Part shown: positions 1 through 64,000 of the stretch, in pieces
How the letters are laid out: every line of letters begins with the position of its first letter
How positions within the stretch are numbered: the stretch's first letter is position 1
NCBI GenBank assembly: GCA_963965975.1
Contig: OZ014413.1
Span: 7,404,501 to 7,468,500 of the forward strand
Origin: Xestospongia bergquistia
Taxonomy: Eukaryota > Porifera > Demospongiae > Haplosclerida > Petrosiidae
Reading direction: 5' to 3'
DNA length: 64,000 nucleotides
Notes under the pieces: model-generated
Told to the model about the DNA's origin: nothing
The model's input: the letters and a program-made list of their open reading frames with translations, nothing else
The model's database searches: none
Translations under genes and position numbers: made by a program

Positions 1-1771
1 AGGTATCTCTGGGTCTCCAGTAAAACTAAAAAGAGATGGTGTTTTACCAGTACCATTACAAGTACTGGCTAAAGTCTCAGCAAATTTGTCATGGAAATCT
101 TGAACAGTCTAAAAGTAAAAGAAATTATCTGATTATCATGAGATGATTAGAGCATAATGTGTTTAATATAAAATAAGTATAGACAAATTTTAATACAGAC
201 ATTTTCTGTAATTAGTTATATATATATAATCACGTGATATCATTTCTAGTAAATGAGAGTAATGTAAATTAATTGACACGTATTTTTAATGTGGAAGTGT
301 TTTAATTATAACAAACAAAAGAAGGAAATACATTAATTAATTATCAATTATATTGAAAACTACTCATCAATAATCATACTTCAACATGTCATAAAACAAA
401 CTTTGACAAACAATAACATAACTTCTGAAAAATAACTATATGTCCATTTTAACTATCGCCACCATTTCAAAGGTAAAGGATATTATTTCCTCTGTCCTTT
501 ATAACAAATATCAGTATACAATTACAAAGTTATAGTTACAATCAAAGTAGTCTCCTTTTAATTTTGATAGCCCCTCCTCTCCTCTCTCCTCCAATGTTAA
601 ACCTTACTATTATAAAGACATACTAACTATAGTAGTAGTGTTCTGTCAATAGTTACAGTATATATTTGACATTCTATATCATAAAATGCATGAAATTTAA
701 GACAGCCTTGCATGCTTTTAAAGAGATCTATTTTACTATTTTAGGTCATAATTTCTTTAGTGTATATAATTTTAACAGAGTTAGCCAGTGTTAAAATGAC
801 TATGAAAAATAGTTAAATCTATTCTTAACATAAGTATGTATGGAATTATAACTAACAGAAAAATGTAGCAACAAATACAATAGAGAGTGGTTCCTTAATA
901 TACTTACTAGTGAGAAGATGTCGGCAGTTTCATGCAGTGTAGCTACATAACACCAGTTGTACATGTTCATGAGAGCAAAACGGGCATCATTGTAGAGAGT
1001 CTCAGCTGGAGATGTCCGATAAAATAATGGATACATGGTACGATCTGAGAGGACAAGAGATGTTGCTGCATAAGACACCTGGAGAGAAAAGGGAGAGAGA
1101 GGGGGGGGGGTGGGGAGGAAGGGGAATCTTCATAAGTAAAGGAAACAAACAATAGTGATTTGTCCTACATAATCATAACAAAAATCCTAATATTGAGCGA
1201 CTGTGTCTGGATATCCTATCAGAATACCCATAGGATACCAATAGCAAGACCCTATGCTATCTATATTCCCACAGTCCAATATCTTTGTACAATAATACAA
1301 GATGGGACTGTGTGATTCCAACAAAGTTCTGATGGCAAATCTGGACAACATTTGTGGTCTTGTATCACAATGACACAAGTACATTGTTAATATGATATTA
1401 TTAGCACATATTTTACTTTTAATATATAACATAACATATAAACAGTTTTAGAAAACTATTCAAAGATATTATTGACAAACTTCAATTCCAAACATAGCCA
1501 GACTGGCTCTAATATGCAATAGATAAACATGTACGTGTAGATCTTTATCTACATTAATCTTATTCTGTGCCAAGCTGGGTACAAAACTTGAATTAATTTA
1601 ACATATGTTAATGTACCTGAACAACTTTGTAGAGTCTTCCAGAAAGAGCAGAAGTGGGTTCTGTTGCTATGGAACAAGCTCCTCCCAAGAAGGCAATAAT
1701 TTTTGTTTTATTGACCATGTCTGTTTCCAAAATAGATTTAATTAGTTGCAAAGTTCCTTCAGAGGGATCAC

Positions 1772-1806
<35 letters not shown>

Positions 1807-2181
1807 TAGATATTGCAATGCTCAAGGGTAATACATTTATATTACATATTATAACATTATGAGTATACATTTATAATAGCTGTCCATATTGGACATACCT
1901 CATTGTAAAATTATAATAACTATAGATATATGTGCAGCTATTACCTTGCTGTCTGATATTTCCATCACCAACTCATAGTCAGGTAGAAGAGATGCATTAT
2001 TATTCACATCTTCTACTGCAATTTGTGCTGCTGGGATAACACCGTCGGCAGAGAAAACTGAATTATTCTGAGGAATCAATGCATGAATAAGTAACTTCTT
2101 CTTCTCGGCTTTCACTTGTAAATAGAAAGACACTGTAAAGATTGCTACGAGAGCCACAGAGATGAACAGTCGCCGAACCAT
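1..2181 (-). CDS. GABA-B-like class C GPCR, N-terminal exons (unit A, partial)
   Basis: Spliced gene running off the left edge. Exons in reading order: 1945-2181 (start at MVRRLF, hydrophobic signal peptide, then the start of the ligand-binding fold with IPAAQIAVEDVNNN), 1617-1772 (CDPSEGTLQLIKSIL...FLGGACSIATEPTSA), 908-1078 (MYPLFYRTSPAETLYNDAR...ATLHETADIF) and 108 to beyond 1 (TVQDFHDKFAETL). Every junction has GT/AG and keeps frame. The order CDP.., G.CS..T, FFRT.P....N, W....IA...ET is that of the bilobed periplasmic-binding-like domain of GABA-B receptors, which bind an amino-acid-type ligand at the cell surface and signal through G proteins. An upstream ORF extends to 2265, but its first codon may not be ATG. 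The 7-TM part must lie left of the window. Sponges have many such receptors (known family expansion); the ligand cannot be told from these exons. Confidence 0.85.
1774..1805. repeat. (TG)n microsatellite at a splice acceptor
   Basis: About 16 TG units. On the minus strand the (CA)n run ends in CACAG, which is the acceptor of the second exon of receptor unit A. Confidence 0.9.
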
Positions 2182-2265
2182 TTTTTCGTGAAAAAGGACC
2201 TTTGTAGAATAGACAGGCACACTAGAATAAACATAGCCACGCACATTTACCATGGATACCACCAT

Positions 2266-3431
2266 AGAGACTACGTAACCGGGATTGGAAACGGATCATG
2301 TGATCCCATAGAACCGTTCGAAAGCCCACTCCGTGCCCAAAGAAATCAATTAATTTTTATTACCTGACATTGTAAACTGGACACACTCTTTCCTGTATTG
2401 TAATCCTCTATATAAACATTGCTGTTATTTTTATTTATCAATTCATTGACTATATATTTTTCTTTATATTCTATTATTTAAAATAGTCAATATTACAGAC
2501 ATTCACTTTTAAATTACTTATTTTACAATGAAAATGGCACTAAAATACTTTTGTAGCTCTTTCTTCTTATAGCAATGTTACCACTAAAAGATTTAGAACA
2601 AATAAGAACATATTGGTTTAGACTGTTTTTATGTTAGTAAAGTCGCGCTATTCTTATGGAAAACACTAAAATAACGTAAGATATAGGTGCACTTTTGGGA
2701 CTATAGCCATTGTTTTAAGTTATTTGAAGATAAATTACAACTTGTTATCTAAAGATGAAAGATTGCTGTGTTGGTTTAGTTTGTTATTATTTGCTTTGGC
2801 AATCTAATTATGTAAGATACAAAATACGCGCACATATTCAGTACAAAATTAATTACAGTTCATTTAAATAATTAATAATAATTAATTTCTTTTCAGATGA
2901 AAGTCTGACTGTACTATAGAAAGCATAGATCAATTCCCAGGTCTTTAATTGTATCTCTTCCAAAGTTAAATTATTATATTCATGTTCCTTTCCATTCCTT
3001 GTCTTGTTTGTCATCATTCCTTGTGTTACTGTGACTGTGACCTACTTAACATTATCATCAGTAAAATTAATTGTAAGATAAATAATAATTACTTCAAATA
3101 AATATTTATTATAAAGTAACACTTAGTTAAAGTAAAAATTCCAAAATACGACATACTTGTTTCAGGACCACTGCAAGCTTAGTTTACACAAACTTGTCAT
3201 TGCCAAGTAATGTACCGGGAGTGTGTGGGAGTTTCCAATCCCGGTTACGTAGTAAATTACACAGACACGCCCCATTATGGATTAAAGTTAGTATGAAAAA
3301 TGTGTTACAAGTACTGTAATATTATTCGATGGAAGAATAAATAACAGGGTTTTGTACTGAACAATTTTGAATTCACAATGTTATGGAAGGTAACGATTTT
3401 GAGGCATAACCTCCTAACTTTCAATAATTAC
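2266..3431. other. Upstream flank of receptor unit A, duplicated upstream of unit B
   Basis: No convincing exon. The stretch is closely similar, with small indels, to 8142-9270 upstream of the second receptor copy. Shared landmarks include the start 'agtaaagtcgcgctattctt' (2638 and 8238), a segment beginning 'ctttcagatga' (2891, 8730) and 'cacgccccattatggatta' (3265, 9127). A short open frame in the second copy at 8737-8925 is broken here, so it is not treated as a gene. The flank presumably includes the promoter of unit A. Confidence 0.7.
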
Positions 3432-3474
3432 TGGAAGTGGTAACATAGCTACAGAATAATTGCAAGCATGTTTT
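3432..3474 (+). other. Captured 40-bp scrap of the beta-helix gene
   Basis: The sequence around 'ggtaacatagctacagaa' followed by 'ttgcaagcatgttt' matches the coding segment GTGNIATEKLQ of the beta-helix genes (for example 12419-12455) with few differences. It sits at the breakpoint where the two receptor flanks stop being similar. Confidence 0.6.
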
Positions 3475-3483
3475 AACTACTCG

Positions 3484-3620
3484 CAAGCGAAAGTAAGTCT
3501 GGTTACACGACTTGTGATGAGGTGTTGTTATGCAATTAGAGGTAGACTAAGTGTGAAATATGAATATTATTAAATTTAAGTTGGAGTGTCTGGGGACGAG
3601 ACTACTGTCCAATGGACGAT
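3484..3620. mobile_element. Internally deleted copy of the 6339-6803 MITE family
   Basis: Contains the blocks 'gtaagtctggttacacgac', 'tatgcaattagaggtag', 'gaatattattaaattt' and the terminal motif 'gtctggggacgagacta' seen in the complete element at 6339-6803, but one long arm is missing. Confidence 0.6.
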
Positions 3621-5628
3621 AGCAAAACCAAGAATCGCACTTTATGGCTTTGTAATCTTTACGCTTATTGTTGACGGTAAATACTAGGCTGGCGGGCTGG
3701 CTACGCGAGACTACTCAGTGACATTCTTTGGCGAACTGATGCCCACGCCCACTATCAATACATAATGATGATAATTTTAAAGACATTTAGAAAAATATAA
3801 TTTTTAACGATCAGCAAGAAGCAGAAAAAGGCCGAATATATATGTAAAATATTTTTACAATATTTAGGCTAAAATTTAACTAAACTGACAAACAAAACAT
3901 GTGTGAATGGTAAAATCAATTTTGATGACTGTTTAGCCCAGTATCGGTTGTTGCTGAGTTCAGTTTATCATCTCCACTGGGTTGGAATTGGTTGGGAGGT
4001 GTATCAAGATCTGGAGTCATAGGCTCCATTTCATATACTATAGTAAGCATAGTCTCATTTATTGCAGCTGTGTTTATTTCAGGGATATTTGAGATGGGTG
4101 GATCAAGACCACCATTAGCACTGTCATCAGGATCAGCGCACAGTAAACCACTGCCTTGATCAGTCCACGACGTTTTTGAAGATCTTTTAATTCCATTTCC
4201 TTCTGTACATTAGAGAGATAAAAAGGTACATCAGTACACAACCAGTATATACTAAGTTTGATTTCAAAACAATACCTCTTTGACTTGCTTTTTTAAATCT
4301 TCAATTTGTTTCTCAGCAGATTGTATATCTTCTGGACTTACTTCAGTATGACCCAATTGATGACTGTCCACTGGAGTGAACTTATCTTTCTTTAGTTTTG
4401 GGATCATAGTGTCAGCTCCTTTAGCCATATATATAAACTAAAATGAGTAATAAAATATCACAGTAACTTGAGATAGTACCTCAAGACTAGTAGCATCAGT
4501 ACATTAGGATAGCTACCATTTAAGCTCCAAATTAGTAAACATCATGCACTACTTACCACAGTGACATAGGATAACTACCATTAGTAAGATAATTATTTAC
4601 CTTAGGTATAAAGAGGAATAGAAGACACACATACAAACAGTAACAATCATAAGAACTGTCACTATATATGCAGGATCAATGAACAATTTTTCAGCTAGGT
4701 CAAGACTTAATGGAGCACTAATTCCAATCAATATCACAACAATGTACATGGCAATAGAAACAAAACGAGAGTCATTAATATAGAAATATTTGACATTACG
4801 ACACTTGTAGGACAAGAAGAGTCCAAAGACAACAAGTAGTCCTTTATACACATAGAGTGCTCCAATAAGATAATTATCATATTCACATTCCTCATATTTT
4901 TGATTATATTATCATCTTCATCCTAAATGAGAGGAGAAATAGAAAAAGAGAGAGAGATAAACTGTAACTCACATCTACATTAATAATGTCATGATGAAAT
5001 TGAAACAGTCCTGTCCAAATACTTAGAATAATAATATCCAAAACAAGTTGAATAGCCATAATAATCAGGAAATTCCACATTAAATGGCTAAAGAGAGAGA
5101 GAGAGAGTGATTATGAGTTAATGTTATATACTGTGCCAGTTCTTTCAATTTAGTGTTTGTATAAATTCGATATACTTGCCAAGTCTTAGCAAAGAGGGCT
5201 CTGAATGATAGAGTCAATCCAATAGTAAACAGCCATACACGAATCTATGACAATATATATTATAAAATAACTAACAATATATCTTCTCCTCCTTAACATA
5301 CATATACTAGCATATCTCAGTTTTCCAAAATCATTTATATCTGCTAAAACATTACTTCTGTTTTCTGATGTGACCTGAGGGGTGCCAGAGTCTATATCCA
5401 ATAATATACAGGTAGCCATCATCACAATACATCCAATGATAATTATAGCTAGTGTTAATATGAGGAGCAGAGTTAGGTATAAGGCTGAGTGAGTGAGTGA
5501 GAGAGAGAGAGAGTTTAATTTTATTCACAATCCTTTTACTCACAATTTTTTAATAGCCACAATATTGAACGCTAATTGTGCCACAGCAAAAATAATACCC
5601 ACGCCGGTCACAAAATCCATTATATAGA

Positions 5629-5693
5629 TACCAATAGGATCAAGTAGTTGACCCTGTGGAGTACTTAAGTATACTTAATCCTATTGGTATCTG
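5629..5693. repeat. Local inverted duplication inside receptor unit B
   Basis: 'accaataggatcaagta' and 'cttaatcctattggt' form a hairpin around the palindrome 'aagtatactt'. It lies between the short 5727-5746 exon and the first membrane-span exon, and part of the adjacent 'gttgaccctgtggagtactta' is repeated at 5703-5724 as 'gttgactctgaggagtactta'. Confidence 0.65.
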
Positions 5694-6338
5694 TATGATG
5701 GATAGTTGACTCTGAGGAGTACTTACATCAGTAGGAGGATGACCCACTATAATTTAAGTGAAATATGATTAGTCTAAGAGTAAGAGAGAGAGGTGAGGAG
5801 AGGGGGAAAAGGTAGGAGTCAATAATCTTGATGATTTGATGGTATCTAAAATACTATTCAAAGTAATGTTCAATATAAATAGTGTATAAATAATACTTAC
5901 ATATCCAGAGTCTGAGGTAGCATTAGGATTTACAAGATATGGATACACATCCAATAATATACTATTAACTAAAGCATCTTTAATCTCTGAGCCAATACAA
6001 CTGTAACTCTAAATTGTCCAATTGGACTTGTCTGCATTATTCCACCATCCATCTAAGTACCAGGACGGCAAGATCCAGAGGTGGTTGGGTATAGTGAGTT
6101 GAAGTTTGATGGCATAACACATGACAATGAGCGCTTTGTCTTCATAGAAAAAGTGATAAATGATGCTGTTCTTAGGGCGAAGAAAGAGAGAAGACATTGT
6201 ATCATTTCTACATACATAGTAATCTCATGTTATATACAAATTAATATTAAATATAGTTTGCACAATTTCACAATACTAGTAAGACATTATTACAAACAAC
6301 CATCACAGTGATCACATAATGACATCATAAACTGTCAT

Positions 6339-6803
6339 AGTTCGCCCCCAGACCTAGGACGAGTAATGTTGCGCGGGTGTTGGTATGCAATTAGAAGTAG
6401 TGTGAAATATGAATATTATTAAATTGAAATCGGTAAACCCAAAGATCGTGTTATTATAAGAAACAAGAACGATGAATATTCTTGTCTATACTCCATAGTT
6501 GTAGATGTGCAGAGTAATGAGAAACTTGAAATGCAACCACAGAAACTTCACAAAAATTTACAAACTCTTTTGTAATTTTTGTTTCTCTTTGAGAGTAAAT
6601 CCAAATTCTTTAGTAATTTCATCGATTTTAAAGACAACGTTTGCAGTAAACATATCTCCACGCTTCAACACTTCAATTTAATAATATCCATATTTCACTA
6701 CTTCTAATTGCATACCAACACCTGCGCCACATTTCTTACTGGGAACAACTCGTGTGACCAGACTTACTTTAGCTTGATAGTAAGTAGTCTGGGGACGAGA
6801 CTA
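6339..6803. mobile_element. MITE with long inverted arms and 10-bp target duplication
   Basis: The element is flanked by the direct repeat AAACTGTCAT (6329-6338 and 6804-6813). The ends are imperfect inverted repeats (left 'agttcgcccccagacc', right 'gtctggggacgagacta'), and an inner pair of about 50 bp (6378-6427 against 6663-6720, 'ttggtatgcaattagaagta') is also inverted. It has no coding capacity and lies in an intron of the receptor pseudogene. A deleted relative sits at 3484-3620. Confidence 0.85.
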
Positions 6804-7077
6804 AAACTGTCATTATCCTTGATGGTCTCACCTTTATTTGTTTAAGAGGTATCTCTCTTGGTCTCCAGTAAAACTAAAAAGAGATGGTATTTTACCAGTA
6901 CCATTACAAGTACTTGCTAAAGTCTCAGCAAATTTATTATGGAAATCTTGAACAGTCTAAAAGTAAAAGAAATTATCTGATTATCCAAAAAATTGTGATG
7001 ATTAGAGTATAATGTGTTTAATATAAAATAAGTATAGACAAATTTTAATACAGACAATTTAATGTACTAATCAACTG

Positions 7078-7079
<2 letters not shown>

Positions 7080-7113
<34 letters not shown>
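7080..7113. repeat. (TA)n microsatellite
   Basis: About 16 TA units in an intron of receptor unit B. Unit A has only a short TA run in the same place (219-228). Confidence 0.9.
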
Positions 7114-7123
<10 letters not shown>

Positions 7124-8222
7124 ATCACATGATATCAATACTAGTAAGTGAGAGTAATGTAAATTAATTGACACATATTTTGAATGTGGGAGAGTTTTAA
7201 TTATAACAAACAAAAGAAGGAAATACATTAATTAAGTATCAATTATATTGAAAACTACTCATCAATAATCATACTTCAACATGTCATAAAACAAACTTTG
7301 ACAAACAATAACATAACTTCTGAAAAATAACTATATGTCCATTTTAACTATCATCATCACTTCAAAGGCAAAGGATAATTTCCTCTGTCCTTTATAACAA
7401 ATATCAGTATACAATTATTCTGTGCCGAGATGGGTACTCAAAACTTGAATTAATTTAACAGATGTTAGTGTACCTGAACAACTTTGTAGTCTTCCAGAAA
7501 GAGCACAAGTGGGTTCTGTTGCTACGGAATAAGCTCCTCCCAAGAAGGCAAAATAATTTTTGCTTTATTGACCATGTCTGTTTCCAAAATAGATTTAATT
7601 AGTTGCTAAGTTCCTTCAGAGGGATTACACTGTGTGTGTGTGTTTGTGTGTAAGAGAGAATGATACTGCTCAAGGGTAATATATTCATTTTAAATATTAC
7701 AACATTATGAGTATACAAATATAAAAGCTGTCGATATTGGACATAACCTCATTGTAAAATTATAATAACTACAGATATATGTACAGCTATTACCTTGCTG
7801 TCTGATATTTCCATCATCAACTCATAATCAGGTAGAAGAGATGCATTATTGTTCACATCTTCTACTGCAATTTGCGCTGCTGGGATAAGACCGTCGGCAG
7901 AAAAAACTAAATTATTCTGAGGAATCAATGCATGAATAAGTAACTTCTTCTTCTCGGCTTTCACTTGTAAATAGAAAGACACAGTAAAGATTGCTAACTG
8001 AGCTGCAGAGATGAACAGTCGCTGAACCGTTTTTTCGCGAAAGGGGAACTTGCAACTAGAATAAACATAGCCACGCACATTTACCATGGATACCAGTATA
8101 GTCAACGTAACCGGGATTGGAAACGGATCATGTGATCCCATAGAATCGTTCGAAAAGGCACTCCGTGTCCAAAGAAATCAATTAATTTATATTACGTGAT
8201 ATTGTAAACTGGACACACTCTT

Positions 8223-8523
8223 AGACTGTTTTTTTATGTTAGTAAAGTCGCGCTATTCTTATGGAAAACACTAATATATATATATATATATATAGGTGTA
8301 AGCCATTGTTTTATGTTATTTGTAGATAAATTACAACTTGTTACCTAAAGATGAAAGATTGCTGTGTTGGTTTAACTTGTTATTATTTGCTTTGGCAAAT
8401 AATAACAAGTTAAACCTTTCTTTCTTCTTATAGCAATATTACCACTAAAAGATTTACAACAATAAGAACACATTGGTTTAGACTGTTTTTATGTTAGTAA
8501 AGTCGCGCTATTCTTATGGAAAA

Positions 8524-8558
<35 letters not shown>

Positions 8559-8640
8559 TGTAAGCCATTGTTTATGTTATCTAAAGATAAAAGATTGCTG
8601 TGTTGGTTTAACTTGTTATTATTTGCTTTGGCAATCTCTT
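8223..8640. repeat. Tandem duplication with TA-repeat expansions
   Basis: The block beginning 'agactgttttt' and containing 'gtcgcgctattcttatgg', a (TA)n tract, 'taggtgtaagccattgtt' and 'gattgctgtgttggttta' occurs twice (8223-8400 and 8477-8640). It occurs only once, without the TA tract, upstream of unit A (2620-2800). The first copy ends in a small inverted repeat, 'aacttgttattatttgc' facing 'caaataataacaagtt'. Confidence 0.75.
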
Positions 8641-9270
8641 ACCATAATTATGTAAGATACAAAATACGCGCACATATTCAGTACAAAATTAATTATAGAT
8701 CATTTAAATAATTAGTACTAATTAATTTCCTTTCAGATGAGTAAAAGAAAAGTCAGACTGTACTATAGAAAGAGCATAGATCAATTCCCAGGCGCTTTAA
8801 TTGTATCTCTTCCAAAGTTAAATTATTATATTCATGTCTCTTTACATTCCTTGTCTCGTTTGTCATCATTCCTTGTGACTGTGACCTACTTAACATTATC
8901 ATCAGTAAAATTAATAGTCAGATAAATAATAATTACTTCAAATAAATACTTAATATAAAGTAACACTTAGTTAAAGTAAAAATTCCAAAATACTACATAC
9001 TCGTTTTAGAAGAAACAGGACCACTGCAAGCTATAGTTTACACAAACATTATACTTGTCATGGACAAGGAATGTACCGGAAGAGCATGGGCGTTTCCAAA
9101 TAGTCTATACTCTAAATAACACAGACACGCCCCATTATGGATTAAGGTTAGTATAATACAAGTACTGTAATATTATTCGATGGAAGAATAAATAACAGAG
9201 TTTTGTAATGAACAATTTTGAATTCACAATTTATGGAAGGTAACGATTTTGAGGCATAACCTCCTAACTT

Positions 9271-11165
9271 TTAATAATTAAAGATTTTAAGGAGCATACA
9301 GCATATTATTATAACTATGACTATGACAATTTGATCCACATAGTTTACAAGCAAACGTCATTGCTTGTAAGGGATAGAAAGTTTTGAAATGAAGCAGAAG
9401 CAGCTAAAGGAAGGCAAGAAAGGCCTGTTAATAAAAGATGATGATGAAGAGAATGAATAGAAGCAGATAGCACAGAAAGAAGAAATTAACAATTGCTCAA
9501 GACAGACAGAGAGACCAAGAAATGAATACAAGCAGAAATTATAAATAAAAGGTATGAAAGGATGACGAGATAAATACAGAGATCTACCAATGAATGAGAC
9601 ATGCAAAAAGTGATATATAGTAACTAGTGACAATGGACACATGGGAACTAGCAAGATATCTAAACAACTTAGAGTAAATATGGAGTCTTTGCACTTTGTA
9701 AACTTGTTGAATCTTTTACATCTAACACATTGTTGATGTTCATATGTTTAATATTCCTAAAGTTGTTTTCTGATGGATGGATAGATCCAATTATTTTTAA
9801 TAATTCATAACTTCTTCATCACATGGATTTATGTAAAATATTTATTTATGAATTCACTAAAATATGTTAAATATACAATGGACTATGATAGAATTGTTTA
9901 AGATGACCATAGCTTGCTTGTTCAGGCTCACTTTACCAATGGTTCTATGTTGTCTAGTATTTAATAATCATTAGTCAACACATCTCAGTCTATAATTGTC
10001 TTTGCTATGGAAGCCAAATATGAACATTCATTTCTCTTTCCATTTCACTATGGGTTATACTACTTTCATATGTTTCCTAGACACAGTCTGCTTCTGCAAG
10101 CTAGAGTTCACTTAATTATTTAACCAATGTATGCTTCAATCAATACAATTAAGGGTAAAATCTAGGAACTTTGTATTTTAAATTCCAGAAGCTATATAAT
10201 AATTATTACATGAGTTGATTAATATTGATGCTACCTCCTTTTATATTATTATTTGGTTATCCACAGCTATGATAGTGATAGAGTTTACAGACTTCTAATG
10301 ATGATAATTCTTGTACATATAAGTGTTTCGCTGAAAGGCCTGGCAGTGAAGGAAGGGCATTAGTTAGTACCATACTTTATGGGTGGTTCTTATGAAGCAC
10401 TATCCGTAAAGTATATATGTAACATATAATAAGTTATAGCTTTAAGGTTTATTCAGCAAATTTATCCCCAGAGATAGTGTAGGTTGGCACCTCGTTGATT
10501 ACCCAGGTGAGGTTTGGCATCAAGATATTTACACAAGCAAAACAAGGACAAATATTGACTTGTCAGACCACACCATGTTGCGTTAGGCCGTCAAGGAGGT
10601 ATAGCTGAATACACTTCAAGGTCAATAATGTGGCAGATCATCTTGACCAACCTCGGTAGAAAAGATCTCAATGCCTCTTCCTAATTCAACAATATGGCTT
10701 TTTATTAAATGAAGACTACAACAAAGAGACAAATTAAAGAAGCTTGTGATGCCTAGGAACACTCAGAAACTACTGGATGGGATCTGTAGATGTCTAAATG
10801 GTGATTAAAAGAATACAAAGGAGCAAAATGTAATTTCAAAGATTATCATGTACAAACCTGATCTAAATGTTTTGAGACCCATGATTTTCCACAATATTCA
10901 GGTTGTACCGTAATGTAAGTGGTAAATGACTAATTTGAAAAAAACTCAATCGTTTAATTTCAATTTATAAATACTGTCATTCATCATTTCATTTTATCTC
11001 TTATACTTAGTTTGACTATATGCAGGTCAACTTTCATTAGAGAAATGTATTTTAACTCACAGGTTTTTGTCAAAAAAAATACAAATCACTTCATGAATAC
11101 TATCATCTGAGGTTTCTACATCATTCAGATCATGCACAATTACATTGTGAGTTCTTGCATGTGAT
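9271..11165. other. Gene-free interval; right part is duplicated beta-helix upstream flank
   Basis: No exon with coding character was found. A purine-rich tract at 9370-9560 gives only a spurious minus-strand ORF. From about 10140 to 11165 the sequence aligns by eye with 33530-34370, upstream of another family copy; both contain 'ccagaagctatataat', 'tacctccttttatat' and 'gtttattcagcaaattta'. The family therefore duplicates with at least 1 kb of upstream sequence. Confidence 0.6.
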
Positions 11166-11295
11166 CACTAGTATATATAGTATGAAAAGTAGACAAGTAA
11201 CAGTAGCTGCAATATTCCAAAAAAACAGTAAGTATGCAATCTTTAGTTTCAGTTATTATATTTACTTTATTACTTTGTTAACAATACTAGTCATC
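11166..11295 (+). promoter_or_regulatory. TATA box and 5'UTR intron of beta-helix copy 1
   Basis: TATATATA at 11172-11179, then 'gtagacaagtaacagtagct', then the donor-like GTAAGT, and ATACTAG just before TCATCATG. The same arrangement occurs in the other copies with a start (TATA at 17546, 23094, 34367, 37410), so it is a conserved core promoter plus a short leader intron. Confidence 0.6.
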
Positions 11296-14200
11296 ATGTC
11301 TTGTTTGGTTATTTTTCTTAATATTCTATTATCTCAAGTTGTTCTTTCCTACAACTGGGAACATAAGATCTATGTTAGTACTACTGCTGGGATCAATGAT
11401 ACCATTTGTTGGACTAATGGACAACACACACCATGTGCTACTATTAACCAAGCACTGAAAGGACTACAACATAACTCCACTGTCATCTACATTACTCCTG
11501 GTATCTATATACTGGAATATGGGAATGAGGAGCAACTGAGAGAAAAGTCTCAAGTGGCAATAATTAATAATGTAAGTGACAGTCAAGATGAGCAACAGAA
11601 AGTAGTTATTAAATGTAGTTTGCTTGCTGGTCTGTCATTCTTGTGGTCTGATAACATTACTATCAAATCCTTCACACTTCATGGTTGTGGATGTATTCAG
11701 CTCAGTCAGTATTAGTTGATCATAAATTATTACAAATCTCTACAATAATTGTAATTGTTAATCGATTAGCTGAAGGTATTGGACTCAACCTGTTTTCAAG
11801 TATATAGAAAACACTTTACAGAAATAACAGAACATCTGCCATTGAAGTACATGGAAGTGTAATTACAATAAATTCTGGTACTAAAGTGAGCTTTATTAGT
11901 AACAGTGGATCATATGGTGGAGCTCTTGCTTTATATGAGTGTAGTTATATTGTACTTTATAATGAGACAAAGTTAACATTTATAAACAATACACCTATTT
12001 CTAAAGGAGGGGCTATTTACTCTGGATTCTGTAACACACAAAGAACTTGTCATTTTCAATTAAGTTGATGTTTGGTCAGGTATTATATCTCAAATGTTCA
12101 CCGTGATAATTAGATAACTGAATTGAATTTTTCTTCTAGTCTAATAATGAAGTCATCAATATATATGCTCAATTTGTATATCCAACACCAAATGCTATAT
12201 ATGCTACCTCATTATCATCATGCTGGTGGCCACTATTACCAAACACTTCTAATATTACACTGTCTAGTATTAAGAGATCATTATGTTGGAATAACTGGAC
12301 ATATACACCAGATAATAGCACTACTAGTATACAGTCTGGAGTGGCTTTTTTTAACAGAAGTGAATATTTGAACATTCAACCAGGTGCAAGGTTGACAATG
12401 ATTGGATATGATGGAACTGGTAACATAGCTACAGAAAAATTGCAAGTATGTTTATCTTTAAATGAACTTACTTCTATGTATGTCAATTGTATAATAGCAT
12501 CTGAACCTATCATTTATCAGTTTTATCAGGAAATAGATTGTTTAAGTATTGATTCCTCCTGTTACTAGTATGTTGCTACATTGGATGAAGTACCCCTTGA
12601 AGTTAATTATAAAATATCATTTGACAACTGTATATGGCCCTTTCAACTAAATCAGAGAGACAACCAATATTTATATCCGTTCTTGTATATCTGTGAAATG
12701 ACCATACCTGGATTAGACTGTTCTGAAAACTGGTTCCCAAGTGAAAAATGTACTATTGGTTCAAATTATACTAGTTCATTATTAGGTTATTGTCTGTCTA
12801 GTTACAATTCACACCCAGTGATTGGAAGGTGTCCACTATCAAGGCGATATGTTGCATCTAATTACTTTTATAATAACCAATTTTATACCTATGATAATTA
12901 CGTATCCACAGTATTGAATGATATTGCAAATGATGGAGCATTTCCTTATATGGGAAGGCTTAACGGTGCTTGTAAAACTGATAGTTGTGTTCCTATTAAT
13001 TCACCATTTCTTATATGCGCCAATCAGTCAAATACATGGAAATATGGTTATGTATATCAACATGATTTGCTATTATTTTTTACAATTAAAATGATACCTT
13101 TAACTTTGTTGGTTAGTGTCTTGATAGTTTTCAATATAAAACTAACAAATAGTTTATTTAATGGATATGTCTTCTATTGTCAAATTTTATCTATATCTTT
13201 TATTAGAATAGGATACTTTCGGATTTATGGTAGGGATTATCCTTCTTTTGGTTATTATGATGAATTCATTATCAATTTATTTGATATTCCACAAAGCATG
13301 TGGAGTCTTAATTTTCTCACTTTAGTACCATATATTTGTATTACACCTACTATGGGATCACTAGGAGCCATTGCCTTTTGGTATGTCATAGCAGCCTATC
13401 CATTTCTTCTTGTCTTATTTCTTTATGGCTGGATTACAATGTACAACAGCGGCTTCAGGTGTGTAGTCAGGATAACATGACCTATTCATCGTTTCCTAGC
13501 ACGTTTCTGGCGTATGACTGACTATATGTTTTATGTCTTATGTTTTACTCAGTTTACTGCTAATTCTCTTAAACTCCTCCACTTCACAAAGTGGTACAGT
13601 CTTTCTAATGAAAATGAAACTGAGATAGCATTTTACTATGATGGTACATTGAATTATTTTGGTTATCCTCATGCATTTCTAGGTATCTTAGCTCTAATCA
13701 TCTTGATTGTTGTTGTGTTCATACCAACAGTCTATCTTTTACTTCACCCATTCAAGTGGTTTCATAAGATACTAGATTGGTGTAGATTGAAACATTCACA
13801 ATTTGTTATCACTCTTGTTGATGATTATACTGGAACCTTTAAGAATGGATGTGATAATAATAAAGATCACTGTTATAATTTGTATTTATTACATTCCTAT
13901 TGAGAAATATCATATCATTCTGGGTATACAAGCATCTTTATTTGCTATGGGAGGTCGTAGTATTATGATATTTCACCCTTTCCTTAAGAATATGCATAAT
14001 TTTTTAGAGTTTTTAATATTTTTAGTCTTGGCAGTAATTAGTGGCATCAGTTTTTTCTGAATATGGTTACATAAATCTTTTTTTGATCTACTTGCCACCA
14101 GGTGTTGTTTTCATATATTGCATTTACTGGATCATTAAAAAAATTACAAGTTGCTGTTTCTATTGTAGACCAATCAAACAAAAATGAACTGAGACTAATG

Positions 14201-14463
14201 ATGAATACATTTTACCTCTTGATGATGATGACACATTTGCTGATCGTGTTATGAATCCAGATGAATATGATGAACATCATGTTAGTGATGGTTTTCCTCC
14301 AGCAAAAATAGAGCCTCTTACCACACACTATCAAGAAATGATCACCATCAATCCTTTATTAACTACCAGCACTAGATCAAGACATATTGGTAATAAGAAA
14401 TCTAATAATTCTAATAACAATACACTTACAAGATTATTACTTGATGAACAAAATGAACTTTGA
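11296..14463 (+). pseudogene. Beta-helix/multi-TM protein, copy 1 (chimeric pseudogene)
   Basis: Starts with an intact signal peptide (MSCLVIFLNILLSQVVLS) and the first ~130 residues, then stops at 11713-11715. About 11716-11800 is not coding: it matches the 3' flank of the family (14565-14650, 41765-41850), as if a gene end had been joined here. Homology resumes near 11821 at RTSAIEVHGS, so about 1.0 kb of ectodomain is missing. Later lesions are TGA at 12066, TAG at 12566, TGA at 13478, loss of the FAGLYLLLR segment after 13860 with a frame change, and TGA at 14185. The C-terminal tail with NPDEYDEHH is still open (14251-14463). The degraded frame rules out a normal product, although short pieces could be transcribed. 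Confidence 0.9.
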
Positions 14464-16451
14464 ACCTTTATTTAAATATGACTTTTTGCTTTGTGAATAA
14501 TAATTATTGTTGTGCGTGTTAAAAAATGCTACCTGAATGTGAAATTTATTAAAATTATTTTGTTTCTTAATTGATTGTGAATTATTACAAATTGCTACAA
14601 TAATTATATTTGTTAATTGTTTAGCTGCAGGTATTGGACTTAACCTTTATTCTATTATTAATGCAGTATAGCAATGTCTATATATACGTAGGAATGGTCT
14701 GGATTGTCCATTGAATAAGCATAAAATGATGAGTATATCTAAGTAATAGCTGATCAATACAGCAAAATCTAAGTAATAAATGAGGTATAAGTGAATGTAG
14801 GACATATTTGTAAGTCACATAGTCATTTTGGCAGCTTCATTTTATATACCTCTTTCATCCATGCAATTTTCACATAATAACCTTGGATGCCAGATAAACA
14901 TATACACTTACCTACCATTATTGACTCTCTCACACTTTGAAATAACTTCAAAAATGTCAGAACTAGAAATCACCTGAACAAGAAAATTGTTCTTCTATTT
15001 CTCCACAATAACACAATATTCTATGAAGTTTCATAATAATTTTAGGACGAGAGAAAAAACATTTTAAGACTCCTTAGGAACAGACCATACAACTACGCAG
15101 CTTCCTTGTAACTAGAATTATTTACGAAATGATAGTTTTTGGCAATCTACAGCTTAGTATCATCAAAGCTTACATATTAATATAATTCATTTATTGTAGA
15201 TGTACTGCATGAGAATTATAATTTATCATTAAAATTAATAAGTAAACTAAATCAGAGAATCTTCCTGAACAGTTACAATACCACGTGAACAAGTGAAGTG
15301 TTATGTTATGGAGTCCCGTCTGTATCAAAATTGGGAAATGATCATAATATGTTAAATATGTCAATATTTGTTAAATAATTCTTGATTTGCTTCGTATTTA
15401 TTTAATAAATCAGGCATTATTTAGTAAATCACAGTTATTTTAATAAACCATAAGTTAATTTAACAAATAACGAGTACTATATATAAAAAGTAAATCATAA
15501 CATCTTAACTGTGCCATTGAATACATTCAAATTTGATACAAACATAACCCCATACTCTGGTGTCTCTATTGTCAAGTTGGATTCGTTTTACAGTTGCAGA
15601 GAGAGATGCTATAACGAAAAAAAAGATGTAGTTTGATATAATTTGTCAATATATCGCATAAAGTGTGCTGAATGACTATTTTAACACAATGCTTTGTCTG
15701 TTCAGCACATTTACTTGTACTGATTCATTTAAAACAAGACATTTATCTATTATATGGTGGTATGATTCCTTTTAAGATTATAATGGCTGAGTGAAGTGCA
15801 TGTGTAAATTTATAGTAACATAAGCACCCAACTTTTCTATGAAAAAATGTCATTAGTTCGAGCCATTAGCTATATTAGTAATCTAAACAGTATATATTGT
15901 GTTTAGTTTTTGTATTCCTATAAGTAACTTGTATAACTATATCTATATTAATAAAATTAACTAATCAATTTTTACAGCGAGGTATATATGTAATATATAA
16001 ACTATAGCTTTGAAATGTATTGAACAAATATATCCCTTAAGATGAGAAGGGCAGTGTGGTTTGGCTTGAAGATATTTGACTAATCATAGCAAGGGTAAAT
16101 TTGAGGTGACAAACCACATTGCCTTTACAAACTAGAAAACGATAGATGAATATACATGAAAGTGAAGGATATACATGTGGTCTTACTGCTCACTTGCATA
16201 GCAGTAACAGCACTATTATTATTATCTTCCTCTTCTACCCTATTATTGTACATGTGGTCTTATACACCCAAGGTGAAAGGTATACATGTGGTCTTACTGA
16301 TCACTGTTGCTGCCTTATATATATATGGTTGCATTGAATACTGCCATCTTTAGTTATCAGTTAACTTATCACTTACAACTTATCATCTTGAGCTCATACC
16401 TTAGTCTATCTTTTGTGCAGTTGTGACAGTTATTTATTGAGCACAGGTATC
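14464..16451. other. 3' flank of beta-helix copy 1, duplicated block
   Basis: Gene-free. From about 14560 to 15760 the sequence repeats at 35370-36365 (landmarks 'ataaccttggatgccagata' and 'accccatactctggtgtc'), and its first part also follows the intact copies (21890-22310, 41760-42390). At 16146-16300 'tatacatgtggtctta' recurs; the small ORFs there are not supported as genes. Confidence 0.6.
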
Positions 16452-16685
16452 TGTTGTTTTAGTTCAGTACTAACTATACTAGTTAGTTAGAGTTAGTTTT
16501 TGCCATTATTACATTAGTTTTAGTTAGTTTGAGTAAGTCTTCTTGGTGTCCAGAAACTTATAGCTAGTTTTAGTTAGTTAATTGTCAGATGAAAAAGATT
16601 TAGTTAGTTATAGTTAGTTAACTAAAAGTCAAATAGGCTAAACTAAAAGGGTTTTAGTTTTAGTTATAGTTAACTAAAACAACAC
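16452..16685. mobile_element. Small inverted-repeat element rich in TTAGTTAG
   Basis: The left end 'tgttgttttagttcagtact' and the right end 'gttatagttaactaaaacaa' are imperfect inverted repeats, about 23 bp. The interior consists of degenerate TTAGTTAG and GTTTTAGTTAG words. No coding sequence and no clear target duplication. The repeats are not telomeric (no TTAGGG). Confidence 0.5.
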
Positions 16686-17032
16686 TAGTATACACCTACT
16701 TCTAAATGAATTCACTGAATATATTATTTGCATTTCATATAATGATATCATTCATTAATTATGTTACATATAATTAATTATATACAGAGTTTTCAAAGCA
16801 TATATATTGAGAAATCATGCTACAAACAATGACATAAAAATATATCTTATAGCAACAGCATCAAGCTATGAGAGATTACACACATGTATTGATATAGAGG
16901 GTTGTCAAAAAATGTCAATCACTTCGTTAATACTATCATGAGAACAAGAGTTGTAAGACACAAATAATATTCATGAGGTGTGCTATCTGAGGTTATTCAA
17001 TCATTCTGATCATGTGCAATTGCATTTGCTTA

Positions 17033-17540
17033 CATAATCTGTTCGCGTTCAACTTGCCGCCGGAAATTAGTAGTGGGTGTAAGTAGTATACATAATGCAT
17101 ACCAAAGATCATAAATTAAATACTTGTGGTGTTATTCTTATATCACATGAAAATAAAAGCCCACGTGTCTGCGTGTAGAGTTCATTTTCTTTACTGTAAA
17201 AACAAATTTATTAGCTACAGTAGTATAGTACTTTTATCTATATCTATATAATTAAAATTTTACAGTTAGAATGAATTTCTGACCGTACTCTTCAAACGAA
17301 AGCCATTTTATTGATTAACGAAATTCACGAGATCACATTCCTCGTGGTCAATAGCATCTCCTATACTATGTTTATGGGAAGTACAACAAGTCTTGTTCTT
17401 GTGGGTCCTATCATATAAAAATGACGTCAAAAGAACCGGATGGGTCGCGTCGTCAGGGACTTTCAAATTTTGAATTTGATCGAGTTATTAGAAAGTTATG
17501 ATAATTATTACCGGTACCGGCAAGGTGAACACGAACAGAC
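17033..17540 (+). promoter_or_regulatory. Inserted upstream block of copy 2, with CRE motif
   Basis: In copies 1, 3 and 4 the conserved sequence around 'tctgatcatg' is followed within about 60-80 bp by the TATA box. Here the two are separated by about 500 bp of sequence that is locally richer in GC and contains a perfect CRE-like TGACGTCA (17422-17429) and 'taccggtaccggcaaggtga'. Its right part (about 17280-17540) is almost identical to 22840-23090 before the 5' stub. It may be a mobile insertion or an alternative promoter. Confidence 0.5.
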
Positions 17541-17672
17541 CTTAGTATATATACAGTGAGAACAGTAGACAAGTAACAGTACTTGCAATATTCCAAGCAA
17601 GGAGTAAGTATGCAATCTTTTAATTTCATTTTTTATGTTTACTTTATTACTTTGTTAACAATACTAGTCATC
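17541..17672 (+). promoter_or_regulatory. TATA box, leader exon and 5'UTR intron of copy 2
   Basis: TATATATA at 17546-17553. A leader exon ends at 17603, followed by GTAAGT (17604-17609). The acceptor ATACTAG ends at 17667, giving a 64-bp intron just before TCATCATG. An open frame continues upstream through this stretch (ATG at 17610), but in copy 1 the same stretch is out of frame and in copy 3 it has an indel. That fits an intron, so the ATG at 17673 is preferred. Confidence 0.6.
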
Positions 17673-20600
17673 ATGTCTTGTTTGGTTGTCTTTCTTAATA
17701 TTCTATTATCTCAAGTTGTTCTTTCCTACAACTGGGAACATAAGATCTATGTTAGTGCTACTAGTGGAATAAATGATACCACTTGTTGGACTAGTGGACA
17801 AAGCATACCATGTGCTACCATTAACCTAGCACTGAAAGGACTACAACATAAGTCCACTGTCATCTACATTACTCCTGGTATCTACATACTGGAATATGGA
17901 CAAGAAACACAACTGAGAAACAAGTCTCAAGTGGCAATTATTGGTAATGTAAGTGACAGTCCAGGTGAGCAACAGAAAGTAGTTATTAAATGTATTTCCC
18001 TTACTGGTCTGTCATTCTTGTGGTCTGATAACATTACTATCAAGTCCCTCACATTCCATGGTTGTGGAGGTGTTCAGGTCAGTACTAGTAGAAACTTCTC
18101 TTCACAATCATTTGAACTCTTGATGTTCCAAGTGGCAGTGTACATGTTATATTGTCAAAATGTACATATAATGGATGTAGTGATTGAGTCATCTAATGGT
18201 ACTGGTCTTACTATATACAATACATTGGGTAATGTAACAATATCTGGGTGTTCATTTATTGAGAATGGAGTTGGAATATCATATGGAGGAGGAGGGTTAC
18301 AAATAGAATGGTCATATTGTGATCCAGAGAATGGATGGGATTGTCCTGAAGAGGGTCCTTCACTACTAGATGATAACAATCATAGTTTATATAACATTAT
18401 CAATTGTAGTTTTACTTCCAATAAGGCTCAAAGAGAGTCTTTGTTATCTCATTATTATAAGCTAAGTAATCAAGGTAGAGATAGCTATATGCTTGGTAGT
18501 GGAGGAGGAGTATCTGTTATTTTTAAAGGTCAGGCCAATAACAACAAGATTATCATGTACTACAACATACTAGAAGATAACCAGGCTGATCATGGAGGTG
18601 GATTATACATAGGTTACTATGACAATGTTTATAATAACAGTATTGAGATGAGTCATATGAATGTTACTAATAATAGTAATACTGATGTTAATCATGTTGG
18701 TTTAAATGCAGACAGAGGAGGAGGTGGAGTCAAAATAGTACATGTTTCAATGTACAGTACAGTCATTAATCAGTTAGTAAACATGTTTGAAATGACATCT
18801 TGTAACATATCTAGCAATACTGGTATTATTGGTGGTGGACTAATGATAGAGACTGGTACAATATTCAATCTTCATCTTGTTGATATAGTCTTTGGTGGTA
18901 ACATTGCATATCAAGGTTCAGCATGTTACTTTACCAATGGAATTGATTTTAGTCAGCATTTAGAAACAATCAAACTATCAAAATGTATTTTTAGAAGTAA
19001 CGAACCTGTTTGTGATAATATAGATGATGTATACAGCTTTACTTGTTCTGGTACACTATATTCCAGAAGTGTACCTATATCATTTAATGGTATCAATATA
19101 TTTAGTGATAACAGAGCATCTGCCATTGAAGTACATGGAAGTGTAATTACAATAAATCCTGGTACTGAAATGAGCTTTATTAGTAACAATGGATCATATG
19201 GTGGAGCTATTGCTTTATATGAGTGTAGTTATATTGTACTTTATAATGAGACAAAATTAATATTTAGTAACAATATAGCCACTTCTAAAGGAGGAGCCAT
19301 ATACTCTGGATTCTGTAACACACAAAGGACTTGTCATTTTCAATTAAGTTGTTGTTTTGTCAGGTATTATATCTCAAATGTTCACCCTGATAATTGGAAA
19401 ACTGAATTGAATTTTTCTTCCAATAAAGTAATCAAAATATATGCTCCATTTGTACGTATAACACCAAATGCTATATATGCTACTTCATTATCATCATGTT
19501 GGTGGCCACTATTACCAAACACTTCTAACATTACACTGTCTAGTATTAAGAGAACATTATGCTGGAATAATTGGAACTATAATTGTACTACTAGTATACA
19601 GTCTGGAGTGGCTTTTCTTAATGACAGTGAACATTTGAACATTCAACCAGGTGGAAGGTTGTCAATGATTGCATATGATGGAACTGGTAACATAGCTACA
19701 GAAAAATTGGAAATATGCTTATCTTCAAATGAACTTAGTTCTTTGGATATCATTTGTATAATAACATCTGAACCTATTATTTATGAGTTTTGTCAGGAAA
19801 TAGATTGTTACTTGCATGTTGCTACATTGGATGAAGTACCCCTTCAAGCTAAATATAAAATATCATTTGACAGCTGTACATTCCCCTTTCAACTTAGTCA
19901 GATAGAGCAATATTTATATCCGTTCTATGCGTATGCATGTGAAATGACTATACCTGGATTCTGCTGCTCTCAAAACTGCCTTTCAAGCAACCAATGTACT
20001 GTTGGTTCAAATTATACTGGTACATTATTTGGTTATTGTCTGTCTAAGTACAATTTACAGCCAGTGATTGGAAGATGTCCACTATCAAGGCAGTATATTC
20101 CATCTGTTTACTCTAATAATCAGCAATTTTATACCTATGATGACTACATATCTACAGTATTAAATGATACAGTAAATCATAAAAGATTTAATTGTATGGG
20201 AAGGCTTAATGGTGCTTGTAAAACAAATAGTTGTGTTCCTATTAATTCACCATTTCTTAGATGCGCGCATCAGTCAAATACTTGGGAATTTGATCACGTA
20301 TATCATCATGATTTGCTATTATTTTTTACAATTGAAATGATTCCTTTAACTTTGTTGGTCAGTGTTTTAATTGTTCTCAATATAAAACTAACAAATGGCT
20401 CCTTTAATGGATATGTCTTCTATTGTCAAATTTTATCTCTATTTCTTACTAGAATAGGATACCTTCAGCTTTATTATGATGAAGATAATAATGAATTTTT
20501 TAATGATAATTATAACGATTTCCCTATTAAGATTTATAATATTCCACAAAACATATGGAATCTTAATTTCCTTGATTTTGTGCCACTTGTACCATATGTT

Positions 20601-21809
20601 TGTATATCATCTAACATGGGATCACTAGGAGCTATTGCCTTCTGGTATGTTATAGCAGCCTATCCATTTCTTCTACTCATATTTCTGCATGGCTGGATTA
20701 CAATGTACAACAAAGGCTTCAGGTGTGTTGTCAGGATAACACGACCTATTCATCGTTTTCTAGCACGCTTCTGGCGTATGACTGACATTCAACCTTCCTT
20801 CACTCATTCTATATCCTCAATATATGTCTTATGTTTTACTCAGTTTACTGCTACTTCTCTTAAACTCCTCCACTTCACAAAGTGGTACAGTCTTACTAAT
20901 GGAATTGAAACTGGGATAGCATTTTACTATGATGGTACATTGAATTATTTTGGTTATCCTCATGCATTTCTAGGTATCTTAGCTATAATCATCTTGATTG
21001 TTGTTGTGTTCATACCAACAGTCTATCTTTTACTTCATCCATTCAAGTGGTTTCATAAGATACTAGATTGGTGTAGATTGAAACGTTCACAATTTGTTAT
21101 TACTCTTGTTGATGATTATACTGGAACCTTTAAGAATGGATGTGATAATACAAATGATTATCGTTATTTTGCTGGACTCTATTTGCTATTGAGGATTGTT
21201 ATAATTTGTCTTTATTACTTTCCAATTCAGAAGTATCATATCATTCTGGGTATACAAACATCCTTATATGTTATCACAGGTGGTAGTATTATGATATTTC
21301 GTCCTTACCGCAAGAATTTACATAATTTCTCAGAATTTTTAATATTTTCAATCTTGGCATTAAATAGTGGCATCAGTTTGTCTACTGAATATGGTTACAT
21401 ATTTGCTTTTTTAATCTACTGGCCACCAGGTGTTGTTTTCATATATTGCATTTACTGGATCATGAAAAAAACTACAAGTTGCTGCTTCTATTGTAGACCA
21501 ATCAAACAAAAACAAACTGAGACTACTGATCAATATATTTTACCTCTTAATAATGATGACACATTTGCTGATCGTGTTATGAATCCAGATAAATATGATG
21601 AACATCATATTAGCATTGTTCGATCTGAGTCTCCTTTAACAGAAACAGAGCCTCTTATCACACATTATCAAGAAATGACTCACCATGTCTCTATCAATCC
21701 TGTATCAACTACCAGGACTAGATCAAGACATAGTAGTAATAATAAATCTTATAATTCTAATAGCAGTACATTTACAAGATCATTACTTGATGAAAATAAT
21801 GAACTTTGA
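17673..21809 (+). CDS. Giant beta-helix ectodomain, about nine-TM membrane protein (copy 2)
   Basis: A 1378-residue protein in one coding exon. Signal peptide at residues 1-18. Residues about 20-700 form an Asn/Ser/Gly-rich ectodomain with repeated GGGL/GGGV and short hydrophobic strands (SGCSFIENGVGISYGGGGLQ, NISSNTGIIGGGLMIETG), typical of right-handed parallel beta-helix (pectate-lyase-like) folds; there are many N-glycosylation sequons. A Cys-rich juxtamembrane part (about 705-875) precedes hydrophobic spans near 881-904, 911-930, 985-1008, 1042-1066, 1098-1121, 1164-1182, 1187-1209, 1219-1240 and 1243-1264. The motif DDYTGTFKNG...DYRYFAGLYLLLR resembles multi-pass proteins I recall from sponges and cnidarians. 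After the last span come a Cys cluster (SCCFYC), NPDKYDEHH and a Ser-rich tail. The predicted site is the cell surface; ligand and signalling are unknown. An alternative start at 17610 adds 21 residues. Confidence 0.85.
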   Translation: MSCLVVFLNILLSQVVLSYNWEHKIYVSATSGINDTTCWTSGQSIPCATINLALKGLQHKSTVIYITPGIYILEYGQETQLRNKSQVAIIGNVSDSPGEQQKVVIKCISLTGLSFLWSDNITIKSLTFHGCGGVQVSTSRNFSSQSFELLMFQVAVYMLYCQNVHIMDVVIESSNGTGLTIYNTLGNVTISGCSFIENGVGISYGGGGLQIEWSYCDPENGWDCPEEGPSLLDDNNHSLYNIINCSFTSNKAQRESLLSHYYKLSNQGRDSYMLGSGGGVSVIFKGQANNNKIIMYYNILEDNQADHGGGLYIGYYDNVYNNSIEMSHMNVTNNSNTDVNHVGLNADRGGGGVKIVHVSMYSTVINQLVNMFEMTSCNISSNTGIIGGGLMIETGTIFNLHLVDIVFGGNIAYQGSACYFTNGIDFSQHLETIKLSKCIFRSNEPVCDNIDDVYSFTCSGTLYSRSVPISFNGINIFSDNRASAIEVHGSVITINPGTEMSFISNNGSYGGAIALYECSYIVLYNETKLIFSNNIATSKGGAIYSGFCNTQRTCHFQLSCCFVRYYISNVHPDNWKTELNFSSNKVIKIYAPFVRITPNAIYATSLSSCWWPLLPNTSNITLSSIKRTLCWNNWNYNCTTSIQSGVAFLNDSEHLNIQPGGRLSMIAYDGTGNIATEKLEICLSSNELSSLDIICIITSEPIIYEFCQEIDCYLHVATLDEVPLQAKYKISFDSCTFPFQLSQIEQYLYPFYAYACEMTIPGFCCSQNCLSSNQCTVGSNYTGTLFGYCLSKYNLQPVIGRCPLSRQYIPSVYSNNQQFYTYDDYISTVLNDTVNHKRFNCMGRLNGACKTNSCVPINSPFLRCAHQSNTWEFDHVYHHDLLLFFTIEMIPLTLLVSVLIVLNIKLTNGSFNGYVFYCQILSLFLTRIGYLQLYYDEDNNEFFNDNYNDFPIKIYNIPQNIWNLNFLDFVPLVPYVCISSNMGSLGAIAFWYVIAAYPFLLLIFLHGWITMYNKGFRCVVRITRPIHRFLARFWRMTDIQPSFTHSISSIYVLCFTQFTATSLKLLHFTKWYSLTNGIETGIAFYYDGTLNYFGYPHAFLGILAIIILIVVVFIPTVYLLLHPFKWFHKILDWCRLKRSQFVITLVDDYTGTFKNGCDNTNDYRYFAGLYLLLRIVIICLYYFPIQKYHIILGIQTSLYVITGGSIMIFRPYRKNLHNFSEFLIFSILALNSGISLSTEYGYIFAFLIYWPPGVVFIYCIYWIMKKTTSCCFYCRPIKQKQTETTDQYILPLNNDDTFADRVMNPDKYDEHHISIVRSESPLTETEPLITHYQEMTHHVSINPVSTTRTRSRHSSNNKSYNSNSSTFTRSLLDENNEL

Positions 21810-22837
21810 ACCTTATTATAAATAAGACTTTATTATAGGTTTTACTTTGCATTGTGTATAATAATTATTAAAAAATGCTATTAGAATATGCAATTTATTG
21901 ATAATTATTTTGTTTTTGATTGGAAATTATTGCAAATTGCTACAACAATCATAATTGTTAATTGTTTAGCTGCAACCTTTTTCTAGTATATGAAAAATAT
22001 TGAACTTTCCTTGACTCATCCTATAGCTTCAAATTATGTGACTTAAACTACTAACCCATCTAGGATAGCACTGTACTATAATATTACACAGGATAATTTC
22101 ATTCTATTTATTAGTAATGCAGCATAGCAATGCCTATATTGTAGGAATGGTCTGGATTAACCATTGAAATATATGGGCATAAAACAGTGAATATATCTAA
22201 TTGATAGCTGATCAATACAACAATATTTAATGAGTGAGTCATAAATATAGGAAATACTTGTAAGTCTCGTAGTCATTTTGCCAGCTTGATTTTATATACC
22301 TCTTTCATCCACTACACGAACTATTGCTGTATTCTATCTTATGCAAAATCATGATATGACTCATATGCAGTCCGATATACAGACTTAGCAAAATATAGAC
22401 TCCTCATAATAAACGATATCTTTGTAAGCTATTTTTGAATCTTATGCAGATTTGAATGCAGAATTGTTTTACAATATTCCACAACGCGCTGTATCTACAC
22501 GGATTCTTTTGGCGTTATCGAAAGTGATGATGGGTTAAAATTAAAGATTCACGTGATTATAGGATTGCAGGTCACAACCACAAGGTAAGACTATATACAG
22601 TTATCATAATAGCCGTAAAAGGAAATGCGCATTTTTGTTTCTTTATTGTATAAATATTGTCTGTTTTGCTTTAACTGGTATCCATTAATGATGCCCAATT
22701 ATGTAGTAGACTTATTTTGTTAGCCCATGCTGATGTATACTCATGTACCTTCTGATTGATGATGTATGAGTAGTACGACTATATTAGTTTGTGTACATCT
22801 ATGTAATTATGTGGGTGGTGACGAGACTATGACCATA
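21810..22837. other. 3' flank of copy 2 and unique spacer
   Basis: 21890-22310 repeats the family's 3' flank. 22310-22837 shows no coding or RNA feature that I can support. Confidence 0.6.
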
Positions 22838-23192
22838 CCGTTTTCTCTCTTCAAACGGCGGCCATTTTATTGATTAACGAAATTCACAAGATCACATTCC
22901 TCGTGGTCAATGGCATCTCCTATACTATGTTTATAGGAAGTACAACAAGTCTTGTTCTTGTGGGTCCTATCATATAAAAATGACGTCAAAAGAACCGGGT
23001 GGGTCACGTCGTCAGGGACTTTCAAATTTTGAATTTGATCGAGTTATTAGAAAGTTATGATAATTATTACCGGTACCGGCAAGGTGACCTTTGTATATAT
23101 ACAGTGAGAACAGTAGACAAGTAACAGTACTTGCAATATTCCAAGCAAGGAGTAAGTATGCAATCCTTTAATTTCAGTTTTTATGTTTACTT
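22838..23192 (+). pseudogene. Beta-helix gene 5' stub (promoter, leader and intron only)
   Basis: Almost identical to 17280-17630: CRE motif TGACGTCA at 22981-22988, TATA at 23094-23101, the same leader and GTAAGT. The similarity ends abruptly at 23192, inside the leader intron, where the sequence becomes 'ggagggaatgaatcc', which begins a block repeated at 44757. No family coding sequence follows, so the promoter now faces unrelated DNA. Confidence 0.8.
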
Positions 23193-23563
23193 TGGAGGGA
23201 ATGAATCCATACTAATACTTGCAACTTCTTAACCATGCAGGTATTATGTCATGTCTCTTAAAATTATGTTATTGGCAGACATTTTGACATAATGTTTACC
23301 TCCTATCTCAACAATGTCTGTTTATATAATGGTTGTAGTATTTCATTATGGATTTTTTAAGCATCAAAATTAATTTTAAACTAAAAGTTTTTTCTGTCAC
23401 TACTTTACTAAGACTTGTAATAAAATTATAACATACTAAACTGAATTATTGACATTTTCTTTATCTCTCTCCTTTAACACACACCAAAGTATATTCATAG
23501 ACTTTGTGTGTTGTCATATTACAAAGTAGGTGTGTCTAGCTTTTTTGTGTGTGTGGCCTCCTT

Positions 23564-23737
<174 letters not shown>

Positions 23738-24727
23738 TTAATCCTTGTGGGTGCGGTGTGCAATTATAAAATGTAGTATATCTACTACAGATGCTGTCAT
23801 TTGTAAGTTCATACATGCATAGTAATAAATGTACATTTATTTTACTGTTTTTAGAGGACACAAAGGGCGAAGAAGGTGAGGAAGATGAGGATGATCTAGA
23901 GGATATAGCAGCAACTCAAAAAATATCCTAACAATCAGTAAAACTGGATTGGAGATGTCACTGCAGTCTGATGTTTTGAGCCTTGTGAGTGTAGTCTTTG
24001 AACATAGATTATGCAAATATAAAAAAAACTTGAACTAAAGGAATTAAAAATTTGTTAAATTTCTCCAGCTAATGGTGTCTGATAATCTTCCTTAAGCCAT
24101 AATCTACTCTTTTAGTGGGTGGGGTCAGTTTTATTGCCTAAGTAATCAGTAATAATTATGTGGAACAATTCAGCTGGTATTATTTTGTTTGTTGGTCCTA
24201 TCCAGTATCTATGTTCTTATTATACTAAGCAATCTATTGGACAATATCTACCACCTATCTGTATGAAGGAATTAGCACAAGATTAGGGTCAGTCTTACCC
24301 CAGGAGACAGAGGCTCTTTTTGTAAATGTTATTCTAACTAAGTCAAAATTTATGGTATGTTCTGTATTATAAATTACATTATAATAAAATGAACAAGTTT
24401 TTAAGAACTCAGGTATGTGTTTTATATGTGACTTACTCTTGGATACCCAACCCCCTAGATTGAGGTCTGATAATATGTTGCTAATACTAACAGCCAATGT
24501 CTCCTCCCATACAAAATTAATTGGCTTTAATTATTTGATTAGAAGTTGTAAAAATTATAAAATAACCTGACCACTAGACTTTTGAGTTCAATTTATAATG
24601 AAAACTTTACTTGGGACAAATATTAATGGGTTTAAAAAGGCTCATATCCTCCATAGACCAATCCTATACCATTATTTAATATATTAATTACTGGTTATAT
24701 TTTGTCTTGGTTTCTATTATAATTATA

Positions 24728-24803
24728 GACTAATGCATGTACATGGATTTCTATGTTGGTAACTTGACTAATGCATGTACATGGATTTCTATGTTGGTAA
24801 CTT
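24728..24803. repeat. Perfect 38-bp tandem duplication
   Basis: Two identical 38-bp units, 24728-24765 and 24766-24803, each beginning 'gactaatgcatgtacatgg'. The related sequence at 44440-44480 has one unit. Confidence 0.9.
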
Positions 24804-25170
24804 GATGAGGCAGATTACTGTAGAGAATACAACCTAAACTTTTAATTTACAACAACCCTTCATATAAAGGTCAGTCAAATATCTCTAATATCATTGAATG
24901 TTAAAGAAGCTGCTTTAACATTATTATCAATGTGTGATCTGATATTTATCATTCATTTAGTTATTCCTGGAGAGATTGTATACACAATTTGTATAATATG
25001 TGAGCTTTTTGAAGAAATAGAAGATCTTAGTTAGATAATATGAAGACATATTATGACAGATTAGTATGTCATCTGCTTTGATGTCCTTGTTTCATGAAAA
25101 CTTTACTAAGACTCATAATAATATTACATTGTATTAAACTGAATTATTGACATTATCTTTCTATTTTAGT

Positions 25171-26787
25171 GAATTAGGATGTGTTCCTGGTATCTTTTCA
25201 TTAATTAAATGGTCTAATTAGTTAAATCCTAAAAATTGTCTACTTAGTTTTGACTTCATGTTTTATCTTTGCTGTCTAGAGAGGAAGCCAGATCTATCTC
25301 CTGATTTGGCAGAGATTTCCACACCACTTAACTGTTTCAGAAAGCAGTGTCCATCATGATAGCTTTTTCTTTGAGCAATGGATGAATTCTCAAAAGATAA
25401 TAGAATTACAAAGAAAGAAAAATAACCTATTATTTCAGTTTTGTGATATAGCTTTCATCACCAGGTACATTTTCAATAAATAACTAATACTACTGTATGA
25501 AGGTTATCTATTGTTTCAAAACATTGATGACTCACTTGATTGGTGATATTTAAAAGTGAATTTTAACATCTAAAGATTAAATGCATGTATACATATATAT
25601 AATTCCTAGTAGTATACTTGCTCTATTAATAACATCAAAAAATACTATTTATTTAAACTACATTGACTGTAGAAGTATTTAAAATAGCATCTGTATAGCT
25701 ACACCTGATTGGACCTACATCATAATGATAATATTGTCATCTAGATTACATCCTCTACCTATGAAATACTCCTATGGATTATTCCAATCTTATCTTTGTC
25801 TCAGAAAGTCTCTCTAAGAATTCTATGTAAAGATGGAACTGTAATGGAGAGCTATAAAAATAATTATAGCATAAATTACAATTCTTAAGTCACAGTTCAT
25901 GTACAACACATTAAGTGTGGTAAATATTTAGTTAAATATATGTCTACTGAAGTGACTATCAGTGAAGCAGAAAGTCCATACTTAGTATATTTAGTATAGT
26001 TAAGGGTTAATGGATTACAATAAGAATTAAAGTGTATGGACTTCCTATTTGACAAATAGCAGCTGCCAACTCTAAATATTTGATGTATTTTTAATTAAGA
26101 TATTGGAAAAGATAAATGTGGATTTGAAGACTTGAACTGGTAATTCTGGAAATCAGTACAGTAATTGTGGTGAAGTGACTTTTATACCATTATTAATGTT
26201 GTCCAGATACCAAGTAGTAAATTTTGATGGCACCTCAGATTTATGTATCAAATCTTACAAATAATGGTTAATTCAGACTATTGATAGATATCAATAATTG
26301 TATACCTTTTGCTGATACTCTATTTATATACAAAATAATTTAAGCTATCTTTCAATTGGTTTAATATTAAAGTTGATCATGTCAGGATGATTATTTGTAT
26401 GAAGAAATAATGACACTAAATAACATTATTCAAAAAGAAAACTTTCTCTCAATTCACATGCATATTGTAAAGATGAAAGCCAGAGCCAACTCAGAGCTCC
26501 ACCCAGGTTGTAATCAATGGGTTATTAATATCAGTAATAATTAGTGAAATTAGGGTTAGCAAAAATATTTAGTGTTATAAATATAGCTAATATTTATAGG
26601 AATATTAATATACATTTTAAACTAGTTTGTTATAATTTATGATCATAGTTATTAGAAGGAACAACGTTAATTTTTACTGTTAGTCAGTTGTCAAGTAGTT
26701 AATCTTGTAAGAAGACAATGAAAAGTTTGCAATTAATAATGGAATTACTTGAATTTTTTTAGATCAGTAGTACAACAAAAACTACAA
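25171..26787. other. Gene-free AT-rich interval
   Basis: No exon, RNA or clear repeat recognised. An acceptor-like GTCTAG at 25275-25280 precedes about 60 bp without a good donor and was not called. Confidence 0.5.
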
Positions 26788-29700
26788 TTAACGGAGTATA
26801 TTACCATTAATGTACAAATAACTCAAACTCTTATTATTAAATAACAGTTTCTGTATTTGTTGTATACCAAAATTGGTAATATTAGGACAGTAGTTGAGAC
26901 ATAGTTCTTCCAATGTTTTATTAGTTGCAATGAAATGACAGACATCTTTATCAGTGATGTTCTTATCGTATGACAACCATAATCTCTTGATTGTGTCATT
27001 ACTAGAGAGAGCACTTGCTAGTAAGTAGTAAGTATCTGGTAAAAGAGGTGAAGAAAAAATATACAGGACCTCCACTGTTTTGTTATAAGTTACTATTTCT
27101 ACTAATTTATTGACACAGCCACTATCAAAGAAAGTGTTCAATATATAAATTCCTCTTACTAGACATTCATTAATGTTGGTTAATACTGTTAACAAACTGT
27201 CAGGAGATAAAGAGTTGACTTCAATTCTCCATGTTGTGTGTTGTCGTTTCTTTAATTGATGCATAACTTCTTTACATTCTGTCACAGTAGGTGAAGTAAG
27301 TGTAACACCATAACCAGTCCACCTTACACTTTCAGTGTCTCCTATTATAAAACATATACCACATAATATTTTACATATATGTACAGTAGCTATAATATAC
27401 ACACTAGTTAACATGCTCAACTACAGGCAAGGGCACAAAGAAAGATAAGGCCCATTGCTAACTTAGGTTACTATGACAAATGCATATACAAAGATAAAAA
27501 GATTAGAATAAATGGAATTGTCATGCTTCATTCTGTATCTTTGACTCTAGATATTATCTAATAACTGGTAAATAGGTATACCTTCAGTATAATTTTCTGT
27601 ACTAGGTGTAAGCATAGTAATATAACATTTTACATACACAATAAAGCTATATGAATACTCTATATGTAAGCATGCAATTAATATTTTGCTTTGTTAACTC
27701 TTTTGTAATCATGTCAGCCTCACTACACAAATATGAATAGCTTCAAGTGGCCATTTCCTCCTCCTGCAAAAAAGAGACTAGCTACATGAGACTAAATATA
27801 TACACATCCTATGCACAATAGAACACAATGGATTGTCGTGACATGATATAAAAGTGTGAGTTGTGCCATTTATAACACATACAGATTAGTATTACTACAT
27901 TTTAATAATACACTAGCAACAATCAATATTATAAACTATGTAATAATAGTGACATCGTTTCAACACATCAGAACACACTGACCACAAGACACTCAAGTTA
28001 CCAAATTCACAGACCTTACTACAGTATCACAATATTTTCATGTCAGCTTATGCTAGTAGTTAGTGTTATTTCCTTTTTGTCGTTATGTTCTTTAACAAGA
28101 ATTCATCATGCAAACAAATATATGTGGATACTAAATAGCTGAAAATATTGCTGAAAAGTAATTTCAGTAATTTCTGAAATTCATCCATATTAATACCATA
28201 TCCACAATTATTATATTAATGTATTTTATAAATTATGAAAATTTAATTTTGATTAGAACAATTTACCATTCTCCTCAAAATTCTAACTATAAATTACATG
28301 CATGCACCATATATTCATACCAGTACATGCATGCATTGATAACATTCTAAAGCATGACAAGTTTCTTTAATATCCCATTTCTATATAAATTTGCTGAGCA
28401 TGTATATCTGTGCATGTGTTACCACGGCAACAAACATTTACATAGTCAAACAGTTTCTTCAACCAGTGCTTTAGAGTTTGCTTATAATAATCATTTAAAC
28501 AGTAGTAAAACATGACCAATCATTCAAATTGCTCCTCCATATAACCTACAAATTTCTATATCTTACTTGGGTTAGGAATGTTTATTGCTTCATGATCTGA
28601 TAAAGTTAACTTAGCAATATTTTCAACTCTGTCTTCTGTTTCCTCTAGACTCAGTTTGTCATCTGATGACAGCTGTTGTTGGCTAACTAGTATCTCCTTA
28701 AACTTTTGACTCAACTGAGGATAATCACTTTTAATCTGATCCTGTAACTGTACCACCTTAGATTGTAAAACTAAACAGATTATCTGAAATAATAGAATAT
28801 CTAGTAATTGTTTACCTTTCATGTTCTCTATCAACTGACTGATCTTTTCTTCCCTCTCTATTAACTGTAAAGTTAGTGAGGTTATCTTTTCTTGCAGTAT
28901 CTTAATCTCTTCTTGTTTGTCTACTAATACTTTATCGGTAACTATAAAGAATAAGCATATATTGTATGTACTGCTAACAGTACTGTAGGCTACCTTCTTT
29001 ATGTCTGGTTAACATCTCAATCTCTAAGGTTTTTACCTTACTCATTTTAGTCTCAATCTCTAATTTCTTACTCAATGACGTCTGTTCAGTGAAGACTATG
29101 TCACTGTCAGTATCTGCAAACAGAAATGTTAAATAAACGCTTTTTTAATGAATGCTAAAATAACTGTTGACATTTGATATATCATATTTACTGTGCTTTG
29201 CATTACCTTGATCATCCTTGCACTTTAATATAGGATAGTATGTATATATTATACAATATATAAGTGAATGTTATATTGGTCAGAAGAAAATTTAGTGCAT
29301 TGCATGGCAATTAAAATGTTGAAACTTAATGAAAATACTCTTAAGAAATAAATACATTCAGAAATTTGTCAAATCATTTCAAATTAATTTTAAACCAGTA
29401 CTACCATCATATGGAATAGACAAAATTTTAATGAATACTCAACTCACATTGTTTTTCTTGAACAACAAACACTGACTGAAATGCTTCTTCAGGAACAGCT
29501 ACAATAACATATAAAGATTACTAAGACATGTGTGCAGTGTACCTTGATCAAAGACATCCTTTGACTTCATAAAGTCAGTATTATTATAGTGCAACTCCTT
29601 AATGTTTTCTTCAAGAACTCTCACTTCATCCACCAGACTTTTTATCTCCTACATATTTCAACACATAGACACACTAGTATAGTACTCATATCATACCTTA

Positions 29701-31148
29701 TCTCTCCTATGTTCATCCCATATAGTATGGAAGGCAATGGTCAGCTTAATTACTCCCATCTTTATTAATTTGTGAAGATTCTTTTGTACTTCCATCAATA
29801 GAATATTCATTACATTTTCTGGAGCATAACAGGTCACAATAATGGAGTTGTCTTCATCAATGCATTTAACTAACACTCTCTTTGCCATCTTTCCAAATGC
29901 CTTCCACAACAGCTCTCGTATTTCATTAAAAGTATGTTTGTCGGTCTCCCACTCTAAGACAAACTTGATGGTCTCACATTTTAGAAGAGACGATGGACCT
30001 GTCATTAAATTCTCCTTTTGGCAAACACTGAGTTTGATTTCTTCACAGAGCTTATCAACTTCCACTTTGTAGGTATTGACATGACGATTAGCTTCTACAA
30101 TGTTGTAGTGATTGATAATGGTCTCCAAGCAGCAAATATTAACTACAGTACATTTCTCTTCAACTAGCTCCATGACATCATCAAATGAATTAGTTATGGA
30201 CAATTGAGGTTTTAGCTCTCTGAAGCACCTTCCAAGATATTTTTTGAGCTTTTCCAGTGGTGAAGACACTTCCAATGAAGCTGCCTCAAGTGATTCTTGT
30301 GAATTTGAAGGAGGCAATGTTATAATTGCAGATTTAATAAGAGGTACTACAGTATCAATTAGTGTTCCAAATTTTGCTCTTATTTCATCAAAACTATCTC
30401 GATAAGTAGGAGAGAGATAGAGCTCTGCTACACAACCTAAAGTAAGAACACATCATTTCTTTGATACCTTGTTGTATATCAACTATATATACTTACTATA
30501 GTCTTTAAGTGTGTCTCTTGCTAAACGTACAGTTTCCTCTGATTTTAATAAGACACTAGCGAAAACTTTCAACTGGTTAGGGTCCTTAGATACTGTACTA
30601 GACAGTGCTCTCAATGGACCTTCAGCTAGATAGCCTCCTGATTTTTCCACTTTATCAAACATCTCTTCAGAGAAAACTCCCTCTGTATACAATGCTTGTA
30701 CTACCTCCATAGGAAGAAGGAGTTGAGAAAGACTTTTAGAATGTTTCTGTAGTATTTGACTCGTGAGATCATAAACTGAGTAAAAATAAAAAACATAAAA
30801 CGTACTTCAAAAGGTACAGCTACATTAGTTCTCACTTTCTTTTAAGGCCTTGTTATATTCTTCAGCAATTGTCTTCTCACCAATGGCTTCAGTCTTCAAG
30901 GTTTCTATAATCTCTCTTCTTGTAGCAGTGGGATTAGAACTAAGCCATAATTCAAACATTTTGACAGTTTTGAAACCACTACTTTCGTTCATTATTCTGA
31001 TACCTTCTAGTTTAATAGTATCTAATTTGAGGAGTACACCAAACTTGTACCACTCGGCATCAACTCTGACGTGCCTACATAACTCATCAAGAGTTGGCTT
31101 TTCGTTCAGAAAAGTTTCAAAACCTGTTAGCTCTCCTCCAATTGCCAT
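26788..31148 (-). CDS. Death-domain / CARD-like / coiled-coil / LRR protein
   Basis: Nine exons, 830 residues, all phases consistent: 30836-31148, 30497-30775, 29697-30436, 29543-29648, 29448-29498, 28994-29113, 28816-28941, 28567-28770, 26788-27341. Residues 1-100 look like a Death domain (WYKFGVLLKLDTIKLEGI...MFELWLSSNPTATRREIIETL). Residues 105-197 form a second helical bundle resembling a CARD (LLLPMEVVQALYTEGVFSEE). Residues about 215-444 hold a mixed domain (ETIKFVLEWETD...VKCIDEDNSIIVTCYAPENV) that I do not recognise. Residues 445-645 are coiled coil in small exons. Residues 646-830 are ribonuclease-inhibitor-type LRRs (NKTLEELCLNYCPNITNFGI). There is no NACHT or P-loop between the adaptor and sensor parts. 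A cytosolic innate-type sensor or scaffold is inferred. Its start lies 140 bp from a divergent small exon at 31288. Confidence 0.85.
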
Positions 31149-31287
31149 AGTAAATAGCGACACAGGTAGGCGTGGCTTAGTTTGTTAATTATAACATGTT
31201 TAATCTAGTTTAGTAAATTGTAATAGACTCAAATACAACTCCCACGACATCACAAGGCTTGTATTTATATGATAACACTGACTTGAG
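31149..31287. promoter_or_regulatory. Candidate bidirectional promoter
   Basis: 139 bp separate the minus-strand ATG of the death-domain gene (31146-31148) from a plus-strand ATG (31288) that opens a small spliced frame. If both are transcribed, they share this region. No TATA box stands out. Confidence 0.35.
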
Positions 31288-31519
31288 ATGGCAGATCTGC
31301 AACAAGCTCATTTAACTGCCTGGTCATTCCTCCATTACTATCAAGGTACATTGATAAGAACTGATCTTTGGTCAAAAGTCAATGATGAGTCATTGCTTTT
31401 TAAATTGGTTAGATGTTAAATGTGTTTTACTTAATAAAGCTATAGCTACAAGAAAATTAATTTTGCAAGAGACTGTCGTCTCACCAATGTCTGGAGGACC
31501 ATCAACTATACTATTCTAA
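31288..31519 (+). CDS. Possible two-exon small protein (35 residues)
   Basis: Exon 31288-31345 (MADLQQAHLTAWSFLHYYQ) ends at AAG|GTACAT; exon 31470-31519 starts after TTGCAAG and continues in phase (TVVSPMSGGPSTILF, stop). The sites and phase agree, but the product is short and unrecognised. It could be the 5' end of a longer transcript or chance. Confidence 0.3.
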
Positions 31520-31783
31520 GAGACTGACCACTATCACTTGGTTTTAGGATGTCCTGGATATATACTTCTCTTCATGTATTATCTTATATATCATAAGGTA
31601 TTGTAGAGACAGAATGTTAAAAAATTGTAAGTAATAGAATGTTCTAAGAAGACCAAGTTGTTTATGTTAATGTTATGTGGCAGACTGCAAGCATATGCAT
31701 ATATTTTTCTTGGTTTTGCCTATACATTTCACCTTGGTATGCAGAAATTAGAGTTTTCACAATGTCCTTTTCCCTTTGACTGC

Positions 31784-32122
31784 ATTAATCTTCACTTGTT
31801 AATAATTAAAATATTTATTTTGGGATATTATCAGCGAAATTGGAAAATGTAATTTCACTGATAAACAAACAAACCAAACAACTGCAGAATGCATTATTGT
31901 ACTATTGTATCATCACAGCAGCTGCCTTCTTTGAGCTTTTTGATGAAGTGATCAATCACTATTCCATTAGTTTTAACAGCTGCTGTGATTATATACAAAA
32001 ATAGTACAATAATGCATTCTGCAGTTGTTTGGTTTGTTTGTTTATCAGTAAAATTACATTTTCCAATTTCGCTGATAATATCCCAAACTAAATATTTTAA
32101 TTATCAACAAGTGAAGATTAAT
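31784..32122. mobile_element. Large foldback (hairpin) element
   Basis: The left arm 31784-31925 and the right arm 31977-32122 are near-identical reverse complements (about 142 and 146 bp), separated by about 51 bp. Landmarks are 'actgcagaatgcattattgt' and, facing it, 'acaataatgcattctgcagt'. The only clear differences are a few substitutions and a small indel near the loop. No coding capacity. It looks like a foldback MITE or a recent palindromic duplication. Confidence 0.9.
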
Positions 32123-32636
32123 ATTTACACACAAAACTTGATGAGCAGCTTGAGGATCAGAAAAATGCCTATTGTCACCAATGTTCTTTTCTGTGCAATA
32201 GAAAATTGTTCATAATGCATTTACATAAGCAAATGTAATGTAACTGGATCTTCTAAGATAGGTTTAACACTTTTCTGCATGCAAAAGACTAGATTCTATA
32301 AATGTCTTAAACAAAGTGTTACTGACAGTATAACAACAAAACAGAGGATAGATATTAATTTTGAATGCAGACAAAATTCTGCATATGCATGACATGCACC
32401 TGACATCTGTGTGATATTGCTCTTTACATGCAGACTTTAATTTATGTGACACTGGTAATTTTTCAAATCAGTATATTACAAATTGTTAATATTAAAATGA
32501 TTATTGTTATCACTTTTTACTACAAATAAATCTGTTTGTTCTAACAGTATGCATTGCTTGATGACTACCTTGAAACTCTCACATGTACATATAAGCACTG
32601 GAATGTACCTTTCTTTGTGATATCCTGCTTTCTCAT

Positions 32637-32825
32637 TTACTTCAACTCTATCAAAGTAAATAAGATATGATACTGTATTGCAACCAACAGTTTTGTTTTA
32701 AGATTACTAGTTTCTGGTCCAGAGTTAAGTTCAGCATCTCCTGTCAAAATGAGGAGAAGTAAGAGGAAGGTCCCAAGAGAGAAAGTTAAATTTGTAATTT
32801 TCCTGAACATAGAGACATCATGCAT
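32637..32825 (-). pseudogene. LINE-type ORF N-terminus with 2A-like motif (remnant)
   Basis: A short frame starts MFRKITNLTF, runs through a Leu-rich hydrophobic stretch and then shows TGDAELNSGP (32715-32741). This is the layout of 2A-like peptides at the N-terminus of some invertebrate non-LTR retrotransposon proteins, whose consensus ends in D-x-E-x-N-P-G-P; here the first Pro is Ser. The frame ends soon after, and no reverse transcriptase lies downstream on this strand, so it is a fragment. A signal-peptide-bearing gene exon is the alternative. Confidence 0.5.
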
Positions 32826-34366
32826 TTATCCAGCTTCTCCTGTCAGTATTTTGAGCCTCTTGAATATGAATACTGAATGATATTTGATAACAGCCCCATG
32901 ATCCTATACTCACTCATTGATGAATATCAATCATGACTATATAGTAAAAGAAGAATGTGTCTTGATCGATTATATGTTATTTCATTGAGAATGTTTGTTC
33001 ATCTGCATGTCTTGATAGTATTGTATTCAGTGTGGTTAAGACTGAATGAAAACTAATAGATAAAGTACATTTACATAATGCTATAAAAAGAAAAATGCAT
33101 GTCCAAATAAGGTTGAAACACTTCAATGGTCAATTTTGTAAATCATCATTCTGTAATTAATTCATATTTTCAAAAGAATATGAATAAATTGAAGTGACCA
33201 AAATACATGGATCTATTTAATAACAAACATCAACATCTCTCATCATTTTCTCTAGTAATATACACTAGTAACACTACTATCAAAAATTAAAAGACATATA
33301 TAGGATTGTTATGTTCTTCCAAACTTAAGCAATGTATTATAAAGATACAATGAATATTTCTCCATCAATCAGGACGCTCAGTTAGCTGCATATATGTTTA
33401 CGGCTTAGGAGTGGAAATTAGCATCATAATAAATAAGATAGCATGGATAGCCAGCCTGATATATATTTACAAATAACAACTGTCTTAAAGAATATTGTTG
33501 AAATAAGTATAATTATTTAACCACTGCTTCGATGATTAGAATTAAGGATAAAAACTAAAAAGCTATGCATTTTGAATGCCAGAAGCTATATAATGATTAT
33601 TATTATTACACGGGTTGATTAATATTGAGGTTACCTCCTTTTATATGCTATTACTGTTTAGTTATCCACAGCTATAATAACGATCGACCTTAAGGAGTTC
33701 CAACGACAATCATTTCTCATAAAATAGTTTGCTGAAAGGAGTGGCAGTAAAAGAAGGGTATAAATTAATATCCTATTTTATGGCTGGTCTGTTCCTACGA
33801 AGCATTGTCCAAAAAGTATATGTGTAACATATAAGCTGTAGCATTAAAGTTTATTCAGCAAATTTAACCCTTGAAGTTGGAATTGCAATGCACCTCAATA
33901 TTTACTCAAGCGAGGTTTAACATCCAGATATTTTCCTGACAAAACCAGGGCAAATATCGACTTGCCAGACCACACCACATTGCTTTGACCATCAAGGGAG
34001 GTATAGTTGAATACAATTCAAGGTCAATAATATGGCAAAACTTCCTGACCAACACGGTAGAAAAGGTCTCAATAGCTCTTCCTGATTATACAATAATGGC
34101 TATTTATTAAATATGGTACATATAATTATATACAGAGGTTTCAAGAGGTATATACTGAGAAATCATGCTCAAAAAAGACATCTGATATATCTTATAGAAC
34201 AACATCAAGTACTAGTTATGACAGATTATACACATATATTTATATGGACGCGGTTTCCAAATCACTTTATGAATAAGATTAAAATTCATAAGATATGCTA
34301 TCTGAGGTTATTACATCATTCTGATCATGCGCAATTGCATTATGAGTTTTTGCATGTTATCACTGG
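32826..34366. other. Gene-free interval; right part is duplicated upstream flank of copy 3
   Basis: No exon recognised from 32826 to 33525. From about 33530 the sequence parallels 10140-11165, the upstream flank of copy 1. Confidence 0.55.
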
Positions 34367-34495
34367 TATATATATAGTAGGAACAGTAGACAAGTAACAG
34401 TAGCTGCAATGTTCCAAGCAAGGAGTAAGTATGCATGCAATCTTTTGAATTCAGTTACATATGTTTATTTTATTTTGTTAAGGATACTAGTCATC
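34367..34495 (+). promoter_or_regulatory. TATA box and 5'UTR intron of copy 3
   Basis: TATATATATA at 34367-34376, leader with 'gtagacaagtaacagtagct', GTAAGT near 34427, acceptor ATACTAG ending at 34490. A 4-bp repeat ('gcatgcaatc') in the intron relative to copy 2 supports its being noncoding. Confidence 0.55.
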
Positions 34496-35282
34496 ATGTT
34501 TTGTTTGGTTGTCTTTCTTAATATTCTATTATCTCAAGTTGTTATTTCCCTCGGCTTGGAACATAAGATCTATGTTAGTGCTACTATTGGGATCAATGAT
34601 ACAATTTGTTGGACTAGTGGACAACATACACCATGTGCTACCATTAACCCAGCACTGAAAGGACTACAACATAACTCCACTGTCATCTACATTACTCCTG
34701 GTATCTATACACTGGAATATGGAAATGAAACAGAACTAAGAAACAAGTTCCAAGTGGCAATTATTGGTCATGTAACAGACAGTCCAGGTGAGCAACAGAA
34801 AGTAGTTATTAAATGTAGTTCACTTACGGGTCTGTCATTCTTTCAATCTGACAACATTATTCTCCAGTCCCTCACCCTCCATGGTTGTAGAGGTGTTCAG
34901 ATCAGTACTAGTAGGAACTTGTCTTCACAATCATTTGAACTCTTGATGTTCTAAGTGGCAGTGTACATGTTATATTGTCAGAATGTACATATAATGGATG
35001 TAGTGATTGAGTCATCTAATGGTACTGGTCTTACTATATACAATACAGTGGGTAATGTAACAATATCTGGGTGTTCATTTATTGAGAATGGAGTTGGAAT
35101 ATTATATGGAGGAGGTTGGCTACAAGTACAATGGTTCTATTGTGATCCAAAGAATGAATGGGATTGTCCTGATGAGGGCCTTTTGCCAATAAATGATAAC
35201 AACAATAGTTTATATAACATTATAAATTGTAATTTTACTTCCAATATAGCACAAGGAGGGTCTTTCTTATCACATTATAATA
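34496..35282 (+). pseudogene. Beta-helix protein, copy 3 (truncated pseudogene)
   Basis: Signal peptide and the first ~260 ectodomain residues are recognisable. An in-frame TAA at 34952-34954 replaces the Gln codon in the MFQVAVYMLY segment; the frame then resumes to SFLSHYNK, where a (CA)n tract (35283-35316) interrupts it. Beyond the tract and a small hairpin the sequence is the family's 3' flank, so about 3.3 kb (the rest of the ectodomain and all membrane spans) is deleted with the break at the microsatellite. Confidence 0.9.
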
Positions 35283-35283
35283 A

Positions 35284-35320
<37 letters not shown>

Positions 35321-35362
35321 AGACTACAGTAACCCTCGCTATGCGCCCACACACAGCGAGGT
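35283..35362. repeat. (CA)n tract and small hairpin at the copy 3 breakpoint
   Basis: About 16 CA units, then 'taaccctcgctatgcgccc' facing 'cagcgaggtta' (35331-35362), an inverted repeat resembling the tip of a DNA transposon. Confidence 0.6.
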
Positions 35363-37409
35363 TAAATATATGGGCATAAAACGGTGAGTATATCGAATTG
35401 ATAGCTGATTAATACAACAATATTTAACGAGTGAGTCATAAATATAGGAAATACTTGTAAGTCTCATAGTTATTTTGGCAGCTTGATTTCTTATACCTCT
35501 TTCATCTACACAATTTTCACATAATAACCTTGGATGCCAGATAAACATAAGCACTTACCTACCATTATTGAGTCTCTCATAGCTTGAAATAACTTCAAAA
35601 AATGTTAGAACTAGAAATCATCTGAACAAGAAAATTGTTCTTCTATTTCTTCCACAATAACACAATATTGTATAAAGTTTCATAATAGTTTTAGGACGCA
35701 TTTTGAGACTCCTTAGGAACAGACCATACAACTACACAGCTTCCTTGTAACTCGAAATTATTTACGAAATGATAGTTTCTGGCAATCTACAGCTTAGTAT
35801 CATCAAAGCTTACATATTAATATAATTCATTTATTGTAGATGTACTGATAATTTTAATTTATCATTAAAATTAATAAGTAAACTAAATGAGAATCTTCCT
35901 GAACAGTTACAATACTATGTGAACAAGTGAAGTGTTTATATTATGGGGTCCTGTTTGTATCAAAATTAGAAAATGATCATGATATGTTAAATATGTCATT
36001 ATTTATTAAATAACTCTTGATTTACTACTTATTTATTTAATAAATCATGCATTATTTACTAAATCACAAGATATTTTAATAAACCATAAGTTAATTTAAC
36101 AAATAACAAGTACTAGCATTATAATAAAATGTAAATCATAACTTCTTAACTGTGTCATTGAATGCATTCAAATTTGATACAAACATAACCCCATACTATG
36201 GTGTCTCTATTGTCAAGCTGGATTCGTTTTACAGCTGCAGAGATGCTATAACGTAAAAAAAAAGATGTAGTTTAATATAATTTATTAATATATCACATAA
36301 AGTGTGCTGAATGACTATTTTAACACAATGCTTTGCCAGTTCAGCACATTTACTTGTACCGATTCACTTAAAACAAGAGCATGTGTACATGAGCATGTGT
36401 ACATAAGCATGTGTACATAGGTGGATATGTTATTTTACCACACGTGTGTTAAATCAGCACATGGTGTATGTGTCATCAATAATTTAGCTGATAATTAATA
36501 TTTCTTAACTTATTTTATTCTGTGAATATTTATATAAAGGAACAGATAGTGTTGGGGTTTAGGAAGGTTTAGGAGTGGGTATAGGAAACATGCAGTTACG
36601 TTGCAGTAAAAGAAAGCACTAATGGAATGCCATGGGTTACAAACGGCACCTCACAGGGGACAGTCTGAGATCAAGCATATTTAATTAATATTGAACCCTA
36701 TCCACCTAAACCCTAGCCCTGAACATTAAGTGTTAAAGTAGATCTATGTAGTCTAAAGTTCGAACTCAGACTATCCAAATGGCCATGCCTGAAGGTTGGA
36801 CTGCCACTGGGCTGCTGTATGTTTCGATGAATAATTTAGACCATGCCTACACAGGTATCACTAGTGTGTGCCTGAATATGTTTGTATAATTACTTTATAT
36901 AACCCTCAGCTTGACTTTGAGCTGATGTCTTGGAATTTACGTCTGATATTGTTGTTATTCACAGAATGTCATGGTATGTAATATACACTATGACCTCAAG
37001 ATGTATAGCATTATATTTATTACATGTATTCTTGTTTTTTCAAACTATTTAAATATCAATACATACCACAATATATATAATGCTAATGTTCTTACTCTTT
37101 AATATTGATGCCATATACTCAATTCACCTTTAAAAGTAATTAGTTGACTTAACCAATATGTGGTTGTACAGATTGCGTGTATCAATTTATTTTGATGCAA
37201 AAAAGTAAACATACTACTGTTTTGATTACTAATGTACTATTGTTTATGTAGCAAATTGTAGAATCAATATAATTATAATCATTTTTGTTGGTATTTTGCG
37301 TGAATGAGTTATAAGACACAAATAATATTCATGAGGTGTGTTGTCCGAGGTTATTGCATCATTCTGATCATGTGTAATTACATTATGAATCCTTGCATGT
37401 GATCACTAG
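35363..37409. other. 3' flank of copy 3 and spacer before copy 4
   Basis: 35370-36365 duplicates 14560-15760. At 36377-36418 a 14-bp unit 'gagcatgtgtacat' is repeated three times. 36530-36900 looks like single-copy DNA without a gene. 37190-37255 ('tactactgttttgattacta') resembles 46094-46145 and may be a shared MITE. Confidence 0.55.
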
Positions 37410-37535
37410 TATATATACAGTGGAACAGTAGACAAGTAACAGTAGCTGCAATATTCCGAGCAAGGAGTAAGTATGCATTCTTTTAATTTCAGTTGCTATG
37501 TTTATTTTATTACTTTGTTAAGGATACTAGTTATC
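37410..37535 (+). promoter_or_regulatory. TATA box and 5'UTR intron of copy 4
   Basis: TATATATA at 37410-37417, the same leader, GTAAGT at about 37467, acceptor ATACTAG ending at 37530, then TTATCATG. An upstream in-frame ATG at 37473 falls inside this putative intron. Confidence 0.6.
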
Positions 37536-40500
37536 ATGTCTTGTTTGGTTGTCTTTCTTAATATTCTATTATCTCAAATTGTTCTTTCCTACAACTGGGA
37601 ACATAAGATCTACGTTAGTGCTATTATTGGGATAAATGATACTACTTGTTGGACTAGCGGACAGACCACACCATGTGCTACCATTAACCTTGCACTGAAA
37701 GGACTACAACATAAGTCCACTGTCATATACATTACTCCTGGTCTTTATACACTGGAATATGGACAAGAGACACAACTGAGAGACAGGTCTCAAGTGGCAA
37801 TTATTGGTAATGTAACAGACAGTCCAGGTGAGCAACAGAAAGTAATTATTAAATGTAGTTTGCTTGTTGGTCTGTCATTCTTGTGGTCTGATAACATTAT
37901 TCTGCAGTCCCTCACATTCCATGGTTGTGGAGGTGTTCAGGTCAGTACTAGTAGAAACTTGTCTTCACAATCATTTGAACTCTTGTTGTTCCGAGTGGCA
38001 GTGTACATGTTATATTGTCAAAATGTACATATAATGGATGTAGTGATTGAGTCATCTAATGGTACTGGTCTTACTATATACAATACAGTGGGTAATGTAA
38101 CAATATCTGGGTGTTCATTCATTAATAATGGAGTTGGAATATCATATGGAGGAGGTGGGTTACAAATTGAATGGTCATATTGTGATCCAGAGAATGAATG
38201 GGATTGTCTTGAAGAGGTTCCTTCACTACTAGATGATAACAATGATAATTTATATAACATTATAAATTGTAGTTTTACTTTCAATACAGCACAAGGAGGG
38301 TCTTTGTTATCTCATTATTATAAGCTAAGTAATCAAGGTAGAGATAACTATATGCTTGGTAGAGGGGGAGGAGTGTCTATTATCTTTAAAGGCCAAACTA
38401 GTAATAACAAGATTATCATGTGCTACAACATACTACAACATAACCTGGCTGATGATGGAGGTGGATTATACATAGGTTACTATGATAATGCTTATAATAA
38501 CAGTATTGAGATTAGTTATATGACTGTTACTAATAATAGTAATACTGATGTTAATCATGTTGGTTTAAATGCAGACAGAGGAGGAGGTGGAGTCAAAATA
38601 GTACATGCTTCTATGTACAGTACAGTCATTAAACTATTAGTAAACATGATTGAAATGACATCTTGTAACATGTCTAACAATACTGGTATTATTGGTGGTG
38701 GATTAATGATAGAGACTGGTTCAACATTTAATCTTCAACTTAGTGATATAGTCTTTGTTAGTAACATTGCATATCAAGGTTCAGCATGTTACTTTACAAA
38801 TGGAATTGATTTTAGTCAGCATTTAGAAACAATCAAACTATCAAAATGTATTTTTAGAAGTAATAAACCTGTTTGTGATGATACAGATAATGTATACAGC
38901 TTTACTTGTTCAGGTACACTATATTCCAGAAGTGTACCTATATCATTTAATGGTATCAATATATTTAGTGATAACAGAGCATCTGGCATTGAAGTACATG
39001 GAAGTATAATCACAATAAATTGTGGTACTGAAATGAGCTTTATTGGTAACAGTGGATCATATGGTGGAGCTATTGCTTTATATGAGTGTAGTTATATTGT
39101 ACTTTATAATGGGACAAAGTTAACATTAATAAACAATACAGCCATTTTTAAAGGAGGAGCTATATACTCTGGAATCTGTAACACACAAAGAACTTGTCAT
39201 TTTCAATTAAGTTGTTGTTTTGTCAGGTATCATATCTCAAATGTTCACCCTGATAATTGGATAACTGAATTGAATTTTTCTTTGAATAAAGTAATCAATA
39301 TATATGCTCCATTTGCACTAAATGCCATATATGCTACCTCATTATCATCATGTTGGTGGCCACTACTACCAAACTCTTCTAATATTACACTGTCTAGTAT
39401 TAAGAGAACATTATGTTGGAATAACTGGAACTATGCATCAGATAATTGTACTACTAGTATACAGTCTGGAGTGGCTTTTCTTAATGAGAGTGAACATTTG
39501 AACATTCAACCAGGTGCAAGGCTGTCAAGGATTGGTTATGATGGAACTGGTAACATAGCTACAGAAAAATTGCAAATACGTTTATCTGTAAATGGAATCA
39601 ATTATAATTATATTGATTGTACAATAACGTCTGAATTAATTGTTTATCAGTTATGTCAACACGAAAATTGTACAGATGCTGATTCTTTTACTTACTTGCA
39701 TGTTACTACATTAGATGGAGAGCCTCTTGAGGCTAATTATAAAATATCTTTTGAGAACTGTACATGGCCCTTTCAACTTAATCAGCAATATTTCTATGTG
39801 TATGCATGTGAATTGACTATTCCTGGATTAGACTGTTCTGAAAACTGCTTCTTAAATAACAAATGTACTATTGGTTCATATTATACTAGTACATTATTAG
39901 GTTATTGTCTGTCTAAATACAATTCACAGCCAGTGATTGGAAGGTGTCCACTATCAAGGCAATATGTTGCATCTAATTACTTTTATAATTACCAATTTTA
40001 TACCTATGATAATTACATATCCACAGTATTGAATGATATAGTAAACGATGAAAGATTTAATTATATGGGAAGGCTTAATGGTGCTTGTAAAACTAGTAAT
40101 TGTGTTCCTATTAATTCACTATTTCTTGTATGCGCAAATCAGTCAACTAAATGGGAATATGATCACGTATATCATCATGATTTGCTATTATTTTTTACAA
40201 TTGAAATGATACCTTTAACTTTGTTGGTCAGTATCTTAATACTTCTCAATATAAAACTAACAAATGGTTCATTTAATGGATATGTCTTCTATTGTCAAAT
40301 TTTATCTCTATCTTTTATTAGAATGGGATACTTTGGGATTTATGGTTGGGATTATCCTTCTTTTGGTTATTATGATGAATCCAGTATCAATTTAATTGAT
40401 ATTCCACAAAGCATGTGGAGTCTTAACTTTCTCACTTTAGTACCATATATTTGTATTACACCTTCTATGGGGTCTCTAGGAGCCATTGCCTTTTGGTATA

Positions 40501-41660
40501 TCATAGCAGCCTATCCATTTCTTCTTGTCTTATTTCTTTATGGCTGGATTACAATGTACAACAAAGGCTTCAGGTGTGTAGTCTCTATAACACGACCTAT
40601 TCATCGTTTTCTAGCACGTTTCTGGCGTATGACTAACATTCAACCTTCATTTACTCATTCTATATCCTCAATATATGTGTTGTGTTTCACTCAGTTTGCT
40701 GCTACTTCTCTTAAACTCCTCCACTTCACAAAGTGGTACAGTCTTACTAATGAAAATGAAACTGGGATAGCATTTTACTATGATGGTACATTGAATTATT
40801 TTGGTTATCCTCATGCATTTCTAGGTATCTTAGCTATAATCATCTTGATTGTTGTTGTGTTCATACCAACAGTCTATCTTTTACTTCATCCATTCAAGTG
40901 GTTTCATAAGATACTAGATTGGTGTAGATTGAAACGTTCACAATTTGTTATCACTCTTGTTGATGACTATACTGGAACCTTTAAGAATGGATGTGATAAT
41001 ACAAATGATTATCGTTATTTTGCTGGACTCTATCTGTTATTGAGGATCATTATAATTTGTCTTCATTACATTCCTATTGAGAAGTATCATATCATTCTAG
41101 GTATACAAACATCTTTATGTGCTATGGCAGGTGGTTGTATTATGATATTTCGCCCTTTCCGTAAGAATATACATAATTTCTCAGAGTTTTTAATATTTTT
41201 AGTCTTGGCAGTAATTTGTGGCATCAGTTTGTCTTCTGAATATGATTACATAAATCTTTTTTTAATCTACTTGCCAGCAGGTGTTGTTTTCATATATTGC
41301 ATTTACTGGATCATTAAAAAAATTACAAGTTGCTGCTTCTATTGTAGACCAATCAAACAAAAACAAACTGAGACTAATGATGAATACATTTTACGTCTTG
41401 ATGATGATGACACATTTGCTGATCGTGTTATGAATCCAGATGAATATGATGAACATCATGTTAGTGATGTTCAATCTGGTTTTCCTCCAGCAGAAATAGA
41501 GCCTCTTACCACACACTATCAAGAAATGACTCATCATATATCTCTCAATCCTATATCAACTACCAGCACTAGACCAAGACATAGTAGTAATAAGAAATCT
41601 AATAATTCTAATAGCAATACACTTACAAGATTATTACTTGATGAACAAAATGAACTTTAA
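37536..41660 (+). CDS. Giant beta-helix ectodomain, about nine-TM membrane protein (copy 4)
   Basis: A 1374-residue intact paralogue of the 17673-21809 gene (1395 if the ATG at 37473 is used). Same order: signal peptide MSCLVVFLNILLSQIVLS, Gly/Asn-rich beta-helix-like ectodomain, Cys-rich juxtamembrane part, about nine hydrophobic spans, CCFYCRPIKQKQTET, and tail with NPDEYDEHHVS. The stretch from AFYYDGTLNYFGYPHAF through DYRYFAGLYLLLR is essentially identical in both copies. The loop after the second span differs strongly (here GIYGWDYPSFGYYDESS; copy 2 has an Asp/Asn-rich loop), as do parts of the 690-770 region. Copy 1 carries the same loop type as this copy. The role is unknown; a surface receptor or channel-like protein is inferred from topology only. 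Confidence 0.85.
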   Translation: MSCLVVFLNILLSQIVLSYNWEHKIYVSAIIGINDTTCWTSGQTTPCATINLALKGLQHKSTVIYITPGLYTLEYGQETQLRDRSQVAIIGNVTDSPGEQQKVIIKCSLLVGLSFLWSDNIILQSLTFHGCGGVQVSTSRNLSSQSFELLLFRVAVYMLYCQNVHIMDVVIESSNGTGLTIYNTVGNVTISGCSFINNGVGISYGGGGLQIEWSYCDPENEWDCLEEVPSLLDDNNDNLYNIINCSFTFNTAQGGSLLSHYYKLSNQGRDNYMLGRGGGVSIIFKGQTSNNKIIMCYNILQHNLADDGGGLYIGYYDNAYNNSIEISYMTVTNNSNTDVNHVGLNADRGGGGVKIVHASMYSTVIKLLVNMIEMTSCNMSNNTGIIGGGLMIETGSTFNLQLSDIVFVSNIAYQGSACYFTNGIDFSQHLETIKLSKCIFRSNKPVCDDTDNVYSFTCSGTLYSRSVPISFNGINIFSDNRASGIEVHGSIITINCGTEMSFIGNSGSYGGAIALYECSYIVLYNGTKLTLINNTAIFKGGAIYSGICNTQRTCHFQLSCCFVRYHISNVHPDNWITELNFSLNKVINIYAPFALNAIYATSLSSCWWPLLPNSSNITLSSIKRTLCWNNWNYASDNCTTSIQSGVAFLNESEHLNIQPGARLSRIGYDGTGNIATEKLQIRLSVNGINYNYIDCTITSELIVYQLCQHENCTDADSFTYLHVTTLDGEPLEANYKISFENCTWPFQLNQQYFYVYACELTIPGLDCSENCFLNNKCTIGSYYTSTLLGYCLSKYNSQPVIGRCPLSRQYVASNYFYNYQFYTYDNYISTVLNDIVNDERFNYMGRLNGACKTSNCVPINSLFLVCANQSTKWEYDHVYHHDLLLFFTIEMIPLTLLVSILILLNIKLTNGSFNGYVFYCQILSLSFIRMGYFGIYGWDYPSFGYYDESSINLIDIPQSMWSLNFLTLVPYICITPSMGSLGAIAFWYIIAAYPFLLVLFLYGWITMYNKGFRCVVSITRPIHRFLARFWRMTNIQPSFTHSISSIYVLCFTQFAATSLKLLHFTKWYSLTNENETGIAFYYDGTLNYFGYPHAFLGILAIIILIVVVFIPTVYLLLHPFKWFHKILDWCRLKRSQFVITLVDDYTGTFKNGCDNTNDYRYFAGLYLLLRIIIICLHYIPIEKYHIILGIQTSLCAMAGGCIMIFRPFRKNIHNFSEFLIFLVLAVICGISLSSEYDYINLFLIYLPAGVVFIYCIYWIIKKITSCCFYCRPIKQKQTETNDEYILRLDDDDTFADRVMNPDEYDEHHVSDVQSGFPPAEIEPLTTHYQEMTHHISLNPISTTSTRPRHSSNKKSNNSNSNTLTRLLLDEQNEL

Positions 41661-43267
41661 ACCTTTATTTAAATATGACTTTTTGCTTTGCGAATAATAA
41701 TTATTGTTATGTGTGTTAAAATGATACCTGAATGTAAAATTTATTAAAATTATTTTGCTTCTTAATTGATTGTGAATTATTACAAATTGCTACAATAATT
41801 ATATTTGTTAATTGTTTAGCTGCAGGTATTGGACTCAACCTTTTTCTAGCATATGGAAAATATTGAACTTTCTTTGACTTATTGTATAGCCTCAAATTAT
41901 GTGTTATGTTCCACTCACCTTTATGTACATAAATCTATTAAACTATATTTAAAAAAATAATTTGGGACAGAATTACACAGAATAATTTATTCTATTTATT
42001 AGTAATGCAGTATAGCAATGTCTATATGTAGGAATGGTCTGGATTGTCCATTGAATAAGCATAAAATGCTGAGTATATCTAATTAATAGTTGATCAATTA
42101 ATAGAGCAATATCTAAGTAATGACTGAGTTATAAGTGTAGGTAATGCTTGTAAGTGTCATAGACATTTTGGTAGCTTGATTTTATATACCTCTTTCATTC
42201 ATGCAATTTTCACATAATAACCTTGGATGCTAGATAAACATAAGCCCTTATCTGCCATTACTGAGTCTCTCACAGCTTAAAAAATAACTTCAAAAAATGT
42301 TAGAACTAGAAATTACTGGAACAAGAAAATTGTTCTTCTATTTCTCCCACAATAACACAATATTGGATAAAGTTTCATAATAGTTTTAGGACATAGGAGT
42401 AGTAGAATAGTAGAGCTTATTAATATTGATATTTAATAACTACTGGTTAATTACTACTTATTATAACAAAGTGTTCTTGTGTACTTGACAACTTGTGCAA
42501 ATTTAATAACTAAACTTGGAAGGAAAGACCTCTTTCTATATTCAGAATTAGCAGTACTGGTGATAAAGGTGAGCTATCTTTTCATCCATCCATCCACATC
42601 TCATCAATTCTTTAGTAATCCAGTTGTTATTGTCTCTTTATCCCTGTATGTTCTCAACATGTGGATTGACTGGACTCTTGGGAATTCTCTGTCCTTCTCT
42701 TTTTTACAATTGCTGGATTGGAGACCATCATTGGACTTCTTGGGGAATTTCAACTACAGAAACTGTCTTATTTTAAGTTATTTTCATTTTTCATTACATT
42801 CAGTCTTTCTTTAAATTTTGTGTTTTGTATTTTGTTATTTTAATACCCAATTGTCTTTAAAAAATGTTTTAACTTTGAAAAAAAACTGAATTATTCTATA
42901 ACTCGATTTCTTTTGAGAATCTAATATTTCTTATTTTTAATGAACAATTACAATCATGGATTCTCTGGAGATTTTCTTTGATTGGACTATAAAGATTTTC
43001 ACCTATTGAGATGGTTTAATTTCTTTTTCATTGTTTATTTTATATTAATACTAATCTTTTTAAAGTCATTTTGGTGACTTGAATACTGTCTTAATTTTTT
43101 AATTTTTTAAAGGTTTTCATCGTTTTCATTACTGAATTTTTATGATCAATTTGACCTAACTGTTTTTGGAAAGTATACGGAGTTACATACTTTCTTTGCA
43201 TTTTATTTCTATACAAAATTTTAGAATGTTTTTGTATACCTCCGTATACTCTAATCATTATTTGAGA
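41661..43267. other. 3' flank of copy 4 and spacer
   Basis: 41661-42390 is the family 3' flank. At 42479-42814 an open frame without an ATG start and with a strongly hydrophobic, T-rich composition is not supported as a gene. Confidence 0.5.
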
Positions 43268-43565
43268 ATGGCGAGAATGGCCATGGAAGATAAAGGAAAA
43301 CAGGCTCAACTGCTGGCTTCCAAAGACCAGGTAAGTATATTATTTTGTAGAACATAATCATCTATTAACTTACAAATTACCATATCAATATGATGTCAGT
43401 ATTCATTGTTACTGATACAGTATATTTTATAGATATCCTCACTATTAGAATTTATCAATAATAATACTGAAGTTAATCCAGAGATGATTGTGCTTGAGAG
43501 AGATCTTTAACAATTGATATCTCTAACAGAATGTATTCATAAATATGAACATGTATTTTGGTTTG
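43268..43565 (+). pseudogene. Two-exon fragment resembling the SMNDC1/SPF30 N-terminus
   Basis: Exon 43268-43330 (MARMAMEDKGKQAQLLASKD) ends at CAG|GTAAGT; the next exon starts at 43433 in phase (ISSLLEFINNNTEVNPEMIV, then LERDL) and meets TAA at 43508 where CAA would keep the frame open (QLISLTECIHKYEH). The pattern 'QLAS...L...N....LERDLQ.LI.LT' resembles the helical N-terminus of the splicing factor SPF30 as I remember it. No Tudor exon follows. Probably a decayed gene copy; the identity is tentative. Confidence 0.35.
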
Positions 43566-43959
43566 ATATTGTTATAAATTAGTACATTATTATGAAGGCC
43601 ATGTGCACTAGATATGCTTTAAATTCCAATTTGCACTTATGACAAAATTGATATCACAATTAAAGAGGATATATGTATATTAATTAAGTACATACTATAC
43701 CATTTATCATTAATGTAATGGTAAGTTATATTTGTTTATTTTTTTACTAATGTCTTTTTCTTTTACAGAGAATCTTTTAGAAATTAGCAAACAGATGTTA
43801 TTATTATCTCTTATATCAACTGACCTATTTGTAGACAAGCTTCTTAAGAGATTATTGACTTACTATTATTGAATACTTAATAACATTGAATACTTAAAAA
43901 CTGGTCATTTCATTTTGCTCACAACAATACTATATATATATATATGATGTATTTTAATC

Positions 43960-45365
43960 TGTATGAAGGAATTAACTCAAGTTCGGGTCAGTCTTATCAG
44001 GAGACAGAGGCTCTTTTTGTAAAGTGGAATTCCAAATCAAAATTTATCGTATGTTCTGTATTATAAAGTACATTATAAAGTACATTATAATAGAATGATC
44101 ATGTTCTTAAGAACCTAGGAACTATGTTTTATATGTGGATATGATAAGTTGCTTTTAGAAACCCAACCCCCTAGATTGAGGTCTGATAATATGTTGCTAA
44201 TACTTTTACAGCCAATGTCTCCTTCCACATAAAACAAATTGGTTTTAATTATTTGATTAGAAGTTTTAAAATTTATAAAATAACCCAACCATTAGAATTT
44301 TCGAGTGCAATTTAAAATAAAATTTTCTTGGCACAGGTATTGATTGATTTCAAAGGCTCATATCCTCCATAGACCAATCCTATACCATTATTTAATATAT
44401 TAATTATTGGTTATATTTTGTCTTGGTTTCTATTATAATTATAGGGTAATTAATGTACATGGATTTCCAGATGAACAACTTGATGAGGCAGATTACTGTA
44501 GAGATTACTTCCTAAACCTCCACTCTACAACAGCCTTTATGTAAAGGTCAGTCAAATATCTTTCATATCATTGAATGTTAACAAAATGCTTTTTGTATTG
44601 TTTAGTATTTATTGTTCATTTAGATATTCCTGGAGAGATTGTATACATAATTTGTATAATATGTAAGCTTTTGGAAGAAACAGGAGATCTACTAGTTAGA
44701 CAACATAAGGACATGTTATGACAGATTGATGTCTTTGTCTCATGAAAGCCTCTTTCAATGGAGGGAAATAATCCATACTAATACTTACAACTTCTTAACC
44801 ATATGCAGGTATTATGTCATGTCTCTTAAAATTATGTTATTGGCAGACATTTTGACGTAACAATTACCTTTTATCTTGGCATTGTCTCTTTGTACAATGA
44901 TAGTAGTATTTCATTATGGATTTTTTAAGCATCAAAATTAATTTTAAACTAAAAATTTTTCTGTTACTACTTTACTAAGACTTGTAATAAAATTATAACA
45001 TACTAAACTGAATTATTGACATTTTCTTTGTCTCTCTCCTTTAACACACACCAAAGTATATTCATAGACTTTTGTGTGTTGTCATATTACAAAGAAGGTG
45101 TGTCTACCTTTTTATGGGTGTGGCCTCCTTTATGTGTGCAACTGTAAAATGTAGTATTATCTACTACAGATGCTGTCATTTGTAAGTTCATACACACGTG
45201 GTAATGAATGTACACTTATTTTACTGTTTGTAGATGACACAGAAAGCGAAGAAGACAATGATGAAGAAGGTGAGGAAGATGACGATGATTTGTAGGATAT
45301 AGTAGCGACTCAAAAATATCTTGGCAATCAGTAAAACTGGATTGGAGATGTCACTTCAGTGTATA
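43960..45365. repeat. Second copy of the 23193-25170 block, rearranged
   Basis: Segments 43960-44750 and 44757-45365 correspond to 24250-25085 and 23193-23965 respectively. The long TG repeat is absent. An acidic open stretch at 45234-45296 follows a TTTGTAG acceptor-like site and ends in TAG. Confidence 0.55.
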
Positions 45366-46570
45366 TCCAGGACCACCAGGGACTAGCTACTTTGCTCAAT
45401 CCAAGATAAAACAAAGACTTCCTTATTTTGTTTTGGTCATCATCTTTGTGCAATTGATTGCTTCCACTATGAATGAGTATGTTTAGCAAAGGAATCAATG
45501 AGGATAGATAAACGTTACAACTTAGAAGATATGGGCTTTTTTAGGCATAATAAAAATAATGTCTCTTCATCGATATTTACAATAACTGGAGCAAGGACAA
45601 CATTCCTGGAATACCTGTTCTACAATAGTGCATGCTGGACCAACCTCCATTTAGTAGGTAATACTTGGATACCAACCAGTGGCAGACTCACTCGTTAGAT
45701 CCAGCCACTGTATTATAAATGTCCTTAATAGGAACTTTGTCGCATACTATCATCCCTGACAATACCTGTCTGTTGATAAAGCAATGGTTAAGTGTAAAGG
45801 GTGTGCCAAAGAGAAAGTCCACATGTTTAAAAACGCTAAAAGACTTTCAAAACCTGTTGTCATTAAGTTAGACTAATACAAGAAAGGGTGACTGGTAACT
45901 GGTTGACTGTGATGACATCAATTAAATGTGTTAAACTAAAAGGATGATGAAAGGATGGCTGGTTGCATAACCAAATAATGGTTGTATAACCAAATAATGG
46001 TTGTATAACCAAATAATGGTTGTATAACCAAATAATGGTTGATTTAACCATTATTTGGTTATACAGGTTGCAATTACAAACTTATTTTTGGTGAAAAGTA
46101 TGCATAATACTGTTTTCATTACTAATGTACTACTGTTTATGTAGCTACATAGCCACTAATTTCATAACACATTAGTAATCAAAATAGTTTTAAGTTTACT
46201 TTTTGTATATGCAACCTATATAAGCATACATTGGTAAATCAACTGTTCAATTTTTACAGTGTATAGTCACCAGATATCTTTCTTGCATTAAGCAAGTGGG
46301 TGTCAGGGGACAAGACTAGTCTATGCAATCTATGCTAATATAAAGGTTATAGATCAGACCCAGTCCTGAAACAAGAAAGGTTTTTACTCTTAGTGTTCAG
46401 TGTTCATATCAGTAAGATTGTTTAGCTATTCATCACACACACAAAAATAATATTTCTGCAAGTTTAAGTCCATAATAAATGTGGTAGAGTCTACTCTTAC
46501 AATAATTGTACATGAGATCTAAATACTTTTAATTTTAAGTTTGGAGCTTAAAACATACAATTAGTAAAGA
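45366..46570. other. Spacer with a 19-bp tandem repeat and MITE-like sequence
   Basis: At 45963-46038 a 19-bp unit (core 'gtataaccaaataatggtt') is repeated four times and is followed by its inverted copy (46043-46062). About 46067-46222 has inverted ends ('ggttgcaattacaaactta' facing 'tatgcaacc') and shares its core with 37190-37255. The ORF at 45498-45698 is unsupported. Confidence 0.6.
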
Positions 46571-47387
46571 TCACTTCTTAGTGGCAACTGTAAAAACTGT
46601 AGCATCAACTGCACTGCTAGATAAAGCAATGTCAGCACCTGAAGTACCTTCACGAGGTTGAATAGTATAGCTAATATCCTTATATCCATTTTCACTCAAA
46701 GCAGAACTACGAAACTCAGGAGTCACACTTAGAGCATAGAATGTCTCTGATCCAACAGAATAATAGTAGTACCCCGAGTCTCCCGATGTTCGGACACCCT
46801 GAAGAATTAGTTTTCCACCTGATTTAAGGTACTTTGTTACTCTACCAATAGCTTGGCTGTACTCTTCACGAGTAGTGCAAGCAGTAGTTAAACATAGACT
46901 GGAGAAAATAATGTCATATGGTCCCTCATAACCAGGAACTAGAAGAGGTGGATCACATAATATATCACATGGTATAACTCCTTTTACAAGGCGTCTTAAG
47001 TCATCCTGTCTTTTTTGAACCTCGTCTTCTCCTTTACCTTCCAAATCTTGAACAACATACTTGAAAAGTGCTGTGAAATCTGGTGCGTTGGGGTCATTGT
47101 CAAGCCACATTTGTAGAGTATTTCGATTTCTTTCAGTATAATTATTCAGCAAACACTATCTCTGATGCATGTAGTGGTGCACTACATTGATATGTAGGTA
47201 CAGGACCACAGCCAAATTCAAGTACCTTCAACCCAGCAGGAGTCGAACCATAAGACTGGAATATATTGTGTAATAGTTTCAATGGCTGAGAGTTCCATTC
47301 GGTGACTATTGCGTACCTATTCTTGATGTACACAAAAGGATCAAAAAGATCATAGGCTACGTAGTCCTGTTTCTTGTCAGTAGCCAT
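46571..47387 (-). pseudogene. NNMT/PNMT/TEMT-family methyltransferase with 4-bp frameshift
   Basis: Single-exon gene starting at MATDKKQDYVAYDLFDP (ATG 47385-47387). The first part ends in the SAM-binding motif VLEFGCGPVPTYQ and HASEIVFAE; the frame then breaks at about 47139-47146 and resumes with YTERNRNTLQMWLDND, running to the stop at 46571. A 4-base TAAT surplus explains the break. The second part holds the post-I/motif II region (YDIIFSSLCLTTACTTREEY) and KSGGKLILQGV. Length without the surplus is about 270 residues, the usual size for this family, which transfers methyl groups from SAM to small amines such as nicotinamide. Apart from this one indel the gene looks intact, so a recent null allele or an assembly error are both possible. 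Confidence 0.8.
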
Positions 47388-47447
47388 TTCAGTTGAGTTA
47401 CTGTTTTGCAGGGCCACGGAAGTACTAGTCTAAACAATTGCTGTAAT

Positions 47448-49518
47448 CTACGGAAGCCGCAGACGGACATTCCAATTCCTTTTTCTTATTTCTTCCGCGA
47501 ACCTTGGCGTATTTAAAAATTCCAATTAACGATCCACTTGATGAGTCCAATTTCTCATTCCTAATTCCAATTTTGGCATGTGCGCCATTTCTAGGCTTTT
47601 CTTGTTACTTAATAAAACGCGGATCGCGAGTACCACGAGCCGTCTCTTAGAATCGAGCGTCAGCGAGATGTTTCCAGTTAGGTTGGGTCCCTCCCTGACT
47701 TGGTTGTATATTGTAGTTCGATTATTTAGAGAAGCCGAGAACGGTCATTAAAACTCCGTATAACCCCGTTATATTGGAATTGGAAATAGGAATAGACTAA
47801 AAGAGAAAGGAATTTAATTATTGGTGACGTCACAGCTGGATGCTGGGTGGATCCAGATCACCACGTAGAAGTCAATGGAAAATTTACACACTGGATGCTT
47901 CAAGCATACGCCTATTTTACACAATAATGTGTTATCTATTTATGCGAATATCAAATGAAAATAATATTATATTAAAAAATCTACCTTGTCTGGAGATAAT
48001 ACCTTCTGTACTTCTGGAGATACGAGTAATTTAAGTGTAGAAATGGAGGAGCAAGAGGGTAGTTCAGATGATAAGGAAGAGGTTCGCCTTACTGCTGCCG
48101 ATATTCCTGGGGCTGAACTATCAGAGCCTTTGGAGAAGCATCCTGTTGCTGCCTTACGATGGTGGTTACTTTGTAGGGGAGTAATAGTGCCAACATCTGT
48201 TAGAAAGAAAGAGCTCATAGACAGGTTAGCTCCCTTTACTATAATACTTTAGACCATGAATGATAAATACTAAAGTTTAGACCATACTGAGTAGCTTTTA
48301 ATACCTAGTTGTACCAGCTAAATTCATTATCTTTCCAACTCTTGGCATATAGAGTAAAGAAGGCTGAAGCAGAAGGAATGCCAGTTGTTGATGTTGACGG
48401 ATCATACCTCTATAGAAAATACAAGTCATTAAGTGACACAGGCAAACATGTGTCTCTTCCATCTATCCAGTCTCCTCCGATTTCTGGTTGGACTGTACTG
48501 AATAGTGAAAACTATGAGACTCTTGCTTCTTCCATACCGTGTGTCACTCCAGGTACAGTGTACATGTATGGGTATATTCATGTATGTACTCTACCTTACA
48601 GGTTTAGTTTACACATACTTGGCTTGCTGTGTTGGTCATGCTGGAGATGGTGATTTCTGGCATTGAGCCGTGGTTACATACATTGGGCATCTGGCAGGCT
48701 AAATGAGATACAGATCAACACTTGCAACCTTCTGTACTGTCATGTAAAATGTAAAACGAATCCCTCAATGAAAAGTGGTGTGTATATCGTTTACATTCTG
48801 CTCGGACGAGAAGCAGAACTAGCCTCTATTCACCTAGCTGCATGTGAATGTCCAGCAAGGTAAGTAAATTTAATTGCATTGCATAGGTGGATTATTTTAC
48901 ATATAGGCAATCAGAATGCTGTACACATATTTCTGCCTTACTACATGCCCTCTCTGCTCTGAACACAACATCAGCATTAAGACCAAGCTTGCAGCTTACC
49001 CATGATGAAGAGGAAGAAGCAGTACCTTGTACATCACAATCTTGCCAATGGAAGCCCTCTAGGAAGCGCAAAGAGATCATCTTGCGTCTGTCTGATGCTA
49101 CGTTTGGGAAGCATAATTATGCAAAACCAGTGAAAAGATAGATTTGTAAAGTAGAGGACTTTGATCCAAGACCTAACAGTTTCCGTGGGACAGCATCATC
49201 TAGGCTCCCAGAACTTTTACAAAAAATCAAAGGAGAGCAACTTTGTGTTTCACTTTTATTTGACCCTCAATTTAAGTGTGTAATACCACAACAACCAACT
49301 ACTGAGAACCTCCCAGGCATCTCTCAGCTGAAGGAAACAGTCTTGGCTTTTAAAGAAACACTTGCAGTAACACCAGAAACTTCCAGAGAAATAGAAAGGC
49401 AGAATCGTTGACAGCAGAAGTGTTCATTCAGCATCCAGCTGTGACGTCACCAATAATTAAATTCCTTTCTCTTTTAATGCAACTGGTCTATTGGAATGTC
49501 CGTCTGAGGCTTCCGTAG
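47448..49518 (+). mobile_element. DNA transposon with long inverted repeats and SAP/SWIM coding remnant
   Basis: Outer inverted repeats 47448-47476 and 49490-49518 match at 28 of 29 positions (left begins 'ctacggaagccgcagacgga'). Inner repeats 47798-47845 and 49429-49476 match perfectly over 48 bp. TAAT flanks both ends as a possible target duplication. On the right, outer and inner repeats are 13 bp apart; on the left about 320 bp intervene, with ends rich in TTCCAATTCC/GGAATTGGAA, suggesting a nested insertion that split a terminal repeat of about 90 bp. The left end is only about 60 bp upstream of the methyltransferase ATG. Confidence 0.85.
48043..49410 (+). pseudogene. Transposon-carried SAP and SWIM zinc-finger protein, 3'-truncated
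   Basis: Exon 48043-48224 (MEEQEGSSDD...) carries a SAP-like DNA-binding motif (LRWWLLCRGVIVPTSVRKKE). The second exon, about 48352-48553, joins in phase. The third region is frameshifted near 48655, after which LSRGYIHWASGRL...YCHVKCKTN leads to a split SWIM finger (CECPAR, intron, ECCTHISALLHAL). The frame continues past a TAG at 49139-49141 (VEDFDPRPNSFRGTASSRLP) and stops at the truncated end. Related metazoan proteins with this order usually continue into a YqaJ-type nuclease (from memory); that part is absent. Located inside the inverted-repeat element. Confidence 0.65.
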
Positions 49519-50679
49519 TAATCCTTTTTTAATTTCCTTCTTTCAAGACTATTACGGCTGTTTAATTTAATTGTGTAAATATTGGAACAACTTTTGACAC
49601 TTCTAACAAACTGAGCATTGTGAAAAATGTTGTTTCTGCCAAAAGCTATAGCTGTTTCTGTTTATAGTTTACTGTTCTACCAACTTGTCATACGATAGCC
49701 AGTGAAAGGAGACGAGAAGTTTACAAATGTCTTCAAACTATGACCAAACAAGATATTGAAAGAGCTTTTAGAGTACAACACTATTCAAGAATAGTATTAA
49801 TAATAATTATATATATCTAAATTAATTATTATGCACAATTATTATAATTTAGGAACACTAGTTTTCATGCAATTACAATGTGCACTAGTTGTAGGAAAGG
49901 TTATGGAGTTTGTTCTTGTAAAGCAACACATCAAGAGCTGTGAACAGAAAAGCTTACTCTTGTAGTAAAAAGAATTAAGCTGTGCAAAAATCAGATAAGA
50001 TCAATAGTCAAGTTATCCTACTTGTAAAAATTTATAATTATTATGTTTTCTAAGTGTCTCATCAATTTTCAGGATATCAATGGCTGATAGTGAACAAACA
50101 ACGGAAACCCAAGTTAGAGAATTGGAGGTAATTTTATTGCTGTATTGACAAACATACATTTATACCCAGTTTTAAGAATTATGAAATCACTATTGATAAT
50201 TTGAAAAAACTAGAACTATTGTTGGAACATAGTGGAGTTAATCTTGCACAGTGTCTACATGCAACTAATTGAACACATTCGTAAAAGTTATCAGGCAAAT
50301 CCAATCTATCCTCATTATGTGCAACTTCCATGGTACATTTGTGTCAGGTGTAGTTTTATGGATACCAAGGAATAAAACAAATGTTGTGGTAAATGTCACT
50401 GCATTATTACCACATAGACTCTATATATGCACACTTTTTTAATAACTGCATTGATCATCAAGTACTTACCAGAGCTATACATCAAAGGTCAGATTTAATG
50501 GCAGATCTAACTATGCTCCTAAAGTTATAGGAAAGCAGCCTATAGCTATAAGCAACATATTTTATGGATTTATTCTAAATATGGGTAGAGGGAGCAGAAA
50601 GATTTGCCTCTCCTGTTTTGTTATCTCAATTAGAGAGTGGTGTCCTTCACCGACAAGAGGCTTTAGAACACTCTCTTTA
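49519..50679. other. Spacer without a supported gene
   Basis: A short exon-like stretch at 50080-50129 (MADSEQTTETQVRELE before GTAATT) has no convincing partner; an in-phase continuation at 50176-50272 would give only about 47 residues. Confidence 0.4.
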
Positions 50680-51420
50680 GTAAACTCTTTCTAAGGGAGA
50701 GCCATTGAGATAAAGTATGGGAAAATTGGGGGAATTAGAGGATTTTCTGGAGATAACCATGTATTTGGTCTTGGAGGGGTTAATGGTTAGGTGTTTGGAA
50801 TGGAGCCAAGAGGATAGAAGATCTATACTTCTATACTGGATTGGATTTGCGATGAGTCAGGAGTAACTTTGTAGGGACAAGATAGAAAGATGTCACCAAT
50901 ATATAAAGTAATTGAGAATGGTTGGGGAAGAGAAATAGAGGAGATTTCATTAATGTACAGAATGAAGAATAGTGGGCCTAGAATGGATCCTTGTGGGACT
51001 CCAGAAATCATATCAGATTTGGATGAAAAAGAATGATCAATGACAACCTGTTGAGAACGATGAGTAAGATAACTCTGAATCCAGTTAACTAGGTGAGGAG
51101 GAATGTTGTAGGATAGAAGTGTGTCTAGGAGAGGTCTGTGAGGTATATAGAGACAAAGGCCTTACGTAAGTCAAAGTAGACAGCACAGATAGAGAAGTTA
51201 GAGTCAAGTAGAGAAAAACATGAATGAGTAGTTGTGATAAGAGAAGATTCTGTAGAAAAGGATGGTCTAAAGCAGAATTGATTGCTGGACAAAATTTTGT
51301 TATTTTTACAGAAATTGTGGAGCCAGTCAAAAACATGTCTTTCTATGAGTTTACTAACTAGAGAAAGAAGGAAAATAGGACGATAGTTTGATGGAGAAGG
51401 ATTAGGTGATGACTGCTTGG
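50680..51420 (-). pseudogene. Non-LTR retrotransposon (CR1/jockey-like) reverse transcriptase fragment
   Basis: Read on the minus strand: NYRPI.LLSLVSKLIERHVF, then QFCFRPSFSTESSLI, a FDLRKAF motif, SGVPQGSILGPLFFILYINE, a catalytic-box relic LYIGDIFL where YADD is expected, and SWLHSKHLTINPSKTKYMVI. These are the ordered RT motifs of LINE elements. Frameshifts and stops break the frame, and the YADD box is mutated, so it is dead. Its 5' side abuts the 3' stub of a beta-helix gene. Confidence 0.85.
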
Positions 51421-51431
51421 TTTCAGCAGTA

Positions 51432-51996
51432 TCTTACCATTCTAGGTATACAAACTTTTTTATGTGTTATAGCAGGTGGTAGTATTATGATATTTCATCC
51501 CTTATCAAAAGAATGTACATAATTTCTCAGAATTTTTAATACTTTCAATCTTGGCATTAATTATTGGCATCAGTTTGTCTTCTTAATATATTTATATATT
51601 GATTTTGATCTACTTGCCACAAAGTGTTGCTTTAATATGTTGCATTTACTGGGGAATTACAAGTTGCTGCTTCTATTGTAGACCAATCAAACAAAAACAA
51701 ACTGAGACTACTGAGGAATACATTTTACCTCTTGATGATGATGACACATTTGCTGATCGTGTTATGAATCCAGATGAATATAATGAACATCATGTCAGCA
51801 CTGTTCAATCTGAGTCTCCTTAGCATAAATAGAGCCTCTTATCAGACATTATCAGGAAATGACTCATCATATCACCATCAATCCTGTATCAACTACCAGC
51901 ACTAGATCAAGACATAGTAGAAATAACAAATCAAAAACTTTAATTTTTGATAGTAGTATACTTGCAACATTTTTACTTGATAAAGATGAACTTTGA
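51432..51996 (+). pseudogene. Beta-helix/multi-TM gene 3' stub (copy 5)
   Basis: Matches the family from the HIILGIQTSL span to the stop, including CCFYCRPIKQKQTETTEEYI, FADRVMNPDEYNEHH and the C-terminal tail. Frame is broken by TAA after the span ending SLSS, a short in-frame loss at YWGITSCC, and TAG at 51822-51824. Only the last ~190 codons remain, joined directly to the LINE fragment. Confidence 0.9.
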
Positions 51997-53079
51997 CATT
52001 TATGTAATATGTCTGTGTTATAGTTTTTATCTTATGTATAAAAATTATTGTTGTGTATTAAAATCATGGTACATGAATGTGTAATTCATTAATAATTATT
52101 TTCATTCTTCAATAATTATTGACTGTTTATTATTACAATATGCTACAACAATGACAATTGTTAATTGTTTGGACTACATTGTTACTTACATTTAATTTTT
52201 CACAAACAGAATTTTTTTTCAATTTATGAGGAGAAACTACAAAAGTTCTCAAATAAACAACTACCAAAATCATGTCCACTTCTATCATTCATTCCATTGG
52301 TGAAGCAAAGTATTGAGATGAGAAGGTAAAGGACAATATAAGATTAAGATTGTTAAGTGAGGCTCCCGTGTTTTATCATGGGATCTGAAGATTAAAAAAC
52401 TTACTGCAACTAGGATATTGTGAAATAGCTGATTTAACTTACATTTGTTCAAAAAGATAGTGATAACAGACAGTTAATCTAAACTCCCCTGACACACTTC
52501 TAATTTGAAATTTGTACATAAACTTTTGTTGTTAATATTTGGTAATATCATGTTTATTAATACTTTGTTATCAATTGAGGTGGCTTCCTTGCTCAAAACT
52601 ATTGATTCTCAGTCTTGCTTTGTTTACATGGCTTAAAGATATGGGCTTAATGTAGTTGCATGGCATAAGCTGCTACAGGATTATATATAAGTCTTGTTGA
52701 GTTAGAGGCTAATGGAGACAGCTGCACATGAAAGTGCTGGAAGTGTACACAATTAATGCTCAAAATTACTTCATCCTTATTGTGACTAAGTGTTAAATTT
52801 AATGCTTGTACAATAACACATTGACTAACTTTAATGTTTATACAATAACACTTCACCTAACTTTAATTTTTGTGCAATAATACTTTGATTAACTTTAATG
52901 TTTGTACAATAACTGTTAGACTAATTTTATTGTTTGTACAGTAACACTTTGACTGTCAAATCCAATTATAACTACTACTAATATTCTTATTAAAAGCAAA
53001 GACTATTTAAATAACTTCAGGCATGTTTTTTAGATATCGCAGACACTTTGCTGCTTCACACTACTAATCAAGGTGTACA
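51997..53079. other. Spacer containing a 32-bp minisatellite
   Basis: 52000-52180 is family 3' flank. At 52796-52955 a 32-bp unit (core 'tttaatgtttgtacaataac') is repeated five times with divergence. No gene recognised. Confidence 0.65.
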
Positions 53080-53931
53080 ATGTCTAAGGTTCTTGTAAGT
53101 TGATAATATTACAAGACATCAATAAATCATTCACTATCCATGTTATGTATATATTTATACACATAACGTTATAGCTGTGTATCTTTCCTTTAACAGTCTT
53201 ACTATCATAACACAAGATATCTTTATGTCAATGATGATATACTCATGAAGCCGGTTGTTCAGTCTGTTCTTCCACCATTTGGTGATCAAGAATCATATAT
53301 TAATCTAAAGTTGCTATGTTCTTACATATAGGTCAATTTATTACTGAATGTGCTGATGCTTTTTGTAATACATTCCGCTTGAAGAACACTGATAAAAATG
53401 GGGCACGATACATTTGTCTTGTTCCAGGAGAAAATCCAAGGCTTGTACCTTTAACTGAAGTAAATGTCTTATATTAATCTGTCCTACATACATGCAGTAT
53501 GATGTTATTATTTGATCTCAACATTATCTGTATAATAGCAATAAAATTGTCTTTTATATTGTCAATTGTATGTTTGCATATTATTAATTTGTGACTCCAT
53601 CTGAATAGGTCTATTCACAATTTGATATTTTCATTCTTTACATATATAGGAACAATGGAAAGAAACACCTGTTGTCAAAACTGCAATATCTTTTTTCCGT
53701 ATTGGCAGTGGTCCATACCCAATTACTATTTTCTTCAATGTTTCTGAAAAAGACCAAGTATATAATTACTATCTCAAACCACAAGATTGCCAGACAAATG
53801 ACTGCCAGATTGATATTATACGTAAAGATGTCACCAACCTTGATGAAAGTGCAATTGAAGACTTGAGTCGACAATTCCTGAGTTTCTCAAATGAGTATGG
53901 TAAAGGTGGGGAGACGACTTCAGACTATTAG
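53080..53931 (+). CDS. Small four-exon protein of unknown function (169 residues)
   Basis: Exons 53080-53094 (MSKVL), 53197-53281, 53332-53459 and 53650-53931 join with GT/AG sites and matching phases (introns of 102, 50 and 190 bp). The product is soluble-looking, with no signal peptide and no membrane span. It includes QSVLPPFGQFITECADAFC, NGARYICLVPGENPRLVPLT, WKETPVVKTAISFFRIGSGP and a Cys pair in DCQTNDCQIDI, and ends in an acidic/Gly tail. I do not recognise the family. The consistent exon model over four exons makes a real gene likely. Confidence 0.65.
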
Positions 53932-55446
53932 CAATGTCAGCCAGGTGATAAGTGGCAACTTTGATGTCAAAGAAAAAAAACTTTCAACTACTTAGTTTAA
54001 TTTAAATTGTTGATAGATATACAATAATTATATACATTTTGTAGATAATAAGCTATTTCACACTAATTGGTTTAATAATAGATTTGATCATATGTCCTGC
54101 TCTACTTTAATTTATGATTTGACTGTTTCAATCATTATAATCATATAAAGGAAAATCTATCAGAATATAATGAGGTGTAAGTGTGCAGGTAATATATATA
54201 TTCATTAGGTAGACATTTAGGATGACATAGTTACATGTGTATTTATGAACATCATTTTTTGGAGCAGAAGTTATATTCAATGAATGATTAATAATAAATA
54301 ATTTTCAATCTGAAGCAGTGTAGCTATTATTATTATTAATAATATATATATATATATATATATATACATGTGTGTGTGTGTTGAGGATATACATATTGCA
54401 CTGTTGTGAATGGAACAATATTCAGTCAATTAAAAGATTAATGCGAAATATAACATGATCTTTTAATTTTATACCATAAAGGAGGTGTCAGAACCAATTA
54501 TTCCTTTCATAGATACTCTATCCTTGTGGGATGGCAGTTAGTGACTAGCTCCCTTCATGGATACTAAGTTACAATATGTATAAATTATATTTTGACTTGA
54601 TAGTGCTAGAAATTTGAAAAGAAATACAGTTAGTCTCATGAAACTAAGGTTGAAGAGTAATACCTCATCAGTCACTTTATTAATAGCCTCTATTCATAGT
54701 TATTAGCATTGACATAATATATTTAATTACCTGTAGGATACATACACTTATTTATTATACAAACTGAATTAATCTTCTAAGTGCCATTGTCAGTAAACAA
54801 CATATTAGTATATGGATGTTATATAATAATGACAGACTGCTTTAATTGAAACATAAAAATACCATGTGATAAGACATATTGTTTATCTACACATTACATA
54901 GCTAATATTGTTGGGAGGTACAACTCTTCTCACTTAGCTTGCTGATCTACCTTCAAAAGCTCTTCAAAAGTGAGAAATGAATGTTGCCCTCGATCTATAT
55001 GAATAAGCACTCTGAATATAATTATATATGTTATTAAATGCATACACAGAGGGTTATGAACAAAGTCATGTTCTGTAAAGTTTATGAAAATTAAACATTA
55101 ATTTTATTAGCATAAATTAATTTGCATGACTAAACTGTATTTTGAAGATCAGTAGGATCTTTTCCACAAATTTAAAGCTTGCATGGAGTCTAAAAATGTA
55201 AAAAAAATGCAGAGAAAGCCTACAATACTAGCTCACTTACAGTTGCTATGGAAACTAACGTTAATATCACCAATTTATTCAATGTTTTCTTTATATATAT
55301 AATTTGGAACATACTTCATTACTACAGGGTGTATATATAAAACAAACAAGAAACCAAATAGAGAACGTTATATATAATACTATTCCATGTCATCTAGTAC
55401 TAAAGTAGTCAATGTTTACACTGTGTTCTAGGTGTGGTTTAAAAAT
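53932..55446. other. Spacer; possible 5'UTR intron of the downstream gene
   Basis: No exon seen. A (TA)n tract lies at 54337-54366. The sequence just before the transporter ATG ends in TTCTAG|GTGTGG, a plausible acceptor, so a noncoding leader exon may lie in this interval. Confidence 0.45.
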
Positions 55447-57189
55447 ATGGCTGAACAGTGCACTTTGTTAGCAAGGAATAAAGCCAGTAGTAGCTCTTAT
55501 ATTAAGAGAAAATATCGATATTCTTGTATTCGCTCTAAAGGAGTTCTTATTGTTTTATTGTGGGGTCTTCTTATGACTACTGTCATTGTTATCACTGGAG
55601 CACTCTCCAATGTGTTTATATCAGACTTTTCTTATATCATCTTTGCTGTAATTGGACTCTATTATCTTTTCTATCCTCTTCTTGGTTTGTTGGGTGAGAA
55701 ATGGATGAGATATAGAGTAATGATAATTGGTTCAATCATAATTTGTTTTGGATTTATTACTGTATTGATCTCTTTGTTGTTTGTGTATATGAAATCTGTC
55801 CAAAGTACACAGGCTGTCATTATAGCACTTGTCGTTTCATGTCCCTATTTTCTTGGACAAGGTATATTTGGAGCTAATGTGATCCAGTTTGGTACTGATC
55901 AACTTCAGTTTGCACCCTCTGAGGAGTTAAGTAGTTTTGTTTATTGGTTTTTGTATTTGTATTACTTTCCTTTGGCATTGATTCTATTGATGTCATCTGC
56001 TGTCAATAGTTTAGCTTACAATCACACTAAGTATTATATTGCAAGTGTAGTGTTTGGTTGTGGTTCAGTCATAATTGTTGTTGCTTTGTTTTCAGCTTGT
56101 TGCTTCAAACGTCATTTGGTAATTGAACCATCTCAAAACAACAATCCAGTCAAACTCATCTTGAAAGTAATGAGATATGCTTGGATTCATAAACAACCAG
56201 TGAGACGTAGTGCCTTTACTTATGGAGAGCCTCCACCCTCCAGACTAGACCTAGGTAAACAGAGATATGGAGGACCTTTTACTACTGTACAAGTAGAAGA
56301 TGTCAAAACCTTTTTATACATACTCAGTATTCTTTTGGGAACCTTTGGATATGGACTTCTTGATACTACAAAGGCAAGTCTTTCTCATAAATACATGAGT
56401 GTTGCACAAAGAAATGGTAGATACAGTTTCATGGAAAGTATATTACTGATATATCCTCTAACAATTCCATATTGTGTAGTCTCAGTAGCTGTTCTCATCC
56501 ATCAATTTATCATTGTTCCCTATTTCTCTCGCTATATTCCTAGTATGTTGAAACGTATATGGATTGGACTAGTAGCAATGTTGTTACAGTTAGTAATAAC
56601 AGTTGTTATTAGCTTTATGATGAGTTATGATATTAAGAACACACTTATAAATGGAACCACTAGCGCTGGCTTTGTGTATAATATCTGTTTGGATCTTGAT
56701 AGAAACAATACTATTCTTGAATCAGATAATTTTACTCTACCATACTATGTTATGGCTCTCCCTCAGTTTATAATTGGTATTAGTATTTTCTTAGTTCATT
56801 TCACAAGCTTTGAATTCATTCTAGCTCAAGGTCCTCGTAGTATGCAAGGATTGTTAATTGGAGTTTGGTTTATGCACCTTAGTATTTACAGTATGCAGTT
56901 AACTTTATCAAGTTCTTCTTTGAGCTGTTACTGTGAGTATTACCTTGTTACAATGAGTCTTGTTTTGATCTCAATTATAGCTTACACTATTGCTGCATAT
57001 AAATACAAATATAGACAACGTAATGAATTATCTGATGTTAATGAGAGAATTATCATTACACAATATACTGAGAGACAACTGGATAGAGAGGATCGAAAAT
57101 CTGAAGATGAGTTTAGTTTTTGTATTGTTTCTAATGAAAATAATCATAACAAAAGTGAAGATTTATTCATTATCAATACAGCTAGTTGA
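55447..57189 (+). CDS. POT/SLC15-like membrane transporter relative
   Basis: Intronless 580-residue protein (ATG at 55447; the frame reads upstream to 55432 without ATG). About twelve hydrophobic spans, with a cytosolic N-terminus and a hydrophilic C-tail. The segment FLGQGIFGANVIQFGTDQLQ followed by SEELSSFVYWFLYLYYF (about residues 135-175) corresponds to the PTR2/POT signature around 'G.G..K.N...FGADQ' and 'F..FY...N.G'. The central charged loop and late span FEFILAQGPRSMQGLLIG resemble 'EF.Y.QAP..MKS..'. The first span lacks the ExxER motif that couples proton and peptide in typical members. Probably a plasma-membrane solute carrier; substrate unknown. Confidence 0.75.
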   Translation: MAEQCTLLARNKASSSSYIKRKYRYSCIRSKGVLIVLLWGLLMTTVIVITGALSNVFISDFSYIIFAVIGLYYLFYPLLGLLGEKWMRYRVMIIGSIIICFGFITVLISLLFVYMKSVQSTQAVIIALVVSCPYFLGQGIFGANVIQFGTDQLQFAPSEELSSFVYWFLYLYYFPLALILLMSSAVNSLAYNHTKYYIASVVFGCGSVIIVVALFSACCFKRHLVIEPSQNNNPVKLILKVMRYAWIHKQPVRRSAFTYGEPPPSRLDLGKQRYGGPFTTVQVEDVKTFLYILSILLGTFGYGLLDTTKASLSHKYMSVAQRNGRYSFMESILLIYPLTIPYCVVSVAVLIHQFIIVPYFSRYIPSMLKRIWIGLVAMLLQLVITVVISFMMSYDIKNTLINGTTSAGFVYNICLDLDRNNTILESDNFTLPYYVMALPQFIIGISIFLVHFTSFEFILAQGPRSMQGLLIGVWFMHLSIYSMQLTLSSSSLSCYCEYYLVTMSLVLISIIAYTIAAYKYKYRQRNELSDVNERIIITQYTERQLDREDRKSEDEFSFCIVSNENNHNKSEDLFIINTAS

Positions 57190-57700
57190 AAACAACTATA
57201 TCAATACTGTTTATCAGTTTTAATCAATAAACACAATTTATGATTGTATTTTATAGATTTTGCAATTTTTAATTCTTAATGCTGAAGTCAAACACAAAAG
57301 TCTGCACATTTTCACTATTCAATTTTGTTATTCATGCTCAAACTTAAAATAGCATATATAATGTAATGATTGTACCTGTTTTCATTGCATTTCATTGCTT
57401 ACTGCTTCAAATCTTAGATACTCTACCATATAATGATCATACTGTTCTTATATTCATAAGTTTGAACATAAATATTATCATGTAAAGGAACTGTTGCTAC
57501 AATTGTTTTTAATATGACATCATTTCTATAACCACATTAGTACAACTATCCCATCTACTTGTCTACAAGGACCTGTCAACTTAAACAAATTGTAACAAGA
57601 ATAGCTATACATATTTTTTTTATAAAAACAGTTTTCATAAGTTTATATATAGTAGTAATATAAATGATATTAGTATATATAATTAATATAAGAAATTGAG
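57190..57700. other. Tail-to-tail spacer
   Basis: Lies between the converging transporter and calpain genes. An AATAAA signal at 57225-57230, just after the transporter stop, is a likely polyadenylation site. Nothing else was identified. Confidence 0.5.
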
Positions 57701-63942
<6,242 letters not shown>

Positions 63943-64000
63943 CTACATATAATAAAAACAATTCTAAACATCTCCTAAATTAACCACACACAATACAACA

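What the first reader, a model, noticed from the sequence alone, without database searches (positions are those of the whole stretch)
11166..51996. Tandem family of beta-helix ectodomain plus about nine-TM proteins with relics in every state
Seen: two intact 1.37-kresidue single-coding-exon genes and four relics (chimera, 5' stub, truncation, 3' stub), all on the plus strand and sharing flanks over kilobases. Known: parallel beta-helix repeats are binding scaffolds, and tandem birth-and-death is typical of recognition genes. Inference: this is an actively turning-over surface receptor family. The combination of a very large beta-helix ectodomain with a multi-span membrane part and a conserved tail is not one I can assign to a characterised receptor class.
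Basis: partly seen in the sequence, partly recalled or inferred. Interest (0 to 1): 0.85.

Follow-up and report, generated by a model that had tools for sequence, protein, structure and literature searches.

The report
Sponge nine-span beta-helix receptor-like genes
This stretch of what is probably a sponge genome holds two intact and several broken copies of an apparently undescribed family of large cell-surface proteins, built like receptors and apparently multiplied in other sponge genomes too, which could be part of how sponges sense or recognise things.

Summary
Two intact single-exon plus-strand genes (1378 and 1374 aa) and four relic places are present; the "chimera" is best read as two relics abutted. 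Structure prediction confirms a right-handed parallel beta-helix, but only to about residue 605. A probable beta-sandwich (642-803) and a Cys-rich knob precede the membrane. The membrane part models well; I read nine spans, N-out/C-in. No PDB fold match was found.

Two capped searches found 84 proteins (one the window's own) and 177 with the membrane module (120 listed); the five with organism names are sponges. Nine contig lengths recur among 30 of the 84, so clustering recurs. N-cap-to-membrane distance falls in three size groups (142 of 146); the long form is the parsimony root state. A cytosolic DRxxNPxxY motif occurs in 139 of 205 proteins.

One implied idea is not supported: the beta-helix is a conserved part between paralogs. 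Divergence concentrates near the membrane, residues 641-980.

Best reading: a sponge-expanded, apparently non-GPCR multi-span receptor-like family undergoing birth and death. Receptor function and ligand are inferred. Paper searches found no description. A weak JAMP-like resemblance of the Cys knob and first span is a lead, not membership.

The parts
11166..11823 (+). relic 1a: 5' flank, codons 1-137, then a 67-bp family 3'UTR-like piece (11725-11791)
11824..14460 (+). relic 1b: 5'-truncated copy (about codons 473-1374) with stops and frame changes
14719..15742 (+). 3' flank shared with 35374-36382
   Evidence: 88.9%
17673..21809 (+). intact gene 1, 1378 aa, single coding exon (open frame from 17577)
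22847..23193 (+). relic: short 5' stub (5' flank plus about 69 bp of coding sequence), like 17288-17645
34280..35284 (+). relic: 5' flank and codons 1-263 (1 stop), ending at a (CA)n tract
35374..36382 (+). family 3' flank behind that relic; the rest of the coding region is missing between
37536..41660 (+). intact gene 2, 1374 aa, single coding exon (open frame from 37446)
37593..39455 (+). gene 2: N-cap and right-handed parallel beta-helix (about residues 20-605) with an irregular linker to 640
39456..39950 (+). gene 2: strand-rich domain read as a beta-sandwich (residues 641-805)
   Evidence: pLDDT 55-87 by block of ten; not searched alone
39951..40169 (+). gene 2: Cys-rich juxtamembrane knob (residues 806-878), DUF7630-like in some relatives
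39456..40475 (+). gene 2: divergent block between paralogs (residues 641-980)
40170..41318 (+). gene 2: membrane module, read as nine spans (residues 879-1261)
40962..41027 (+). gene 2: conserved predicted cytosolic loop and start of span 6, family consensus DxFxGxYKxG...DxRxFAG (residues 1143-1164)
41421..41447 (+). gene 2: cytosolic tail motif DRxxNPxxY (residues 1296-1304)
51421..51996 (+). relic: 3' stub, about codons 1182 to the end, broken

Best explanation
These are members of a large, apparently undescribed family of cell-surface receptor-like proteins in sponges. The chain is secreted by a signal peptide. It displays an N-cap, a beta-helix of variable length, a probable beta-sandwich and a Cys-rich knob outside the cell, crosses the membrane nine times and ends in a cytosolic tail. 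Proposed mechanism: the helix acts mainly as a stalk or scaffold. The ligand, perhaps a glycan or another surface protein, is read mainly by the membrane-proximal sandwich, knob and TM1-ECL1 face. Binding is passed through the conserved TM3-TM5 and ICL3 core to a cytosolic partner that docks on the DRxxNPxxY tail. Genes multiply in clusters by unequal exchange and die by deletion and truncation. Shown or predicted with good confidence: copies and relics, beta-helix, membrane module and its topology, tail-motif conservation, family size, distribution of divergence. Inferred: the exact span count, receptor role, ligand face, tail docking.
Against: No ligand, expression, localisation or signalling data. 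A plain hydropathy scan gives only seven windows over threshold in the membrane part of P0003 and six in P0001, so nine rests on the model and on my reading of it (a further 21-residue helix, 1013-1033, I took as cytosolic). Whole-gene Ka/Ks of the intact pair is 0.60, so no overall positive selection. Silent divergence is also raised in 641-980 (pS 0.209 against 0.135, 1 of 2000 permutations as high), and the block borders were drawn, so recombination or gene conversion could explain the pattern. TM6-9 and the tail also vary (0.24-0.26 in both sets). Only 29 of 47 proteins of the 750-950 size class carry the tail motif, against 29 of 30 of the shortest. Only 5 of the 120 proteins listed, and none, carry an organism name.
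Confidence: 0.5

Rival explanations
1. Adhesion or allorecognition ligand: the ectodomain binds cells, matrix or microbes, the spans are mainly an anchor, and there is no signal through the membrane.
For: Chlamydia polymorphic membrane protein repeats are matched weakly in 22 of 41 members (below the Pfam cut-off in P0001; the NCBIfam repeat is just above its cut-off in both genes), and the beta-helix PDB matches include adhesin PfbA; gene turnover fits recognition loci.
Against: A multi-helix module with a strongly conserved predicted cytosolic loop and a tail motif in 139 of 205 proteins are hard to explain for a plain anchor.
Confidence: 0.22
2. Channel or transporter with a large extracellular cap: the spans conduct or carry a solute, and the ectodomain gates or captures it (TRP/Flc-like use).
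Confidence: 0.2
3. Membrane-tethered polysaccharide enzyme: the beta-helix is an active pectin-lyase-like or GH-type catalyst.
For: Many of the nearest solved folds are glycoside hydrolases and polysaccharide lyases.
Against: Invariant and near-invariant helix positions are Gly, Asn, Cys, Phe, Ala and Ile only; the ectodomain is much shorter in whole clades.
Confidence: 0.05

Closest known systems
Right-handed parallel beta-helix (pectin-lyase-like) proteins
   Same: Fold of about residues 20-605
   Different: Joined to a multi-span membrane module; no conserved charged residues in the helix; ectodomain length differs between clades
Adhesion GPCRs and polycystin-1-like proteins (from knowledge, not compared here)
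   Same: Very large ectodomain on a multi-span module with a cytosolic tail
   Different: No Pfam 7tm, PKD-channel or PLAT match in the scanned members; nine spans by my reading
Flc/TRP family, PF06011 (number and features recalled)
   Same: Extracellular domain before many spans; UniRef calls three A. queenslandica relatives 'TRP C-terminal'
   Different: No PF06011 hit in any scanned member; beta-helix rather than an ML-like ectodomain (recalled)
JAMP / JKAMP (PF05571)
   Same: Cys-rich knob followed by the first span; one relative scores 22.1 bits, E 1.4e-4, under the cut-off of 25; hhalign probability 37-75%, above all 50 column shuffles in the two comparisons so controlled
   Different: JAMP proteins are mostly about 300 aa and, as far as recalled, have no beta-helix; similarity covers 63-120 aligned columns only
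Sponge expanded recognition families (SRCR, NLR: papers seen only as listings; aggregation factor recalled)
   Same: Lineage-expanded families in sponges proposed in recognition
   Different: Different domains; nothing I saw describes a beta-helix plus multi-span architecture

Membership tests
Right-handed parallel beta-helix superfamily | Beta-helix profile match and solenoid fold | tested here: met
Pectin-lyase-like enzymes | Conserved catalytic acidic or basic residues in the helix | tested here: not met
   No D, E, H, K or R among invariant or 90% positions of residues 20-640 in 55 sequences
GPCR | Match to a Pfam 7tm profile | tested here: not met
   None for 41 members at E up to 1, nor for 2 proteins, 8 pieces and 20 proteins at E up to 10; the filters drop most matches above about 0.1
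GPCR | Seven-helix fold | tested here: inconclusive
   Nine spans by my reading of the model, seven windows by hydropathy in P0003; Foldseek lists GPCR chains only at E 0.9 or worse
TRP/Flc (PF06011) | Match to the TRP profile | tested here: not met
   Absent, including P0168, P0177 and P0152, which UniRef names TRP C-terminal; same filter caveat
TRP/Flc (PF06011) | TRP-like pore fold | tested here: inconclusive
JAMP (PF05571) | Match above the curated cut-off | tested here: not met
   1 of 41 members at E up to 1, 22.1 bits against 25; 1 of 8 pieces, best E 4.9e-5; 0 of 20
JAMP (PF05571) | Profile-profile homology over the domain | tested here: inconclusive
   Probability 43%, 37% and 75% with three family profiles over 63-120 columns; 50 column shuffles each reach at most 27 (against 38) and 23 (against 37), none run for the third; a single JKAMP sequence is not picked out from shuffles by the family HMMs
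Tandem birth-and-death gene family | Several intact copies and relics in an array, recurring in related genomes | tested here: met
   Array. Recurrence: shared contig lengths as a proxy
Surface-receptor family | Ligand binding and signalling | not testable with these tools
   Needs experiment

The most novel reading that the evidence does not exclude
This is a new class of animal membrane receptor: a nine-span module of previously unsolved fold with a Cys knob, a conserved cytosolic ICL3 core and a DRxxNPxxY docking tail. It carries interchangeable beta-helix stalks and was expanded into a repertoire within sponges as a candidate sensory, symbiont- or allorecognition system, possibly built from the same ancestor as the JAMP membrane protein.
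Probability: 0.3. Interest if true: 0.85.

Novelty: new variant of a known kind. Interest (0 to 1): 0.62.

Why it matters
Sponges distinguish self from non-self and symbiont from food, yet the surface receptors are largely unknown (general knowledge). A large, clustered, turning-over family with one conserved membrane engine and a conserved tail motif gives concrete candidates and tests: tail pull-down, ligand screen, allele survey. The membrane module matched no Pfam family above its cut-off and no solved relative in the searches made here, so a structure would be informative in itself.

Full report
OBSERVATION. One search finds only two frames longer than 600 codons in the window, 17577-21809 (1410 codons) and 37446-41660 (1404). 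Counted from the shared Met of MSCLVVFLN..., they encode 1378 and 1374 residues and are 81% identical. A database copy of the second (P0003, 1374 aa, contig of 1.79 Mb) begins at that Met. Self-comparison and tblastn show further pieces only on the plus strand. At 11166-14460, codons 1-137 are followed by codons 473-1374 in broken frames, with 8 stop codons counted in five aligned pieces. At 22847-23193 there is a short 5' stub. At 34280-35284, 5' flank and codons 1-263 are followed by a (CA)n tract and then family 3' flank (35374-36382). At 51421-51993 lies a broken 3' stub. One search shows that 11725-11791, between the two halves of the first relic, is 88-90% identical to family 3'UTR at 14580-14646 and 41775-41841. 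I therefore read that relic as an internally deleted copy lying against a 5'-truncated copy, which fits unequal exchange better than one fused gene. I infer a sponge from the five named relatives, all sponges; the window carries no label.

JAMP LEAD. One relative, P0061, matches JAMP (PF05571) at 22.1 bits, E 1.4e-4, below the cut-off of 25 (1 of 41), over the Cys knob and the first spans. Against 86 JAMP proteins (of 120 listed and 579 found; the named ones are vertebrates), hhalign gives scores of 38, 37 and 45 (probability 43, 37 and 75%) for three family profiles. Fifty column-shuffled JAMP alignments reach at most 27 and 23 for the first two; the third had no shuffles. The aligned part is 63-120 columns. 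I keep this as a lead.

FAMILY. Search of P0002 gave 84 proteins at E up to 0.001, one of them the window's own P0003. A profile of eight membrane parts gave 177, of which 120 were listed and 119 were new. In both searches only about 8000 top candidates were scored. Five of the 120 have organism names: four Amphimedon queenslandica and one Halichondria panicea. Contig length serves as a proxy for contig identity: 9 lengths are shared by 30 of the 84 proteins, up to 6 on one, and by eye the members of each set fall in one clade of near relatives in the tree of the membrane part (80 of 81 rows kept). N-cap and membrane module occur in one open frame in 146 of 204 proteins; the distance between them is 250-399 in 72, 400-499 in 20, 650-899 in 50, and outside these in 4. 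The searches restrict candidate lengths and rank by shared words, so the counts are biased. On a tree of 143 of the 146 (3 left out as unclassified) the three size classes need 5 changes against a minimum of 51 in 200 shuffles, with the long form at the midpoint root. On that tree the ectodomain was shortened in at least three places while N-cap and membrane module were kept, though some backbone nodes have support near 0.5.

TAIL AND LOOP. The motif DRxxNPxxY lies 15-72 residues from the C-terminus in the examples printed and occurs in 139 of 205 proteins (P0002 and P0003 are one gene), against 0.0005 per shuffled sequence. By size class it is in 29 of 30 (under 300), 35 of 45 (300-400), 19 of 20 (400-550), 0 of 3 (550-750), 29 of 47 (750-950) and 0 of 1 (longer). 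Among the most conserved stretches of the membrane part is the predicted cytosolic loop before span 6 with the start of that span: D, G, R and FAG at 90% or more.

WHERE PARALOGS DIFFER. Between the two intact genes Ka is 0.090 and Ks 0.149 (ratio 0.60). Residues 641-980 carry an excess of amino-acid differences (pN 0.152, expected 0.085, no permutation of 2000 as high) and of silent ones (pS 0.209, expected 0.135, 1 of 2000). The helix is below expectation (pN 0.059, no permutation as low; pS 0.113, P 0.04), and spans 3 to ICL3 are lowest (pN 0.025). These blocks were drawn, so the permutation values are not those of a blind test. Among seven close relatives the mean protein distance is 0.16-0.17 in the helix, 0.29 in the sandwich, 0.33 in TM1-TM2, 0.42 in ECL1 and 0.05-0.06 from TM3 to ICL3, but also 0.25-0.26 in TM6-9 and the tail. 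A second set of ten (nine relatives plus P0003, which adds distance) peaks in the Cys knob (0.45) and sandwich (0.37), with 0.15-0.21 in the helix. The most variable face is thus mainly membrane-proximal, not the helix. Since silent changes are raised too, mosaic recombination or patchy gene conversion may be the cause; I do not claim positive selection.

INTERPRETATION. The evidence fits a surface receptor-like family with a conserved intracellular coupling core and a variable membrane-proximal ectodomain, the beta-helix serving as a removable stalk or accessory scaffold. Receptor function, ligand and tail partner are inferred. The adhesion-only and channel readings remain open. Ten paper searches (listed under Tried and rejected) and term look-ups in three papers found no account of this family; papers outside the held library were not searched.

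Noticed in passing
46571-47155 (-): 194-codon frame matching the NNMT/PNMT/TEMT methyltransferase family (E 3.2e-27).
   Followed up: no
55432-57189 (+): 585-aa frame, hydrophobic in many stretches, without a Pfam match; by eye it looks like a proton-coupled peptide transporter type.
   Followed up: partly
26788-30452 (-): Three frames, the first with a weak leucine-rich-repeat match (E 0.11); by eye two of them resemble sponge NLR-type immune proteins (recalled). No convincing family match.
   Followed up: partly
31784-32122: A 339-bp stretch that is its own inverted repeat at 86%, perhaps a hairpin mobile element.
   Followed up: no
1-3430 and 6847-9280: A separate tandem duplication in pieces, 84-94% identical, without matches to this family.
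   Followed up: no
23565-23740 and 35285-35316: (CA)n tracts; the second lies at the breakpoint of the 34.3-kb relic.
   Followed up: partly
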